Shown piece by piece: positions 1-61,936 of a DNA stretch of 61,936 nt. Every line of letters begins with the position of its first letter. The first letter of the stretch is position 1. The notes beneath the pieces were generated by a model. That model saw only the letters and a program-made list of their open reading frames with translations, had not been told where the DNA came from and did no database searches. A program made the translations under genes and the position numbers. The DNA is from Flavobacteria bacterium RIFCSPLOWO2_12_FULL_35_11 (GTDB taxonomy: Bacteria; Bacteroidota; Bacteroidia; Flavobacteriales; Flavobacteriaceae). The stretch is from positions 1 to 61,936 of the forward strand of contig MGWK01000054.1 of the NCBI GenBank assembly GCA_001800975.1, in the 5' to 3' direction.

Positions 1-97
1 CATCGTTGCCCAAAAGAACCAAATGTTCAATCAAAATGATTTCTTTAACGGAGATTTCCTAATCGGTTTCAACATTACAAGAAATTATAATTTTTAA
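1..97 (+). CDS. C-terminal end of an outer-membrane-type protein (partial)
   Basis: Reading from base 2, an open frame runs to a TAA at 95-97. The visible tail is about 31 residues, rich in Asn and aromatics, and ends in ...ITRNYNF. Alternating polar and aromatic residues with a terminal Phe are the usual last beta-strand signal of Bacteroidota outer-membrane beta-barrels. The other two forward frames close early, and a strong terminator follows directly, so this is the true gene end. The start lies outside the window and the substrate cannot be judged. It may belong functionally with the electron-transfer operon downstream, but the terminator separates their transcripts. Confidence 0.45.
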   Translation, partial: IVAQKNQMFNQNDFFNGDFLIGFNITRNYNF

Positions 98-120
98 GAG
101 TTTTTCAAATAAACTTCAAA

Positions 121-158
121 AAAAAAGCTTCATAAATTAAAATTTATGAAGCTTTTTT
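121..158 (+). terminator. Rho-independent terminator after the partial outer-membrane gene
   Basis: An 18-base perfect inverted repeat (121-138 against 141-158) starts with an A run and ends with a T run around a GCTTCATAAATT stem. It lies 24 bases after the preceding stop codon and would work in both directions. Confidence 0.85.
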
Positions 159-654
159 TATTTTCTTTAAATGCTATTTTATAGCGTATCTTTTCAAAAC
201 CCATATTTCACTTTATACTATTTTATGTAACAAAGATTTCATCGTTATGTAACTAAACTAGCATAAAAAATAGTAAAAAATAAGTGTGATCCTTGTTAAA
301 AAATTACAAGTATCTGTTTTTCAATTATTTAAAAATTAAACAACCCTGATTTTTATCATAGAAAAACAACATCCATGTTTATATTTTTATAAAACATTAA
401 AAACAAAAATTTCTAAATATTATATGAAAATTATAAATTAATTGTCTCATTGATATTTTGGCAATTGTATCGGTTTAATTCCGGAATAAAATTACTTAGC
501 GCCAAGATGATATCATTAGCAAATATTTCATAATTACAATCAATATTAAAAGAATCAACAATTATTAATAAACTTAAGCTTAACTTAAACAGAAAAGCTT
601 CATAAAATTCAAAATAATTTTTTAAATTGCTTTACCGTTTAAATACTACTAATT
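159..654 (+). other. Long regulatory leader before the first electron-transfer operon
   Basis: About 500 bases with no credible gene. It holds two TTATGTAAC repeats 22 bp apart (223-231, 245-253), the FNR-like box and -7 element listed separately, and, at 593-606, an exact 14-base copy of part of the upstream terminator arm (123-136). If transcription starts near 396, the mRNA leader is roughly 260 nt, long for this group. Confidence 0.5.
347..389 (+). promoter_or_regulatory. FNR/CRP-type operator and -7 box for the first FeS/NrfD operon
   Basis: TGAT-TTTT-ATCA at 347-358 is a perfect four-base inverted repeat with a four-base spacer, like an FNR box without its outermost base. TATTTTTA at 382-389 matches TAnnTTTG at seven of eight positions. 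The operator centre to -7 start distance is 29.5 bp, identical to the arrangements at 4998-5040 and 24170-24212. With a start about seven bases after the -7 box, the operator would centre near -42, the class II activator position. Confidence 0.6.
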
Positions 655-927
655 ATGGATGAAAAAACTAAAAAAGGAACACAAATCTCAAGAAGAGGTA
701 TCCTGCCACTCTTAGGAAGCACTTTGCTGCTTCCACTTCTAGGATTTGGAAAAACATCAACTATTGATGAAATTATTGTCTCAGACGAAAATGAAGAATA
801 CCAAACTTTGTTAAAGCCCGATGGTACTGCGGTTAGAGTTAAAGTGAGTACTGTAAAAAATTCAAAAATTATTCAAAAGAACATTTCTAATGAATCATTT
901 CTTAATTGGTTAGGCAGAAAACTTTAA
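655..927 (+). CDS. Tat-exported mini-protein, first gene of electron-transfer operon 1
   Basis: A 90-residue protein with a clear twin-arginine signal (SRRGILPLLG, Arg13-Arg14, followed by a Leu-rich hydrophobic stretch), so it is probably exported folded or with a partner. The mature part is about 55 residues and has no Cys or His cluster. Its LLKPDGTAVRVKVS segment resembles LLTPEGKIVEVNAS and LMTTDGTIIEVDSS, which sit between the Tat signal and the first iron-sulphur motif of the two FeS proteins in this window. I read it as a stand-alone copy of that N-terminal domain, perhaps an assembly partner. It ends 22 bases before the FeS gene and shares its promoter. No known family recognised. 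Confidence 0.7.
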   Translation: MDEKTKKGTQISRRGILPLLGSTLLLPLLGFGKTSTIDEIIVSDENEEYQTLLKPDGTAVRVKVSTVKNSKIIQKNISNESFLNWLGRKL

Positions 928-949
928 TGTCTTTTAATTACTACTTTGT

Positions 950-1942
950 ATGAAAAATAACAACACTGATTCAAGGCGTAAATTTCTTGATAAAGGATTA
1001 AAATTGGGTCTGATTACGGCAATCGGCGCAATTGGACTAACTAAAATTGCGTCGAAATTAAACGCAAAAAATAGTGAAGCTTCAACCGGTAAAATGGAAC
1101 TAATGACTACTGATGGAACTATCATTGAGGTAGATTCTTCAGAAGTTATGGAAATGGACCATTCCAAAAAGCAAAAAAAGCAAGAGGAACAGGAAGCATA
1201 TGACGTTCGGGAAGGTATGCCAAACCGAAAATTTGTCATGGTGATAGATTTAGCAAAATGTAAAAATGCTTTAAAATGCCAAACTGCCTGCAACAAACAA
1301 CATTACATTACTGGTGAACATGCCTGGCTTAAAGTTTATAAAATGCAAGAAGATGAAGATACAGCACCTTATTGGATGCCAACCACCTGTATGCATTGCG
1401 ATCACCCGGCCTGTGTAACTGTTTGCCCGGTTGATGCCACTTTTAAAAGAAGAGACGGACTGGTTTTAATTGACAATGAGCGTTGTATTGGATGTAGATT
1501 CTGTATGGCAGCTTGCCCTTATTCAACTCGTGTATTTAACTGGAGTGAACCAAACCAAGGCGAAATTACTATGCTTATGGAAATGGAACACCAAACAGAG
1601 CATAACTCTGCTGAATTTGCCGGTTTGCCTAGCGTTAAAGGAACCGTTGATAAATGCGATTTTTGTCCGCACACAATAAAAGATAATGAATTGCCTCACT
1701 GTGTTACAGCTTGTCCAAACGGCGTATTTTATTTTGGTGATAAATATGAAGACACAGTTACCAATGGAGAAGAAACACTTAGATTAAGTGAATTATTAAA
1801 AGAAAAACATGGCTATCGATTAATGGAGGGCTTGGGAACAAAACCAAGTGTTTTCTATTTGCCGCCTGTTGACAGATTGGTAGATTTTAAAGAGGGATTA
1901 GAAAGTTTCACTGATTATAAATCTGTCGATAAACCTGAATAA
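950..1942 (+). CDS. Tat-exported multi-[4Fe-4S] electron-transfer protein (NrfC/HybA/DsrO type), copy 1
   Basis: 330 residues. A Tat signal (SRRKFLDKG, Arg9-Arg10) and hydrophobic segment place it on the periplasmic face. Four Cys groups follow, as in NrfC, HybA, PhsB and DsrO. Group I is CKNALKCQTAC (Cys104, 110, 114), group II CMHCDHPACVTVCP, group III CIGCRFCMAACP, and group IV CDFC...CVTAC. In group I the second Cys of the usual CxxCxxCxxxC is Ala107, so that cluster lacks one expected ligand. The family passes electrons between an NrfD-like quinone-binding subunit and a periplasmic partner. The NrfD gene starts 2 bases after the stop. No molybdopterin catalytic subunit is present nearby, so the terminal partner is probably the operon's cytochrome c. 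The paralogue is at 5167-6153. Confidence 0.88.
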   Translation: MKNNNTDSRRKFLDKGLKLGLITAIGAIGLTKIASKLNAKNSEASTGKMELMTTDGTIIEVDSSEVMEMDHSKKQKKQEEQEAYDVREGMPNRKFVMVIDLAKCKNALKCQTACNKQHYITGEHAWLKVYKMQEDEDTAPYWMPTTCMHCDHPACVTVCPVDATFKRRDGLVLIDNERCIGCRFCMAACPYSTRVFNWSEPNQGEITMLMEMEHQTEHNSAEFAGLPSVKGTVDKCDFCPHTIKDNELPHCVTACPNGVFYFGDKYEDTVTNGEETLRLSELLKEKHGYRLMEGLGTKPSVFYLPPVDRLVDFKEGLESFTDYKSVDKPE

Positions 1943-1944
1943 AT

Positions 1945-3261
1945 ATGAAAAATTACGACAAATTACTTAACGATTTAGCTCCGCAAAAATTTGGAAAAAA
2001 AGGCGTTATATGGACAATTACTTTAATTGTTTTAATAGTATTGGGAATTATAGCCTATATAGATCAAATTATAAAAGGTCAAGTGGTAACCAACATGAAT
2101 GATTATGCATTGTGGGGAGTATATATTTCAAACTTTGTGTTTTTTGTGGCAACAAGTTTTGTTGGTACAGTTACTGTAGCCGTTTTAAGGCTGACTAAAA
2201 ATACTTGGAGAACACCAGTTGTTAGAATTGCTGAAATCATTTCTGTATCAGCAATTATTATGGCGGGTATCACCATTACGATTGATATGGGCAGACCAGA
2301 TAGGTTGATGAATCTATTTATTCACGGAAGAATGCAATCTCCTATTACTTGGGACGTTATCATCATTCCAACTTATATTATGGTCAGTTTACTGTTATTA
2401 TATTTCCCTTTACTGCCAGATTTTGGGCTGCTAAGCAAATATTATAAAGACAAAAAACCAACACTAAGTAAATGGTATGGAAAACTTTCGTTGAATTGGA
2501 CAGGAAGTGAAGCCCAAAAAGAGATTCAACTAAAATCAATAAGTATCATTGCCATTTTAATTATTCCTGTTGGTTTTATGTTACAAACTATTGACGCATG
2601 GCTATTTTCGACACTGTTTAGAGTGGGTTGGGATAGTACCAACTTAGGTGCCTATTTTATTTCAGGAGCCTCTGTTGCCGGTGTTGGAGCATTGGTGTGC
2701 GTTGTGTATGTTCTTCAAAAAGTATACAAATTAGAAGATTACATTACCGACCTTCATTTTGATAAACTGGGAAAATTTCTGGTATTAACCTGTTTAATTT
2801 ACTTGTACTTTAACTTGAATGAATATTTAATACCTCAACTTACTTCAAAAAAAGAAGCAACTACGCACATAAATGTATTGCTTACTGGACAATTTGCCCC
2901 TTTATTTTGGTTTGTAATTATTGGCGGTCTAATTATTCCTGTTATTGTTTTATTATTTAAAAAGGGAAGAAAACCTTTTCCTATGTTTATTATTGGTTTA
3001 TTGGTGGTTACAGGATCTTGGTGGAAACGTTACCTAATTGTAACACCAACCTTATTGCATCCCTTTTTACCAATACAAGGTGTACCAGAAGAATGGCGTC
3101 ACTATTTCCCAAGTTTGCACGAATGGCTAATTACCATCGGAACTTTAGCGATGTCGCTGTTAATAATAACAATATTGGTAAGATATGTGCCTATTGTTCC
3201 TATTGTAAGGACTGCCGAAGAACGAGAAGAATTAGAACTAAATAAAAACACTGCAAAATGA
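1945..3261 (+). CDS. NrfD/PsrC-like integral membrane quinone-interacting subunit, copy 1
   Basis: 438 residues with eight or more strongly hydrophobic segments from about residue 18 to 420. It belongs to the NrfD/PsrC/DsrP/ActC superfamily, which exchanges electrons with the membrane quinone pool for an FeS partner. Visible features include the ALWGVYISNFVFF segment, the conserved DMGRPDRLMNLF turn, and SPITWDVI. Length and segment order suit the large NrfD forms. It follows the FeS gene almost directly and overlaps the next gene by four bases, so translation is probably coupled. In this group the quinone would be menaquinone (inference). Copy 2 at 6165-7520 is clearly homologous along its length. 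Confidence 0.88.
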   Translation: MKNYDKLLNDLAPQKFGKKGVIWTITLIVLIVLGIIAYIDQIIKGQVVTNMNDYALWGVYISNFVFFVATSFVGTVTVAVLRLTKNTWRTPVVRIAEIISVSAIIMAGITITIDMGRPDRLMNLFIHGRMQSPITWDVIIIPTYIMVSLLLLYFPLLPDFGLLSKYYKDKKPTLSKWYGKLSLNWTGSEAQKEIQLKSISIIAILIIPVGFMLQTIDAWLFSTLFRVGWDSTNLGAYFISGASVAGVGALVCVVYVLQKVYKLEDYITDLHFDKLGKFLVLTCLIYLYFNLNEYLIPQLTSKKEATTHINVLLTGQFAPLFWFVIIGGLIIPVIVLLFKKGRKPFPMFIIGLLVVTGSWWKRYLIVTPTLLHPFLPIQGVPEEWRHYFPSLHEWLITIGTLAMSLLIITILVRYVPIVPIVRTAEEREELELNKNTAK

Positions 3262-4106
3262 GAAATCCATTGATAATACGCCACTTTTTTCTTGTTGTAT
3301 TAAGTGTGTTTTTATGCACTTCAGTTTTTGCACAAGACAAGGTTAGATTAAAAGCCGAATATGTTAAAGTTATGAACGAAGGCGTTTATTTTGACATACA
3401 AGCCACAGCGAAAGTAAATGATGAAAATGTAAACGTTTCTAAAATTGAATTAGTCATTTATAATTTGGTGGGAGATGAACAAGTGGAAATAGGTAAAACT
3501 ATAACCAATATGCAGGGCAAAAGCAGATTTGCGCTAAAAGATATAAATTCTATAAAGCCAGATTCATCCAATACTTACAACATAGACATTTCATTTGCCG
3601 GAAATGATAAATTCTCTGATGCTTCAAAAAGCATAAGCTTTAAAAATGCCGATATTGAGGCTAAATTAGTTAGCATTGACAGTGTTTATTATGTGACCGC
3701 AACTCTAATAGATAAATCAACAGATAGTTTAGTTGTTGGTGAATCTCTAAAGGTTCAAATACAAAGAATGTTTAAAGCATTACCCATTGGTGAAGAATTT
3801 AATGAAACTGACGAGGATGGCACAATACTTGTACCTATTCCTGAAGGAATACCTGGTGTTGACGGAATACTGGCTATTGAAGTGGTTCTGAGTGAAAGTG
3901 AAGAATTTGGAACTGTAAAAGCAATCGTTAATGCCCCAATCGGAAAACCTGTAGTTGACGAATCAACTTTTGATGAAAGAACTATGTGGTCACCAAGAAG
4001 TAAAACACCTTTATTCTTGCTTATATTTCCGAATTTATTGATATTCGCAATATGGGGAATAATAATTTATTTAATTACCAATTTATTTAAAATAACAAAA
4101 TCCTAA
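3258..4106 (+). CDS. Exported beta-sandwich protein with C-terminal membrane anchor, copy 1
   Basis: 282 residues: an N-terminal signal peptide ending near CTSVFAQ, about 220 residues of beta-rich sequence without Cys that may form two Ig- or transthyretin-like domains, then one transmembrane segment close to the C terminus followed by NLFKITK. The block before the anchor, TMWSPRSKTPLF, corresponds to TLWSSAAPVWMY in the copy 2 protein, and the pairs YNLVGDEQ/FNVLNEEE and FAGNDKFSDAS/FEGNDAVAESS also align. It starts within the NrfD stop and is followed 10 bases later by the cytochrome gene. Fixed position in both operons suggests a structural subunit that docks the cytochrome or FeS protein. 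No named family recognised. Confidence 0.75.
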   Translation: MRNPLIIRHFFLVVLSVFLCTSVFAQDKVRLKAEYVKVMNEGVYFDIQATAKVNDENVNVSKIELVIYNLVGDEQVEIGKTITNMQGKSRFALKDINSIKPDSSNTYNIDISFAGNDKFSDASKSISFKNADIEAKLVSIDSVYYVTATLIDKSTDSLVVGESLKVQIQRMFKALPIGEEFNETDEDGTILVPIPEGIPGVDGILAIEVVLSESEEFGTVKAIVNAPIGKPVVDESTFDERTMWSPRSKTPLFLLIFPNLLIFAIWGIIIYLITNLFKITKS

Positions 4107-4116
4107 AATTAAAAAC

Positions 4117-4515
4117 ATGAAAACATTTAAAATTTTAACAATTATCGGAATTCTTTCTTTTGCATTTTACTCATTTACAAGTCTAGCACAAGAACCTTGG
4201 AAAGCACCTGCAAAATATCAAACAATGAAAAATCCTATCGCTAAAAAAACAGATGCTGCGATTGGAAAATCATTATACACCAAACATTGCAAATCATGTC
4301 ACGGTGCTGAAGGTTTTGGAGATGGTCCAAAAGCTAAAGAAATGAAAGGTGATTTAGGCGATTTTTCAACTAAAAAATTCCAAGCACAAAGTGATGGTTC
4401 ATTATTCTATAAAACTTCTACTGGAAGAGAAGATATGCCAGGATTTACAAAAAAAATCCCTTCAGATGATGACAGATGGTTAATCGTTAATTACATGAGA
4501 ACATTAGCTGAATAA
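4117..4515 (+). CDS. Mono-haem class I cytochrome c, copy 1
   Basis: 132 residues with an N-terminal signal peptide ending near SLAQ. The haem-binding motif is CKSCH (Cys58, Cys61, His62), and the likely axial Met is Met107 in GREDMPGF, as in small class I cytochromes. The mature part opens with a WKAPAKYQTMKNP segment shared by all three cytochromes of this region. It should act as periplasmic electron acceptor or donor for the FeS/NrfD pair and is the last gene of operon 1, ten bases after the anchored protein and before a strong terminator. Residues 55-130 are much closer to the third copy (9154-9861) than to the second. Confidence 0.9.
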   Translation: MKTFKILTIIGILSFAFYSFTSLAQEPWKAPAKYQTMKNPIAKKTDAAIGKSLYTKHCKSCHGAEGFGDGPKAKEMKGDLGDFSTKKFQAQSDGSLFYKTSTGREDMPGFTKKIPSDDDRWLIVNYMRTLAE

Positions 4516-4533
4516 TCTAAGATTGCGTAAATC

Positions 4534-4564
4534 AAAAAAACCGAACAATATGTTCGGTTTTTTT
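4534..4564 (+). terminator. Terminator of electron-transfer operon 1
   Basis: Perfect 14-base stem (4534-4547 with 4551-4564), three-base loop ATA, seven T at the end, 18 bases after the cytochrome stop codon. Confidence 0.9.
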
Positions 4565-5166
4565 ATGCCTAATAATTTCACACTTCAGAACTAACTTTCA
4601 AATTATGTTTGTGAAAAATGAATTTCATTGAAAATATATTCACAAAACTGCTTTTACATTCGTATTCCCTGCTCCTATTTGCTTGCTTTCTTCATATCAA
4701 ATCTACTTTCCATTCTTCAAAAAAACCTTTTAATACGTTCGTAATTCAATATTAAGGATCATTTTAAAATGCATTCAATTATGGTTCTATTCCATCGTTA
4801 CCTATTTTATGACAGCTCCCTAATTTGCTTTTTATTAAAAAAATTAATCACTTAACAATTCCTTTATATTTTTAATTAAGCCATGCTTCTATTCAGCAAA
4901 ACTGAGAAAATCAAGGCCATATACATAATTTAAATTGTTATGTGACTTTTATTTCATAAGGTTTATTTAAATTTTTGTATGGTAATCTTCGTATAAATGA
5001 CTTATATCATCATTTGATTAGCTATCTGGTGGTAAATTTATATGTGCAAAATTAGCATATCCATAAATATGGATATCCAATTTTATGAAATATAAAAATA
5101 AACGATTTAAAAGCGCCTATTAAATAGGAATTCCAGTTTAAATCGATTGAACTTAACCAAAATAAA
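4565..5166 (+). other. Intergenic region before electron-transfer operon 2
   Basis: About 600 AT-rich bases without a supportable gene in any frame. The only clear elements are the FNR-like operator and -7 box at 4998-5040. A TGTGACTTTTATTTCATA stretch near 4940-4960 resembles a degraded extra operator. The predicted transcript leader is about 120 nt. Confidence 0.5.
4998..5040 (+). promoter_or_regulatory. FNR/CRP-type operator and -7 box for electron-transfer operon 2
   Basis: TGAC-TTAT-ATCA at 4998-5009 (three of four arm pairs complementary) and TAAATTTA at 5033-5040 (seven of eight of TAnnTTTG). The centre to -7 distance is again 29.5 bp, identical to operon 1 and iorA. Confidence 0.65.
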
Positions 5167-6153
5167 ATGAAAAAAAACAAAACAGAAGAAGGTGGAACCG
5201 ACAGACGTAAATTCCTAAAATTGGGATTAATGACTAGTCTCACAGCAATTGCAGGCGCTTCAATTGTAACAAACTTAGCAGCGCAAGAAGAAGAAAAAGA
5301 ACCCTCAGGCGAAGTAATTAGATTATTAACCCCTGAAGGAAAAATAGTAGAAGTAAATGCATCTAATATCAACAAATATCCTGAAGCCCTTATAACTCCA
5401 GCGGAATCCAGAATTGGAATACCTGACCGGAAATTCGTAATGGTTATTGATTTGGCCAAATGTAAAAACGCCAGAAAATGTGTTGAAGAATGTCAAAAGG
5501 CACACAAATTAGATGATCACCAAGAATTTATAAAAATTCAACTTATTCAAAATCATGAAGAAGGTGAACCTTATTGGTTTCCTAAACCTTGTTTTCATTG
5601 TGATGAACCTCCTTGTGTTATCGTCTGCCCAACCGGAGCTACATTTAAAAGAGATGACGGTATCGTTCTCGTAGACAATACCCGCTGTATTGGATGTAAA
5701 TTTTGCGTCACAAGTTGTCCATATTCTGCACGACAGTTTAACTGGGGACACAAAGAAAAATTCGACGATAAAAGCCAACCTTATTCTCCTGAAACAGGTG
5801 TTCCTGCAGCAGAAGGAACTGTAATGAAATGTGATTTTTGTCCAGATTTATTGCGCCAAGGAGAATTGCCGCATTGTGCAAAAGCCTGCCCGATGGGTGT
5901 TATTTATTTTGGCGACAAAAATGAAGATATTGTTACCAATGGTGAAGAAACAGTTCGCTTCTCCCAATTAATTAATGACCGCGGCGGATATCGCCATTTG
6001 GAACATTTGGGAACCAAACCTAATGTATATTATTTACCGGCAGTAAACAGACAGTTCCCTTTAGAACGAGGATTTAATATTGATGAAGAAATAGTGGAAC
6101 GCTATAAAGATGTGCCTTATGTACAGGAACTAAAAAAACAAGGTAAAATTTAA
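5167..6153 (+). CDS. Tat-exported multi-[4Fe-4S] electron-transfer protein, copy 2
   Basis: 328 residues, paralogue of the protein at 950-1942. A Tat signal (TDRRKFLKLG) ends near NLAAQ, followed by the LLTPEGKIVEVNAS domain. Four Cys groups follow: CKNARKCVEEC (Cys99, 105, 109; Ala102 replaces the usual second Cys), CFHCDEPPCVIVCP, CIGCKFCVTSCP and CDFC...CAKACP. The missing ligand in the first group is therefore kept in both paralogues. The C terminus is longer and ends in a charged tail. It is the first gene of operon 2; unlike operon 1 there is no separate Tat mini-protein in front. The NrfD gene begins 11 bases downstream. Confidence 0.88.
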   Translation: MKKNKTEEGGTDRRKFLKLGLMTSLTAIAGASIVTNLAAQEEEKEPSGEVIRLLTPEGKIVEVNASNINKYPEALITPAESRIGIPDRKFVMVIDLAKCKNARKCVEECQKAHKLDDHQEFIKIQLIQNHEEGEPYWFPKPCFHCDEPPCVIVCPTGATFKRDDGIVLVDNTRCIGCKFCVTSCPYSARQFNWGHKEKFDDKSQPYSPETGVPAAEGTVMKCDFCPDLLRQGELPHCAKACPMGVIYFGDKNEDIVTNGEETVRFSQLINDRGGYRHLEHLGTKPNVYYLPAVNRQFPLERGFNIDEEIVERYKDVPYVQELKKQGKI

Positions 6154-6164
6154 TACTGATAATT

Positions 6165-7520
6165 ATGAATATAGATACTAGAAAAAGAGAATTGGTTAAA
6201 GAACTTTCTCCGATGCTTGAAAAATCCAGTTTGTTATCCAAAATTTGGATTATATCATTGATTTCCATAATATTAGTGGGACTTTACGCATTTATTCTTC
6301 AATTAAGTAACGGACATGAAGTTACCGGGATGAGGGATAATGTAGTTTGGGGAATATATATTGTAAATTTTATATTTTTTGTTTGCCTTAGTTATTCAGG
6401 AGCATTTATTGCAGGGGTATTGCACTTTTTTGAAACACCCCTAAAAAATTCCATTGCGAGAATCGTTGAAATTACCACGGTTTTATCTTTAATAATTGGG
6501 CCGGTTTTTATCTTATTGTGTATTGGTCGATTGGACAGGCTGTATTATTTATTCCTATATCCTAGAATTCAGTCTCCAATTTCATGGGATATTATTGCCA
6601 TTCTTACAGATCTTATTGGCTGTTTTGTTTATTTGTACTTAACTTTTATTCCAGATTTGGCCATTTTAAGAGACGCATCAAAAGAAAATGCAGAAGTTCC
6701 AAAATGGCGAAAAAAAATGTATAAATTCTTAGCTATAGGCTATCAAGATACACCAACCCAGCATGAAAGACTGCATAAAATTATCAGAATCATGTCAGTG
6801 ATGATTATCGCAATGGCCATTGTAGCTTATTCGGTGCTTGCCTGGATTTTCAGCTTAACAGTACAACCGGGCTGGAACAGTTCCATTTTTGCGCCATATT
6901 TTATAATTTCGGGATTATATTCAGGAATTGCGGTAATCATAATAGCAATGTATATTATTAGAAAATTCTATAAATTAGAAAAGTACATCACTAAAATACA
7001 TTTTTTCGCCGGCGGGGTAATATTGTTGATATTCTCTTTATTATATGGTTACTTTACGTTTTCCGAATATTTTTCAAGATGGTTTAGCCATAAAAAACAT
7101 GATGTCGATTTATTAAACACCTTATTTTCAAGATATTTTTGGCAATTTATTTTCGCAAATTATTTTGGAATTTTAATGCCGATAGCAATTTTATTCTTTA
7201 AAAAATTAAGAACTGTAAAATTGGTAACTATCGCAGCTATTATTTCAGTATTAGGGATATGGTTAAATAAATATTTGATTGTGGTGCCAACTTTAGAAAC
7301 ACCATACTTGCCAATTCAAGACACCAGAGCCGAATTTGTGCATTACTCAGCTACTTGGGTAGAATATTCTCTAAGCTTGACAGGTATTGCAGCTTTTTGT
7401 TTGTTTTTTACGCTTATCCTAAAATTTGTTCCGGCAATTCCAATGTCAGGAATTATCGATCTGGAAAAAAGAAAACAATTGAAGAGAAAAAAGGATAATC
7501 AATTGGCAACTGAGCTTTAA
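6165..7520 (+). CDS. NrfD/PsrC-like integral membrane quinone-interacting subunit, copy 2
   Basis: 451 residues, multi-pass, homologous to the protein at 1945-3261. Matching landmarks include NVVWGIYIVNFIFF (ALWGVYISNFVFF in copy 1), CIGRLDRLYYLFLYPRIQSPISWD (split here by eye; DMGRPDRLMNLF and MQSPITWD in copy 1), and NKYLIVVPTLETPYLPIQ near the C terminus (KRYLIVTPTLLHPFLPIQ). The cytoplasmic C-terminal tail is Lys-rich. It should connect the FeS protein to the quinone pool. Eleven bases separate it from the genes on either side. Copy 1 and copy 2 differ enough that the duplication looks old rather than recent. Confidence 0.87.
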   Translation: MNIDTRKRELVKELSPMLEKSSLLSKIWIISLISIILVGLYAFILQLSNGHEVTGMRDNVVWGIYIVNFIFFVCLSYSGAFIAGVLHFFETPLKNSIARIVEITTVLSLIIGPVFILLCIGRLDRLYYLFLYPRIQSPISWDIIAILTDLIGCFVYLYLTFIPDLAILRDASKENAEVPKWRKKMYKFLAIGYQDTPTQHERLHKIIRIMSVMIIAMAIVAYSVLAWIFSLTVQPGWNSSIFAPYFIISGLYSGIAVIIIAMYIIRKFYKLEKYITKIHFFAGGVILLIFSLLYGYFTFSEYFSRWFSHKKHDVDLLNTLFSRYFWQFIFANYFGILMPIAILFFKKLRTVKLVTIAAIISVLGIWLNKYLIVVPTLETPYLPIQDTRAEFVHYSATWVEYSLSLTGIAAFCLFFTLILKFVPAIPMSGIIDLEKRKQLKRKKDNQLATEL

Positions 7521-7531
7521 AAAATAAAATT

Positions 7532-8434
7532 ATGAAAAGTAATCTATTTAAATATACAAAAATTACTGCTTTTTTAGCCGTCTTGCTATTCAGCATTAAT
7601 AGCAATGCCCAAGAAAAAGACGCAAGTAATTACGACATGTCGTTTGAATTTAAAACTATAAAACAAGACGATAATTCTCGTTTGCTTGAAGCAAATTTTA
7701 ACGGTAAAAATATAGAAGACAGGAAAGATATTATTCCAATGTTTAATGCAGAAATTAAATTTTTCAATGTTTTAAATGAAGAAGAAGTTTTGTTGGGTAC
7801 TGCCAAAACATCAAAAGAAGGAATTGCACAATTTACGCTTCCTGAAAATCAAAAATATTTGACAGACGAAAATGGAAATATCAATTTGATAGCACGTTTT
7901 GAAGGCAATGATGCCGTGGCAGAATCTTCCGCAGAAATAATTGTTAAAAACATTAAACTAGCACTTAATTTAGAAGAAATAGACAGTGTTAAAACAGTTT
8001 TGGTAACCGCTTTCACCTTTGATGAATCAGGCACTGAAATTCCTCTGGAAGAAACTGATGTTATTATTTATGTTCAAGGAATGTTTTCAAAAATGAAAAT
8101 TGCCGAAGGAACCATAAGCGAAGGCGCATTTGAATTTGAAATGCCTACAGATTTACCAGGTGATTCAAATGGCAATTTAACCGTCTTTTCAATTATTGAA
8201 GGAAATGAGCAATATGGAACTGTAATCCAAAAGAAAAACATCAAATGGGGTGTCTTTCAAAAACAAATAAAAGAGAATCAAAATACTTTATGGTCAAGCG
8301 CTGCTCCTGTATGGATGTATGTGGTATTAACCATTTTATTGGTTGGTGTTTGGGCAAACTACATTTATACCATCATAAATTTATTTAAAATCAAAAAAGA
8401 AGGCCAGGATATAGAATTAGAAACTGAATCATAA
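7532..8434 (+). CDS. Exported beta-sandwich protein with C-terminal membrane anchor, copy 2
   Basis: 300 residues. A signal peptide ends near NSNAQ, then about 220 residues of beta-rich, Cys-free extracytoplasmic sequence, then one transmembrane helix near the end with a short acidic tail. It aligns in order with the copy 1 protein, including the WS block before the anchor and NLFKIKK after it. Function is unknown; the conserved place between NrfD and cytochrome c in both operons is the main clue and points to a structural or docking subunit on the periplasmic face. Confidence 0.73.
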   Translation: MKSNLFKYTKITAFLAVLLFSINSNAQEKDASNYDMSFEFKTIKQDDNSRLLEANFNGKNIEDRKDIIPMFNAEIKFFNVLNEEEVLLGTAKTSKEGIAQFTLPENQKYLTDENGNINLIARFEGNDAVAESSAEIIVKNIKLALNLEEIDSVKTVLVTAFTFDESGTEIPLEETDVIIYVQGMFSKMKIAEGTISEGAFEFEMPTDLPGDSNGNLTVFSIIEGNEQYGTVIQKKNIKWGVFQKQIKENQNTLWSSAAPVWMYVVLTILLVGVWANYIYTIINLFKIKKEGQDIELETES

Positions 8435-8504
8435 AAGGTAATAATACCGCCTAAAGTGTATGTAACTATTTTAAAAACAAAAATTAATATAAATTCAAAA
8501 AACA

Positions 8505-8906
8505 ATGAAAACAGTAAAATTTTTAATGATTATCGGAATAATTAGTGTTGGACTTTTATCCTTTACTAAATTAACGCAAACAGAGTGGAAAGTTCCTGCT
8601 AAATACCAAACAATGAAAAACACGCTTGAAGCCAGTAAAGCAAATATAGCTTTAGGAAAAACCCTATATGCAAAACACTGTAAATCTTGCCACGGAAGTA
8701 CAGGTTTAGGTGATGGAACAAAAGCGGGTGAAGTTGATGGCGATTTAGGTGATTTTTCATCTAAAAAATTTCAGGCACAAACTGATGGCGCATTATTTTA
8801 CAAAAGCTACATTGGAAGAAATGACATGCCGAACTATGAAAAGAAAATTACCGACAAAGATGATGTTTGGGCAATCATTCATTATGTAAGAACATTAAAA
8901 AAATAA
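8505..8906 (+). CDS. Mono-haem class I cytochrome c, copy 2
   Basis: 133 residues with a hydrophobic N-terminal export signal, haem motif CKSCH and probable axial Met in GRNDMPNY. The WKVPAKYQTMKN segment is shared with the other two cytochromes. It is the last gene of operon 2 but is separated from the anchored protein by 70 bases that contain a TATGTAAC element, so it may have an additional promoter. Periplasmic electron carrier for the FeS/NrfD copy 2 complex by position. It is the most diverged of the three cytochromes (STGLGDGTKAGEVDG instead of AEGFGDGPKAKEMKG). Confidence 0.88.
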   Translation: MKTVKFLMIIGIISVGLLSFTKLTQTEWKVPAKYQTMKNTLEASKANIALGKTLYAKHCKSCHGSTGLGDGTKAGEVDGDLGDFSSKKFQAQTDGALFYKSYIGRNDMPNYEKKITDKDDVWAIIHYVRTLKK

Positions 8907-8953
8907 TTTTTAATGATAAGATTCAGGTAAATAATCTGGATTAAGTGCTTAAT

Positions 8954-8986
8954 AAAAAAGGTTTGGCTTTCGCTAAACCTTTTTTT
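8954..8986 (+). terminator. Terminator of electron-transfer operon 2
   Basis: AAAAAAGGTTT...AAACCTTTTTT stem (one internal mismatch next to a GC pair, loop TTTC) about 50 bases after the cytochrome stop. Confidence 0.85.
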
Positions 8987-9102
8987 GTATTTTATTAAAA
9001 TCGATTTCTTCTATATAAAAAAACTAGCTATCGCTTCAAAAAATAGATGAATAATGTAAGTTTCTTTTAAAATTGTGTAACAAATGTTGCAACTTAAACA
9101 GT

Positions 9103-9110
9103 TAAATTTG
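9103..9110 (+). promoter_or_regulatory. -7 promoter element for the tethered cytochrome
   Basis: TAAATTTG is an exact TAnnTTTG match 43 bases before the ATG. No TTG lies at the usual 17-23 base distance, and a TGTAACAAA element is present at 9077-9085. No FNR-like box is seen at the 29.5 bp position. Confidence 0.45.
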
Positions 9111-9153
9111 TATCTTATAATAAACATTCTATTAATCAATAAAACGAAATAAA

Positions 9154-9861
9154 ATGAAAAAACTATTTATTTTCGCAATTTTAAGCACAATGTTGCTTTT
9201 TCAAAATTGTGGTCCAAAAGAAAAACAGGAAGTAACAACAACTCCTAATGATTCCATTGTTACTGAAACTATAATTATTGACACTATTGCTGGAACTGAA
9301 GTTATAGAAGAAGAATTAACTTCTGAAAATGTCCCTGCTGATAAGTCAACAACTGTTACAAAAGTTACGACAAAGGAACCAGGAAAAGTAGTTACCCAAA
9401 AAACAACTGAAACGAAAGTGGGAGAAGACACAAAAGTAGAAGTTGTGACAAAAGTAGTTATTGCTGACGAACCTAAAAAAGTTGTCGTAGCCGAAACACC
9501 CGTAAAAGTAACGGTTCAAGAACCAAAAGTTACCACAAGCACTTCAGCTTGGGTAGTTCCTGCTAAATACCAAACAATGAAAAACCCAACAGATCCAAAA
9601 GTAGATTTGGCAATTGGAAAATCGTTATACGGTAAACATTGTAAATCTTGTCACGGTAGTGAAGGTTTTGGCGATGGTGTAAAAGCCAAAGAAATGAAAG
9701 GTGATTTAGGCGATTTTTCAACCAAAAAATTCCAATCACAAACTGATGGCGCATTATATTATAAAACCACTTTTGGTAGAGATGATATGCCTGCATTTAA
9801 CAAAAAACTTCCTTCAGATGAAGACAGATGGCTAATTGTTAATTATCTGAGAACGTTATAA
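9154..9861 (+). CDS. Lipoprotein-tethered mono-haem cytochrome c with long flexible linker
   Basis: 235 residues in three parts. An N-terminal lipoprotein signal has the lipobox LLFQNC (Cys near residue 19). A Thr/Val/Lys/Glu-rich linker of about 110 residues with repeated VTTK/VVTQ/VVTK/KVTV phrases follows. The C-terminal domain is a cytochrome c (CKSCH; axial Met in GRDDMPAF) very close to copy 1, sharing EGFGDG, KAKEMKGDLGDFSTKKFQ and SDEDRWLIVNYLRTL. It is a single-gene unit with its own -7 box and terminator. I infer a tethered carrier that can reach across the periplasm from a membrane anchor, moving electrons to or from the soluble cytochromes or an outer-membrane partner. Confidence 0.88.
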   Translation: MKKLFIFAILSTMLLFQNCGPKEKQEVTTTPNDSIVTETIIIDTIAGTEVIEEELTSENVPADKSTTVTKVTTKEPGKVVTQKTTETKVGEDTKVEVVTKVVIADEPKKVVVAETPVKVTVQEPKVTTSTSAWVVPAKYQTMKNPTDPKVDLAIGKSLYGKHCKSCHGSEGFGDGVKAKEMKGDLGDFSTKKFQSQTDGALYYKTTFGRDDMPAFNKKLPSDEDRWLIVNYLRTL

Positions 9862-9888
9862 CAATAAGCCAAAAAATATATGGCATAA

Positions 9889-9919
9889 AAAAAAGCCGAA
9901 CAAATTGTTCGGCTTTTTT
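9889..9919. terminator. Bidirectional terminator between the tethered cytochrome and hemN
   Basis: AAAAAAGCCGAACAA and its exact complement meet almost back to back, giving A and T runs on both sides. It serves the two convergent genes. The CCGAACA core resembles the operon 1 terminator. Confidence 0.88.
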
Positions 9920-9922
9920 ATG

Positions 9923-11284
9923 CTATATTGTCATTGAGAATATCCGAATATCGGGCTGATTTTCAACCAGCCTTAAATCAAATGCCATGCAAATATTTCG
10001 CACAAACATCCTTCCGGCTTCCTTTACAATAATTTTGTTATCAGAAACGTCAATTAGGCCGTCATCAATAATTTCTCCTAATCGCTCAATTATTTCATTT
10101 TTAACTTGGGTTGTTAAACCAATATTCCACTCCGTTTCCAAATTACACATCAAATTTAATATGTGTTTTCTTATGATCAAATCAGTATCTGTTAACAAAT
10201 GCCCTCTAAATACTGGCAATTCACCTTTATTTACGCGGTCTGTATAATCATCAATTTCCTTTTCATTTTGCGCAAATGCATACCAGGAATCGCTAATGGA
10301 AGACATTCCCAAACCAATCATCAATTCGGTTTTACCAGCTGTATAGCCCATAAAATTACGATGCAGTTTTTTGGCTTTCATCGCTTTGTGCAGCGAATCA
10401 CTTGGCAATGCAAAATGATCCATCCCTATTTCAACATAACCATTGTCAAAAAACAATTGTTTTCCCAATTCATATAAACGGCGTTTTTCATCGTCTTTAG
10501 GCAAATCATGGTCATCAAAACCTCTTTGTCCCACGCCTTTTATCCAAGGCACATGGGCATAACTGTAATAGGCAATTCTATCCGGTTTTAATGTGATGGT
10601 ATTTTTAATGGTATTTCTGATGCTTTCTTCAGTTTGAAAAGGCAATCCAAAAATTAAATCGTGGCTTATGGATTCATATCCTATTTTTCTTGACAAATCA
10701 TGAACTTTTTTTACCTGCTCAAAACTTTGAACTCTATGAATCGCTTTTTGAACAATAGGATCATAATCTTGAATGCCAAAGCTGTTTCTTCGAGAACCTA
10801 AATCGTACATCGTTTGCAATTGATCTTCTGAAGTATGGTTTGGGTGACCTTCATAACTAAAGTCGAAAATCTCAAATTTATCAGCTCTTTTAAAAATTCC
10901 GTTGATTAATTTTCTTAAATTTTCAGAAGAAAAAAATGTTGGCGTACCGCCTCCCAAATGGATTTCCCTGATTTTTGGACGTTTCCCCAACAAATCGCAA
11001 TACAAATCCCATTCCTTTAAAACAGTTTCTATATATGGCTGTTCAACTTCATGGCGCTTGGTAATTTTTTTGTGGCAAGCACAAAATGTGCACAAACTTT
11101 CACAAAATGGAAGATGAATGTATACGCTTATTCCTTCACTGTCATTGCTTTCATTAAAAGATTTCACCACGGTTTTTTTCCAGTCTTCTATTGCAATCCC
11201 TTCTTTGTCCCAAAAAGGAACAGTTGGGTAGCTGGTGTATCTTGGGCCAGGAATATTGTATTTTTGAATTAAAGTTGAATTCAT
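9923..11284 (-). CDS. hemN: Oxygen-independent coproporphyrinogen III oxidase
   Basis: 453 residues, radical SAM enzyme that decarboxylates coproporphyrinogen III to protoporphyrinogen IX without oxygen. The N-terminal GPRYTSYPTVPFW is typical of HemN. The SAM cluster motif is CESLCTFCACHKK (CxxxCxxC plus the extra CxC-type Cys of HemN), followed by the glycine-rich EIHLGGGTPTFF. Length is normal for HemN. It is the last gene of the minus-strand haem operon, 56 bases after hemE. An oxygen-independent enzyme fits a facultative or low-oxygen life, consistent with the FNR-like sites in this window. No oxygen-dependent HemF is present here. Confidence 0.95.
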   Translation of the reverse strand: MNSTLIQKYNIPGPRYTSYPTVPFWDKEGIAIEDWKKTVVKSFNESNDSEGISVYIHLPFCESLCTFCACHKKITKRHEVEQPYIETVLKEWDLYCDLLGKRPKIREIHLGGGTPTFFSSENLRKLINGIFKRADKFEIFDFSYEGHPNHTSEDQLQTMYDLGSRRNSFGIQDYDPIVQKAIHRVQSFEQVKKVHDLSRKIGYESISHDLIFGLPFQTEESIRNTIKNTITLKPDRIAYYSYAHVPWIKGVGQRGFDDHDLPKDDEKRRLYELGKQLFFDNGYVEIGMDHFALPSDSLHKAMKAKKLHRNFMGYTAGKTELMIGLGMSSISDSWYAFAQNEKEIDDYTDRVNKGELPVFRGHLLTDTDLIIRKHILNLMCNLETEWNIGLTTQVKNEIIERLGEIIDDGLIDVSDNKIIVKEAGRMFVRNICMAFDLRLVENQPDIRIFSMTI

Positions 11285-11340
11285 TTTTTTAGTTTTTAGT
11301 ATTCAGATTTTTGCAGTAAGTTTTGAACCTCTTATAAAAT

Positions 11341-12366
11341 CTAGCTTTTGTATTCTTTTACCGCATCAATAAACGCTCCTGCATTTTCTAACGGCGTGTT
11401 TGGTAAAATTCCATGGCCTAAATTAACGATGTATTTATCTTTTCCGAAATCGTTGATCATTTGGGTCACTATTCTTTTAATTTCTTTTGGAGGCGACAAC
11501 AAACGCGCCGGATCCATATTACCTTGCAAAGTGATATTTCCTCCTGTGAATTTTCTTGCCATTTGCGGCGTAATTGTCCAATCCACACCCAATGCCGAAG
11601 CATTCGATTTCGACATTTCTTCCAAAGCAAACCAACACCCTTTTCCAAAAGCAATTACCGGAGCATCATCTTTTAATGCTTCAATAATTTGGTTAATATA
11701 GTTCCATGAAAATTCCTGATAATCAACAGGAGAAAGCATTCCTCCCCAAGAATCAAAAATCTGAACCGCATCAACACCTGCTTTTACTTTTTCTTTTAAA
11801 TAAGCGATGGTGGTATCGGTAATTTTTTGCAATAAGGTATGTGCCGCAATTGGTTGGGTAAAACAAAATTCTTTTGCGATATCATAGGTTTTAGAACCTT
11901 GGCCTTGCACGCAATAACATAAAATTGTCCATGGAGAACCCGCAAAACCAATTAACGGAACTTCATTATTCAGCATTTGTTTGGTAATTTTAATGGCGTC
12001 CATGACATATTTTAATTCAACAGTAACATCCGGCACAATTACGGCATCCACATCTTTTTGGGTACGAATTGGGTTTGGCAACCAAGGGCCAGTTCCTTCT
12101 TTCATTTCCACCTCAATATTCATTGCCTGCGGAATCACTAAAATATCAGAAAATAAAATAGTGGCATCCATTCCAAATCTGCGATAAGGCTGCAAAGTAA
12201 TTTCTGAAGCCAATTCAGGAGTTCTACAACGGGTAAAAAAATCGTATTTATCACGAATTTCTCTAAATTCCGGTAAAAATCGCCCTGCCTGACGCATCAT
12301 CCAAACTGGCGGACGTTCAACTATTTCTCCTTTTAAGGCTCTTAAATATAAATCGTTTTTGATCAT
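11341..12366 (-). CDS. hemE: Uroporphyrinogen decarboxylase
   Basis: 341 residues. It removes the four acetate carboxyls of uroporphyrinogen III to give coproporphyrinogen III in the cytoplasm. Family signatures are the N-terminal [18 protein letters not shown] and the later [12 protein letters not shown]. Length is standard. It lies between hemL and hemN on the minus strand. A 151-base gap separates it from hemL, unlike the tight spacing of hemA-C-D-B, and that gap contains an interspersed repeat. Confidence 0.96.
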
Positions 12367-12414
12367 TTTATTAGTATTTTGGTATTTTAGTAATTTAGAT
12401 TATCGGATTTTTTT

Positions 12415-12498
12415 GGGCGTTCCTTTCAGGCCGCGCCATCCGCTATATCTTTTTTTCCATTTCATTTCAAAAAATGATGCCGCTACTGTCGCTAACGC
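12415..12498. repeat. Interspersed intergenic repeat inside the haem operon (copy A)
   Basis: Begins GGGCGTT and ends TAACGC, so its termini are short inverted repeats. Internal landmarks are CCATCCGCTATATCTTTTT and AAAAAATGATG. It matches the 28554-28664 element read on the other strand (GGGCGTT..., GGGCTATATGCT..., ATCTTTTT, AAAAATGG, CTAACGCAAA). Elements of this look are, from memory, common between genes in Flavobacteriia; I cannot confirm this here. It sits between hemE and hemL. Confidence 0.6.
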
Positions 12499-12517
12499 AA
12501 ATCAATTTTCAATGATG

Positions 12518-13810
12518 CTAACTTTTTGCAGCCACCGCTTTCATTGCAATATCTATGGCAGCTTTCACTTTGTAAATATCTCTTTTGCTAATTGCGGTTC
12601 CTAAAAACCAGGCTTCAAATTGAGACGGAGGCAAAAACACGCCATGTTCCATCATTTTCCAAAAGAATATTTTAAATTTATTGGTATCACTGGTGAGTGC
12701 TGTTTTAAAATCAACCACCGGTGTTTTTGTGAAAAATGCCGAAATCATTGATCCAAATCGGTTTACCTGTAAATCGATACCATTTTTTTTCGCTGCATCC
12801 AATAAAGACCGCTCTAAAAAAGAAGCCGTTTTTTCAAATTTTTCGTACGGATTTTGTTTTTTCAATTCAGTTAAAGTGGCAATTCCGCATGCCATAGCGA
12901 TTGGATTGCCCGATAAAGTTCCTGCCTGATAAACATCTCCCAAAGGCGAAACCATTTCCATGATTTCATTTCTGGCACCATAAGCGCCAACCGGAAAACC
13001 TCCTCCGACAACTTTTCCCAAACAAGTGATATCTGCTTGTACGCCCAGCAATTCCTGGGTGCCACCAAATTTTGAACGAAAACCGGTCATCACTTCATCA
13101 ATAATTAAAAGAACACCGCTTGCTTTGGTTAAATCTCTTAATTCTTCCATAAATTCTTTGGTAGGATTTACAACACCCATATTGCCCGCTATTGGTTCAA
13201 TAATGATGGCGGCAATATCATCATGCTTCGCCAAATGTTGCTCAACACTGTCAATATTGTTGTATTCTGCAACCAATGTATTTGCAACCGCTTCCGGCGG
13301 AACACCTTTACTTCCAGGGATGCTCAACGTTACCAAACCTGAACCGGCGGCAACCAGCATATCATCCGCGTGCCCGTGATAACAGCCCGCAAATTTGATT
13401 ATTTTATTTTTTCCTGTGAAAGCCCTGGCCAAACGAATGGCGCTAAAAACAGCCTCCGTTCCCGAACTCACAAAGCGCACTTTATCCATTCCCGGGAATG
13501 CATCACAAACAATTTTGGCCAATTTAATTTCGCCCACTGTTGAAGCGCCAAAAGTAGTTCCTTTTGTTAGTGCTTTTTTTACGGCCGATTCAACTTTACT
13601 GTTTCTGTGTCCTAAAATCATTGGCCCATAGGATAAAACCAAATCGATGTATTCGTTTCCGTCAACATCGATAATTTTACTGCCTTTTGCCCTGTCAATA
13701 AATATAGGAACACCACCAACAGATTTAAAAGCCCTAACAGGAGAGTTTACCGCTCCCACTAAATTCTTTTTCCCTTTTGTATATAATTCTACTGATTTTT
13801 CTAGTTTCAT
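12518..13810 (-). CDS. hemL: Glutamate-1-semialdehyde 2,1-aminomutase
   Basis: 430 residues, PLP enzyme that converts glutamate-1-semialdehyde to 5-aminolevulinate, the second step of the C5 route and partner of HemA. Visible motifs are NSPVRAFKSVGG, the GCYHGHADDML segment, IIDEVMTGFR, and CLGKVVGGGFPVGAYG containing the PLP-binding Lys. Length is normal. It is encoded 21 bases after hemB and before the repeat-containing gap to hemE. ATG start agrees with family N termini (KSVELYTKGKKNLVGAVNSP). Confidence 0.96.
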   Translation of the reverse strand: MKLEKSVELYTKGKKNLVGAVNSPVRAFKSVGGVPIFIDRAKGSKIIDVDGNEYIDLVLSYGPMILGHRNSKVESAVKKALTKGTTFGASTVGEIKLAKIVCDAFPGMDKVRFVSSGTEAVFSAIRLARAFTGKNKIIKFAGCYHGHADDMLVAAGSGLVTLSIPGSKGVPPEAVANTLVAEYNNIDSVEQHLAKHDDIAAIIIEPIAGNMGVVNPTKEFMEELRDLTKASGVLLIIDEVMTGFRSKFGGTQELLGVQADITCLGKVVGGGFPVGAYGARNEIMEMVSPLGDVYQAGTLSGNPIAMACGIATLTELKKQNPYEKFEKTASFLERSLLDAAKKNGIDLQVNRFGSMISAFFTKTPVVDFKTALTSDTNKFKIFFWKMMEHGVFLPPSQFEAWFLGTAISKRDIYKVKAAIDIAMKAVAAKS

Positions 13811-13831
13811 TTTGTTAGTAGTTAGCTGTAA

Positions 13832-14797
13832 TTAACGTTTCAATAATAGTTTGGCGACGTCTTTTGCAAAATAAGTAATAATAATGTCGGCTCCTGCCCT
13901 TTTCATGGACAGCAAACTTTCCATCATAACCCTATCGCCATCAATCCAGCCTTTTTCGGCAGCTGCTTTAATCATAGCATATTCACCGCTCACATTGTAG
14001 CAGGCAACCGGACGGTCGAAATTATTCTTTACGTCTCTTATGATATCCAAATAAGCCAAAGCCGGTTTTACCATCAAAATATCGGCACCTTCCTGATCGT
14101 CATAAGTTGCTTCACGCAAGGCTTCATCTCTGTTTGACGAATCCATTTGGTAAGTTCTTCGGTCTCCAAAAGTTGGTGCAGAATCTGCAGCGTCCCTAAA
14201 CGGACCGTAATATGCCGATGCGTATTTTACCGCGTACGACATAATAGGAAGATCGTAAAAACCTGTATTGTCCAACGCTTCCCTTATGGTTGCAATCATA
14301 CCGTCCATCATTCCCGAGGGCGCCACCATATCCGCTCCTGCTTTTGCGTGAGAGATTACTTGTTTGGCGATATTTGGCAAAGTAGCATCATTGTCAACAT
14401 CGTTATCGTGAATTACGCCACAATGACCGTGACTGGTGTATTCGCAAAAACAAACATCGGTAATGACATATAAATTCGGATAATTTTTTTTGATGAAACG
14501 GATGGCATTTTGCATAATTCCGCTGTCGTTCCAGGTTTCAGAACCAATTTCATCTTTTTTTGAAGGAATTCCGAAAAGTAATACTGCCGGAATATCCAAT
14601 GCAACCACTTCATCCAGTTCTTTTGAAATTCTGTCTAATGACCATCTTTTGATTCCTGGCATGGAAACAATTTCAGTTTCAATATTTGTCCCTTCCTCAA
14701 TAAACAAAGGATAAATTAAATCGTCAACGGTAAGTCTGTTTTCCCTTACCAAACGACGAATATTTTCAGTTTTACGAAGGCGTCTTGTTCTATTCAT
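13832..14797 (-). CDS. hemB: Delta-aminolevulinic acid dehydratase (porphobilinogen synthase)
   Basis: 321 residues. It condenses two 5-aminolevulinate molecules to porphobilinogen. Motifs include [11 protein letters not shown], the metal-site segment [14 protein letters not shown] (Cys-rich, zinc type), [17 protein letters not shown], and the Schiff-base Lys in [13 protein letters not shown] start at ATG 14797 ([12 protein letters not shown]); the upstream TTG at 14803 is less likely. The start overlaps the hemD stop by eight bases, so the two are probably translationally coupled. Confidence 0.95.
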
Positions 14798-15458
14798 AAT
14801 CAAAATATTGATTTACAGATTTTATTACATTTTCAACTGTTGGTTCATCGGCCACAAATACATTTTCAAAATCATCGATGGCTTCAGCAGCGGTGGTATT
14901 TCCAATACAAAAAGCCACGCTTTGGGTATCGGTATTTTTTAATAAATAACTTTTTACTGATGACGGACTAAAAAACAGGATGCCATCATAGATGTTTTTT
15001 ATTTTTACAGGTTTGAAATTGGTTGAATAAACTTCAATTTCATTGACCTTAATATTGTTTTCAGTTAATATTTCCGGAAGTTCATTGCGTCTTAAATTTC
15101 CGCAGAAAAAATAAACCTCCTCAATGTTTTTATTCAGCAGTATTTCATCTGCCAATTCTTCTGCTGAATGCGCTATTACGGTTACTTTAACGTTTTTCTC
15201 CTCTAAAAATTGCGCCGTTTTATCGCCAACGCAATACACATTTTCAAATTGTAACTCTTCCGAAGAAAACTGGCTAAAAACACCAATAACGGCATTTTTA
15301 CTGGTGAAAACTGCGTTTTTGATTGGATTGGTTAATTTAATTGACGTGTTAAAAGAAATTTCTATCAGTTCAATTTCATCGACTGTAAAATTATTCAGAA
15401 GTTCCTTTTGGGCTGCGGAAAGTTTTTTGGTTGACAGGATTTTTTTTTTGGTATTCAT
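14790..15458 (-). CDS. hemD: Uroporphyrinogen-III synthase
   Basis: 222 residues. It closes and inverts ring D of hydroxymethylbilane to uroporphyrinogen III. HemD sequences are poorly conserved; recognition rests on length, the two-domain alpha/beta pattern, [23 protein letters not shown], the [15 protein letters not shown] segment and [13 protein letters not shown], plus its position directly after hemC (stop and start adjacent) and overlapping hemB. Cytoplasmic. Confidence 0.9.
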
Positions 15459-16379
15459 CTATTTCTTCATTTCAGCTTTTATGCTTTCCATTAATTTTTT
15501 TCCGCCTTTATTCAGTACTTCTTCCGCGCAAATTTTACCCAGGCTATTCCATTCACTCAATGGAACAGATTTTTTAACTTCAACCTTTTCTGAACCGTCA
15601 ATGGCAATTAAAATTCCTTTAAAACTGATGGTTTCGCCAGTTATTTTAGCGTTTCCGCCTATTGGTGCGGTACATCCGCCTTCCAGTGTTTTCATAAACT
15701 GACGTTCAACAGCAACAGCCATTTCAGTGTTTTTATGATTTATTTGAGCGCAAATTTCAAGTATTTTGGCATCAGCTTTTAAAGCAGTGATCATAATGGC
15801 GCCTTGTGCAGGTGCAGGAATCATCCAATCCAACATCATATGATTTTCAGGAAGCAATTCAATGCGTTCCAATCCGGCTGCGGCAAAAATAGCTCCGTTC
15901 CAATTGTTGTCAATTAGCTTTTGCAAACGCGTATTTACGTTTCCCCTTAAATCGGTAATGGTATGTTTTGGATATTTATGCAACCATTGTGCGGTTCGTC
16001 GTAAACTTCCAGTGGCTATAATGGCGTTTTCTTCATTTTTTAAAAAATCTGTATTGTTTTTAAGCACCAAAACATCGCTGATATTCGCTCTTTCCAAAAC
16101 GGCCGCCTGTGCAATTTTTTCATGCAAATCGGTTGGAACATCTTTTAAAGAGTGCACCGCGATATCAATTTCTCCGCGAAGCATCGAGTTATCCAGCGTT
16201 TTTGTAAACAAACCGAAACCGCCTATTTGATGCAAAGGCTTGTCTAAAACCTCATCGCCGGTTGATGTTATTTCTATAATTTGCGCTTGATATCCTAAAT
16301 TTTCAAGTTGTGCTTTTACTAAATTTGCTTGCCATAATGCGAGTTGACTTGCTCTTGTTCCTATTCTAATCATTCTCAT
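15459..16379 (-). CDS. hemC: Hydroxymethylbilane synthase (porphobilinogen deaminase)
   Basis: 306 residues. It polymerises four porphobilinogens on a dipyrromethane cofactor. Motifs include RIGTRASQLALWQA, SLKDVPTDL, GSLRRTAQW, DLRGNVNTRL and the cofactor-binding Cys in LEGGCTAPIGG. Length is standard. It overlaps the end of hemA by about 14 bases if the first ATG (16379) is used; the second ATG at 16373 is also possible. Part of the compact hemA-C-D-B-L segment. Confidence 0.96.
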   Translation of the reverse strand: MRMIRIGTRASQLALWQANLVKAQLENLGYQAQIIEITSTGDEVLDKPLHQIGGFGLFTKTLDNSMLRGEIDIAVHSLKDVPTDLHEKIAQAAVLERANISDVLVLKNNTDFLKNEENAIIATGSLRRTAQWLHKYPKHTITDLRGNVNTRLQKLIDNNWNGAIFAAAGLERIELLPENHMMLDWMIPAPAQGAIMITALKADAKILEICAQINHKNTEMAVAVERQFMKTLEGGCTAPIGGNAKITGETISFKGILIAIDGSEKVEVKKSVPLSEWNSLGKICAEEVLNKGGKKLMESIKAEMKK

Positions 16380-17631
16380 TTAAGATCATCTCTTTAATAT
16401 TAAACATTTTACTGATAACGCTAATGCTTAAATCAACCGAAGTGTCTTCATCTTTTAAATGTTTAACAAATTGTGTGGTAATCTTTTGAATCATGCGGTT
16501 TGTTATGTACTCGGCATGTTCAACATTAAAGCCTTCTAATTTTCTTGAATGGAAATCAATTTCATCATGTTGTATAATTCGAAGCGATTCTTTTAAAGCA
16601 TTAACGGCCGGCACATATTTACGTTGTTCAATCCAATCGTTAAATTCACCTTTGTATTTTTGAATGATGGCTTCGGCTGCAGGAATTTCATTCTTACGTG
16701 TTTCTATGGTCAGATCCGTAATTTTTGAAAGTTCATCAACATTTACCAAAGTTACGCCATCAATATTTTTAACAGAAATATCAACATTTTCAGGCATTGA
16801 CAAATCTAAAATCAATATTTCATTGCCTGTTTTCAAATGCGCTTTGCTGATGGTGTGAACATCTGCGCCTGTTGAGACGATTAAAATATCTGTATCTCCA
16901 ATTTCTTCCGTTAAGTCGGCATAATTTTTCACGGTAATTTCAGGATGTTCCGCTTTAAATTCCAAAGCCCTTTCGTGGGTTCTGTTGATGAGTGTCACAT
17001 TTTTGTTTGAAGTGTATCCCAATACATTTTTACAAGTGTTTTTTCCTATATCGCCCAATCCGTAAATAAGAATTTTCTTCTCATTATAATTAGGGATATT
17101 CTCCATAATATAATGTATGGCCGCGTAAGCCACAGAAGTTGTGCCTGAACTTAATTGGGTATTGTTCTTAACATCTTTACTTGCCTGCAAAACCAAATTC
17201 ATCAAACGCTCTAAATAAGCGTTGGTTGTTCCTGCAATTTTAGCTTGCTTGAACGATTCTTTTAATTGCCCAACAATTTCATAATCACCCAAAATTTGGC
17301 TGTCTAAACCAGTTCCTGTTTTAAACAAATGACGTACGGCATCTTTATTTTTATAAACATAAGAGACATTGATAAAATCTTCAATAGTTCCGTTGGAATA
17401 TTTGATGATTAAACTTATCAATTCAAAAGGATGTTTGGCAAAGCCGGTGATTTCAGTTCTATTGCATGTTGATAAAACAAAAATCCCGTCGATTCCCTTT
17501 TCTTTAGCCTCTTTTAGCAATAATTTTTGATTTTCTTTAGTGATGCTGAAAGTGCCTCGCACATTTACATCCGCTTTTTTATAACTTAGTCCTACGTTGT
17601 ATAATTTTGTAGGCATGTTTTCTTGACTCAT
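16366..17631 (-). CDS. hemA: Glutamyl-tRNA reductase
   Basis: 421 residues from the chosen ATG at 17631 (MSQENMPTKLYNVGLSYK). It reduces glutamyl-tRNA to glutamate-1-semialdehyde, the first committed step of the C5 haem pathway. The catalytic Cys is in VLSTCNRTEI, followed by LFKTGTGLDSQILGDYEIVGQLK and the NADPH-binding IYGLGDIGKNT. The frame is open up to a TTG at 17661, but that codon lies inside the -7 box TACTTTTG, so it would be upstream of the transcript. First gene of the minus-strand haem operon, diverging from the AraC gene. Confidence 0.95.
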   Translation of the reverse strand: MSQENMPTKLYNVGLSYKKADVNVRGTFSITKENQKLLLKEAKEKGIDGIFVLSTCNRTEITGFAKHPFELISLIIKYSNGTIEDFINVSYVYKNKDAVRHLFKTGTGLDSQILGDYEIVGQLKESFKQAKIAGTTNAYLERLMNLVLQASKDVKNNTQLSSGTTSVAYAAIHYIMENIPNYNEKKILIYGLGDIGKNTCKNVLGYTSNKNVTLINRTHERALEFKAEHPEITVKNYADLTEEIGDTDILIVSTGADVHTISKAHLKTGNEILILDLSMPENVDISVKNIDGVTLVNVDELSKITDLTIETRKNEIPAAEAIIQKYKGEFNDWIEQRKYVPAVNALKESLRIIQHDEIDFHSRKLEGFNVEHAEYITNRMIQKITTQFVKHLKDEDTSVDLSISVISKMFNIKEMILNEND

Positions 17632-17658
17632 AAAAATAGTGTTATCAATAAGTGTCGT

Positions 17659-17687
17659 CAAAAGTACGAAGATATTTTACTACAAAA
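17659..17687 (-). promoter_or_regulatory. Promoter of the hemA operon
   Basis: On the minus strand, TTTTG (17687-17683), 16 bases, then TACTTTTG (17666-17659), an exact Bacteroidota -33/-7 pair. It has the same spacing and the same -7 sequence as the divergent AraC promoter, and implies a leader of about 20 nt. Confidence 0.75.
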
Positions 17688-17771
17688 CATCGGTAAAAGT
17701 ACTATTATTGTCGACATAAGTTATGGCCCTTAATTTATAATATTTCTAAATAACGCATTATTGAATAAAAG

Positions 17772-17822
17772 TATGACAAATGTCATAAAAATAAAGGCCT
17801 TAAAACTATGACTTTTATCATA
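17772..17822. promoter_or_regulatory. Two FNR/CRP-type operators in the hemA/AraC divergent region
   Basis: TATGACA-AA-TGTCATA (17772-17787) is palindromic apart from its centre. TATGACTTTTATCATA (17807-17822) contains TGAC-TTTT-ATCA. The second centres 50.5 bp before the AraC -7 box, exactly 21 bp more than the 29.5 bp seen at three other promoters, as expected for a class I site two helical turns further out. Confidence 0.6.
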
Positions 17823-17844
17823 CTTATTCATATCAGATCATTTT

Positions 17845-17872
17845 TTTGTGTAAATTTTTATTAGTACTTTTG
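17845..17872 (+). promoter_or_regulatory. Promoter of the AraC-hemH unit
   Basis: TTTG (17845-17848), 16 bases, TACTTTTG (17865-17872); start codon 35 bases downstream. Confidence 0.75.
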
Positions 17873-17906
17873 CTTTATGATTAATGTTATTTCTTGAAAA
17901 CATCTT

Positions 17907-18800
17907 ATGAAATCCAATTTAGAAAATTATAAAAATATCGACAAAAGTACCCAGTTTATTTTTAGTGAAACGGATACTTTTAAAGTATTCAACTTAAATA
18001 ATCTGTCTGAAAATGATGAATTTTATAAACTTTCATTAACCAAAAACTACATTCAAATTTATTTTTGCTGCAACAACGAATGTAAAGTTGCCTTTAATTT
18101 TGAGCATTGCGTTATGCCTTTAACTGAAGGCAATTCAAGCATGGTATATTTTAAGGATGAAAAAATGGATTTGCTTTTTAGGCTACCTCCAAATTCAGAA
18201 TTGCTGGCCATATTAATTTCTATTGAACATTTTCATTCTTTATTTTCCATCAACGGAACTGTTTTATTTAACTATAACAGTTTAAAGGGAGAAAACCCTA
18301 TTATTGAACCAAAAGAAACCAATTCTTCCATAAAATTAATTTTGAACCAACTAAGGACCAAACAAACAAACGATTTGCTTAGGCCAATTTATATTAAGGG
18401 AAAAGTTTACGAATTGCTGAGTTTTTATTTCAGTCAATCTTCGGAAAAAGAAACTGAAAATTGCCCATACATTTCTAATGAAGAAACCGCCAGCAAAATA
18501 AAACAGGCAAAACAATTGATTATATCAAATATGAACAATCCGCCTTCACTTACCGATTTGGCCAAAGAAGTTGGACTTAACATCAAAAAATTAAAAACGG
18601 CCTTTAAGGAAATTTATGGCGTTCCGGTATTCACCTTTTTGCTGAACCATAAAATGGAATTGGCAAAAACATTGTTGCAGGAACAACAATTAAATGTGAA
18701 CGAAATAGCGTCTCATTTGGGCTATAGCGCTTCCAGCCATTTTATTGCGGCCTTTAAAAGTAAATTCGGCATCACACCAAAACAATTTTCAAAATCATAA
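17907..18800 (+). CDS. AraC-family transcriptional regulator next to the haem genes
   Basis: 297 residues. The last ~100 form the AraC double helix-turn-helix (ANNPPSLTDLAKEVGLNIKK-like first helix pair, here NNPPSLTDLAKEVGLNIKKL; then LNVNEIASHLGYSASSHFIAAFKSKFGITPKQF). The N-terminal ~190 residues look like a beta-rich sensing domain with a CCNNEC segment (near residue 53) that could bind metal or haem (inference). It diverges from the hemA operon and precedes hemH by 13 bases, so it probably regulates haem synthesis. Its own promoter carries FNR-like operators. Confidence 0.85.
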   Translation: MKSNLENYKNIDKSTQFIFSETDTFKVFNLNNLSENDEFYKLSLTKNYIQIYFCCNNECKVAFNFEHCVMPLTEGNSSMVYFKDEKMDLLFRLPPNSELLAILISIEHFHSLFSINGTVLFNYNSLKGENPIIEPKETNSSIKLILNQLRTKQTNDLLRPIYIKGKVYELLSFYFSQSSEKETENCPYISNEETASKIKQAKQLIISNMNNPPSLTDLAKEVGLNIKKLKTAFKEIYGVPVFTFLLNHKMELAKTLLQEQQLNVNEIASHLGYSASSHFIAAFKSKFGITPKQFSKS

Positions 18801-18813
18801 TTGTACCATTACA

Positions 18814-19827
18814 ATGAAAGGAGCTTTATTAGTAAATTTAGGATCGCCAAACAGTACTTCCGTTAAAGATGTGAAAAACTATTTGGATGAATTTTTAATG
18901 GATGAACGGGTAATTGATATCCCTTATTTACTTCGCGCATTTTTGGTTAAAGGCATTATTTTAAATACCCGACCAAAAAAATCGGCGGCTGCTTATAAAA
19001 AAATCTGGCGGGATGAAGGCTCTCCTTTAATTGTGCTTTCCAATAGATTGCACAAAAAAGTAAAGAAAAATACCAATATTCCTGTTGAATTGGCGATGCG
19101 TTACGGAAATCCTTCCATGAAAAGCGGCATTCAAAAATTGGCTGAGCAAGGCGTTGATGAAATTTTACTGATTCCTCTTTATCCCCAGTTTGCGATGGCA
19201 ACCACAGAAACCATAGAAGTTTTGGCGAAAGAAATTGTAAAAAAACATTACCCAAACATAAAACTGACTATGGTTCCGGCTTTTTACAACAAAACAGATT
19301 ATGTTGAAGCTTTAAGCGAAAGAATTCAAAATGAATTGACAAAACTGCAGCCCGAACATTTGCTTTTTTCCTATCACGGCGTTCCGGAGAGACATATTAA
19401 AAAATCGGATGTCACCAAATCACATTGTAAAATTGATGGCAGTTGCTGCAACACACCATCTACAGCCCATGAATTTTGCTACCGCCATCAATGCTATGAA
19501 ACCACAAAAAATGTTGCCGCAAAATTAAATTTAGAAGAAGGAAGTTACAGCACATCTTTTCAATCGCGTTTAGGAAGTGACCCTTGGCTGCAGCCTTATA
19601 CCGATAAAACCATTGACAACTTCGCCATAAATGGTGTGAAAAAATTAGCCGTTGTTACACCTGCATTTGTTTCTGATTGTTTGGAAACTTTGGAAGAAAT
19701 TGGCATGGAAGCCAAACATTCATTTAAGGAAAATGGCGGAGAAGATTTTAATATGATTCCTTGCTTAAATGATGACGACAAATGGGTAAAAACACTGTCG
19801 GGCTGGATTCATGATTGGGCGAAATAA
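18814..19827 (+). CDS. hemH: Ferrochelatase
   Basis: 337 residues. It inserts ferrous iron into the porphyrin (protoporphyrin or, in some lineages, coproporphyrin), the closing metal step of haem synthesis. Motifs are GALLVNLGSPNS at the N terminus, LLIPLYPQFA, LFSYHGVPERH with the catalytic His, FQSRLGSDPWLQPYTD and the late VTPAFVSDCLETLEEI. The CCNTPSTAHEFCYRHQC segment contains several Cys. I start at ATG 18814, which gives the family N terminus; an upstream in-frame ATG lies inside the AraC gene. Same transcript as AraC by position. Confidence 0.95.
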   Translation: MKGALLVNLGSPNSTSVKDVKNYLDEFLMDERVIDIPYLLRAFLVKGIILNTRPKKSAAAYKKIWRDEGSPLIVLSNRLHKKVKKNTNIPVELAMRYGNPSMKSGIQKLAEQGVDEILLIPLYPQFAMATTETIEVLAKEIVKKHYPNIKLTMVPAFYNKTDYVEALSERIQNELTKLQPEHLLFSYHGVPERHIKKSDVTKSHCKIDGSCCNTPSTAHEFCYRHQCYETTKNVAAKLNLEEGSYSTSFQSRLGSDPWLQPYTDKTIDNFAINGVKKLAVVTPAFVSDCLETLEEIGMEAKHSFKENGGEDFNMIPCLNDDDKWVKTLSGWIHDWAK

Positions 19828-19863
19828 TCATTTAGTACTAAGAATTTAGAAGTTAGCATTGAG

Positions 19864-19903
19864 AAACCTGATAGCGGATTTATATTCGCGTTATCAGGTT
19901 TTT
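19864..19903 (+). terminator. Terminator after hemH
   Basis: AAACCTGATAgCG ... TTATCAGGTTTTT hairpin with a ten-base AT-rich loop, 36 bases after the hemH stop. Confidence 0.8.
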
Positions 19904-20135
19904 CTTTTTACTTCAACCATAAAACAGACGCCATAACCATTCAAAATATTAAAAGTCCTTTTGATGATTTATAATAAAAAAAACTACTTTTGATAAGCCC
20001 AAAAGTGAAACAAACCTTCGCAAAGCTACCCAAATTTGGGTGTATAAATGAAGGTTTGTTTCGCATATAAACAAATTGGTGGCAAGCACAGCGAAACTCA
20101 ACAGGGCAACGAAACATAAAAGACATTGACAGAAA
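19904..20135. repeat. Composite palindrome bordering the accessory block
   Basis: GAAACAAACCTTC (20007-20019) and its exact complement GAAGGTTTGTTTC (20050-20062) enclose a second perfect palindrome, ACCCAAATTTGGGT (20028-20041). No gene is seen here. The following GGTGGCAAGCACAGCGAAAC and GGGCAACGAAACATAAAAGA text is more GC-rich than its surroundings, like borders of accessory cassettes in this phylum (impression from memory). Confidence 0.5.
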
Positions 20136-20717
20136 ATGAAAAAAGAACCGCTAATAAATTTCGTTCAAAAGAACTCGCCTGCATCAAAACAGACACTTAT
20201 GGACATTGTAGAACATTTTGAAGAAAAAACCATTTTTAAAAACGATTACTTACTCAAAGAAGGACAAATTAGTAACGATTATTTATTTTTGGCAGATGGT
20301 TTTATGAGAGCATTCACTTTCGACACAGAAGGTAACGAAGTAACAACCTATTTCTATCCAAAAAACAGGGTGGTTTTTGAAGCGTCATCATTTTTTATGC
20401 GGACAATTTCCACAGAAAACATACAAGCATTGACAGACTGTAAAGGCTACTCTATAACTTTTGAAAAATTAAATATGCTCTTTCACTCTGTTCCAGAGTT
20501 TAGGGAATTTGGACGAGCAATGTTGGTAAAAGAATTTGTTGCATTCAAGCAGCGAACTTTGGCAATGATTAACAAAAGTGCAGAAGAACGCTATGCAAAC
20601 TTAATAAACTCTAACAAAGAAATTTTTCAAAATGCACAACTTAAACATATTGCTTCCTATCTTGGTATAACAGACACATCATTGAGTAGAATTAGAAAAG
20701 AGTTTTCCAAAAAATAG
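20136..20717 (+). CDS. CRP/FNR-family transcriptional regulator
   Basis: 193 residues. An N-terminal cyclic-nucleotide-binding-like beta-barrel (DYLLKEGQISNDYLFLADGFMRAF) and the C-terminal winged helix (LKHIASYLGITDTSLSRIRKEF) are typical of the short Bacteroidota CRP-like regulators. Only one Cys is present, so it cannot carry an FNR iron-sulphur cluster. It leads the accessory block and probably controls the four downstream genes, which follow 79 bases later. Whether it reads the TGAy-N4-ATCA operators in this window is unknown; its recognition helix gives no direct clue. Confidence 0.85.
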   Translation: MKKEPLINFVQKNSPASKQTLMDIVEHFEEKTIFKNDYLLKEGQISNDYLFLADGFMRAFTFDTEGNEVTTYFYPKNRVVFEASSFFMRTISTENIQALTDCKGYSITFEKLNMLFHSVPEFREFGRAMLVKEFVAFKQRTLAMINKSAEERYANLINSNKEIFQNAQLKHIASYLGITDTSLSRIRKEFSKK

Positions 20718-20796
20718 TTCCCTTTTCATTTCTTGCCATTTGGCAAGTGCTTTTCGTTTCCCTATGTGTTCCTTTGCTTCATAAATATTTAATGCA

Positions 20797-21483
20797 ATGG
20801 ACAATTTACCTTATTACATCTATTTGGTTTTTGGGCTAACACTGTTGTTGGCAATATTCCTTTTCTATAAAGCTACAAACTACTCAAAAATATTTTTGAC
20901 AATTATATCTGTATGGATAACGGCACAAGCTATTTTTAGTCTTTCGGGCTTTTACAAAATTGTAAATACAATTCCTCCAAGATTTGCTTTGCTTCTTTTA
21001 CCACCGTTGGTAATGACAATTGTACTTTTCAACACTAAAAAAGGGAAACAGTTTATTGATAATTTGAAGTTAAATACACTTACCTTATTTCACATTATTA
21101 GAGTTCCTGTTGAATTGGTTTTGTTTTGGCTTTTTGTTAGCAAAACTGTTCCCGAATTAATGACTTTTGAAGGCAGAAACTTCGACATATTATCAGGAAT
21201 ATCTGCGTCTATCATTTTTTATTATGGTTTTGTAAAAAAAACATTAAATAAAAATATCTTACTGCTTTGGAATTTTATTAGTTTGGCTTTGCTTTTCAAT
21301 ATTGCTTTCAATGCAATACTTTCTTTGCCAAGTGCATTTCAACAATTCGCTTTTGCCCAGCCTAATATTGCAATCATTCATTTTCCATTTGTGTTGCTTC
21401 CATCGATTTTAGTGCCTTTGGTTTTATTTGCTCATTTAGCATCAATTAGACAACTTTTAAACGACAAAAAACATTTAATATGA
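20797..21483 (+). CDS. Multi-pass membrane protein of the accessory operon, copy 1
   Basis: 228 residues with about six or seven hydrophobic segments and no Cys-rich or catalytic motif. The central RVPVELVLFWLFVSKTVPEL, then GRNFDILSGISAS, parallels RIFAGLLFLHFSDKLPEEF and GYGDIVAGLLGAS in the 22466-23029 protein, and both end in a P-rich segment followed by H(L/I)xS(I/L)xRL. They are paralogues that flank the NmrA-like gene. No named family recognised. Its stop overlaps the next start by four bases (ATGA), indicating one operon. Confidence 0.75.
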   Translation: MDNLPYYIYLVFGLTLLLAIFLFYKATNYSKIFLTIISVWITAQAIFSLSGFYKIVNTIPPRFALLLLPPLVMTIVLFNTKKGKQFIDNLKLNTLTLFHIIRVPVELVLFWLFVSKTVPELMTFEGRNFDILSGISASIIFYYGFVKKTLNKNILLLWNFISLALLFNIAFNAILSLPSAFQQFAFAQPNIAIIHFPFVLLPSILVPLVLFAHLASIRQLLNDKKHLI

Positions 21484-22469
21484 AAGAGAAAATATTAATT
21501 ACATCAGCCACAGGCAAAACAGGATTTGAAGCTACAAAGCAATTATTAAAAGATGGTTATCCTGTTAGAATTTTTGTTCGCTCAAGAAATACCAAAGCAT
21601 TGGAATTAGAAAAATTAGGAGCAGAAATTTGCATCGGCAACTTAACCGATTATGCAGATTTATGCAGTGCTTTAAAAGATGTTCAACGGGTTTACTATTG
21701 CCATCCATTTATGCCTCATTTATTTGAAAACACAAAATTATTTATAAAATGTGCAAAGGAAAACAACATTGAAGCTGTTGTAAATATGGGACAATGGCTG
21801 GCGGAATTTGAAAATGCTAAAAGTATTCATACCATTGAAACACAGAAAGCATATACGCTTTTTGTGCAAGAAAAGATTAATGTTGTACACATAATTCCTC
21901 CGTTTTTTGCCGACAATACTTTTTTTGTAACTGAATTTGCAATACAATTAGGTTTGATGCCTTTACCATTCGGCAAAGGGAAAAATCCTGCTATTTCTAA
22001 CGAAGATTTAGGTTTGACAATTGCTTCTTTGCTAAAGAATCCACAGCCTTATTTAGGCAAGCGACTAAAAGTAACGGGACCAAAATCATTATCGCCAAAC
22101 GAAATGGCTGCAATATTTTCAAAAGTTGTTGGTCGCAAGGTGAGATACATCAATATTCCCGAATGGATGTTCATAAAAGCTGGCTTCTTTTTTGCCAAAG
22201 AAATGAATTTAGATGCTTTTACCATCTCACAAGTTCGTCATTATATGAAAGAATATCAAACCAATAAATTTGATGGAACTACAAATATTGTAAAAGAGCT
22301 TACAGGCAAAGAACCAGATAACTTTGAAACCATTGTAAAAACTTATGTAAACAACTCGCCTTATAAGAAACGTAATTTTTCAAATTGGTTTTCTGCAATG
22401 AAAAGATTTATGGAATTACCATTGCATTCCATTCCAAGTATTAAAGAATTAGAAAAATACAATCAATGA
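21480..22469 (+). CDS. NmrA-like NAD(P)-binding protein
   Basis: 329 residues with a Rossmann N terminus, ILITSATGKTGFEATKQLL, and the atypical-SDR/NmrA pattern (RVYYCHPFMPHLFENTKLFI, VVNMGQWLAEF, later GPKSLSPNEMAAIFSKVVGRKVRYINIPEWM). Such proteins act as redox sensors or as quinone or isoflavone-type reductases; there is no canonical YxxxK so catalytic function is uncertain. It overlaps both neighbouring membrane-protein genes by four bases each. Confidence 0.82.
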   Translation: MKEKILITSATGKTGFEATKQLLKDGYPVRIFVRSRNTKALELEKLGAEICIGNLTDYADLCSALKDVQRVYYCHPFMPHLFENTKLFIKCAKENNIEAVVNMGQWLAEFENAKSIHTIETQKAYTLFVQEKINVVHIIPPFFADNTFFVTEFAIQLGLMPLPFGKGKNPAISNEDLGLTIASLLKNPQPYLGKRLKVTGPKSLSPNEMAAIFSKVVGRKVRYINIPEWMFIKAGFFFAKEMNLDAFTISQVRHYMKEYQTNKFDGTTNIVKELTGKEPDNFETIVKTYVNNSPYKKRNFSNWFSAMKRFMELPLHSIPSIKELEKYNQ

Positions 22470-23029
22470 AAAATAGAATAATAGTTTTTATAATCATTTG
22501 GATTTTAATTACTGCCTCATTGGGTTATTTTGATGTATTTCTAAAATTACCTATACAAGCATTTGGTTCTTATGTTTTCATAATTAACATATTAATTGTA
22601 ATCAGCTATCTTAAAATCAAAAACTTACGATCACTTATCAATAGTATACCTTTGAAATTATTTGCGTTTATTAATATATTCAGAATTTTTGCAGGTTTAC
22701 TATTTTTACATTTCAGCGATAAACTTCCAGAAGAGTTTGTATATAAAGCAGGCTATGGAGATATTGTCGCAGGTCTTCTTGGTGCATCAGTTTTTATATT
22801 TGGTCATAGAAAAATCACTTATTACCTATTGAATATATTTGGTTTATTAGATTTAGTAAATGCTTTATCAATAGGTATGTTCCTAAACATCACAGGAAAT
22901 CCAAAAATGGAATTTGCTGCTCAATTCCCTATCCTTTTTATACCTCTTTTAATAGTAACTCATATTAATTCATTAACAAGGTTACCAAAAATAATGGAAA
23001 CAACACTGTTTGAATTAATACAAAAATAA
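22466..23029 (+). CDS. Multi-pass membrane protein of the accessory operon, copy 2
   Basis: 187 residues with five or six hydrophobic segments; shorter paralogue of the 20797-21483 protein (RIFAGLLFLHF, KLPEEF, GYGDIVAGLLGAS, FPILFIPLLIVTHINSLTRL). Starts inside the NmrA-like stop codon. Function unknown. Repetition of the same family on both sides of an NAD(P)-binding protein suggests the products work together in the membrane. Confidence 0.72.
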   Translation: MKNRIIVFIIIWILITASLGYFDVFLKLPIQAFGSYVFIINILIVISYLKIKNLRSLINSIPLKLFAFINIFRIFAGLLFLHFSDKLPEEFVYKAGYGDIVAGLLGASVFIFGHRKITYYLLNIFGLLDLVNALSIGMFLNITGNPKMEFAAQFPILFIPLLIVTHINSLTRLPKIMETTLFELIQK

Positions 23030-23037
23030 TTTATTCT

Positions 23038-23733
23038 ATGTACAACTACACAAAATTTGCAAACAAGGAATACAACCTTGTGTATTCATCAGGCATTAAA
23101 AGTGGAGACATTGTCCCAAATTTCTCTTTCTTAACATTAGACGGACTAAATAAAAATATTTCAAACTTTACCGACAAACCAATAATTTTAGAAACAGGAA
23201 GTTTGAGCTGTGGAATGTTTGCAGGGCAAAACAAAGCAATGAACCGATTAGCATCTGAAAACAAAGATTTTGATTTTCTATTGCTGTATGTGAGAGAAGC
23301 ACATCCAGGCAAACTAATAAATGCACATAATAGCATTGAGCAAAAATGTGATTTAGCTAACCGACTTAATACTGAGGACATAATAGAAAACCGGACAATA
23401 ATAATCGACGATATAAACGGAACTGTTCACAAAATATTAGGAGCGCTACCTAATATGGTTTACATAATAGACACCAATGGACAAATAATTTTTAAAGACG
23501 AATGGAATAATGCAAAAACTCTGAAAAATGCAATCCAAGAATTTAAGATTAATAGAAAACCAATAGAACAAAAATGGGCAATGTTACCACTACCAAATAT
23601 TCCTATTGAATACAAAATTTTTAAAAGAGCTGGTTGGGATGCTGGTTTTGATTTTATTGTAGCACTGCCAAAATTAATTTTCTTTCATTTGTTTGGTGGA
23701 TTATGTGGAAAATATCCAAAATTTGCTAACTGA
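23038..23733 (+). CDS. Deiodinase-like thioredoxin-fold protein
   Basis: 231 residues. The stretch ILETGSLSCGMFAGQNKAMN followed by LLLYVREAHPG matches the iodothyronine deiodinase family layout (active-site GSxx(U/C)xxF, then YIxEAH), with Cys in place of selenocysteine. Bacterial members are redox enzymes of uncertain substrate. The last ~60 residues (RAGWDAGFDFIVALPKLI) may associate with membrane. No signal peptide is evident. It ends the accessory operon, 8 bases after the membrane protein. Oxidoreductase role inferred from family. Confidence 0.75.
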   Translation: MYNYTKFANKEYNLVYSSGIKSGDIVPNFSFLTLDGLNKNISNFTDKPIILETGSLSCGMFAGQNKAMNRLASENKDFDFLLLYVREAHPGKLINAHNSIEQKCDLANRLNTEDIIENRTIIIDDINGTVHKILGALPNMVYIIDTNGQIIFKDEWNNAKTLKNAIQEFKINRKPIEQKWAMLPLPNIPIEYKIFKRAGWDAGFDFIVALPKLIFFHLFGGLCGKYPKFAN

Positions 23734-23938
23734 GAAAACTATATTTAAAAAAATGCCAGCCACTAATACTGGTTTTGAACTATTGCCGGGCTTGGGCGTA
23801 TTTGGACATTACGCTGAAAATCTTTTTTCTTTCTAAGTTTTCGGTATATTTGTTAGCACCTGTGCAAAAACCGGCAACAGACGCAAAGTGGCCAACCGTT
23901 ATCAGCAAGGCTATGACGACACACAACGAATATACGGA

Positions 23939-24076
23939 ATGACAGAAAGGACAAAAATGTTTGTCGACATATAAAAAATTATTGAAACGGTTTATCTTTT
24001 CAAAGTTGAGCCAATATTAAGCGAAGAAAAATACGAAATCTTCATTTTTTTTTCCAATTTCCCATACTTTCATTAA
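23939..24076 (+). pseudogene. Possible degenerate gene remnant
   Basis: ATG at 23939 opens a frame interrupted by TAA at 23972 and then continues for 33 protein-like codons (KIIETVYLFKVEPILSEEKY) to a second stop. The rest of the 23734-24247 gap holds no gene; it includes GC-richer text around 23860-23935 (GGCAACAGACGCAAAG, CAACCGTTATCAGCAAGG) like a cassette border, and the iorA promoter at its end. Confidence 0.3.
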
Positions 24077-24169
24077 GTTGAAGTGTAATTACGTCTTTAA
24101 TATTCAAAAACTAAAGACTTTTATTGAATATATAATAGTTTGTTTATCAATAAGTTATAGACTTTCGAT

Positions 24170-24212
24170 TGATTTTTATCATACAAAATACGAAATCGTT
24201 TTCATAAATTTG
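24170..24212 (+). promoter_or_regulatory. FNR/CRP-type operator and -7 box for iorA-iorB-acs
   Basis: TTGAT-TTTT-ATCAT with perfect inner arms TGAT/ATCA (24170-24181) and an exact TAAATTTG (24205-24212). Centre to -7 distance is 29.5 bp, the same as the two electron-transfer operons. Start codon 35 bases after the -7 box. Confidence 0.7.
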
Positions 24213-24247
24213 TGGCATTATATTTACAATTTTAACAACTGAAATTT

Positions 24248-25864
24248 ATGAAAAAACTTCTATTGGGTAATGAAGCATTGGCACAAGGCGCCATTGATGC
24301 CGGTTTATCAGGTGTTTACGCCTATCCGGGAACGCCTTCCACCGAAATAACAGAATATATCCAAAAGTCAAAAATAGCGCAAGAATTAAATATTCATTCC
24401 TCTTGGTCGGTCAACGAAAAAACCGCGATGGAAACCGCACTTGGTATGTCATACGCCGGAAAAAAATCGATGGTGGTGATGAAACATGTTGGTTTAAACG
24501 TGGCTGCAGACGTTTTTATGAATATGTCAGTTTCAGGAATTAATGGCGGATTGGTAGTTGTTGTGGCGGATGACCCGTCGATGCATTCCTCCCAAAATGA
24601 ACAAGATTCAAGGTATTATGGCAAATTTGCCATGATTCCTATTTTAGAGCCTTCCAACCAACAAGAATGCTATGATATCACAAAATATGCATTTGAGTTG
24701 TCTGAAAAATTAGAGTTGCCAGTTTTAATAAGAATGGTTACACGATTGTCGCACTCAAGAGCCGGCGTTGTTACCGGTGAAAGGATTGCGCAAAATACTG
24801 TTCATTTGCCAAAAATTTCAACACAATTCCAGTTAATTCCCATGCACGCGCGTGGCCGATACAAACATTTGGTTGATATTCAGCCAGATATACTTGAAAT
24901 CTCAGAAAATAGTGAGTATAATACATTCCATGAAGGCACCAATAAAACCATCGGAATTATTGCATCAGGAATCGCCTATAATTATTTGATGGAAAATTTT
25001 GAGGATGGCGAATGTCCTTATCCGATTTTAAAAATTTCACAATATCCATTGCCAAAAGAACCCATCAAAGAATTGTTTGATACCTGTGAAAAAATATTGG
25101 TATTGGAAGACGGCTATCCTTTTATAGAAGAAGCTATTTCCGACTTTTTAGGCGAGAACAGAAAAGTAATCGGTCGTTTAAGCGGCGATATTCCAAGAGT
25201 TGGCGAACTAAATCCCGATAATATTGCAAATGCCTTGGGATTCGACATCGTGATCAATGACAAGCTGCCAAAAGTGGTGATGGGCCGGCCGCCGCAATTG
25301 TGCGTTGGTTGCGGGCACAATGATTTGTTTAATGCCATCAATGTGTTAAAAAATGAATCGGCCACCCAACAGGTTTTTGGCGATATTGGCTGTTCTGCTT
25401 TAGGCGTTTTGTCGCCTTATGAAAGCATCAATACCTTAATTGAAATGGGCGCTTCCATTACGATGGCAAAAGGCGCTTCCGATGCGGGAATTCATCCGGC
25501 AATTGCCGTTATTGGAGATTCCACTTTTACCCATTCCGGCATGACCGGATTGCTGGATGTGATTATCGAAAACACACCGATTACCGTTATTATTTCCGAC
25601 AATTCAGCGATTGCGATGACTGGCGCACAGGATTCAGCGGCTTCAGGCAGGTTAATTTCAATTTGTAAAGGTTTGGGTATTGAAGAAGACCATTTAAAAA
25701 TAATTACGCCATTGCATAAAAATTTACAGGAAAATATCGATGTCATTCGTGAAGAAATAAATTACAAAGGCGTTTCTGTGGTTATTTCCCAGCGTCCTTG
25801 CGTTCAGCTTCCGAAAGAGAAAAAAGATAAATTAAAAGAATATACAAACGTGTCAATAAATTAA
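24248..25864 (+). CDS. iorA: Indolepyruvate ferredoxin oxidoreductase alpha subunit without its ferredoxin domain
   Basis: 538 residues. An N-terminal pyruvate-oxidoreductase domain (LLGNEALAQGAIDAG, YPGTPSTEI, SWSVNEKTAMETALGMSYAG) and a C-terminal thiamine diphosphate domain (PPQLCVGCGHNDLF, VFGDIGCSALG, AVIGDSTFTHSGMTG) identify IorA, which oxidatively decarboxylates aryl-pyruvates to aryl-acetyl-CoA. Classical IorA continues with a two-cluster ferredoxin domain. Here the protein stops at about the point where it would begin, and iorB starts 3 bases later, so the domain is absent rather than frameshifted. The external electron acceptor is unknown. First gene of a three-gene operon. Confidence 0.92.
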   Translation: MKKLLLGNEALAQGAIDAGLSGVYAYPGTPSTEITEYIQKSKIAQELNIHSSWSVNEKTAMETALGMSYAGKKSMVVMKHVGLNVAADVFMNMSVSGINGGLVVVVADDPSMHSSQNEQDSRYYGKFAMIPILEPSNQQECYDITKYAFELSEKLELPVLIRMVTRLSHSRAGVVTGERIAQNTVHLPKISTQFQLIPMHARGRYKHLVDIQPDILEISENSEYNTFHEGTNKTIGIIASGIAYNYLMENFEDGECPYPILKISQYPLPKEPIKELFDTCEKILVLEDGYPFIEEAISDFLGENRKVIGRLSGDIPRVGELNPDNIANALGFDIVINDKLPKVVMGRPPQLCVGCGHNDLFNAINVLKNESATQQVFGDIGCSALGVLSPYESINTLIEMGASITMAKGASDAGIHPAIAVIGDSTFTHSGMTGLLDVIIENTPITVIISDNSAIAMTGAQDSAASGRLISICKGLGIEEDHLKIITPLHKNLQENIDVIREEINYKGVSVVISQRPCVQLPKEKKDKLKEYTNVSIN

Positions 25865-25867
25865 ATT

Positions 25868-26458
25868 ATGCACTCAAAAATAAACATCATTTTAGCCGGC
25901 GTTGGCGGACAAGGAATTTTAACCATTGCGGCCATTTTAGACACTGCCGCTTTGGATAACAATTTACACATCAAACAATCGGAAGTACATGGAATGAGCC
26001 AACGTGGCGGTGCCGTGCAGTCTCACGTAAGGATTTCGGACCAACCAATTTTTTCCGATTTAATTCCGCAGGGAAAAGCAGATATGATTATTTCTGTGGA
26101 ACCAATGGAATTGTTGCGCTATTTGCCATTTTTGAAAAAAGACGGCTATTTAATCACCGATTCAAATCCGTTTGAAAATATTAAAAATTATCCGGAATTG
26201 GAAACACTTTACAACGAAATAAAATCACATAAAAACCATATTTTAATCGATGCGATGAAAATTGCAAAAGATTTGGGTAATTCAAAAGCCACCAATATTG
26301 TTTTATTGGGTGCGGCTTCATCTTTAATTCCTTTAAGCGATGAAAGTTTTCAAAAAGCAATAGCCACGCTGTTTGAAAGAAAGGGCGAACGCATTGTAGC
26401 TAAAAACCTGGAAGCTTTCTTAAAAGGTAAAGAAATTGCCGCTGAACTCGTTTCCTAA
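25868..26458 (+). CDS. iorB: Indolepyruvate ferredoxin oxidoreductase beta subunit
   Basis: 196 residues, gamma-type domain of 2-oxoacid:ferredoxin oxidoreductases. Signatures are ILAGVGGQGILTIAAIL, SEVHGMSQRGGAVQSHVR and DLIPQGKADMIISVEPMELLRYL. Length is normal. It pairs with IorA to form the enzyme that turns indolepyruvate, phenylpyruvate or hydroxyphenylpyruvate into the CoA thioester with release of low-potential electrons. Three bases after iorA and 14 before the synthetase. Confidence 0.93.
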   Translation: MHSKINIILAGVGGQGILTIAAILDTAALDNNLHIKQSEVHGMSQRGGAVQSHVRISDQPIFSDLIPQGKADMIISVEPMELLRYLPFLKKDGYLITDSNPFENIKNYPELETLYNEIKSHKNHILIDAMKIAKDLGNSKATNIVLLGAASSLIPLSDESFQKAIATLFERKGERIVAKNLEAFLKGKEIAAELVS

Positions 26459-26472
26459 ACACCAATTTATTT

Positions 26473-28542
26473 ATGCTGAACAAAGAATTACTAAATCCCA
26501 AAAGCATTGTTGTTATTGGTGCTTCTAACAATATTCACACACCTGGCGGAAGCGTTTTAAAAAATTTAATCGCCCACAATTTTAAAGGTGAATTATTTGC
26601 CGTTAACCCGAAAGAAACTGAAGTACAAGGACTAAAATGCTATCAAAACGTAGTTGAAATTCCGCCAGTTGATTTGGCGATTATCGCCATTGCCGCGAAA
26701 TTTACCTTGGAAACGGTTCAGATTTTAACACAACAAAAAAATACCAAAGGATTTGTTATTTTTTCGGCAGGCTTCGGAGAAAAAGATGCTGAAGGCAAAA
26801 AACTGGAAGAACAAATTGTTAAAGAAATAAACGCCGTTGGCGGAACACTATTGGGTCCGAACAATATTGGATTGATCAATCAACATTATGCAGGCGTATT
26901 TACCACGCCAATTCCAAAATTAAACCCAAAAGGGGTCGATTTTATTTCTGGGTCGGGTGCAACAGCCGTATTTATTATGGAAGCCGCCATGGCAACCGGA
27001 TTGACGTTTTCAAGCGTTTATTCTGTTGGCAATTCCGCACAAATTGGTGTTGAAGAAGTATTGGAACATTTAGATGAAACTTTTGAAAACGGAAAAAGTT
27101 CGGAAGTGAAATTATTATATATTGAAAGCATTGAGAATCCGCAAAAACTTTTAAAACACGCTGCTTCATTAATTTCGAAAGGCTGTAAAATTGCTGCCAT
27201 AAAAGCAGGAAGTTCCTCGGCAGGAAGCAGGGCGGCAAGTTCGCACACGGGCGCATTGGCCAATTCTGACGTTGCTGTGGATGCTTTGTTCAAAAAAGCC
27301 GGAATTGTTCGTTGCTACGGAAGAAATGAATTGATCACCGTGGCCGGAATTTTTATGCACCAAGAATTAAAAGGCAAAAATATTGCGATTATTACCCACG
27401 CCGGCGGACCCGCAGTGATGCTTACCGATGCTTTATCCAAAAACGGGCTGAACGTTCCTGAAATTATCGGAAAAGCCAGCGAAGAATTGCTACTTAAATT
27501 GTTTTTGGGCTCTTCCGTGTCAAATCCAATCGATTTTTTGGCGACAGGAAATGCAAAGCAGTTGGAAACCATTATCGATTATTGCGAAAATGAATTTTCG
27601 GAAATTGATGCGATGGTTGTCATTTTTGGAAGTCCGGGATTGTTTGAAGTCTATGATGTTTATGACGTGCTGGACAAAAAAATGCGCGAATGCAAAAAAC
27701 CTATTTTCCCTATTTTGCCTTCGGTGGTAAACGTAAAAAAGGAAATCGATTATTTTATTTCAAAAGGTAACATCAATTTTCCCGACGAAGTATTGTTTGG
27801 AAACGCTTTGGCCAAAATATATAAAACTGAAAAACCCATTTCTGCAGAAAAAACAAAAATAAATCTTGATTTAACAGCAATCAGAGCCATAATAAATACT
27901 GCTGAAAATGGTTATTTAGCACCTCAGCAGGTAAAAGAATTGTTATTGGCGGCTAAAATTCCCTTGGTGAGCGAAGCAGTTTGTGCCACAAAAAAAACGT
28001 GTTTGTCAGAAGCGCTGAAACTTGGTTTTCCGGTGGTGATGAAAATAGTTGGGCCCATACACAAATCGGATGTGGGCGGAATTATATTAAATATTAATTC
28101 TACTGAAAAACTGGCTGCTTCCTATGATGAAATTATGAAAATAGCCGGCGCAAAAGCGGTATTGATCCAGCCAATGAAAAAAGGTATGGAACTTTTTATC
28201 GGTGCCAAAAAAGAAGGGAATTTCGGACATCTGGTTTTGTGCGGTTTGGGCGGAATTTACATTGAAGTTTTAAAAGATATCAATGTGGCATTGGCATCGG
28301 TTTCAAAAATGGAAGCCACAGAAATGATTCAAAATTTAAAATCGTACAAGATAATTCAGGGAATCAGAAATCAGGAAGGCGTGAATGAAAAATTGTTTGC
28401 GGAAATTATCGTAAAAATTTCCGATTTATTAATGGCTGCTCCGGAAATTGTTGAATTGGATCTAAATCCGCTTTTTGGAAATGCCAAGGAGATTTTTGCG
28501 GTTGACGCCAGAATCTGTATAGAAAAAATAAATTCTAAGTAA
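26473..28542 (+). CDS. ADP-forming acyl-CoA synthetase (fused alpha and beta subunits)
   Basis: 689 residues. The N-terminal CoA-binding and ligase part (SIVVIGASNNIHTPGGSVLKN, LLGPNNIGLINQ, SSHTGALANSD with the phospho-His) corresponds to the alpha subunit. The C-terminal ATP-grasp (LGFPVVMKIVGPIHKSDVGG, FGHLVLCGLGGIY, VELDLNPLF) is the beta subunit. The enzyme makes ATP from ADP and an acyl-CoA. Placed after iorAB it should harvest aryl-acetyl-CoA as ATP plus aryl-acetate (for example indoleacetate), a fermentative route best known from archaea such as Pyrococcus. Substrate assignment is from context. Confidence 0.9.
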   Translation: MLNKELLNPKSIVVIGASNNIHTPGGSVLKNLIAHNFKGELFAVNPKETEVQGLKCYQNVVEIPPVDLAIIAIAAKFTLETVQILTQQKNTKGFVIFSAGFGEKDAEGKKLEEQIVKEINAVGGTLLGPNNIGLINQHYAGVFTTPIPKLNPKGVDFISGSGATAVFIMEAAMATGLTFSSVYSVGNSAQIGVEEVLEHLDETFENGKSSEVKLLYIESIENPQKLLKHAASLISKGCKIAAIKAGSSSAGSRAASSHTGALANSDVAVDALFKKAGIVRCYGRNELITVAGIFMHQELKGKNIAIITHAGGPAVMLTDALSKNGLNVPEIIGKASEELLLKLFLGSSVSNPIDFLATGNAKQLETIIDYCENEFSEIDAMVVIFGSPGLFEVYDVYDVLDKKMRECKKPIFPILPSVVNVKKEIDYFISKGNINFPDEVLFGNALAKIYKTEKPISAEKTKINLDLTAIRAIINTAENGYLAPQQVKELLLAAKIPLVSEAVCATKKTCLSEALKLGFPVVMKIVGPIHKSDVGGIILNINSTEKLAASYDEIMKIAGAKAVLIQPMKKGMELFIGAKKEGNFGHLVLCGLGGIYIEVLKDINVALASVSKMEATEMIQNLKSYKIIQGIRNQEGVNEKLFAEIIVKISDLLMAAPEIVELDLNPLFGNAKEIFAVDARICIEKINSK

Positions 28543-28553
28543 TACCGCTTTTT

Positions 28554-28664
28554 GCGTTAGGGATAGAAGTCCTTCGGCTCAGCTCAGGATAAACCCATCC
28601 ATTTTTGAGGCTTTTTGCCGATAAAAAGATTGAAGCATATAGCCCGACCCTTGTGGTAACGCCC
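28554..28664. repeat. Interspersed intergenic repeat (copy B)
   Basis: Starts GCGTTAGGG and ends GGTAACGCCC, again inverted termini. Read on the minus strand it parallels 12415-12498. It fills most of the 196-base gap between the convergent synthetase and recR genes and also contains an inner GAAGTCCTTCGGCTCAGCTC stretch with dyad character. Confidence 0.6.
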
Positions 28665-28738
28665 AAATTCTTATTTTAATTTTTTGATTTTTTAATTAGA
28701 ATTCAATCGAATTTAGCAAAACAACTAAATTCATAAAT

Positions 28739-29350
28739 TTAAAACGATTTTTCAAACGGAATTCGGTTCACGATACTTCTGCCCAACGTAACCTCGTCGG
28801 CATATTGAAGCTCATCGCCCACTGCGATTCCTCTTGCTATCGTTGAAGTTTTAATAGGTAATCCTTCCAATTGTTTATAAATATAAAAGTTTGTGGTATC
28901 GCCTTCAATGGTAGAGCTCAACGCAAAAATAACTTCTTTGATGGTGCCTGTTTTTAATTTATCTATTAAGCTGTCAATAGTCAAATTATGCGGACCAATT
29001 CCTTCAATTGGAGAAATTTTTCCGCCCAAAACGTGGTACAATCCTCTAAATTGCGAAGTGTTTTCAATGGCCATCACGTCGCGAACATCTTCAACCACAC
29101 AAATAATTTCTGAATTTCGGGAGGAATTTGAACAAATTTCACAAATATCCTTGTCGGAAATATTGTGGCATTTTTCACAAAATTTAATCTCGTCCACCAA
29201 TCTAACAAGTCCGGCCGCCAATTGATGCGTTTGAGATGCCGGCTGCTTCAGTAAATGCAAAACTAAACGCAATGCAGTTCTTTTGCCAATTCCAGGCAAT
29301 TGAGAAACTTCATTTACGGCATTTTCCAATATTTTTGACGAAAAATTCAT
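28739..29350 (-). CDS. recR: Recombination mediator RecR
   Basis: 203 residues from ATG at 29350 ([20 protein letters not shown]); an upstream TTG is not needed. It shows the helix-hairpin-helix ([18 protein letters not shown]), a C4 zinc finger ([16 protein letters not shown]) and a Toprim domain ([32 protein letters not shown]). RecR with RecO and RecF loads RecA at gaps. Length standard. Single gene, convergent with the acyl-CoA synthetase and divergent from the transporter. Confidence 0.95.
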
Positions 29351-29384
29351 GCTGCAAATATACAATTAGGAAAGATATTCCCAA

Positions 29385-29392
29385 TAATTTTG
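29385..29392 (+). promoter_or_regulatory. -7 element before the solute:sodium symporter
   Basis: TAATTTTG, an exact TAnnTTTG match 34 bases before the ATG; no good -33 element seen. Confidence 0.5.
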
Positions 29393-29426
29393 CTTTCTTT
29401 GTTAATTCTAATATTAAAATTATTTA

Positions 29427-30917
29427 ATGGAGCCAATTTTTCTTCTTTCACTTATTGCAGTTTATTTTGGTCTGCTAATTTTAATAGCGCACTTCACGGA
29501 GAAAAATGCCAGCAACGAAACTTTTTTTAAAGCCAACAAGAAATCGCCTTGGTACATTGTAGCATTTGGAATGGTTGGCGCTTCCCTTTCTGGCGTTACG
29601 TTTATTTCTATTCCTGGCTGGGTGCAAAGTTCACAATTTAGCTATATGCAAATCGTTTTTGGCTATATGTTTGGCTATTTGGTAATTGCTTATGTGCTGA
29701 TTCCTATTTATTATAATATGCGGGTAACTTCTATTTACGAATTTTTAAAACATCGTTTTGGGCCAACTACCCATAAAACCGGGGCATTTTTCTTTTTTGT
29801 TTCAAGGGTTTTAGGGACTGCCTTTATATTATTTTTAGTGGCTTCAGTTTTGCAGTATTTTATTTTTGACGCTTGGAATGTTCCTTTTGAAATTACGGTT
29901 ATTTTCTCTATTCTTTTAATTTGGATTTATACTTTTAAAGGCGGTATTAAAACAATTATTTGGACCGATATACTGCAAACATTTTTCATGCTTTTTGCGC
30001 TATTCGCTACCATTTTTATCATCATCCATAAATTAAATTGGTCAATTTCAGATATTTTCGCATCAACTGAATTTAAACAATACAGCAAAATTTTGTTCAC
30101 TGATAATTTTAATGACAAAAAACACTTGTTAAAATCATTTTTTGGAGGAATGTTTATCTCCATTGCTATGACAGGTCTTGATCAAAATATGATGCAAAAA
30201 AACTTAACGTGTAAAAACATTAAAGAATCACAGTGGAATGTAATTTCACTCGGGTTTATGCTCATCATTGTCAATTTCATATTTTTAACTTTAGGCACTT
30301 TATTATTTATTTATGCTAAAAAATTTGGTATTGCAATACCAACTGTTGATGGCGCGATAAAAACCGACCTGTTATTTCCGGAGATTGCACTCAATGGCGG
30401 TTTAGGAATTTATATCAGCATATTATTTATTTTAGGGTTAATTGCCGCTACTTACTCAAGTGCAGATAGTGCATTAACAGCCTTAACAACCTCCTATTGC
30501 ATTGATTTTTTAGACATTGAAAATAGAAAAAAATCAAAACAAACATCAATTCGAAAAAAAACGCATATTTCAATTTCTATTGTGTTAATCATTGTTATTA
30601 TTGTTTATAAATATGTGCTAAAAGAAAATACGATAAGCAGTTTATTACAAGTTGTTTCATACACTTATGGACCACTTTTAGGATTGTTTGCTTTTGGAAT
30701 TTTTACAAAAATCAATATAAAGGACTCATTGGTATGGGTTGTTGCAATTCTTTCAGTGATTTTAACCTATTTTTTAGACGCTTATTCAACCCAACTTTTA
30801 AATGGCTATAATTTTGGATATGAGCTTTTAATTGTAAATGGGTTAATCACTTTTATTAGTTTACTTATCATACAAGCGCCAAAAAAAGAAATAAGTGAAA
30901 AAGTCTTAAACCAATAA
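29427..30917 (+). CDS. Sodium:solute symporter family transporter
   Basis: 496 residues with about 13 hydrophobic segments, from an N-terminal [20 protein letters not shown] through [29 protein letters not shown] (quoted in two parts: [17 protein letters not shown], then [16 protein letters not shown]) to the conserved [18 protein letters not shown] near residue 345. These are the hallmarks of the SSS family (SLC5-like). Substrate is not deducible. It stands between recR (divergent) and pdxH (20 bases downstream, but with its own -7 box). Confidence 0.9.
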
Positions 30918-30925
30918 AAGATTTT

Positions 30926-30933
30926 TAATTTTG
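30926..30933 (+). promoter_or_regulatory. -7 element immediately before pdxH
   Basis: TAATTTTG is an exact match only four bases before the ATG at 30938. If used, the transcript would begin at or next to the start codon (leaderless). Confidence 0.4.
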
Positions 30934-30937
30934 TGGG

Positions 30938-31585
30938 ATGGAGAATGATTTAAGCAATTATAGAAAAAATTACCAAAAAAGCGAACTTTCTGAAGAAGGA
31001 ATTTCAGACAATCCAATGGAATTATTTCAAAAATGGTTTTATGAAGTGGAGGAATCTGAAAGAGATACTGAAGTAAATGCGGTTACAGTCTCAACCATTG
31101 GCGCAGACGGATTTCCAAAAGCCAGGGTCGTTTTATTAAAAAAATTCACTTGGGAAGGATTTATTTTTTTCACCAATTACCGCAGTGAAAAAGGAAAAGC
31201 CATTGCCCTAAACCCAAATGTTTGTTTGTCATTTTTTTGGCAAGGCATAGAACGCCAGGTTATTATTAAAGGTGTTGCAGAAAAACTTTCGGAAAATTTA
31301 TCGGATGGGTATTTTGATTCGCGGCCCGACGGAAGCAAATTAGGTGCTTGGGCTTCAGACCAAAGTGAAGTGGTGCCATCGCGCAATTTTTTGGATGAAC
31401 GCCTGGCTTCATTTGAAAAACAATACGAAAACAAAGAAATTGACCGTCCGAAACATTGGGGCGGCATTCTCGTAAAACCAATTAGCATTGAATTTTGGCA
31501 AGGACGCCCAAATCGCATGCATGATAGAATTAGATATACACTTCAAGAAGATTTTAACTGGAAAATTGAGCGATTGGCTCCTTAA
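30938..31585 (+). CDS. pdxH: Pyridoxamine 5'-phosphate oxidase
   Basis: 215 residues. FMN enzyme that oxidises pyridoxamine or pyridoxine phosphate to PLP, the cofactor of HemL and GcvP encoded in the same window. Motifs are AVTVSTIGADGFPKARVVLL, FFTNYRSEKGKA, LSFFWQGIERQVIIKG, SDQSEVVPSR and EFWQGRPNRMHDRIRY, ending in WKIERLAP, the canonical C terminus. Length is standard. Confidence 0.96.
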   Translation: MENDLSNYRKNYQKSELSEEGISDNPMELFQKWFYEVEESERDTEVNAVTVSTIGADGFPKARVVLLKKFTWEGFIFFTNYRSEKGKAIALNPNVCLSFFWQGIERQVIIKGVAEKLSENLSDGYFDSRPDGSKLGAWASDQSEVVPSRNFLDERLASFEKQYENKEIDRPKHWGGILVKPISIEFWQGRPNRMHDRIRYTLQEDFNWKIERLAP

Positions 31586-31589
31586 GTCT

Positions 31590-31597
31590 TATCTTTG
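31590..31597 (+). promoter_or_regulatory. -7 element for the histidine phosphatase gene
   Basis: TATCTTTG, exact TAnnTTTG, 18 bases before the ATG at 31616. A TTG start at 31595 would lie within this element and is therefore rejected. Confidence 0.5.
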
Positions 31598-31615
31598 AAC
31601 CTCAATAAAAACAAA

Positions 31616-32104
31616 ATGAAAACACTTTATATTGTTAGGCACGCAAAATCTTCTTGGGAATATGAAGGAATTAAAGACATCGATCGCCCTTTGAAAGAAC
31701 GCGGAATTAATGATGCATATTTGATTTCGAATGTACTTCAAAAAAAAATCGCGACGCCAGATGTGTTTATTGCAAGTTGCGCAAACAGGGCGCTACATAC
31801 GGCAATGATTTTCACTTATACTTTTAATTTTCCGCTTGCAAATCTTAAAATTAGCAAATCGCTGTTCAATTTCAGCGACGGCTATTTAATAAAAACTGTA
31901 AAAGCTTTGGATGACGGATTTGACTCGGCCATTATTTTTAGCCACGACCATGGCATTAGCGATTTTGTGAATAAATTTGGAAGCTTAATATTGGATCACG
32001 TGCCAACTTGTGGGGTTGTAGGAATTAAATTCGACACCAATCATTGGAAAGACATTAAATCCGGAAAAACATTTTTAACCGAATTTCCTAAAAATTATAA
32101 ATAG
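31616..32104 (+). CDS. SixA-type histidine phosphatase
   Basis: 162 residues from ATG 31616. LYIVRHAKSSWE carries the RHG-type phosphohistidine motif (RHA), and ASCANRALHTAMIF and FSHDHGISDFVN supply the remaining branch-2 active-site features. SixA relatives dephosphorylate phosphohistidine proteins, but small family members vary in substrate. The gene is 7 bases before the Ppx/GppA-like gene, so both probably share a transcript, suggesting a phosphate or polyphosphate context (inference). Confidence 0.85.
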   Translation: MKTLYIVRHAKSSWEYEGIKDIDRPLKERGINDAYLISNVLQKKIATPDVFIASCANRALHTAMIFTYTFNFPLANLKISKSLFNFSDGYLIKTVKALDDGFDSAIIFSHDHGISDFVNKFGSLILDHVPTCGVVGIKFDTNHWKDIKSGKTFLTEFPKNYK

Positions 32105-32111
32105 CACAATT

Positions 32112-33005
32112 TTGAAAATTGAAAAACTTGCCGGGATTGATATTGGTTCTAACGCCATTAGATTGTTGTTGGTGAACGTAATAACAGAACAAAATAACAG
32201 CCAAGAGCCAAGTTTCAAAAAATCGGCATTGGTTCGTGTTCCCATTCGTTTGGGTGCCGACACTTTTTTGAGCGGAAAAATCTCAGAAGAAAATAAAATA
32301 AGAATGATCAAGGCCATGGAAGCTTTCAAATTATTGATGGAAGTGCATGGCGTCCAAAAATATAAAGCCTGCGCGACATCGGCCATGCGGGAAGCCAGCA
32401 ACGGACATGAAGTTGCCAATGAAATTTTTGAAAAAACTTCCGTAAAAATTGACATTATTGATGGCACCCAAGAGGCCAAGATAATTTTTGGAACAGATTT
32501 AAGCACTGTCATTACTGCTAAAAATTCTTATTTATATGTTGATGTTGGCGGTGGAAGCACTGAAATAACACTTTTTTCAAAAGGAAAAATTATCAACTCA
32601 AAATCCTTTAAAATAGGAACCGTACGTTTATTGGACGACAATAAAGAATTTAAAAATATTTGGAAAAGCATTGAGCTTTGGGTCAAAGAAAATACCAAAA
32701 ATTTAAATAGAATCTCTGTAATTGGATCGGGTGGAAATATCAATAAAATTTTCAAAATCTCGGGCAAACCAATGGGCAAACCATTGTATTTAAGTTACAT
32801 AAAAGATCAACTGGAATTATTGAGCAATTTAAGTTACGAAGAACGCATCATGCAGCTGGACTTAAATCCGGACAGGGCCGACGTAATCATACCCGCAACC
32901 AAAATTTATTTATCAATTATGGAATGGAGCGGCGCAAATAAAATATTTGTTCCAAAAATTGGACTTGCAGATGGTATTGTGAAAAATTTATACTACGAGA
33001 AGTAA
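32112..33005 (+). CDS. Ppx/GppA-family phosphatase (exopolyphosphatase-like)
   Basis: 297 residues. Actin/hexokinase-like ATPase fold with AGIDIGSNAIRLLLV, YKACATSAMREASNG, LYVDVGGGSTEITLF and ISVIGSGGNINKIF. Family members hydrolyse polyphosphate or pppGpp. The reading frame opens with TTG at 32112; there is no upstream in-frame ATG before a stop, and a later Met would remove the first nucleotide-binding strand, so TTG is the likely start. Length fits the short, single-module form found in this phylum. Confidence 0.88.
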   Translation: MKIEKLAGIDIGSNAIRLLLVNVITEQNNSQEPSFKKSALVRVPIRLGADTFLSGKISEENKIRMIKAMEAFKLLMEVHGVQKYKACATSAMREASNGHEVANEIFEKTSVKIDIIDGTQEAKIIFGTDLSTVITAKNSYLYVDVGGGSTEITLFSKGKIINSKSFKIGTVRLLDDNKEFKNIWKSIELWVKENTKNLNRISVIGSGGNINKIFKISGKPMGKPLYLSYIKDQLELLSNLSYEERIMQLDLNPDRADVIIPATKIYLSIMEWSGANKIFVPKIGLADGIVKNLYYEK

Positions 33006-33022
33006 GGATTTCCTATCCCCAG

Positions 33023-33041
33023 CCCTTTCCAAAGGAAAGGG
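33023..33041. repeat. CCCTTTCC palindromic interspersed repeat
   Basis: CCCTTTCC-AAA-GGAAAGGG hairpin preceded by TATCCCCAG. Similar short palindromes recur between genes across Bacteroidota (from memory). It lies between two convergent genes and could help terminate. Confidence 0.5.
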
Positions 33042-33129
33042 AGTTTTCTTTAAGATTAAATTCTAAATTTTAGAACACTGAACTTTTTATACTCATTGAA
33101 CTTTTGCCTACTGCCCATTCCCTAATGAC

Positions 33130-33939
33130 TTAACTCTTTATAAATTCCTCCACCAGTTTTCCCACTGATTTTTCAGCGATTTTAGCCACTTTTTGCACTT
33201 CTTCGTGCGAAACAGCTTCCGCAATGCCTTCAACACCCAAATCGGTAATCACAGAAATTCCAAAACAAGTCATTCCCATATGTTTGGCGACAATCACTTC
33301 AGGAACGGTTGACATTCCAACAGCATCAGCTCCTAAATTTTTCACCATTTTATATTCTGCAGGGGTTTCAAAAGTTGGTCCCTGCAAAGCCAAATAAATC
33401 CCTTTATGAACCGGAATGGCCAATTTTAGCGCAACTTGTTCCATTTTAGCAATCATTTTTTTGCTGTACGCCTCGTGCATATCAACAAATCTTGGTCCAA
33501 AACGATCTTCGTTTTTTCCATGCAAAGGATGCACCGGCATTAAATTAATATGATCAGTTATGATCATAATATCACCGACTTTAAAAGCTGCATTAACGCC
33601 ACCTGATGCATTTGAAACAATCAAATTTTCAACGCCCAAAAATTTCATCACACGCACCGGAAAAACGGTTTGCTCCATGGTCCATCCTTCATAAAAATGA
33701 AACCGGCCGCGCATTGCGATCACTTTTTTTGTGCCAACTGTGCCATAAATCAATTCCCCGGAATGGCCTTCAACCGTTGAAACCGGAAAATTAGGAATCT
33801 CTTTATAGGAAATTGAAAATTCAATGTCGATTTTCTCCACCAAATTACCCAAACCTGTCCCTAAAATAATGCCGTAATCTACTTTTGAAATTCCTTTATT
33901 TTGTAGGAATTTAACTGTTTCCTGAACTTTGTTCCACAT
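33130..33939 (-). CDS. Purine-nucleoside phosphorylase
   Basis: 269 residues. It cleaves inosine or guanosine with phosphate in purine salvage. Signatures include IILGTGLGNLVEKI, the phosphate-site VEGHSGELIYG, RFHFYEGW, VSNASGGVNAAF, LQGPTFETPAEY and AVGMSTVPEVIVAKH, the class I trimeric PNP pattern. Length is normal. The first ~10 codons overlap the end of lpxK (29 bases), indicating translational coupling with the upstream minus-strand gene. Confidence 0.95.
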   Translation of the reverse strand: MWNKVQETVKFLQNKGISKVDYGIILGTGLGNLVEKIDIEFSISYKEIPNFPVSTVEGHSGELIYGTVGTKKVIAMRGRFHFYEGWTMEQTVFPVRVMKFLGVENLIVSNASGGVNAAFKVGDIMIITDHINLMPVHPLHGKNEDRFGPRFVDMHEAYSKKMIAKMEQVALKLAIPVHKGIYLALQGPTFETPAEYKMVKNLGADAVGMSTVPEVIVAKHMGMTCFGISVITDLGVEGIAEAVSHEEVQKVAKIAEKSVGKLVEEFIKS

Positions 33940-34948
33940 AATTTTTTATAAGATTGTCAAACTCATTTTGATGAGTTATAAACGTTGTTTTTATTGAGAT
34001 GTAATGCAAGTTTTTTAGTTTTCCAAAAATACGGACATAATCCTTCTCTGTTGTTAAAATAATTTTATTTGTTGCTGATAACGATTCATAAGCCGAATTT
34101 ATTTCCCCAAGGTCATTTAAACTGAAATGATGATGGTCCGGATATTTCAGATGTTTAAAATTAAGCTTTTTACTTTTTAAATATTCCGTCAAAGGTTTCG
34201 GATTTGCAATTCCGGTCACCAATAAAATGTCAAAATCGGCCAATTCGCTTAAATCCAACTTAGAATCGCCTTTTAACTGAGTATCATAAGTTATGGTAGT
34301 GAAAAACACTTGCTGATTCGCTTTCGGATGTAACTTTTTGGTAATTTCTGCTTGTGCTGTTTCTGAAATATCAGCAGGGCATTTGGTTACAACGATGGCT
34401 TGTGCCCTGTTTGCTCCAGAAGCATTTTCCCGCAAATCGCCGGTTGGCAGCATTGTGTCATTCACATATAAATTGGCATAAGTCGTTAAAAGTATATTAA
34501 ATCCGCCACAAACTTTTCTGTGTTGAAATGCATCATCCAACAAAATAACCTGCGGCGGATTTTCCAATTCCTCCAATTTTATAATTCCGTTGGTTCTGTC
34601 TGCATCAACACAAACAATAACTTCAGGATATTTTAAATGAATTTGAAAAGATTCATCGCCAATAATTTCCGCAGAAACATTTTCATCAGCAATTAAAAAA
34701 CCGTTGCTTTTTCTTTTATAACCTCGGCTTAAAACAGCAATTTTACAGTTGTTCTTCAACAAATCTATTAAATATTCAATTTGTGGCGTTTTTCCGGTTC
34801 CGCCAACGCTTAAATTTCCTACAACAATAGTAGGTGTTTTAAAATGCGTAGATTTTAATAGGCCGACATCGTATAAATAATTACGCAAACTTGTAATTAA
34901 TCCATACAAAATTGAAAACGGAAATGCTATTTTTCTTAAAAACTTCAC
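33911..34948 (-). CDS. lpxK: Tetraacyldisaccharide 4'-kinase
   Basis: 345 residues. Inner-membrane-associated kinase adding the 4'-phosphate in lipid A synthesis, confirming an LPS-type outer membrane. An N-terminal hydrophobic segment is followed by TPTIVVGNLSVGGTGKTP (Walker A GGTGKTP), VLSRGYKRKS, GDESFQIHLKYP, LDDAFQHRKV and LPTGDLRENASGANRA. Length standard. Starts a two-gene unit with the purine phosphorylase and diverges from the Nif3-like gene. Confidence 0.95.
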   Translation of the reverse strand: MKFLRKIAFPFSILYGLITSLRNYLYDVGLLKSTHFKTPTIVVGNLSVGGTGKTPQIEYLIDLLKNNCKIAVLSRGYKRKSNGFLIADENVSAEIIGDESFQIHLKYPEVIVCVDADRTNGIIKLEELENPPQVILLDDAFQHRKVCGGFNILLTTYANLYVNDTMLPTGDLRENASGANRAQAIVVTKCPADISETAQAEITKKLHPKANQQVFFTTITYDTQLKGDSKLDLSELADFDILLVTGIANPKPLTEYLKSKKLNFKHLKYPDHHHFSLNDLGEINSAYESLSATNKIILTTEKDYVRIFGKLKNLHYISIKTTFITHQNEFDNLIKNYVEQSSGNS

Positions 34949-35014
34949 TTAAGCGAAAATACGAACAAATCGCAAAATTTCTGCATAAATACTTAAACTT
35001 TCTTTGGTAAATTT

Positions 35015-35022
35015 TATCTTTG
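35015..35022 (+). promoter_or_regulatory. -7 element before the Nif3-like gene
   Basis: TATCTTTG, exact TAnnTTTG match, 22 bases before the ATG; -33 element not convincing. Confidence 0.45.
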
Positions 35023-35044
35023 TTTCCCTAATGCTTCTGAAACT

Positions 35045-36139
35045 ATGAATATTAAAGATATTGCTGCCTGTATTGAAGAAATTGCCCCTTTAAATTATGC
35101 TGAAGATTTTGACAATGTGGGTTTGTTGGTGGGCGACTTCAACACAGAATTAACCGGCGTTTTGGTGACATTAGACACGCTAGAATCAGTTGTTGATGAA
35201 GCCATTGAAAACAACTGCAACCTAATCGTAAGTTTTCATCCAATTCTGTTTTCAGGATTAAAAAAACTGAACGGCAAAAATTATGTGGAACGCGCAGTGA
35301 TAAAAGCCGTCAAAAACAACATTGCCATTTATGCGATGCACACGGCGTTAGACAACTCTTTTGAAGGCGTAAACGCAAAAATGTGTGAAGTTTTAGGGTT
35401 GAAAAACAAAAAAATATTAATTCCACAAAAAAATACGCTTAAAAAACTCACCACTTACGCGCCAATTGCCGCTGCCGAAAAAGTTAGACAGGCACTTTTC
35501 AACGCTGGTGCCGGAACTGTTGGCAATTATGACCATTGCAGTTTTAACACAGAAGGTTACGGCACTTTTAAGGGAAACGAAAATTCCAATCCGGTTTATG
35601 GTGAAAAAGGAAAATTACATCAGGAAAATGAAACCTTAATTGGGGTCATTTTTGAAAAACATAAGGAAAGAAATATCCTTTCTGCGCTTTTTGAATCACA
35701 TCCTTACGAAGAAGTTGCCTACGAAATTGTTTCTTTAGAGAACACAAATCAGGAAATTGGCTTGGGAATGATTGGTGAATTGGCTGAAGAAAAAAGCGAA
35801 ACCGACTTCCTTAATTTCTTAAAAAACACCATGAATTCAAAAGGCATTCGCCATTCGGAATTGTTGGGAAAACCCATTAAAAAAGTCGCTGTTTTAGGGG
35901 GCTCCGGAAGCTTTGCCATTGAGAAAGCCATTGAAGCGGGCGCCGACATTTATGTGACCTCAGATATCAAATATCACGAGTTTTACAAAGCTGAAAATAA
36001 ACTGGTTATTGCAGATATTGGGCACTACGAAAGTGAACAATTCACAAAAAATCTTTTAGTTGATATACTTACAAAAAAATTTCCTAATTTTGCAATCATT
36101 TTATCACAAAAAAATACAAATCCAATTTATTACTTATAA
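35045..36139 (+). CDS. Nif3-like dinuclear metal-centre protein with inserted PII/CutA-like domain
   Basis: 364 residues. The split Nif3 (YqfO/DUF34) domain is visible at both ends: PLNYAEDFDNVGLLVGD, NLIVSFHPILFSGLKK and YAMHTALDNSFEGVN at the N terminus, then VAVLGGSGSFAIEKAIEAGADIYV and DIGHYESEQF at the C terminus. The metal-binding His and Asp/Glu residues lie in these blocks. Residues about 140-235 form the extra ferredoxin-like domain (KVRQALFNAGAGTVGNYDHC, SHPYEEVAYEI) found in long forms. Biochemical role is unsettled for the family; links to GTP cyclohydrolase and metal handling have been proposed. Confidence 0.9.
   Translation: MNIKDIAACIEEIAPLNYAEDFDNVGLLVGDFNTELTGVLVTLDTLESVVDEAIENNCNLIVSFHPILFSGLKKLNGKNYVERAVIKAVKNNIAIYAMHTALDNSFEGVNAKMCEVLGLKNKKILIPQKNTLKKLTTYAPIAAAEKVRQALFNAGAGTVGNYDHCSFNTEGYGTFKGNENSNPVYGEKGKLHQENETLIGVIFEKHKERNILSALFESHPYEEVAYEIVSLENTNQEIGLGMIGELAEEKSETDFLNFLKNTMNSKGIRHSELLGKPIKKVAVLGGSGSFAIEKAIEAGADIYVTSDIKYHEFYKAENKLVIADIGHYESEQFTKNLLVDILTKKFPNFAIILSQKNTNPIYYL
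36060..36092 (+). promoter_or_regulatory. Promoter of the coiled-coil protein gene, inside the Nif3-like gene
   Basis: TTG at 36060-36062, 22 bases, then TAATTTTG at 36085-36092, exact -7; start codon at 36141. Confidence 0.5.
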
Positions 36140-36140
36140 T

Positions 36141-36914
36141 ATGGCTAAAAGCAAAGAAGTTACTGTTGAAGAAAAGTTAAGAGCTCTTTATGATTTACAA
36201 TTAATTGATTCAAGAATTGATGAAATTAAAAGCGTAAGAGGTGAATTACCTTTAGAAGTTGAAGATTTACAAGATGAAGTTATTGGTTTAAACAAAAGAC
36301 TTGTTAATTTAGACGAAGAAGTAGCTGCCCTTAAAAAAGAAATTACCGATAAAAAGTTGGTGATTGATGAAGCAAACGCTTTGGTTAAAAAATATACAGA
36401 ACAACAAAAGAAAGTTCGCAACAACAGAGAATTCAATTCAATCAGCAAAGAAACTGAATTTCAAGAACTTGAAATTGAGTTGGCTGAAAAAAGAATTAAA
36501 GAGCACAGAGCCAAGATTGAGCAAAAAAACGAAGTGGTTGAAGGCACAAAAGTAAACCTTGCCAGAAAAGAAGAATTGCTTAAACATAAGGCTGCTGAGT
36601 TGAACGATATTATGAGTGATACCGAAAAAGAAGAAAATATTTTGCTTGAAAAATCGAAAGAATATGCTGAATTGATTGACGACAATTTATTGTCAGCCTA
36701 CAATAGAATCAGATCAAACGTAAAAAATGGCTTGGCAGTTGTTTCTATTGAAAGAGGCGCTTCTGGCGGATCATTTTTTACCATTCCACCACAAAGACAA
36801 GTTGAAATTTCGAGTCGCAAAAAAATCATTACCGATGAGTACAGCGGCAGAATTTTAGTTGACGGCGCTTTGGCGGAAGAAGAAAGAGAAAAAATCGAAA
36901 AACTTTTAAAGTAA
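36141..36914 (+). CDS. Coiled-coil protein related to C4 zinc-ribbon (DUF164) family, zinc ligands lost
   Basis: 257 residues from ATG 36141. A long, highly charged coiled coil covers residues ~10-190 with the family phrase QLIDSRIDEIKSVRGELP at its start and YNRIRSNVKNGLAVVSIERG after it. The C-terminal domain normally holds CxxC...CxxC; here it reads GASGGSFFTIPPQRQVEI and ITDEYSGRILVDGAL, aligned positions being Ser, Gly and Asp/Ser, with no Cys in the whole protein. It probably keeps the fold but not zinc. Two bases follow the Nif3-like stop, an arrangement I associate with this phylum. Confidence 0.87.
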   Translation: MAKSKEVTVEEKLRALYDLQLIDSRIDEIKSVRGELPLEVEDLQDEVIGLNKRLVNLDEEVAALKKEITDKKLVIDEANALVKKYTEQQKKVRNNREFNSISKETEFQELEIELAEKRIKEHRAKIEQKNEVVEGTKVNLARKEELLKHKAAELNDIMSDTEKEENILLEKSKEYAELIDDNLLSAYNRIRSNVKNGLAVVSIERGASGGSFFTIPPQRQVEISSRKKIITDEYSGRILVDGALAEEEREKIEKLLK

Positions 36915-36924
36915 ATATCCTAAA

Positions 36925-36950
36925 AAGGCTTCCAAATCGGAGGCCTTTAT
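36925..36950. terminator. Terminator between the coiled-coil gene and the methyltransferase
   Basis: AAAGGCTTCC-AAAT-CGGAGGCCTTT hairpin with one mismatch and a T-rich tail, placed between convergent genes. Confidence 0.7.
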
Positions 36951-37756
36951 TTTTTAGTTGCTTTGATGGAATAGAGCAACGGAAATAATTTTTCACCACC
37001 TTTTTGCACAAACATTCCATCTTCAGTTTCCACCATTTCCGGCAACACATTATAAGGCGATTTTTCAAATTCGTGCAAAAATTCTATATGAAGTCCTGCA
37101 GCGGTTAATGCCGAAACAACTTCCCCCAAACCGTGATTCCATCCGTATTCCTTGCTGATAATATCCGCATCTTTGTTGGTGTAAGTTCCTTTGTATTCCT
37201 CATAAATCACTTCGCTATTTTGATATGGATAGATCAGTTTTTCCGGCGTTTGCAAATAATCGAACATCCAAACAATTGGGTGAAATTCAATCAAATAAAA
37301 AACACCACCTTTTTTTAATTTTTCGGCAATAATTTCTCCCCAAATTTTTAAATCGGGCAGCCAGCCAATAACGCCATAAGAAGCAAAAACTAAATCAAAC
37401 TTTCCCTTTACATTTTTGGGAACCTCATACAAATTGCTTTCAATAAAATTGGCGTCCAAACCCAATGCTGAATTCAACATTTTTGCATTTTTTATTCCTT
37501 CATTAGAAATATCAATGCCGGTACATTTGGCTCCCATCCTGCTCCAGCTTAAAGTATCCTGGCCAAAATGACATTGCAAATGCAGCAATGATTTGCCTTT
37601 AACGTCACCCAATTCTTCCAACTCAAATTTGTTTAGGGATGTTTTTCCTTTTTTGAAACCTTCAACATCGTAAAACTTTGATTTGATGTGAATACCCACT
37701 TTTTTATTCCAGGTATCTTTATTAACCTCAAAATATTTCTGATTTTTATTTTCCAT
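36947..37756 (-). CDS. Class I SAM-dependent methyltransferase
   Basis: 269 residues. The N terminus has WNKKVGIHIKSKFYDVEGF, followed by the SAM motif region KSLLHLQCHFGQDTLSWSRM and CTGIDISNEGIKNAK (motif II acidic residue), FDLVFASYGVIGWLPD, and a C-terminal segment GLGEVVSALTAAGLHIEFLHE. This is a widespread class I methyltransferase type with unassigned acceptor. It is 11 bases downstream of the UbiA-like gene on the minus strand, so both may be co-transcribed. Confidence 0.85.
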   Translation of the reverse strand: MENKNQKYFEVNKDTWNKKVGIHIKSKFYDVEGFKKGKTSLNKFELEELGDVKGKSLLHLQCHFGQDTLSWSRMGAKCTGIDISNEGIKNAKMLNSALGLDANFIESNLYEVPKNVKGKFDLVFASYGVIGWLPDLKIWGEIIAEKLKKGGVFYLIEFHPIVWMFDYLQTPEKLIYPYQNSEVIYEEYKGTYTNKDADIISKEYGWNHGLGEVVSALTAAGLHIEFLHEFEKSPYNVLPEMVETEDGMFVQKGGEKLFPLLYSIKATKK

Positions 37757-37767
37757 TTAGTTAAATT

Positions 37768-38619
37768 TTAAAACAAATAATTATTAATAAACACAAGCAA
37801 TCCCAACCAAATTATGGGTACCGATTCTACCCAAAAACTGGTATAATACCTCGACCTTTTTGGGGACGAAAACCATAAGAAAAGTCCGGCAAGAATTGAA
37901 ATTATCAACACAATCAAAAAACCCACATACGTAAAATTTTCTTTGAAAATTTCCAACAAAACAAAACCAAACAACAACAAAATTCCCAAAACTTTAGAAG
38001 AAGTTATTCCCATAATTTGGGGCAAGGTTTTTAATGATTTTGAATCTGCATTTATATCCCGAATGTCAAAAGGAATCGTAATTGCCAACAGAAATAAAAT
38101 CCGCTGAAAAAACTCCAGATAAACTGCTGACGTAAATTGGTAGCTCACTTCATCTAAAGGAAAAAATACCGAAATACCCGCCCAAGCTATGACAATACTG
38201 AAAATTTTCACCATTGGGAAATTCCGGAATGAAACTTCCAATTTCCCTATTTTAAACAATGGAATTGCATAAAAAAACGTCATAAAAGCAAAAGGAAACA
38301 ATATCAAAAGTGATGCTGGGTTAAAATCGGCAAAAAATAAAATAGTTATCAACCCTAAAATTGACAAAATCAGCAACAGTAATATTTCTTTTAAATTCAT
38401 AAAAAACCAGTCCTTAAACCAATTTAATCTGTTGTTTTTTATTTCGTAAAACCGAATAAAATTATAGGAAATCAGAATAGAAAAAGCCACAAATAAAGGC
38501 GTTAAACGGTCTGCCATTCCAAAGTTAATCAGCGTGATTTTCGTCAATGAAAATCCGGCCAAGGCAACATGAATATTGCTGAAAATATAAAAATCAAGAA
38601 TTTTTTTAAACAAACGCAT
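37768..38619 (-). CDS. UbiA-like membrane prenyltransferase homologue
   Basis: 283 residues with about eight hydrophobic segments. The second Asp-rich motif of UbiA enzymes is recognisable, DIRDINADSKSLKTLPQIMG (D-x2-D-x3-D). The first motif, expected as NDxxD, is degenerate (SYNFIRFYEIKNNR). The substrate is unknown, and loss of the first motif makes classical prenyl transfer doubtful. A -7 box TACTTTTG lies just upstream on the minus strand (38631-38624). The start ATG at 38619 is about five bases after that box, suggesting a very short leader. Confidence 0.68.
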   Translation of the reverse strand: MRLFKKILDFYIFSNIHVALAGFSLTKITLINFGMADRLTPLFVAFSILISYNFIRFYEIKNNRLNWFKDWFFMNLKEILLLLILSILGLITILFFADFNPASLLILFPFAFMTFFYAIPLFKIGKLEVSFRNFPMVKIFSIVIAWAGISVFFPLDEVSYQFTSAVYLEFFQRILFLLAITIPFDIRDINADSKSLKTLPQIMGITSSKVLGILLLFGFVLLEIFKENFTYVGFLIVLIISILAGLFLWFSSPKRSRYYTSFWVESVPIIWLGLLVFINNYLF

Positions 38620-38717
38620 TTAACAAAAGTACATAATTGCCATTAGAGTGATTTTCATGGTTAACAAAATATTATAATTAAGTAATCGGGATGGCATGTG
38701 AATTCTATAATTTTCAT

Positions 38718-38725
38718 TAAATTTG
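38718..38725 (+). promoter_or_regulatory. -7 element of gcvP
   Basis: TAAATTTG, exact match, 33 bases before the ATG. No glycine-riboswitch-like structure is apparent in the 139-base divergent region. Confidence 0.5.
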
Positions 38726-38758
38726 GGAACATTAAAATAAAAAAATACCAAAACATAA

Positions 38759-41605
38759 ATGAGAACAGATTCCTTTGTTTTAAGACATATTGGACCTCGA
38801 GAAGATGAGGTGAAAGAAATGGTTGCCACCATTGGTGTTCAATCGTTAGATGAATTAATCGACAAAACAATTCCGACTGATATTCGATTGGCCCATGAGT
38901 TGAATTTACCAAAAGCAATGAGTGAGTTTGAGTATTTAACACACATTCAAAAACTTGCCAATAAAAACAAGCTGTATAAAAACTATATTGGTTTGGGGTA
39001 TTACCCAACAATTCTTCCGGGCGTTATTCAAAGAAATATTTTAGAGAACCCGGGCTGGTATACTTCTTACACACCTTATCAGGCTGAAATTTCACAAGGC
39101 CGAATGGAAGCTTTAATCACTTATCAAACAATGATCTGCGATTTAACAGGTTTAAAAATAGCGAATGCTTCTTTATTGGATGAAGGAACTGCGGCAGCTG
39201 AAGCCATGTTAATGCTTTTTCATTCAAGATCCCGCAATCAGGTAATTGCAAATGCCTTAAAATTCTTTGTTTCAAATGAGGTTTTGCCGCAAACTATGGA
39301 TGTTTTAAAAACACGCGCAATTCCTTTGGATATAGAACTTATAGTTGGTGATCACGAAAAATTTGAATTTACAAATGAAATATTTGGGGCGCTTATTCAA
39401 TATCCAGGAAAAAGCGGCCAAATTTATGATTATACAGCGTTTGTTGAAAAAGCGAAAGCTGTTGAGGCTAAAATTGCGGTAGCGGCAGATTTATTGAGTT
39501 TGTCATTATTAACGCCTCCAGGCGAATGGGGTGCTGACGTGGTTGTTGGAACAACACAACGATTTGGAATTCCGATGGGTTATGGCGGTCCGCACGCTGG
39601 TTATTTTGCAACCAAAGAAGAATATAAACGCAATTTACCGGGACGAATAATTGGTGTGTCTGTAGACAAAAATGGAAACCGTGCCTTGCGTATGGCTTTA
39701 CAAACCAGAGAACAGCACATAAAACGTGAAAAAGCAACTTCAAATATTTGCACTGCCCAGGTTTTATTGGCTGTAATGGCAGGTATGTATGGCGTTTACC
39801 ACGGACCAAAAGGTATAAAATATATTGCAACCAACATTCAAAATCTGGCTTCTACCTTGCATAAAGGTTTAAAAGACCTCGGCTTAAAACAATTAAACAG
39901 CACCTATTTTGATACTTTGCTTGTTGAAGTTTCAAATGCGGCCAAAGTGAAAGAAATTTCAGAAAAAAATGAAGTAAACTTTTATTATCCGTCAAAAAAT
40001 CTAGTTGGAATTTCAGTGAATGAAACTACCAATTTAGCGGATGTTAATGAAATACTCGCTATTTTAGCGGAAGCAGAAAGCAAAAAACCAGTCCTTTTAA
40101 ATGCAATTTCTGAAAATACGATTCCTACAAAATTTGCAAGAACATCTCCATTTATGGAAAATGAAGTTTTTGAAAAATACCATTCGGAAACCGAAATGAT
40201 GCGTTTCATCAAAAGATTGGAAAGAAAGGATATTTCATTAACACATTCCATGATTTCGTTAGGCTCTTGCACGATGAAATTAAATGCCGCTTCTGAAATG
40301 TTTCCGATAAGTTCTCCAAGTTGGGGGAATATGCATCCATTTGTGCCAATAGAACAAGCGCAAGGTTATCAGGAAGTCATCAAAGGATTGGAAGAAGCAC
40401 TTAATGAAATAACAGGTTTTTATGCCACTTCACTGCAACCAAATTCAGGTGCTCAAGGTGAGTATGCAGGATTAATGGTGATTAAAGCATTCCACGAATC
40501 AAAAGGAAATGGCCACAGAAATATTTGTTTAATTCCTTCATCGGCACATGGAACCAATCCTGCATCAGCAGTAATGGCGGGCTTTAAGGTGATAGTTACC
40601 AAAACAAATGAGCAAGGAAATATAGATGTAGATGATATTAGAGAAAAAGCATTGTTGTACAAAGACAGTTTGGCTGCATTGATGGTGACTTATCCTTCCA
40701 CTCACGGTGTTTTTGAAAGTTCAATTAAAGAAATTACGAAGATTATCCACGATAATGGCGGACAAGTTTATATGGATGGTGCCAATATGAACGCACAAGT
40801 TGGATTAACAAATCCGGCTACCATTGGTGCCGATGTTTGCCATTTAAATTTACACAAAACATTCGCAATACCTCACGGAGGCGGAGGCCCTGGTGTTGGA
40901 CCAATTTGTGTCGCCAAACATTTGGCGCCATTTTTACCTTCAAACCCAGTAATCAAAACTGGTGGTGAACAAGGAATTACAGGCGTTTCTTCTGCTCCTT
41001 GGGGCTCGGCTTTGGTTTTGTTGATTTCTTACAGCTACATTAAAATGTTGGGTTCAAATGGTTTAAAACAAGCTACGATGTACGCTATTTTAAATGCGAA
41101 CTATATGAAATCCAGATTAGAGAAACATTTTAAAATTTTATATACCGGAGAAAATGGATTTTCAGCACACGAAATGATTATCGACTTTAGAGAGTTTAAA
41201 AACACTGGAGCCGATGTTACAGATGTTTCAAAACGCTTGATGGATTATGGTTATCACGCACCAACACTTTCTTTTCCGGTTCATGATACTTTAATGATTG
41301 AACCTACGGAAAGTGAAGGCAAACAAGAATTAGATCGTTTTTGTGACACGCTTATCAGCATAAAAAGTGAAATTATGGACAATGGAGGTATTTTAATTCC
41401 TATGTTAAAAAATGCACCGCATACTGAAAGTGTGATCACCGCAAATGAATGGAATAATTCTTACACGCGTGAGCAGGCTGCTTTTCCGCTTCCTTACATA
41501 AGAGAAAATAAATTTTGGCCATCTGTGGCCAGGGTGAATGATGCTTTAGGCGACAGAAACTTAGTTTGTTCTTGCAATCCCATTGAGGATTATATGGAAG
41601 AATAA
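38759..41605 (+). CDS. gcvP: Glycine dehydrogenase (decarboxylating), P-protein
   Basis: 948 residues, full-length homodimeric P-protein of the glycine cleavage system, which decarboxylates glycine with PLP and passes the aminomethyl group to the H-protein lipoyl arm. Signatures: FVLRHIGPREDEVKEM at the N terminus, YTPYQAEISQGRMEALITYQ (split: YTPYQAEISQGR, MEALITYQTM), and the PLP-Lys motif NLHKTFAIPHGGGGPG in the C-terminal half, followed by GPICVAKHLAPFLP. Single gene with its own promoter and a strong terminator; gcvT and gcvH are not nearby. Confidence 0.97.
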   Translation: MRTDSFVLRHIGPREDEVKEMVATIGVQSLDELIDKTIPTDIRLAHELNLPKAMSEFEYLTHIQKLANKNKLYKNYIGLGYYPTILPGVIQRNILENPGWYTSYTPYQAEISQGRMEALITYQTMICDLTGLKIANASLLDEGTAAAEAMLMLFHSRSRNQVIANALKFFVSNEVLPQTMDVLKTRAIPLDIELIVGDHEKFEFTNEIFGALIQYPGKSGQIYDYTAFVEKAKAVEAKIAVAADLLSLSLLTPPGEWGADVVVGTTQRFGIPMGYGGPHAGYFATKEEYKRNLPGRIIGVSVDKNGNRALRMALQTREQHIKREKATSNICTAQVLLAVMAGMYGVYHGPKGIKYIATNIQNLASTLHKGLKDLGLKQLNSTYFDTLLVEVSNAAKVKEISEKNEVNFYYPSKNLVGISVNETTNLADVNEILAILAEAESKKPVLLNAISENTIPTKFARTSPFMENEVFEKYHSETEMMRFIKRLERKDISLTHSMISLGSCTMKLNAASEMFPISSPSWGNMHPFVPIEQAQGYQEVIKGLEEALNEITGFYATSLQPNSGAQGEYAGLMVIKAFHESKGNGHRNICLIPSSAHGTNPASAVMAGFKVIVTKTNEQGNIDVDDIREKALLYKDSLAALMVTYPSTHGVFESSIKEITKIIHDNGGQVYMDGANMNAQVGLTNPATIGADVCHLNLHKTFAIPHGGGGPGVGPICVAKHLAPFLPSNPVIKTGGEQGITGVSSAPWGSALVLLISYSYIKMLGSNGLKQATMYAILNANYMKSRLEKHFKILYTGENGFSAHEMIIDFREFKNTGADVTDVSKRLMDYGYHAPTLSFPVHDTLMIEPTESEGKQELDRFCDTLISIKSEIMDNGGILIPMLKNAPHTESVITANEWNNSYTREQAAFPLPYIRENKFWPSVARVNDALGDRNLVCSCNPIEDYMEE

Positions 41606-41630
41606 TAAAGATACACATCATCTAAAATTA

Positions 41631-41660
41631 AAAAAGTCTCGAGAAATCTCGAGACTTTTT
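41631..41660 (+). terminator. Terminator of gcvP
   Basis: Perfect 14-base inverted repeat AAAAAGTCTCGAGA / TCTCGAGACTTTTT, 25 bases after the stop codon. Confidence 0.9.
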
Positions 41661-41681
41661 ATTTCTAATTGAGTACCTAAG

Positions 41682-41816
41682 AGTAATAATATTTGTAGTC
41701 CCCACAACTGTAGTATATTATTGTTACTTTTTAACCTACTTGCCAATCAGAAAATCAATAGTTATCATAAATTAAAGAAATTGTCGTCCCCACAACTGTA
41801 GTATAATCTTTAATTT
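41682..41816. repeat. Pair of structured repeats with conserved core upstream of pdhA
   Basis: The 20-base core GTCCCCACAACTGTAGTATA occurs at 41698-41717 and 41786-41805, exactly 88 bases apart, each preceded by TTGTn. The flanks differ in sequence but each copy can pair with itself: AAATTAAAGA (41769-41778) with TCTTTAATTT (41807-41816) in copy 2, and AGTAATAATAT (41682-41692) with ATATTATTGTTACT (41715-41728) in copy 1. TTGT and ACAA can form an inner stem around the C-rich loop. The rest of the 41661-42040 gap holds only the pdhA promoter. Confidence 0.6.
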
Positions 41817-42002
41817 TATATTTATATAACTGAACTATTTTAAAAATATTGCCTTATTGATGTGTTTTAAATTAATTACAGGCAAAAGGTGTCATATTTA
41901 TAAAAATAAACTCTAAGGCAAAATTTTTCTGTTTTATATCTTATTACGAAAACATTATAGTAAAAAATAAAGCTGTTTACTTATTAACTAATTTGAAAAT
42001 AG

Positions 42003-42010
42003 TATTTTTG
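42003..42010 (+). promoter_or_regulatory. -7 element of pdhA-pdhC
   Basis: TATTTTTG, exact TAnnTTTG match, 30 bases before the ATG. Confidence 0.55.
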
Positions 42011-42040
42011 CAGTTCGACCTTAACTTATATTATTTATAA

Positions 42041-43033
42041 ATGAAAAAAATAACTAAAGAAACCTATATCAATTGGTATAAAGACATGCTATTTTGGAGA
42101 AAATTCGAAGATAAATTGGCAGCGCTTTATATTCAACAAAAAGTAAGGGGTTTTCTGCATTTATATAATGGACAAGAAGCTGTTTTAGCAGGCGCTTTGC
42201 ACGTGATGCAAAAAAATGATAAAATGATAACCGCTTACAGAAATCACGTTCAACCAATTGGATTGGGCGTTGACCCTAAAAGAATTATGGCAGAATTAAT
42301 GGGAAAAGACACTGGTACTTCTCGTGGCATGGGCGGTTCTATGCACATTTTTTCTCCCGAACATAATTTTTACGGCGGCCACGGAATTGTAGGCGGTCAA
42401 ATACCTTTAGGTGCAGGTTTGGCTTTTGCCGATAAATATTTTGGAAGAGATGGCGTTACCTTAACTTATTTTGGTGACGGAGCGGCCAGACAAGGTTCTT
42501 TGCACGAAACATTTAATATGGCAATAAACTGGAAACTCCCGGTAGTTTTTATTTGTGAAAACAACGGTTACGCGATGGGAACTTCTGTTAGCCGAACTTC
42601 TAATCACGAAGATATCTGGAAACTTGGTTTGGGCTATGAAATGCCTTGCGGACCTGTGGATGGAATGAATCCTGTTAAAGTGGCGGAAGCTATGGATGAA
42701 GCCATTAAACGTGCCAGACGAGGTGACGGACCAACGTTGCTCGATATAAAAACGTACCGTTATAGAGGCCATTCTATGAGCGACGCCCAAAAATACAGAA
42801 CCAAAGAAGAAGTTGACGAGTATCGTAAAATTGATCCAATTTCCCAAGTATTGGCAGTCATAAAAGAGAAAAAATACGCTACGGATAAAGAAATTGCAAG
42901 TTGGGATCAAGATATAAAAGATAAAGTGGAAGAATGTCAAAAATTTGCTGAAGAATCTCCATATCCAGACAAACAATTATTATACGACATTGTTTACGAA
43001 CAAAAAGATTATCCGTTTTTAAAACATAGATAA
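42041..43033 (+). CDS. pdhA: Pyruvate dehydrogenase E1 component, alpha subunit
   Basis: 330 residues. Thiamine diphosphate-dependent E1 alpha. Signatures are GFLHLYNGQEAV, TAYRNHVQPIGLG, SRGMGGSMHIF, HGIVGGQIPLGAGLAFA and the ThDP motif YFGDGAARQGSLHETFN, then VVFICENNGYAMGT and YRYRGHSMSD, the phosphorylation-loop region. Together with E1 beta, E2 and E3 it forms acetyl-CoA from pyruvate. The E2 gene starts directly at the next base; the E1 beta gene is not adjacent, an arrangement known in flavobacteria. Confidence 0.96.
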   Translation: MKKITKETYINWYKDMLFWRKFEDKLAALYIQQKVRGFLHLYNGQEAVLAGALHVMQKNDKMITAYRNHVQPIGLGVDPKRIMAELMGKDTGTSRGMGGSMHIFSPEHNFYGGHGIVGGQIPLGAGLAFADKYFGRDGVTLTYFGDGAARQGSLHETFNMAINWKLPVVFICENNGYAMGTSVSRTSNHEDIWKLGLGYEMPCGPVDGMNPVKVAEAMDEAIKRARRGDGPTLLDIKTYRYRGHSMSDAQKYRTKEEVDEYRKIDPISQVLAVIKEKKYATDKEIASWDQDIKDKVEECQKFAEESPYPDKQLLYDIVYEQKDYPFLKHR

Positions 43034-44302
43034 ATGGCAGAAATTATAACAATGCCACGTTTAAGTGATACAATGACTGAAGGAGTTGTGGCACAGTGGT
43101 TAAAAAAAGTTGGCGACAAAATTTCAGAAGGCGATATTTTAGCTGAAATTGAAACCGACAAAGCAACTATGGAGTTTGAATCTTTTAGTGAAGGTATGCT
43201 TTTATACATCGGTTTAAAAGATGGACAAAGTGCTCCTGTAGATTCATTATTGGCCATTATTGGCGAAGAAGGTGAAGATATTGACACCATCCTAAAAGAA
43301 TTCAAAGCAACTGCACCAGCTGGAAGCAAAGCTCCAGAAGTAACAAAAACGCCTGAAGCACCAAAAGCGCCAGAAAAAGTTACTGAGATTGCACCGGTTA
43401 AAGCTGCTGAAACTGTTCAAGTTCCAGTTTCTGCAAATACATCCGGAAGGGTTATTGCATCGCCGTTGGCTAAAAAAATAGCTGAAGAAAAAGGAATTAA
43501 TCTCAACACTGTTTCCGGAACAGGTGAAGGCGGACGAATTGTAAAATCAGATGTTGAAAATTATGTGCCTACAACAGTTTCTGCTGCTGCATCTGTTTCT
43601 GCACCGATTGTCTCAGGGACAGAAAGTTTTGAAGAAACACCAAATTCGCAAATGCGCAAAACCATTGCCCGCAGATTGGCCGAATCTAAATTTACTGCTC
43701 CTCATTATTATTTAATGCTGGAGATTAATATGGACAACGCCATTGAATCGCGCAAATTGATTAATGAATTGCCAGACACCAAAGTATCTTTTAATGATAT
43801 CGTGGTTAAAGCAAGTGCCATGGCCTTGAAAAAACATCCAAAAGTTAATTCACAATGGTTTGATGACAGAACGCGCATAAACCACCATGTAAATGTTGGG
43901 GTTGCTGTTGCTGTTGAAGACGGATTGGTTGTGCCTGTGATTCGTTTTACAGATCAGAAATCAATGACTCAAATTGGTGCTGAAGTAAAAGATATGGCGG
44001 TAAGGGCCAAATCGAAAAAATTAACACCCGCTGAAATGGACGGAAGCACATTTACCGTTTCAAATCTTGGGATGTTTGGAATTTCAGAATTTACTTCAAT
44101 TATAAATCAGCCAAACTCGGCAATTTTATCAGTGGGTGCAATTATAGAAAAACCTGTGGTTAAAAATGGCCAAATTGTGGTTGGAAATACCATGAAAGTT
44201 ACCTTGGCTTGCGACCACAGAACAGTTGACGGAGCTACCGGCGCTGCCTTTTTGCAAACCTTAAAACAATTTATTGAAAATCCGGTAACAATGCTGGCCT
44301 AA
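43034..44302 (+). CDS. pdhC: Pyruvate dehydrogenase E2, dihydrolipoamide acetyltransferase
   Basis: 422 residues. One N-terminal lipoyl domain (lipoyl Lys in EIETDKATMEFESF), an Ala/Pro/Lys-rich linker, the peripheral subunit-binding domain (RVIASPLAKKIAEEKGINL, then GTGEGGRIVKSDV), a second linker, and the catalytic domain ending with the acetyltransferase motif CDHRTVDGATGAAF. It begins immediately after the pdhA stop. Length fits a single-lipoyl E2. Confidence 0.95.
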   Translation: MAEIITMPRLSDTMTEGVVAQWLKKVGDKISEGDILAEIETDKATMEFESFSEGMLLYIGLKDGQSAPVDSLLAIIGEEGEDIDTILKEFKATAPAGSKAPEVTKTPEAPKAPEKVTEIAPVKAAETVQVPVSANTSGRVIASPLAKKIAEEKGINLNTVSGTGEGGRIVKSDVENYVPTTVSAAASVSAPIVSGTESFEETPNSQMRKTIARRLAESKFTAPHYYLMLEINMDNAIESRKLINELPDTKVSFNDIVVKASAMALKKHPKVNSQWFDDRTRINHHVNVGVAVAVEDGLVVPVIRFTDQKSMTQIGAEVKDMAVRAKSKKLTPAEMDGSTFTVSNLGMFGISEFTSIINQPNSAILSVGAIIEKPVVKNGQIVVGNTMKVTLACDHRTVDGATGAAFLQTLKQFIENPVTMLA

Positions 44303-44330
44303 TATTTAGCATTGTTAATTTATAAAATTT

Positions 44331-44360
44331 AAAAACCCATTGCAAAACAATGGGTTTTTT
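44331..44360 (+). terminator. Terminator of pdhA-pdhC
   Basis: AAAAACCCATTG-CAAAA-CAATGGGTTTTTT, perfect stem with T tail, 28 bases after the stop. Confidence 0.9.
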
Positions 44361-44399
44361 CTTTATTCAAAAAAGTATTTGATTCCATAACAGAATTAA

Positions 44400-44702
44400 T
44401 TATTCTGCCGTTTTTGGATCAATAATCGTTGCAACCTTACTTACAGAATTTGCAGGAAATCCGCCTAGTTTCGCATGTTCTCTAACCATTTCTTCATTTG
44501 GAGCAAGATATACACAATAAATTTTATCATTAGTTACATAGCTATGTGCCCATTGAATTTCGGATCCCATTTTTTCCAATACGCCACAAGAAATTTTTGA
44601 AATCGCTTTCAACTCTTCCGCAGTTAATTTGCCTGCATTTGGAATTTCACGCTCAATAACATACATGTGTTGGTTTTCCCTTAAAGTTTCTGGCTTTAAC
44701 AT
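44400..44702 (-). CDS. DUF4242 protein (SCO4226-like), possibly cut off from its signal peptide
   Basis: 100 residues. The body MYVIEREIPNAGKLTAEELK ... GSEIQWAHSYVTNDKIYCVY ... NEEMVREHAKLGGFP is a clear DUF4242 domain; family members related to Streptomyces SCO4226 are small ferredoxin-like-fold proteins, one of which binds nickel. As written it would be cytoplasmic. However, the 29-codon frame just upstream encodes a lipoprotein signal, and a single inserted base in the AAAA run at 44713-44716 would fuse the two. It shares its direction and neighbourhood with a truncated haemoglobin and an AraC regulator that itself begins with a DUF4242-like domain. Confidence 0.85.
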   Translation of the reverse strand: MLKPETLRENQHMYVIEREIPNAGKLTAEELKAISKISCGVLEKMGSEIQWAHSYVTNDKIYCVYLAPNEEMVREHAKLGGFPANSVSKVATIIDPKTAE

Positions 44703-44785
44703 AGCAGTAGCCTTTTAACATTAACAGTACAATTCAAAACTGATAGTGCAATAATGAAAATCAATAACCCTTTTAAAATCTTCAT
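44696..44785 (-). pseudogene. Lipoprotein signal peptide frame, out of frame with DUF4242
   Basis: ATG at 44785 opens MKILKGLLIFIIALSVLNC, a textbook lipoprotein signal with lipobox SVLNC, then TVNVKR and a stop at 44696-44698 that overlaps the DUF4242 start at 44702. Either a real frameshift, a sequencing indel in the A run, or a coincidence. The fused product would be a DUF4242 lipoprotein with a short VKKATAMLKPETL linker. Confidence 0.55.
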
Positions 44786-44868
44786 AATTTGATATTTTTA
44801 GTTAATATTATCGCTAAACTACTAAATATTAGTTAGATAGCCTAACATTTTTATTTATCCTAAATAAA

Positions 44869-45243
44869 TTATTGAGAAACAATCATTCCTTTCAATGACC
44901 AAAGAATAGCCAGCACATCTTTTTTTGTGTCTTCATCAATGGAGTTTTTATCTAAAGCAGCAAAAATATCGTCAATTACATGCATATATTCAGCTGGACT
45001 AATATTCATTCCTTTATGGGCTGTTACCATATCCTTTCCATTATATATCGGTGGCCCGCCACTACCGGCGCTAAAAAATTCAACAGTATGTTGTTTGATG
45101 ACAGCCAATTTTTCAGGTTGCTCTTTGTAAGGTAAAAACCTGGCATTTACGGCAGTATTATTCATATGCCCTTCAACAGTGTCATCAACAATCTTTGAGA
45201 TGCCTTCTCTACCTCCCAATCGTTCATAAAGTGATTTAGTCAT
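44869..45243 (-). CDS. Group 1 truncated haemoglobin
   Basis: 124 residues. SLYERLGGREGISKIVDD at the N terminus, MNNTAVNARF, a QHTVEFFSAGSGGPPIYNGK segment and the proximal His in TAHKGMNISPAEY identify a trHbN-type globin. These bind O2 or NO and often help with nitrosative stress or oxygen scavenging. It lies between the DUF4242 gene (84 bases downstream) and the AraC-cyclase gene (195 bases upstream), all on the minus strand, so the regulator may control it. No export signal. Confidence 0.92.
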   Translation of the reverse strand: MTKSLYERLGGREGISKIVDDTVEGHMNNTAVNARFLPYKEQPEKLAVIKQHTVEFFSAGSGGPPIYNGKDMVTAHKGMNISPAEYMHVIDDIFAALDKNSIDEDTKKDVLAILWSLKGMIVSQ

Positions 45244-45438
45244 GATATTTGATTTTTAAATTAGTAGTAGTACCCAAAAATTATTTTATGACTATTGAAT
45301 TAAACTTAACAGAAAATAAAAATTTTGAAAGGGTAATATCGTTAATTCCAAATTTAATGCTTGGTTTGATTAACGATGATAACTTTTAATTCAAATACTA
45401 GTAATTTTGGTTCAATAAAAAATTTAAAAATAGTTGCG

Positions 45439-46542
45439 TTAACTTTCTCGAAAATAATCTGATGGACTAAGTCTATATTTTTTTTTGAAACATTTGGTAA
45501 AATAAGCAGGACTGTTAAAACCCGTTTTAAATGCAATTTCGGAAATGTTCTCGTTGTGACTATTTAATAATTTCAGCGATTTATTTAACCTATAATCTTT
45601 TAAAAAATTATTGGGGGATTTATTCATTAGTGAAATCATATTTCGGTATAATTGTGATTTACTATAGCCCAATTCTTTGCAGAAGTCGTCCACTTTTAAA
45701 TCTGTATTATTCCAATTTTTTTCAATATAATCCATTAAAATTATTGAAAATCTCACTTCGGAAGAATTTATTACACGAATTGATTCATCTTCGATAAAAG
45801 TATCTAAATTTTCGCTTTCATAGAGTTCTTTTACTTCTGAAGACATAACTACTTGACCAGTAACTGAATCAAACATCCATTTTGTAAGTTTAATAGTGTC
45901 TTCAAAAAACCCATCTTTATCCGTAACCGGAACTCCTGCACCAATACCAATATTAAACTCCAAATTAACAGCTCTTGGTTTGTCAATAACTTTTTTATAT
46001 TTTGATTGAAGTTCCAACGCACATAAAACTGCTTTAGTGACAGAAACAAACGAAACCAAAAAACAGTTACCACTGTGTTTTACCAAACTTCCATCAAACT
46101 TATTAATGGTTTCAACACAAAGATTATTGAAATTTTGGAATGCGTCATTAATTTCGCCAATGCCCGATTCATTTATTAAAGGTTTATTAAACCCTGCGAC
46201 CATTATTAATCTAAAAGCTGGATCGTTTATGATATTTAGCTTGGTATTCTGTGCCTTAACGGGATCTTCAATCCGACCTAAAAATGATTCAACAATGCTG
46301 TCGTCAACTTCAATAATTCTATGGGGCACTTCACCATGGGCATGGTTATGCATATTAAGCACGGCTTGTTTATTTGGAGCATCTATTAAACAAAAAGCCG
46401 TTTTCCTTTTTTCATCAAACCAATATGTTAACCCCCTGCAACCAAACTCATGTTCTACTTTCAAATCTTGTTGGTGCAATTGCGCAACATTTTCAGCCGT
46501 AACGGTTTCTGAAACATCATGGCGATCCATATACATTGGCAT
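45439..46542 (-). CDS. DUF4242 + cyclase-like + AraC DNA-binding fusion regulator
   Basis: 367 residues from ATG 46542 (MPMYMDRHDVSETVTAENVA). Residues ~1-80 form a DUF4242-like domain (FGCRGLTYWFDEKRKTAFCL, IDAPNKQAVLNMHNHAHGEV with several His). Residues ~90-255 resemble a class III nucleotide-cyclase fold (FNNLCVETINKFDGSLVKHS, VNLEFNIGIGAGVP, VTGQVVMSSEV), but the metal-binding Asp pair is not evident, so it is probably a sensor. Residues ~265-365 are an AraC helix-turn-helix (LKVDDFCKELGYSKSQLYRN, ISEIAFKTGFNSPAYFTKCF). Shared domain with the nearby DUF4242 protein suggests it senses the same ligand and regulates that locus. Confidence 0.85.
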   Translation of the reverse strand: MPMYMDRHDVSETVTAENVAQLHQQDLKVEHEFGCRGLTYWFDEKRKTAFCLIDAPNKQAVLNMHNHAHGEVPHRIIEVDDSIVESFLGRIEDPVKAQNTKLNIINDPAFRLIMVAGFNKPLINESGIGEINDAFQNFNNLCVETINKFDGSLVKHSGNCFLVSFVSVTKAVLCALELQSKYKKVIDKPRAVNLEFNIGIGAGVPVTDKDGFFEDTIKLTKWMFDSVTGQVVMSSEVKELYESENLDTFIEDESIRVINSSEVRFSIILMDYIEKNWNNTDLKVDDFCKELGYSKSQLYRNMISLMNKSPNNFLKDYRLNKSLKLLNSHNENISEIAFKTGFNSPAYFTKCFKKKYRLSPSDYFRES

Positions 46543-46666
46543 ACTCAAAGTATTTAATTGCAATATAGTATTTTTTTTTCTAATGCAGAAATTGAATTTA
46601 TTACAACAAATTATATATCAACACAATAACACAAATACAATGGCTTAAGCCTAGGCTCTAAACAAA

Positions 46667-46694
46667 AAAATCCCCAACTTTCGTTGAGGATTTT
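46667..46694 (-). terminator. Terminator of rpmE
   Basis: AAAATCCTCAAC-GAAA-GTTGGGGATTTTTTT on the minus strand, one wobble pair, about 20 bases after the rpmE stop. Confidence 0.8.
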
Positions 46695-46714
46695 AAATAT
46701 TTTAATGCTGCGAA

Positions 46715-46966
46715 TTATTTTTTGAATTGCGCATATTTTGTTTTGAACTTATCAATACGTCCTGCAGTATCAACCATTTTAGTTTTACCTGTGTAATATG
46801 GATGTGAAGTTCTTGAAATCTCTAATTTTACCAAAGGGTATTCAACACCATCTACTTCAAGAGTTTCTCTAGTGTTTACTGTTGAACGAGTCAAAAATAC
46901 ATCTTCATTTGACATATCTTTAAATGCTACCATTCTATAATTTTCTGGGTGTATACCTTTTTTCAT
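46715..46966 (-). CDS. rpmE: 50S ribosomal protein L31 type B
   Basis: 83 residues. MKKGIHPENYRMVAFKDMSN, TRSTVNTRETLEVDGVEYPL and EISRTSHPYYTGKTKMVDTA are characteristic. It lacks the CxxC zinc motif of type A L31, so it is the zinc-independent type B paralogue, usually favoured when zinc is scarce. Single gene with its own terminator. Confidence 0.95.
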   Translation of the reverse strand: MKKGIHPENYRMVAFKDMSNEDVFLTRSTVNTRETLEVDGVEYPLVKLEISRTSHPYYTGKTKMVDTAGRIDKFKTKYAQFKK

Positions 46967-47087
46967 CGTAAACTCGTTTTAAATGTAATTTTATTTTTAA
47001 GACTGCAAATTTAACTATATTTTTGAAACTTCAAACAAATAATTTATTTTATTTACATAAAAAATTCATAAACCTCCATTTTTAGTT

Positions 47088-48122
47088 ATGTACTACAAAT
47101 CATTTTTTAGTTTTTTTATATTCCTTGCCATTTTCTCTTGTAAAAGTGAACATAAATTTATTATAAATGCACCAGAAAAAATCCAGACAAATCAGGAATT
47201 GACCATTTCGGTTTCAGAAAAAAATAATAAAACCATTGATTCTGTCCAGTTTTTAATTGATGACAAAAAAGTAATAAGCGGCCAAACTTCTGCGACCCTG
47301 AAAATTAATCAATATAAATTGGGTAAACATATAGTGACCGCCTTAATTTTTTACGCAAATGAAACAACAAAAGTTACGGCGACCGTTTATTTTTTGGCCG
47401 ATTCAGCACCTGAAATTTATACCTATAAAATTATAAATACCTATCCGCACGATAAAGGCGCTTATACACAGGGTTTGGAATTTTTAAACGGCTTTTTATA
47501 TGAAGGAACCGGAAAAAAGGGAAGTTCTTCCATTCGGAAAGTTGAGTTGAAATCAGGGAAAGTTTTACAGCAAAAAGATATAGATGAACAATATTTTGGA
47601 GAAGGAATCACTATTTTCAACAATAAATTGTACCAGCTTACCTGGCAAAGCGGTATTGGTTTTGTGTATGATTTAAATACATTTGAGCAAGAAAAAACTT
47701 TTAATTATACCAAAAGTAGGGAAGGTTGGGGATTGTCACATAACGGCGAAAAATTAATTAAAACCGACGGCACGGAATTTATTTGGTTTTTAAATCCGGA
47801 AACCCTTGCGGAAGAAGATTATATTGAAGTTTATACCAATGAGCGCAAGGTAGAGAAATTGAACGAACTGGAATTTGTAAACGGATTGATTTACGTAAAT
47901 ATCTGGCAACAAAACACTATTTTAATGGTAAATCCAGCTACAGGCAAAGTGGAAGGCGTTGCCAATTTAAACAGTTTAAAAACCATTATTGAAAAAGAAC
48001 AAAAATTAGAAGATTCTGATGAAGTGCTTAACGGAATCGCTTTCGACAAAGACACCAACCGCCTTTTTGTGACCGGAAAACATTGGAGTAAATTGTATGA
48101 AATCGAGTTGCTAAAAAAATAA
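47088..48122 (+). CDS. Glutaminyl-peptide cyclotransferase, lipoprotein
   Basis: 344 residues. A lipoprotein signal with lipobox AIFSC is followed by an Ig-like N-terminal domain (about residues 25-105) and a five-bladed beta-propeller glutamine cyclotransferase domain (INTYPHDKGAYTQGLEFLNG, FLYEGTGKKGSSSIRKVEL, IYVNIWQQNTILMVNPATG, GIAFDKDTNRLFVTGKHW). The enzyme turns N-terminal glutamine into pyroglutamate on exported proteins. Probably in an operon with the downstream lipoprotein, SDR, and SprT-like genes. Confidence 0.92.
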   Translation: MYYKSFFSFFIFLAIFSCKSEHKFIINAPEKIQTNQELTISVSEKNNKTIDSVQFLIDDKKVISGQTSATLKINQYKLGKHIVTALIFYANETTKVTATVYFLADSAPEIYTYKIINTYPHDKGAYTQGLEFLNGFLYEGTGKKGSSSIRKVELKSGKVLQQKDIDEQYFGEGITIFNNKLYQLTWQSGIGFVYDLNTFEQEKTFNYTKSREGWGLSHNGEKLIKTDGTEFIWFLNPETLAEEDYIEVYTNERKVEKLNELEFVNGLIYVNIWQQNTILMVNPATGKVEGVANLNSLKTIIEKEQKLEDSDEVLNGIAFDKDTNRLFVTGKHWSKLYEIELLKK

Positions 48123-48162
48123 TGTGCCGCAAATTATTTTTACATTTACAAAAACAACCCGA

Positions 48163-49647
48163 ATGCGTTATTATGTAGCCTTTCTCGGTGCTTTAATGTT
48201 GCTGGTCTTTTCTTCGTGCAGAAAAGATTTTTCGGCGGAATTGAGTTCTGGCAAACTTACTTTTTCAAAAGACACGGTATATTTGGACACCGTTTTTACC
48301 AATATCGGCTCCAGCACTTATAATTTAAAGGTTTACAACAAAAGCAATAAAAACATTTCGGTTCCTTTTATTGGTCTAGGCAGAGGCGAAAATTCTTTTT
48401 ACAGGTTGAATGTTGACGGAGTTCCAGGCAAGATTTTTGAAAATGTGGAGATTTTGGCCAAAGACAGCCTCTATATTTTTATTGAAACCACCCTCGATTA
48501 CAGTCAGGTTACCAATCCTATTTACACAGATGAAATTGTTTTTGACAGCGGTGAAAATTTGCAGGAAGTGAAATTGGTGACTTTGGTGAAAGATGCCCAT
48601 TTTTTATTTCCTTCAAAAGATTCAAATGGTTTTATTGAAACAATTTCTATAGGAAAAACAACTAACGGCGAAGATTTAAAAGTAAACGGATTTTTCCTCG
48701 AAGACAACACCACTTTCACCAACGAAAAACCTTACGTAATTTATGGATATTGCGCAGTCCCGGCATCTAAAACACTGACCATTGAAGCAGGCGCGAAAAT
48801 TCATTTTCACGCAAATTCGGGATTGGTCATTTCAAAAAATGCCACATTAACCATCAACGGAGAATTAAACAATAAAGTCATTATTGAAGGCGACCGTCTT
48901 GAGCCGCAATTCAGGGAAATTCCCGGACAATGGGGCGCGATTTGGTTGCGTGCAGGCAGTAAAAACAACAGCATAAAAAACACCATCATCAAAAATGCTT
49001 CCGCAGGAATTATTTCTGATTCAATAGGTAACAACTCTGCTCCTACCTTAATTATTAAAAACAGCCAAATTTACAACAGTTCCAACTTTGGAATTTTAGG
49101 TCGTGAAACCAATATTTATGGAGAAAATTTAGTGATTAATAACAGCGGACAATCATCTTTGGCCTGCACCATTGGCGGAACTTACAATTTTGTGCATTCC
49201 ACTTTTGCCAATTATTGGAACAACAGTTTTCGGCAATATCCAAGTGTTTTAATCAATAATTTTTTCACTTACAGCAAAAACAATGCGCAAATTGTGGAAG
49301 CGCGAGATTTGCACGCAGCAAATTTTACCAATTGCATTATTGACGGAAATGGCAATATTGAATTAGTGATCGACAAAGCTGAAGGCACTGTTTTCAATTA
49401 TTCCTTCAAAAATAACCTGCTCAGATTTAAGGATCTTAACGATCCAATTCACTATATTGACAATATTTTTAACGGAAATCCGCATTTTAAATCGCCTGAG
49501 ATTAATGAATTAATCATTGGTGATAAATCTGATGCTGTTAAAAAAGGCAGTGAAACAGGGAAAATTTTAGCGCCAAATGATATTTTAGGCGTTACAAGAA
49601 CTTCGCCTCCAGATATTGGCGCTTACCAAAACATAATATTTAATTGA
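48163..49647 (+). CDS. Right-handed beta-helix lipoprotein
   Basis: 494 residues from ATG 48163, which gives MRYYVAFLGALMLLVFSSC, a lipoprotein signal; the open frame extends upstream but without a good start. The N-terminal third is beta-sandwich-like (SKDTVYLDTVFTNIGSSTYN). The centre and C terminus contain parallel beta-helix repeats (KTLTIEAGAKIHFHANSGLV, IKNASAGIISDSIG, NNSGQSSLACTIGG), ending in a GAYQ-type tail (DIGAYQNI) common in such proteins. No catalytic residues recognised. Cell-surface or periplasmic by lipidation. Confidence 0.82.
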   Translation: MRYYVAFLGALMLLVFSSCRKDFSAELSSGKLTFSKDTVYLDTVFTNIGSSTYNLKVYNKSNKNISVPFIGLGRGENSFYRLNVDGVPGKIFENVEILAKDSLYIFIETTLDYSQVTNPIYTDEIVFDSGENLQEVKLVTLVKDAHFLFPSKDSNGFIETISIGKTTNGEDLKVNGFFLEDNTTFTNEKPYVIYGYCAVPASKTLTIEAGAKIHFHANSGLVISKNATLTINGELNNKVIIEGDRLEPQFREIPGQWGAIWLRAGSKNNSIKNTIIKNASAGIISDSIGNNSAPTLIIKNSQIYNSSNFGILGRETNIYGENLVINNSGQSSLACTIGGTYNFVHSTFANYWNNSFRQYPSVLINNFFTYSKNNAQIVEARDLHAANFTNCIIDGNGNIELVIDKAEGTVFNYSFKNNLLRFKDLNDPIHYIDNIFNGNPHFKSPEINELIIGDKSDAVKKGSETGKILAPNDILGVTRTSPPDIGAYQNIIFN

Positions 49648-49648
49648 A

Positions 49649-50329
49649 ATGAAAAACATCATTATCACAGGAACAAGTCGCGGAATTGGTTTTGAACTGG
49701 CACAATTGTTTGCCAAAAATAATTACCAGGTTTTGGCTTTATCAAGAAATACGACGCCGTTGGAAAATCTGAACCTGAAAAATATTATCACAATTTCTGT
49801 GGATTTATCAACTGAAAGCGACTTAAAAAAGGTGACAGATTTTGTCAGTAAAAACTGGAAACAGGTTGATATATTAATCAATAATGCAGGAAAATTAATC
49901 AACAAACCTTTTGGAAATTTAACTTCAGAAGATTTTTTGGAAGTTTATAAAGTCAATGTTTTTGCCGTTGCCGAACTTACGCGAGTGCTTATTCCCTATT
50001 TAAAAAAAGGAAGTCACGTGGTAAATATCAGCAGTATTGGCGGCATTCAGGGCAGCATGAAATTTCCCGGATTGGCAGCGTACAGTTCATCAAAAGGTGC
50101 TTTATTAACCTTGACCGAAATGTTGGCCGAAGAATACAAGGAACAGCAAATCTCCTTTAATGCGTTGGCCTTGGGCGCCGTGCAAACAGAAATGCTGGAA
50201 GAAGCGTTTCCAGGGTATAAAGCATCTGTTTCCGCCGAAAAAATGGCTGATTATATTTACAATTTTGCTTTGACCGGAAATAAATTTTACAACGGAAAAA
50301 TATTGCAGGTTTCTTCAACAACGCCTTAA
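49649..50329 (+). CDS. Short-chain dehydrogenase/reductase
   Basis: 226 residues. Rossmann motif GTSRGIGFELAQLFA, NNAG in DILINNAGKLINKPFG, and the catalytic Ser and YxxxK in NISSIGG ... AAYSSSKGALLTLTE. Classical SDR layout but slightly short. NAD(P)-dependent; substrate unknown. One base after the lipoprotein stop and six before the SprT-like gene. Confidence 0.92.
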   Translation: MKNIIITGTSRGIGFELAQLFAKNNYQVLALSRNTTPLENLNLKNIITISVDLSTESDLKKVTDFVSKNWKQVDILINNAGKLINKPFGNLTSEDFLEVYKVNVFAVAELTRVLIPYLKKGSHVVNISSIGGIQGSMKFPGLAAYSSSKGALLTLTEMLAEEYKEQQISFNALALGAVQTEMLEEAFPGYKASVSAEKMADYIYNFALTGNKFYNGKILQVSSTTP

Positions 50330-50335
50330 TTTTAT

Positions 50336-50929
50336 ATGAAAATACTTTCAAAATACATTCCTGAAAATTCGGTTGAATTGGTTGAAGAAATTTTGACGGA
50401 TCATCCCATTCACATCAAAATAGTAAACAACAGGGCAACAAAACACGGCGATTTTAAAAGAAAAATAAACGGTGATTTTCAAATTACCTTAAATAACACG
50501 TTGAATCAATACCAGTTTTTATTTACGCTGGTGCATGAATTGGCGCATTGGGTCACTTTCAAAAAGCACAAAAGGGTAAAACCGCACGGCAAGGAATGGA
50601 AGCAAAATTTTCAGCATTTAATGTTGCCTTTTTTACAGCCAAGCATTTATCCGTCGCACCTGCTGCCCTTTTTGGCAAATTATCTTAAAAATCCGAAAGC
50701 GAGCACCGGAGCCGACGTGAATTTAACGCGTGCATTGAACGAGTACAACGAAAAATCGGGAAAGCGTTTTATCTTTGAGCTGGAAAACGGAAGTTTTTTT
50801 AGCTTCAACAACAAAGCTTATAAAAAAGGGGCAAAAAGAAGAACACGGTTTGAATGCATAGAAATGGCCAGCAAAAAGGTCTACTTATTTAACCCAAATG
50901 CCGAAGTGGAAGCACTGAAAGCACATTAA
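50336..50929 (+). CDS. SprT-like zinc metallopeptidase domain protein
   Basis: 197 residues. The HExxH motif is in LVHELAHWVTFKKHKRVKPH, with a downstream HGKEWKQNFQHLM supplying the likely third ligand. The C-terminal region (KKGAKRRTRFECIEMASKKV) corresponds to the SprT zinc-ribbon-like part but with few Cys. Family relatives include SprT and eukaryotic Spartan; function in bacteria is uncertain. It follows the SDR by six bases. Confidence 0.88.
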   Translation: MKILSKYIPENSVELVEEILTDHPIHIKIVNNRATKHGDFKRKINGDFQITLNNTLNQYQFLFTLVHELAHWVTFKKHKRVKPHGKEWKQNFQHLMLPFLQPSIYPSHLLPFLANYLKNPKASTGADVNLTRALNEYNEKSGKRFIFELENGSFFSFNNKAYKKGAKRRTRFECIEMASKKVYLFNPNAEVEALKAH

Positions 50930-50965
50930 AAAAGATCATTGCGAACAAAAACAAATGATAATTCG

Positions 50966-50973
50966 TATTTTTG
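50966..50973 (+). promoter_or_regulatory. -7 element of manC
   Basis: TATTTTTG, exact match, 19 bases before the ATG; a TTG lies 24 bases upstream of it. Confidence 0.5.
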
Positions 50974-50992
50974 ACCTATAAAATTTATTGAG

Positions 50993-52069
50993 ATGGATAA
51001 GAATTATTATGCTGTAATTATGGCCGGTGGCGTCGGTTCCCGATTTTGGCCAATGAGTACAGAACAGTTCCCCAAACAGTTTCACGATATGCTGGGAACC
51101 GGAAGTACCTTAATTCAAAAAACGGTCAGCCGATTTGAAAAAATAATTCCTTCAGAAAATATTTTAATCGCCACCAATAAAAAATACGAAAATTTAGTGT
51201 TCGCGCAGTTGCCGAAAATTTCATCGAAGCAATTGCTTTTAGAACCCGCAATGCGGAATACCTCGCCGTGCATTTTGTACAGCGCTTTTAAAATTTATAA
51301 TGAAAATCCAGATGGCATTATGGTAATTGCACCCTCAGACCATTGGATTGAAGACGAACCTGAATTTTTAAAAAACATTAAAACCGCCTTCGATTTTTGT
51401 TCAGAAAACGATGCGTTATTAACCTTGGGGATTCAACCAACAACTCCAAATACAGGTTATGGTTATATTCAGTTTGAAAATTCAGAAAACGAACTGAAAA
51501 AAGTTAAAAAGTTTACCGAAAAACCCAATTTGGAAATTGCCAAACAATTTTTAGAAAGTGGCGATTACCTTTGGAATGCCGGCATTTTTGTATGGAGCGC
51601 AAAAAGCATTTTAAAAGCTTTTAAAACGCATTTACCTGAAATGTACATACTATTTTCAAATGGAGAAAATAATTACAACACCGCTTTAGAAAACCAATTT
51701 ATTGAAACGAATTACGCATTTTCAGAAAATATCTCCATTGATTTCGGCATTATGGAAAAAGCAGGTAATGTATTTGTGTTGCCGGTAAATTTTAAATGGA
51801 ATGATTTGGGAACCTGGAGTTCATTGTATAATGAACTAAAAAAAGATTCGAACCAAAACGCCACCTTGGGCGGCAACGTTATTTATATAGATTCATCCAA
51901 CAATATTGTAAAAACACAATCCAAAAAACGTGTGGTAATTCAAGGTTTAAATGATTTTATTGTGGTTGAAAAAGAGGATGTAATTCTTATTTGCCCAAAA
52001 AATAAAGAACAAGAAATAAAACAAATCACTTCCGCAGTAAAAAACGAATTTGGAGATGATTTTGTTTAA
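50993..52069 (+). CDS. manC: Mannose-1-phosphate guanylyltransferase
   Basis: 358 residues. It forms GDP-mannose for surface polysaccharides and glycosylation. Motifs are the nucleotidyl-transferase AVIMAGGVGSRFWPMSTEQFPKQF (quoted in two parts: AVIMAGGVGSRFWP, then EQFPKQF), APSDHWIED, TPNTGYGYIQFE, FTEKPNLEIAKQFL, YLWNAGIFVW and FKWNDLGTWSSL. It lacks the C-terminal isomerase domain of bifunctional ManC. Downstream DUF389 gene starts 11 bases later. Confidence 0.95.
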   Translation: MDKNYYAVIMAGGVGSRFWPMSTEQFPKQFHDMLGTGSTLIQKTVSRFEKIIPSENILIATNKKYENLVFAQLPKISSKQLLLEPAMRNTSPCILYSAFKIYNENPDGIMVIAPSDHWIEDEPEFLKNIKTAFDFCSENDALLTLGIQPTTPNTGYGYIQFENSENELKKVKKFTEKPNLEIAKQFLESGDYLWNAGIFVWSAKSILKAFKTHLPEMYILFSNGENNYNTALENQFIETNYAFSENISIDFGIMEKAGNVFVLPVNFKWNDLGTWSSLYNELKKDSNQNATLGGNVIYIDSSNNIVKTQSKKRVVIQGLNDFIVVEKEDVILICPKNKEQEIKQITSAVKNEFGDDFV

Positions 52070-52080
52070 AAAATGCACGC

Positions 52081-53484
52081 ATGGAAAATAAAGATGACAA
52101 CAAACCTGTCGAAAATAAAAATTTAAAAGAAACTTGGAAGAATTTAAAACAGTTTTTATTTGAATTACTTGATATTAGACATGGTACCGACAAAGAAGGC
52201 ACTATTGAAGATATAAAAGAAAATATTTCCATAAAAGGCCATACGGCCTGGGTGTTAATTTTTTCTGTTATCATAGCTTCGGTCGGATTAAATGTAAGTT
52301 CGCCCGCTGTTGTGATTGGTGCAATGTTAATTTCGCCTTTGCTGGGTCCGATTTTAGGAGTCGGATTGTCGATTGGCACAAATGATATCGACACGTTAAA
52401 ACGCTCCTTAACGAATTTTGGCGTGATGGTTGGGTTAAGTCTATTAACTTCTTTCCTGTTCTTTCTTCTACCAATATTCAGAAATGAAACTCCTGAACTT
52501 TTGTCACGAACATCACCCGATGTTCGTGACGTATTTATTGCCATTGCCGGTGGTTTGGCATTGATTCTTGCCATTAGCAGAAGAACCAAACAAACCAATA
52601 CCATTGCAGGTGTGGCCATCGCCACCGCTTTAATGCCGCCGCTATGTACAGCGGGGTACGGACTTGCAATCGGAAATATGAGTTATTTTGGCGGCGCAAT
52701 GTTTTTATTTACCATCAACACAATTTTTATTGCTTTGGCTGCTTTTGGAATTGTGAAATATTTACATTTCCCAATGGTTAAATACCTTGATTCTGTTAAA
52801 AGAAAACGGATTGCCCAGTTGGTTTCGTTTATTGCATTTTTAGTGTTTGCTGGAAGTATTTATCTATTTTTTAATTTATTTAAAGAAAATCAATTTAAAC
52901 AATCCGCAGAAAATTTAATTACCGACCTAAAAAAGAGTGGACTTAGCATTATTGATGAAAAAGATGAAGACCTTAATTATAAAGCCAAAAGCATCAAAAT
53001 TTATGTTTATGGCAAAAAGCTTTCTTCTGAAGAAATTAATTCTTGGACAGCCAAACTTCCTGAATATGGACTCAAGGACACAAAATTAATAATTGAACAA
53101 GGCGTTGATTCCGATTTAATGCACGAGGTACAAAACCTGACGGATTTGTATGTTCAAAATCAAAAATTAATTTCATCCAGAGATGAATCCTTAAAAGAAA
53201 AAGAAGATAAAATTAAACTTCTGGAAACTGAACTGGAAAAATTTTACGCCCGTCAAATTCCTTTTGCACAAATTAGCAAAGAAGCCCAAATCAATTACAG
53301 CGGCCTAAAGCAATTGAGTTATTCCAGGCGATATAAAACAAATTTTAAGAAAATAGATACCATAACTGTATTTAGTGCCGTTTGGGATACTTCTGTTACA
53401 AATAAGACACTGGAAGAGATAAGATTGAAAAAATGGCTTAAAACGCGTTTAAATCTAGACACACTTATTGTAAACAATCGTTAA
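52081..53484 (+). CDS. DUF389 multi-pass membrane protein with C-terminal coiled coil
   Basis: 467 residues. The membrane domain (about residues 55-265) carries the DUF389/TIGR00341 pattern: GHTAWVLIFSVIIASVGLNV, AVVIGAMLISPLLGPILGVG, GVAIATALMPPLCTAGYGLA. The remaining ~190 residues are soluble, with a YVYGKKLSSEEINSWTAKL segment and a predicted coiled coil (KEKEDKIKLLETELEKF). Function unknown for the family. Its stop overlaps the end of the convergent TonB receptor gene by four bases. Confidence 0.87.
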   Translation: MENKDDNKPVENKNLKETWKNLKQFLFELLDIRHGTDKEGTIEDIKENISIKGHTAWVLIFSVIIASVGLNVSSPAVVIGAMLISPLLGPILGVGLSIGTNDIDTLKRSLTNFGVMVGLSLLTSFLFFLLPIFRNETPELLSRTSPDVRDVFIAIAGGLALILAISRRTKQTNTIAGVAIATALMPPLCTAGYGLAIGNMSYFGGAMFLFTINTIFIALAAFGIVKYLHFPMVKYLDSVKRKRIAQLVSFIAFLVFAGSIYLFFNLFKENQFKQSAENLITDLKKSGLSIIDEKDEDLNYKAKSIKIYVYGKKLSSEEINSWTAKLPEYGLKDTKLIIEQGVDSDLMHEVQNLTDLYVQNQKLISSRDESLKEKEDKIKLLETELEKFYARQIPFAQISKEAQINYSGLKQLSYSRRYKTNFKKIDTITVFSAVWDTSVTNKTLEEIRLKKWLKTRLNLDTLIVNNR

Positions 53485-55889
53485 AAATCGAAAATAACCC
53501 CAAATCTCGGAAGCACGGTTCCCGAAGTATTTTCAACACTTTCCAACACATATTTGGAACTGTTATTGGCATCAATTATTTTATTTCCGTTGGCATCCAA
53601 AGTCGGAATTAAATAAGGTTGTTCAATCGCTTCACCGGCCAAAACATTTTGTACATCCACATAAAAATTTAGGGAGAATTTTTTCCAAAACCACGTTTTA
53701 TCAATACGAAGATCAAGTTGGGAATAGGTTTTAAAACGTTCGGTATTTAATTGGCTGAAATCTAAAATTCCCTGATTAGACACGTCGTAATTAGCAATTT
53801 CAGAAGATGCATCTATATCGTATGGCGTATAAGGCCGTCCGCCAACCAATCTAAATTTACCGCCAATTTCCCAGTTTCTTTTTAGTTTTTTACCGCCCGT
53901 TACCGTTAACAAATGTTTGTTATCCCAGGTTGAAGGAATATAGTTGTTTAAATTGTCTTTAAATTCACTAATAACAAAAGTATAAGATAAAATACCGTAC
54001 AATCCGGAGTAAGACTTCTTTTGGGAGAAGAATTCAAAACCGTAAGCCCTTCCTTCTGAAGTTGAAGTTACTTCCTCATTCCCAACAACTCCGAAATCGG
54101 CCCCTAAATTTGCCAGACTGATTTGATTTCTTATGGAAAAAGGATAATTTTTGTACGTTTTATAAAAGCCTTCCACACTAATTTTTGAACTGCTGTTTGG
54201 TGCATATTCAAATCCGCTGACCAAATGATTCGCTTGCAGGTATTTTAATCCGTTGTTTTTATTAACCAAGTTGTTTTCTGTATCTCTATATCCCAAAATT
54301 GTATAGGTTGGAAGCTGTGAATACATCCCTGCAGATGCATTGATGATTAGCTTATTTGTAAGTTCATAGGCCAACGAAACCCTTGGTAAAAATTGATTGA
54401 GCGGATTTTGCATTTCGACATTATAATCTGTACCATCCATTCGAAAACCTAATGAAGTTCCCAATTTGGAATTAAAATATTTTTTTGAAATTTGCCCAAA
54501 AACAGCGTATTTAAACATAGCCAATTCCGAAGAAAAATTTACTTCAGAAACCCCTTCTGAATTTGCTATTTTTTGAAATGTTGCATTGGTATATTTGGCT
54601 TGTTCTAAACCAAAACCGAGCGATAATTTATAATTATTGGCAGAAGTTGATGTGTTTTCAAATCGAAATTTATTTTCAGTTTCTTTTGAAGTATAGTCCA
54701 ACAACAAATCGGACGCATTGGCCGTGTTATTAAAATACTTTTTAGCATTGTTGCTAAGCTCATTTCTGCTCACCACAACCTGTTGCATAGAATTTCCAGC
54801 ATAATGCTTGTAAGAAGCTCCTACCGTGTAATTCCATTGCTCCTGCACAGGAACAAAACTAAGAATGTAACGATTTCTTTTAATGGTTTCTTCATCGGTA
54901 ACATTCTTATTTACGCTTTCATTTAGCCTAAACTTATCAATTGCACCAAGACCGATTAAACTAATTTCACTGTTTGCGGACAATTGGTGTTTTACTTTAA
55001 ACTGAAAATCATTATAAGTTGGCAAAAAAGGAAGTTTAATTAATTTAAACAGAAATTGTAAATACGACTGACGAAACGATGCTATAAAAGTTGTTTTATC
55101 GTTTATTGGACCCTCTAAAGTTATCCCGGCATCTGAAGTGCCTAATGTTGCCCTTGTATTTATTTTCTCCGGATTTCCGTCTTTCTGGGTAAACTCAATC
55201 ACTGAGCTCAATGCATTTCCTCTGTTAGATTGAAATGCACTGCTATAAAAATCAACATTCCTAATTAAATCGGCATTAATAATTCCCACCGGTCCACCCG
55301 TAGAGCCTTGTGTTTGAAAGTGATTTATAACAGGAACTTCGATACAGTCCAAATAAAATTTATTTTCAACTGGCGATCCTCCTCTAATAATAATGTCATT
55401 TCTGAAGCCTGGGTTTGAAGCAACACCAGGAAGCGATTGGATAACTTTTAAAACATCTCTATTTCCTCCCGGGTTTCTTTCTATTTCAGCAATTCCAAGA
55501 GATTGCCGTGAAATCGGACTTTCAATAGATTTTTTGAATAGTTTACTTTGCACAACGACTTCATCCAACTGCTCATTATTTTGATTTAATTCTATGAAAA
55601 TATAAGGAATTTTTTCATTGGTTACCAAATAATCCTCTGATAAAGCAGTTAAATATCCTAAATAAGATGCTTGCACTTTCACATATCCCAATGGAACATT
55701 TTTAATCACAAAAGCGCCATTTTCATCTGAAATAGCTCCAATATTTGTTCCGGCAACAATAACATTTACAAAAGGTATATTTCCTCTTGATTGCATATCA
55801 ATTACTTTTCCTTTAAGTGTTCCTATATTTTGCGAAAATCCCAATGATAGGTTTAATAAAAACAAAAACAGCGCAATATTTTTGATCAT
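53481..55889 (-). CDS. TonB-dependent outer-membrane receptor with carboxypeptidase-like N-terminal domain
   Basis: 802 residues from ATG 55889. Signal peptide (MIKNIALFLFLLNLSLGFSQ), CarboxypepD_reg-like domain (GKVIDMQSRGNIPFVNVIVA, GAFVIKNVPLGYVKVQ), plug domain (VIQSLPGVASNPGFRNDIII, RGGSPVENKFYLDCIEVP), then a beta-barrel ending with RFGVIFDF. It imports an unknown ligand across the outer membrane. No SusD-like partner is nearby, so not a classical glycan utilisation locus. A TTG 24 bases upstream lies in the -7 box and is rejected. Confidence 0.93.
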   Translation of the reverse strand: MIKNIALFLFLLNLSLGFSQNIGTLKGKVIDMQSRGNIPFVNVIVAGTNIGAISDENGAFVIKNVPLGYVKVQASYLGYLTALSEDYLVTNEKIPYIFIELNQNNEQLDEVVVQSKLFKKSIESPISRQSLGIAEIERNPGGNRDVLKVIQSLPGVASNPGFRNDIIIRGGSPVENKFYLDCIEVPVINHFQTQGSTGGPVGIINADLIRNVDFYSSAFQSNRGNALSSVIEFTQKDGNPEKINTRATLGTSDAGITLEGPINDKTTFIASFRQSYLQFLFKLIKLPFLPTYNDFQFKVKHQLSANSEISLIGLGAIDKFRLNESVNKNVTDEETIKRNRYILSFVPVQEQWNYTVGASYKHYAGNSMQQVVVSRNELSNNAKKYFNNTANASDLLLDYTSKETENKFRFENTSTSANNYKLSLGFGLEQAKYTNATFQKIANSEGVSEVNFSSELAMFKYAVFGQISKKYFNSKLGTSLGFRMDGTDYNVEMQNPLNQFLPRVSLAYELTNKLIINASAGMYSQLPTYTILGYRDTENNLVNKNNGLKYLQANHLVSGFEYAPNSSSKISVEGFYKTYKNYPFSIRNQISLANLGADFGVVGNEEVTSTSEGRAYGFEFFSQKKSYSGLYGILSYTFVISEFKDNLNNYIPSTWDNKHLLTVTGGKKLKRNWEIGGKFRLVGGRPYTPYDIDASSEIANYDVSNQGILDFSQLNTERFKTYSQLDLRIDKTWFWKKFSLNFYVDVQNVLAGEAIEQPYLIPTLDANGNKIIDANNSSKYVLESVENTSGTVLPRFGVIFDF

Positions 55890-55910
55890 ATCCAATAATT
55901 CAATTTTCAG

Positions 55911-55918
55911 CAAAGGTA
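55911..55918 (-). promoter_or_regulatory. -7 element of the TonB receptor gene
   Basis: TACCTTTG on the minus strand, exact TAnnTTTG, 21 bases before the ATG. Confidence 0.5.
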
Positions 55919-55973
55919 CAATTTTGTTTAATATAATTTAATTAATGTTAAACATTTTGATATAAAGACATAA

Positions 55974-56004
55974 AAAAACCTCAAACAAATTGTTTGAGGT
56001 TTTT
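55974..56004 (-). terminator. Terminator after tRNA-Tyr
   Basis: AAAAACCTCAAACA and its complement with loop ATT, directly after the tRNA-Tyr 3' end, T run on the minus strand. Confidence 0.88.
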
Positions 56005-56005
56005 G

Positions 56006-56086
<81 letters not shown>

Positions 56087-56099
56087 AAAATTTTAAATT

Positions 56100-56129
56100 A
56101 AAAAGCTCCTCTATCTTGAGAAGCTTTTT
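56100..56129 (-). terminator. Hairpin between tRNA-Lys and tRNA-Tyr
   Basis: AAAAAGCTTCTC-AAGATA-GAGGAGCTTTTT on the minus strand, one wobble pair, terminator-like with a T tail; may limit tRNA-Tyr transcription or be a processing site. Confidence 0.6.
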
Positions 56130-56130
56130 G

Positions 56131-56203
56131 TGACCGGGCTGGGGCTCGAACCCAGGACCACCTCCTTAAAAGGGAGGTGCTCTACCAACTGAGCTACCAG
56201 GTC
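56131..56203 (-). tRNA. tRNA-Lys (TTT anticodon)
   Basis: Anticodon stem CCTCC/GGAGG with loop CTTTTAA (TTT), D arm AGCTCAGTTGGTAGAGC, T arm CTGGG-TTCGAGC-CCCAG. The acceptor stem GACCTGG / CCCGGTC has one T-C mismatch at pair 5:68. Transcribed before tRNA-Tyr. Confidence 0.93.
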
Positions 56204-56265
56204 AATCTCTTTCTTTTTAGCGGGTGCAAATATAATGGTATATTTAATAAAAACAAACTTCTTAA

Positions 56266-57033
56266 CTACTTTGTTTCTTTTAAATAAGCCTCTCTTACTT
56301 TTCTGAATAAATTGGAAGAATACACGAAATTCACAACCGCTTCATTTTCAGTTATAAAAATCTCTTTATTCGATCCTTCCCATTCTTTTACGCCATCTTT
56401 TAAAAAAATAATTTTTTCTCCTATTTCCATCACAGAATTCATATCGTGGGAGTTTATCACTGTAATTATTTGATATTCTTCCGTAATTTCTTTGATTAAA
56501 TTATCAATGACGGTAGCCGTATTTGGATCTAAACCAGAATTTGGTTCGTCACAAAATAAGTATTTTGGATTCATTACAATGGCTCGGGCAATGGAAACGC
56601 GCTTTTGCATTCCTCCAGACAATTCAGCAGGAAATTTTTTGTTTGCATTTTCCAAATTCACCCGTTTCAAAACAAAATTTACCCGATCAAGCATTTCTGA
56701 AAAAGGTTGATCTGCAAACATTTTCAAGGGAAACATAATATTTTCTTCCACCGTTAAAGAATCGTAAAGAGCACCTCCTTGAAAAACCATTCCAATTTCT
56801 TGCCTTAACAGCCTATGCTCTTTAATGTCAAGTTCAGTGTGTTTTCTTCCATCAAAACTAATAATTCCTCTATCCGGAACATGCAATCCAACCAAACATT
56901 TCAAAAAAACTGTTTTACCAGATCCGCTTTGGCCAATAATCATACTGGTCACTCCTTTTTCAAAAGTGGTTGAAACTCCTTTTAAAACCGGTACGCCTTT
57001 AAATTCTTTATATAAATCAGTAACTTCTATCAT
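56266..57033 (-). CDS. ABC transporter ATPase of the Mla/Ttg2 lipid-transport type (MlaF-like)
   Basis: 255 residues. Walker A GQSGSGKT, Q-loop VFQGGALYDSLTV, signature LSGGMQKR, Walker B LFCDEPNSGLDP, and the switch His in INSHDMNSVMEIGE. The FQGGALYDSLTV and LSGGMQKRVSIARAI text is typical of MlaF, which powers phospholipid trafficking between inner and outer membranes. It begins one base after the MlaE-like permease, so both form an operon. An MlaD-like MCE protein is not in the window. Confidence 0.92.
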   Translation of the reverse strand: MIEVTDLYKEFKGVPVLKGVSTTFEKGVTSMIIGQSGSGKTVFLKCLVGLHVPDRGIISFDGRKHTELDIKEHRLLRQEIGMVFQGGALYDSLTVEENIMFPLKMFADQPFSEMLDRVNFVLKRVNLENANKKFPAELSGGMQKRVSIARAIVMNPKYLFCDEPNSGLDPNTATVIDNLIKEITEEYQIITVINSHDMNSVMEIGEKIIFLKDGVKEWEGSNKEIFITENEAVVNFVYSSNLFRKVREAYLKETK

Positions 57034-57774
57034 TTATCCTAAAAGCATTTGGGTTAAAAAATAATTTAATAAAATGATGACAACACTGGTCCAAACAACC
57101 GCTTGTGTACTTGCCCTTCCAACTTCCAAAGAACCGCCTTTAACATAATACCCATGGTATGCTGGTATGGTTGCAATTACAAATGCAAAAACCACGGTTT
57201 TTATCAAAGCATATTGTATATAATAGGGATCAAAATCAAGTCGAATTCCGTAAAGGTAATCTTCGCTATAAAACAAATCGGTTAAGGTTCCTGCCACATA
57301 TCCTCCATAAATTCCCAGAAACATGGCCAACGAAATTAATAAGGGATAAAAAAATATAGTTGCAATAATTTTTGGCAACACCAAATAATTTAAGGAATTG
57401 ATTCCCATGACTTCCAATGCATCAATTTGCTCCGTAACACGCATAGTGCCAATACTTGAAGAGATATAGGACCCCACTTTTCCTGCCAAAATAACACTCA
57501 TAAAAGTAGGCGCAAATTCCAAAATCATTGATTGTTTTGTAGCAAAACCAATCAGGTATTTAGGGATAAAAGGATTATCGACATTTAATGCCGTTTGAAT
57601 AGCAATAACCCCACCAACAAAAAAGGAAATAAATGCAATTATTCCTAATGATTTAAGACCTAAATCTTCAATTTCCCTAAACAACATTTCTCTGAAAACC
57701 GACCATTTTTGAGGTTTTCGAAAAACTTGCCGAAGCATAATAAAATACTTCCCAACATGCCTTAAATAGTTCAT
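57034..57774 (-). CDS. ABC transporter permease of the MlaE family
   Basis: 246 residues with five or six hydrophobic segments. MlaE/DUF140 features: IAFISFFVGGVIAIQTALNV, FAPTFMSVILAGKVGSYISS, SIGTMRVTEQIDALEVMGIN (the conserved EQIDALxxMG), then NYLVLPKIIA and VTQAVVWTSV-like end (STQAVVWTSVVIILLNYFLT). Inner-membrane permease partner of the downstream ATPase in lipid transport. Confidence 0.93.
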   Translation of the reverse strand: MNYLRHVGKYFIMLRQVFRKPQKWSVFREMLFREIEDLGLKSLGIIAFISFFVGGVIAIQTALNVDNPFIPKYLIGFATKQSMILEFAPTFMSVILAGKVGSYISSSIGTMRVTEQIDALEVMGINSLNYLVLPKIIATIFFYPLLISLAMFLGIYGGYVAGTLTDLFYSEDYLYGIRLDFDPYYIQYALIKTVVFAFVIATIPAYHGYYVKGGSLEVGRASTQAVVWTSVVIILLNYFLTQMLLG

Positions 57775-58155
57775 TTACTATTATTTTTTTTGCTAAAATA
57801 TTAAATAAATACAACTTTATTATCCATTTTACAACTTAAGTTTTGAGCTGTCCCTAAATAATAATATTTTGAATTATAAAAATTAAACAAGAATTGACAA
57901 ACCAATTTTTTAACCTATTTTTAAAATTCTTGCCAGTATAATACATCAAAATTTATGAAAACAAATTCCATTTTAGTAATGCAGCAGTCATTGCCAATTA
58001 TTACAATTAAAAAAAGGGGCTGTTTTTACTATTTATAGAAAATGAATATGTGATTTCCCAGCTTTTGAAGCAATTTTTTGTATGAAATATGACTTGTTGA
58101 CAACTCATGTTTTTTTATTTAGGATTATATTTATATTAGCTAAAAATTATCAATC
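57775..58155. other. Divergent intergenic region between MlaE-like and M20 genes
   Basis: 380 AT-rich bases. No convincing gene; one 27-codon frame at 57955-58038 lacks protein character. Promoters for both flanking genes must lie here, but I see only weak -7-like matches such as TATATTTA near 58124. Confidence 0.4.
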
Positions 58156-59445
58156 ATGCAAAAATCATATTTATTTTATTTTCTTTTCTTTTTTATAGTT
58201 TTTCAGGGGGTTGCTCAAATGTCAAATCCAAAAATAACGGATGATGCCAATGCGATTGAATCTAAAGTAATTAAATGGAGAAGGTATTTTCATCAAAATC
58301 CTGAATTATCAAATAGGGAATACAAAACTGCTTCAATAATCGCCGAACACCTAAAAAGCTTAGGTTTAGAAGTAAAAACTGGAGTTGGCAAAACTGGGGT
58401 TGTGGGTATTTTGAAAGGCAATCAATCAGGTAAAGTTGTTGCTTTACGTGCTGATATTGACGCCCTTCCAGTAACAGAAAGGAATAATTTAACTTTTAAA
58501 AGCGAAATCACTGATGAATTTTTAGGAACCAAAATTGGTGTAATGCACGCTTGTGGCCATGACACCCATACTGCCATCTTAATGGGTGTTGCTGAAGTGC
58601 TTTCAAAAAATAAAGACCTGATAAAAGGAACCATAAAATTCATTTTTCAGCCTGCGGAAGAAGGACCGCCTCCGGGAGAAGAAGGCGGTGCAAAATTAAT
58701 GATTAAAGAAGGCGTTTTGGAAAACCCAAAGGTTGACGCTATTTTTGGTTTGCACATTAAATCAGATGCCCCTGTTGGCACAATTAACTACAAACCAGGA
58801 GGAGCAATGGCTGCAACGGAACAATTTGCCATCACCGTACAAGGAAAACAAACACATGGATCTGCACCCTGGATGGGAGTTGATCCTATTTTAATTTCAG
58901 CAAAAATAATAGATGGTTTACAAACCATTATCAGTAGAGAATCACCGTTGGTTGAAGAAGCCGCAGTAATAACTGTAGGAAAAATAACCAGTGGCGTTCG
59001 CTTTAATATTATTCCTGAAACTGCAGAAATGATAGGTACTGTTAGAACTTTAAGTCCAAAAATGAGAGAACTCATTATTCGTAGAATGAATGAAATGGTT
59101 CCGGCAATTGCTAAAGCTTTTGGTGGCGATGCTACCATCGAATTTCAAAACAATACCAGCATTACTTTTAACGATTTAGAATTGATCGCCAAAATGTTGC
59201 CAACACTTGAAACTGTTGCGGGAAAAGATAACGTGCTACTGATGAAAGCAACAACCGGAGGTGAAGATTTTTCGTTTTATCAAGAAGTTATTCCTGGATT
59301 CTATTTCTTTTTGGGCGGTATGCCTTTAGATAGCAAAAAACCAGCGCCACATCATACCCCCGATTTTTATATCGATGAAAGCGGCATGTTGTTGGGTGTA
59401 AAAACCTTATCCCAATTAAGTATTGATTACCTGCAGTCAAATTAA
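58156..59445 (+). CDS. Secreted M20-family amidohydrolase (hippurate/IAA-amino-acid hydrolase type)
   Basis: 429 residues with an N-terminal signal peptide ending near FQGVAQ, so periplasmic or secreted. Metal-binding motif HACGHDTHTAILMG, general-base Glu in FIFQPAEEGPPPGEEGG, lid domain GSAPWMGVDPILISAKII, and the C-terminal GGEDFSFYQ. The family removes acyl groups from N-acyl amino acids and includes indoleacetate-amino-acid hydrolases; the true substrate is unknown. Single gene with a strong terminator. Confidence 0.92.
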   Translation: MQKSYLFYFLFFFIVFQGVAQMSNPKITDDANAIESKVIKWRRYFHQNPELSNREYKTASIIAEHLKSLGLEVKTGVGKTGVVGILKGNQSGKVVALRADIDALPVTERNNLTFKSEITDEFLGTKIGVMHACGHDTHTAILMGVAEVLSKNKDLIKGTIKFIFQPAEEGPPPGEEGGAKLMIKEGVLENPKVDAIFGLHIKSDAPVGTINYKPGGAMAATEQFAITVQGKQTHGSAPWMGVDPILISAKIIDGLQTIISRESPLVEEAAVITVGKITSGVRFNIIPETAEMIGTVRTLSPKMRELIIRRMNEMVPAIAKAFGGDATIEFQNNTSITFNDLELIAKMLPTLETVAGKDNVLLMKATTGGEDFSFYQEVIPGFYFFLGGMPLDSKKPAPHHTPDFYIDESGMLLGVKTLSQLSIDYLQSN

Positions 59446-59490
59446 TATAAAAAAATATTTTTAGTTACGAAACATGTTAATTTTGTAAAT

Positions 59491-59522
59491 AAAAAATCCT
59501 CAAATTAATTTGAGGATTTTTT
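59491..59522 (+). terminator. Terminator of the M20 amidohydrolase gene
   Basis: AAAAAATCCTCAAA-TTAA-TTTGAGGATTTTTT, perfect 14-base stem. Confidence 0.9.
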
Positions 59523-59720
59523 ATTAAGGAGTATAGCAATGTATTACCACATTTCTTCCTAAAAATGTTTAAACAATATTCCTAGATACTAAAAAAATAG
59601 AGCCCTTAAATATGTATAAAAATACTAAACATTAAATCCATGAAATCGAACAATTTTAACTAAATTTATATACAAAAGAGACCAAAACATTTCAGCTCAA
59701 TACACATTGATTAGAAAATC

Positions 59721-61163
59721 ATGAACATAAATTATTTAATAAAATTAATATTTACTAACAGGGCCAACGTATTTAAAATAATGAGTTTTATAGTAATTGT
59801 TATTTTATTAAGTAATATAGGTGCAATTGTTGATTATTTTATCCATCCCGAAATTCCATATTTTGATGAAGAACATTTAATTGTTGGATCAATTACGGGA
59901 ATTTTTAGTTTAATTTTTGGGGCTTTCATTATTATTTATATTAATAGATTGCACATAATTAATATTGAGCGCAGAAAGCTTATAAAAGAATTATTACAAG
60001 CCAAAGAAAGTGCAGAAGAAAGTGACCGATTGAAATCATCTTTTCTTGCCAATATGAGCCACGAAATTCGAACACCAATGAATGGAATTCTCGGTTTTTC
60101 AGAACTCCTAAAATCACCCAACCTTTCTGGGGATAAGCAACAAAAGTACATTGAGATTATTGAGGAAAGTGGTAAGCGCATGCTTAATATAATCAACGAT
60201 ATTATTGATATTTCCAAGATAGAGGCCGGCTTAATGTGTGTGGAATTTAAGGAATCCAATATAAACGAACAAATCGAATACATTTATACTTTTTTTAAAC
60301 CTGAAGTTGAAGCCAAAGGAATGCAGATTTTCTTTAAAAACACATTACAGGCAAGAGAAGCCACCATAAAAACTGATCGTGAAAAATTGTTTGCAATCCT
60401 GACCAACTTAGTTAAAAATGCAATTAAATTTACGAAAGAAGGTTCCATAGAATTTGGATATGTTTTAAAAATGAATAATGAAACCGTTAACCCAAGTCAA
60501 AATGCGGTACTGGAATTTTATGTAAAAGATACTGGCATCGGGATTCCAAAAGATAGACAGGAAGCCATTTTTGAACGTTTCATTCAGGCTGACATAATAA
60601 ATAAAATGGCAAGGCAAGGAGCAGGACTTGGTTTGTCAATTACCAAGGCATATGTTGAAATGCTTGGTGGTAAAATAAGGGTAGAAAGCGAAGAAGGTAT
60701 TGGTTCAATATTTTATTTCACGTTACCTTACAATGTGGAACTGAAAGAAAAAAAGAGTATCAAAAATATTGAGGTTACTGACAGTTCAGAAAATCTTATT
60801 AAAAATTTAAAAATACTAATTGCTGAAGATGATGAAGCTTCAGAAATGTTGATTTCTATAAATATAAGCGAATTTAGCAATGAAATTATAAAAGCAAAAA
60901 CCGGCACTGAAGCTGTTGAAATTTGCCGGAACAACCCCGACATTGATTTAATTCTGATGGATATACAAATGCCTGTAATGAACGGATATGAAGCCACCCA
61001 GCAAATAAGGCAATTTAACAAAGATGTGGTAATTATTGCACAGACAGCTTATGGATTATTCGGTGATAGGGAAAAAGCGCTTGATGCTGGTTGCGATGAT
61101 TATATTTCAAAACCTATTAAAAAAATCGAATTACAGGCATTAATACAAAAATATTTCAAGTAA
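59721..61163 (+). CDS. Membrane-bound hybrid histidine kinase with receiver domain
   Basis: 480 residues. Two transmembrane helices (about residues 18-39 and 53-74) with a short loop, so little extracytoplasmic sensing surface. A short linker leads to HisKA (FLANMSHEIRTPMNGILGF, phospho-His114), HATPase (LVKNAIKFTKEG, DTGIGIPKDRQEAIFERF, GAGLGLSITKAYVEMLGG) and a C-terminal receiver (ILIAEDDEASEML, phospho-Asp414 in LILMDIQMPVMNGYEA, late Lys in YISKPI). No DNA-binding output and no adjacent response regulator, so the phosphorelay partner is elsewhere. Confidence 0.93.
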   Translation: MNINYLIKLIFTNRANVFKIMSFIVIVILLSNIGAIVDYFIHPEIPYFDEEHLIVGSITGIFSLIFGAFIIIYINRLHIINIERRKLIKELLQAKESAEESDRLKSSFLANMSHEIRTPMNGILGFSELLKSPNLSGDKQQKYIEIIEESGKRMLNIINDIIDISKIEAGLMCVEFKESNINEQIEYIYTFFKPEVEAKGMQIFFKNTLQAREATIKTDREKLFAILTNLVKNAIKFTKEGSIEFGYVLKMNNETVNPSQNAVLEFYVKDTGIGIPKDRQEAIFERFIQADIINKMARQGAGLGLSITKAYVEMLGGKIRVESEEGIGSIFYFTLPYNVELKEKKSIKNIEVTDSSENLIKNLKILIAEDDEASEMLISINISEFSNEIIKAKTGTEAVEICRNNPDIDLILMDIQMPVMNGYEATQQIRQFNKDVVIIAQTAYGLFGDREKALDAGCDDYISKPIKKIELQALIQKYFK

Positions 61164-61349
61164 TAATAAAATGTAAATTGAAAATTATACAATAAAAAAT
61201 AAATCACATGGCTATAACAATGCGCATAAAAAATTGCTTAATTCAATAAATATGATATTTAAAATACAAAATAATATTAAATTTAAACTTCGGAAAATTG
61301 AGTTTCCAAACCTGCAACTTTTCATGCTCTAAACCGTTAATCACTAATT

Positions 61350-61778
61350 TTACACACGATAGTCGTCAGCTTTCCAATTATTTATTGCTTTTTTAATATT
61401 ATTTTCAGAGAGATTTTCCATTACTGCTTTTTCAACCAATGAAACAAATTCCTCATCTGAGGCAAAACGCAATCCAACAAATTGTCTAGTCGTTAATTTA
61501 TTGCTGATTGATTTTCCCGTTAAAATAAAATATCTTAGCTTTTCTTCTGCTTTAATGGCCCTGTCTTGAGCCTTTAAAGCGAATGATCTTATGAAATAAA
61601 ACATAAATAATAAAATAAAGGAAAGCAATACCAATAATGAAGCAGCGTATAAATTATCCTCAGATGAGTTCCATAAATTTCTGATTGCGCCTCCTAAAAA
61701 AGCCAGAATGGCCAAAAAAGTTACTATGTGATATCCAATCACAAATTTACTGTGATTTTTATAATTTTGTTGTTTCAT
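61350..61778 (-). CDS. DUF6526-type small membrane protein
   Basis: 142 residues. Two transmembrane segments (around residues 14-31 and 44-63) are followed by a conserved cytoplasmic part with FALKAQDRAIKAEEKLRYF, TGKSISNKLTTRQFVGLRFA and KKAINNWKADDYRV, which I recognise as the DUF6526 pattern frequent in Bacteroidota. Function unknown. Single gene near the rRNA operon end. Confidence 0.82.
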   Translation of the reverse strand: MKQQNYKNHSKFVIGYHIVTFLAILAFLGGAIRNLWNSSEDNLYAASLLVLLSFILLFMFYFIRSFALKAQDRAIKAEEKLRYFILTGKSISNKLTTRQFVGLRFASDEEFVSLVEKAVMENLSENNIKKAINNWKADDYRV

Positions 61779-61871
61779 ATCTTTAGTGTATTTTAAGTTA
61801 ATTACAACAAAATAAGGTTAAATAATTCAGAATTTATAAAAGTGACAACGAAATCTTTATTTATATCAAAA

Positions 61872-61903
61872 AAAAACCTTCAACTTAATCGTTGAAGGTT
61901 TTT
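61872..61903 (-). terminator. Terminator of the rRNA operon
   Basis: AAAAACCTTCAAC-TTAATC-GTTGAAGGTTTTT, with the T run continuing (minus strand), just downstream of the 5S rRNA 3' end. Confidence 0.9.
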
Positions 61904-61912
61904 CAAAAGAAA

Positions 61913-61936
61913 GGCGGTGACATACTCTCCCACCAA
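61913..61936 (-). rRNA. rrf: 5S rRNA, 3' end only
   Basis: The minus-strand text GGTGGGAGAGTATGTCACCG leading to GCC is the usual Bacteroidota 5S 3' half, followed by a short tail and the terminator. Only about 24 bases lie in the window; the rest of an rRNA operon presumably continues to the right. Confidence 0.85.

Follow-up and report, generated by a model that had tools for sequence, protein, structure and literature searches.

Little is known, to our knowledge, about how flavobacteria sense low oxygen, and an oxygen-controlled network is not well described in the family. The question raised by this locus, a 61,936-nucleotide stretch of DNA (the window) from a Lutibacter of the Flavobacteriaceae, is whether three of its promoters are read by one activator of the CRP/FNR family. 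The earlier note had placed their operators an identical 29.5 bp before a TAnnTTT element and assigned them to a class II activator; this distance, from operator centre to box, is exact at all three (box starts 382, 5033 and 24205). The features concerned are as follows.

347 to 358, + strand: operator TGATTTTTATCA, centre 352.5, predicted to lie at -41.5
382 to 389, + strand: -7 box TATTTTTA, start site predicted at 394
655 to 4515, + strand: first electron-transfer operon, starting with the gene of a 90-aa protein
950 to 1942, + strand: DsrO-like 4Fe-4S protein, first operon, scoring below the DsrO cut-off
1945 to 3261, + strand: NrfD/DsrP-like membrane protein, first operon, scoring below the DsrP cut-off
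3258 to 4106, + strand: unnamed protein, first operon
4117 to 4515, + strand: cytochrome c, first operon
4998 to 5009, + strand: operator TGACTTATATCA, centre 5003.5
5033 to 5040, + strand: -7 box TAAATTTA, start site predicted at 5045 by the position rule from PMC6847099
5167 to 8906, + strand: second electron-transfer operon
5167 to 6153, + strand: DsrO-like protein, second operon
6165 to 7520, + strand: NrfD-like protein, second operon
7532 to 8434, + strand: unnamed protein, second operon
8505 to 8906, + strand: cytochrome c, second operon
17774 to 17820, strand not given: operator-like sites TGACAAATGTCA (17774) and TGACTTTTATCA (17809), between hemA-type and AraC/ferrochelatase genes
24170 to 24181, + strand: operator TGATTTTTATCA, centre 24175.5, before iorA
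24205 to 24212, + strand: -7 box TAAATTTG, start site predicted at 24217, giving a 31-nt leader
24248 to 25864, + strand: iorA, scoring 528.8 bits where the cut-off is 650.9
25868 to 26458, + strand: iorB
26473 to 28542, + strand: ADP-forming-type acid-CoA ligase, third gene of the iorA operon (24248 to 28542)

The last gene, previously read as acs, is an ADP-forming-type ligase by its domains. Neither operator-like site at 17774 and 17809 is followed by a box at a gap of 23 bp, and the two are possible further members of the set.

The simplest alternative is that common AT-rich words have met by coincidence. The bare operator gives this reading some room, occurring seven times in the window against 3.6 expected, with no clear enrichment (8 of 100 shuffles reach seven). 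The composite TGAY-N4-RTCA-N23-TAnnTTT occurs three times against 0.05 expected, a number reached by none of 100 dinucleotide shuffles. The genome-wide scan that the earlier note had offered as its own refutation test put the spaced motif far beyond chance: with TGAT-N4-ATCA and TAnnTTT pairs counted at gaps of 10 to 40, gap 23 holds 27 of 84, and the other 30 gaps together hold 57, at most five each (Poisson 5e-22). The wider motif matches 45 times in the genome and its reversed pattern once; the reversed pattern was not made the main control, since TGAT and ATCA look commoner than their reversals. Only two of these 45 gap-23 matches fall within an open reading frame of at least 100 aa, compared with 15 of 20 off-gap matches (a sample from the 57; frames open at the left end were also counted). 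The boxes carry a signature of their own: at gap 23 all 43 cases have a purine directly after TAnnTTT, a position that the search left free, compared with 12 of 20 off-gap, and G occupies the two free positions of the box in 1 of 43 and 6 of 20, respectively. By this signature, they look like genuine -7 elements of sigma-A promoters. One sharp spacing peak, mostly intergenic sites, an independent -7 signature and conservation, all read against the off-gap control, refute coincidence, to which we give negligible weight.

Start-site maps of two flavobacteria place the box at -12 to -5, with its T at -12 (position rule: PMC6847099), so that the operators would be centred at -41.5, where class II operators of CRP/FNR proteins lie. 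The spacing peak and the published box position together place the TGA-N6-TCA operator, with its two-fold symmetry, at -41.5 from predicted start sites. In the window sequence alone, the box of the 347 promoter can be read in overlapping registers, at 380 or 382. At eight of the 43 promoters a second operator lies exactly 22 bp upstream; these include the promoters of an RpoD-like sigma gene and of a multi-copy candidate small RNA. The operator pairs are a new observation. The candidate RNA matched no Rfam family at the cut-offs, with one sub-threshold match (traJ_5, E 0.31).

The geometry is conserved in relatives, where gap 18 was the only off-gap control. Counts at gap 23 and gap 18 are 232 and 13 in 13 Lutibacter genomes, and 233 and 43 in 27 other genomes of the family. 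The operator and gap of the 347 promoter are identical in four of five close Lutibacter orthologues (L160, L162, L163 and L164), in which register 382 alone remains; the orthologue L161 (genome G001) has no operator within 900 bp. No operator was found at L166, L156 and L167 in the scan of orthologous promoters. The operator before iorA is retained at all 19 of the flavobacterial loci compared. Genome-wide spacing, -7 signature, conservation and published box position together strongly support the class II CRP/FNR geometry, as first proposed.

Whether the three operons form one regulon is a separate matter, and here the operator types divide. The 4998 operator reads TGACTTATGTCA in six of eight orthologous promoters, a TGAC-N4-GTCA subclass unlike 347 and 24170, and the 347 and iorA sites mostly retain TGAT/ATCA. 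Sites of the TGAC-N4-GTCA type number 134 across 40 relative genomes, a count compared with the reversed control only. In the Lutibacter genome itself they precede pyruvate and 2-oxoacid:ferredoxin oxidoreductases and a PhsA-like molybdoenzyme operon, beside which lies the gene of a third Crp-type protein with a different recognition helix, SRVVVSR. These observations would suit two regulons, both class II, with one regulator for TGAT-N4-ATCA (347 and 24170) and another for TGAC-N4-GTCA (4998, the ferredoxin oxidoreductases and the PhsA-like operon). The division is blurred by hybrid operators, which are common in the genome, and by the iorA sites, which vary as well (TGAC/ATCA in L056, TGAT/GTCA in L066). 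It is blurred further at the ccoS-ccoN (cbb3) promoter, where an operator is present in the Lutibacter genome (gap 22) and in seven others and is TGAT/ATCA, TGAT/GTCA or TGAC/GTCA depending on the genome. Such switching between species implies that one regulator may read both types. We therefore regard two regulons as a possible but rather unlikely arrangement, and membership of the three operons in one regulon as likely on the pattern of operators; the original proposal of a single regulon holds to that extent, with the divergent 4998 orthologues and the existence of two candidate regulators still counting against it.

The genes below the sites bear on the signal. Many suit low oxygen, encoding oxygen-labile or low-oxygen enzymes, among them ferredoxin oxidoreductases, HemG, sulfide:quinone reductase and cbb3 oxidase. 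Several of the first genes, however, could be placed in no family or have no obvious tie to oxygen. A flavobacterial transcriptome paper reports induction of cbb3 oxidase by oxygen limitation in F. psychrophilum, and its main text names neither CRP nor FNR (PMC9723704). With dozens of further sites, many before low-oxygen genes, the genome points to an oxygen-controlled gene network.

Two proteins are candidates for the activator. The first has 228 aa and is encoded next to ccoI and the operon for cbb3 oxidase. It shows the CRP/FNR fold with a Crp-type HTH (Pfam cNMP_binding and HTH_Crp_2), and a Foldseek search with its predicted structure returned CRP/FNR proteins as top matches, with A. fischeri FNR at rank 19. 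In E. coli FNR the cluster is held by C-x2-C-x5-C plus a central cysteine. Here C4, C7 and C106 align with cysteines of A. fischeri FNR in an alignment that spans the protein length, so that the CxxC and central cysteine are retained; the third N-terminal cysteine is missing and C53 is invariant instead, and we accordingly call the protein FNR-like rather than FNR. C4, C7, C53 and C106 are invariant in 22 of 22 sequences. With C53 invariant and only one of the FNR cluster cysteines lost, the protein probably carries an oxygen-labile iron-sulfur cluster. In place of the E-x-x-S-R of the FNR recognition helix it has ES(A/C)IR, with E and R retained and I in the position of S. An orthologue scoring above 200 bits occurs in 36 of 40 genomes, and 77 of 146 genomes of the order have a match at 1e-35; many genomes without it are small, and this wider count is given no weight as evidence. 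An operator precedes the gene itself in two genomes, G119 and G132, the box being weaker in the latter.

The second candidate, a serious rival, is a 351-aa response regulator that combines a receiver domain with a cNMP-like and a Crp-type HTH domain, encoded with a PAS histidine kinase (C7:138248-140673; kinase domains PAS, HisKA and HATPase). As a two-component pair with a CRP-like output, it might be the main reader of the class II sites. Its gene sits within a cluster of seven gap-23 sites (C7:129-151 kb), seven of the 28 TGAT sites of the genome, with a site immediately below the gene and ahead of one for a universal stress protein, and its recognition-helix segment resembles that of the FNR-like protein (ATETFIR and ATESAIR). 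The 18 genomes with a receiver-CRP match above 180 bits hold more TGAT and TGAC sites (Mann-Whitney p 0.003 and 0.0003, relatedness ignored), and TGAC/GTCA sites lie near the gene in several genomes, such as G119, G080 and G147. Gene presence cuts both ways. G048 and G071, without an FNR-like orthologue, still hold 9 and 11 sites, with gap-18 counts of 2 and 3, and the former has the receiver-CRP protein. On the other side, 22 genomes with the FNR-like protein and without a strong receiver-CRP match have 188 sites, compared with 34 at gap 18; TGAT sites are at chance (1 vs 1 and 2 vs 2) in G090 and G147, two genomes that have receiver-CRP and lack the FNR-like protein. Even where receiver-CRP matches are only weak, moreover, an operator is present at the cbb3 promoter adjoining the FNR-like gene. 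On balance, we consider it rather unlikely that receiver-CRP is the main reader.

We thus favor, with fair confidence, the reading in which a CRP/FNR activator, most likely FNR-like, uses all three sites as class II operators and turns on fermentation and low-oxygen respiration genes at oxygen shortage. A dimer of the activator would occupy TGAY-N4-RTCA centred at -41.5 and adjoin RNA polymerase carrying the flavobacterial sigma-A, with the box at -12 to -5; the likeliest activator would be the 228-aa protein encoded beside the ccoI/cbb3 operon, and its target genes would be turned on as oxygen runs short. More speculatively, and with considerable doubt on our part, the protein could represent a Flavobacteriaceae branch of oxygen-sensing FNR with its fourth cluster ligand relocated to C53, a global low-oxygen switch working from class II sites. 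Pairs of its dimers, centred at -41.5 and -63.5, would then place the RpoD-like sigma gene and the multi-copy small RNA under its control, the latter in functional analogy to FnrS. One survey predicted a Flavobacteriales CRP/FNR homologue to be a carbon sensor (PMC8510549). We found no description of an FNR-type regulon in Flavobacteriaceae in the open-licence literature, for some queries among the 10 to 20 best-ranked of 58 to 255 papers. The fixed-distance motif itself yields a target list, promoters that can be tested and a candidate for the regulator.

In Proteobacteria, class II promoters read by FNR carry TTGAT-N4-ATCAA at -41.5. The Lutibacter promoters share the core TGAT-N4-ATCA, the centre at -41.5, anaerobic-type targets and a regulator candidate that aligns with A. 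fischeri FNR. They differ in belonging to another phylum, with a sigma-A box TAnnTTTR rather than TATAAT; in having T rather than A after ATCA in 21 of 28 sites; in their TGAC/GTCA variants and 22-bp operator pairs; and in the cysteine layout of the FNR-like protein. The fixed distance is a hint that a divergent sigma-A such as that of this phylum can also operate with the classical -41.5 geometry. Among solved structures, the P. gingivalis Crp/Fnr protein 2GAU is nearest to the FNR-like protein in both sequence and fold, with 29% identity in the fold alignment and a sequence match that begins past the N-terminal cysteine segment. In the FixLJ-FixK cascade, cbb3 oxidase and low-oxygen genes are under a CRP/FNR-type activator; the PAS kinase and receiver-CRP fusion are a candidate counterpart, with receiver and CRP output here in one protein. 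By eye, we take a histidine of the PAS kinase to lie where the heme ligand of FixL would be. Lastly, HcpR of Bacteroides and Porphyromonas (PMC13370916) is also a CRP/FNR-family activator of Bacteroidota associated with a regulatory RNA, but binds heme and responds to nitrosative stress; its SnoA RNA is antisense to the hcp promoter, whereas the candidate RNA here is a separate terminated transcript.

The operators at 347, 4998 and 24170 are each centred 29.5 bp from the T of a TAnnTTT box, the positions and constant distance that the earlier note had claimed for them. This composite of operator and box occurs three times in the window against 0.05 expected, with 0 of 100 shuffles reaching three; the operator without the box shows no clear enrichment there (7 observed, 3.6 expected). 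The genome (3.56 Mb, the window being its contig 54) is most likely a Lutibacter, the title borne by its best iorA relatives (up to 96% identity). The earlier note had named a genome-wide scan as its test, and the 23-nt gap between operator and box stands out: a search for TGAT-N4-ATCA with TAnnTTT 10 to 40 nt beyond it gave 84 matches, with 27 at 23 nt (Poisson 5e-22; 28 at fixed gap, as site 347 was counted in the scan under its other box register) and 57 over the remaining 30 gaps, at most five at any one. Permitting TGAY and RTCA brought the gap-23 matches to 45, two of them within ORFs no shorter than 100 aa, as against 15 of 20 off-gap matches fetched out of the 57 under a slightly wider ORF rule.

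The base 3' of TAnnTTT, which lies outside the search pattern, is A or G at all 43 non-ORF gap-23 sites versus 12 of 20 off-gap sites (Fisher 3e-5), and G at the two free box positions occurs in 1/43 versus 6/20 (Fisher 0.003). On these sequence patterns, we regard the box as a real promoter element. Class II operators are centred at -41.5. The gap-23 boxes agree in base pattern with the TAHHTTTG rule of F. johnsoniae, which places T, A, T, T, T and G at -12, -11, -8, -7, -6 and -5 (excerpts of PMC6847099); the F. psychrophilum box likewise spans -12 to -5 (excerpts of PMC9723704). Lying 29.5 bp upstream of the published -12 position, the operator centre falls at -41.5, which bears out the proposed class II geometry.

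Gap 23 outnumbered gap 18, used as a control, by 232 to 13 in 13 genomes of the genus Lutibacter and by 233 to 43 in 27 other genomes of the family. At the iorA promoter, that of site 24170, operator and gap are kept in 19 of 19 flavobacterial loci (one titled only Bacteroidetes bacterium; box scored as TAnnTT) and in none of three Bacteroidales loci. They persist at L059 and L060 though these promoters have otherwise diverged; at L067 the site lies 169 bp upstream of the aligned start. The NrfD-type operons behind 347 and 4998 have a gap-23 site at 13 of 19 loci in other genomes and none at the other six (L151, L152, L156, L161, L166 and L167).

By their half-sites, the operators fall into two classes, TGAT/ATCA and TGAC/GTCA. 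Six of eight orthologous 4998 promoters (protein identity at least 80%) carry TGACTTATGTCA with the gap unchanged, which places 4998 in a different class from 347 and 24170; the remaining two have TGAC-N4-GTCA farther upstream, without a box. The ccoS-ccoN promoter lies just past ccoI and the gene for a 228-aa FNR-like protein (ccoN verified by Pfam in two genomes). Seven other genomes were picked for having a match there, so the comparison shows class swapping, not its frequency.

Operators of the ccoS-ccoN promoter
G055: TGATAAAAATCA, gap 23
G061, G128 and G009: TGATAATTGTCA, gap 23
G144: TGATAAAAGTCA, gap 23
G100 and G136: TGACAAATGTCA, gap 23
The window's own genome: TGACAATTATCA, gap 22

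One regulon joining the three operons is likely; the class of 4998 speaks against it, the swapping of classes between species for it, and a single protein reading both is the simpler view. Two further operator-like sites, TGACAAATGTCA and TGACTTTTATCA, lie 35 bp apart at window 17774-17820, flanked by a glutamyl-tRNA reductase gene and an AraC-type/ferrochelatase pair. Neither has a gap-23 box, and by eye TACTTTTG lies downstream near class I distance.

Downstream genes were annotated with Pfam and NCBIfam; beyond those in the window, 25 first or second genes were picked by hand, so the target list is not an enrichment test. TGAT/ATCA sites make up two of the window promoters and precede genes for a universal stress protein, a ribosome-hibernation-type protein followed by ribonucleotide reductase, a HemG-type protoporphyrinogen dehydrogenase, a type III sulfide:quinone reductase, pyruvate phosphate dikinase, a glyoxalase-family protein (methylmalonyl-CoA epimerase by eye), a P-type ATPase, an ArsR-type regulator, an RpoD-like sigma factor and a Crp protein. 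TGAC/GTCA sites precede pyruvate:ferredoxin oxidoreductase, two more 2-oxoacid:ferredoxin oxidoreductases, a PhsA-like molybdoenzyme operon (score under the PhsA cut-off) and an operon of rhodanese-like look by eye. Other downstream genes (e.g. at L006, L008, L030 and L039) gave no Pfam or NCBIfam family or obvious link, and no ORF was found at the L019 and L027 sites. The sulfide:quinone reductase (L017 2667-3914, minus strand) passes NCBI's type III selenoprotein subtype model.

Eight of 43 promoters have a second operator (at least 7 of 8 positions matching) whose start lies exactly 22 bp farther upstream; no other offset between 12 and 60 gave more than one. Among the eight are that of the RpoD-like gene, for which G003 (L182) has the same pair, and three at places that lack a convincing ORF; there, a repeated stretch of roughly 200 nt closes with a hairpin resembling an intrinsic terminator.

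Paired-operator features
C65:8769-8810 (L028), minus strand: class II and 22-bp paired site of the RpoD-like sigma gene (287 aa)
C7:136730-136771 (L009/L068), minus strand: candidate small RNA copy, paired operators and terminator
C26:65721-65762 (L019): candidate small RNA copy with a 179-bp tandem repeat, paired operators and terminator
C61:199-240 (L178): candidate small RNA copy, paired operators and terminator

The copy between universal stress and reductase genes has the operator pair in 7 of 7 Lutibacter stretches, four of them with exact-stem terminators, and in 0 of 6 from other genera. No conserved ORF was seen in the repeated stretch and no Rfam family reached cut-off; a low-oxygen small RNA would be the obvious guess.

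The genome encodes five HTH_Crp_2 proteins. Of 40 family genomes, 36 have a match to the FNR-like protein above 200 bits, and all 22 orthologues compared share its C4, C7, C53 and C106. C4, C7 and C106 align with cysteines of A. fischeri FNR that we take to be the ligands; the third N-terminal cysteine of FNR is not kept in this alignment. Twelve gap-23 sites occur around its gene in 11 of 20 fetched stretches; in G119 one of these precedes the gene itself, as does one with a weaker box in G132. A fusion of receiver, cNMP-like and Crp-type HTH domains (receiver-CRP), adjoined by a PAS histidine kinase (L068 2249-4674, minus strand), matches above 180 bits in 18 of 40 genomes. TGAT sites number 188 at gap 23 versus 34 at gap 18 in the 22 genomes where the FNR-like gene alone is clearly present, and are at chance level in G090 and G147, which have receiver-CRP without the FNR-like protein; yet G048 and G071, lacking an FNR-like orthologue, have 9 and 11. 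Genomes with receiver-CRP have higher counts of both site classes (p 0.003 and 0.0003). These comparisons of site counts with regulator content ignore kinship. We would rank the FNR-like protein above receiver-CRP as the regulator, though not by much. G071 encodes a second FNR-like paralogue (33% identical; L124 2509-3240, minus strand) whose N-terminus has a classical CxxC-x4-C and which is missing from the match list of the window's genome.

Judged from sequence, this is a real family-wide set of class II CRP/FNR-type promoters, three of them in the window. Control of the set by oxygen is suggested by the genes it precedes, by the cysteines and by the published finding that oxygen limitation induces cbb3 in a relative, F. 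psychrophilum (excerpts of PMC9723704). The promoter geometry is a textbook one. Apparently new are the phylum in which it occurs, the context of the -7 box, the changed set of cysteines, the operator pairs at 22 bp and the candidate RNA.
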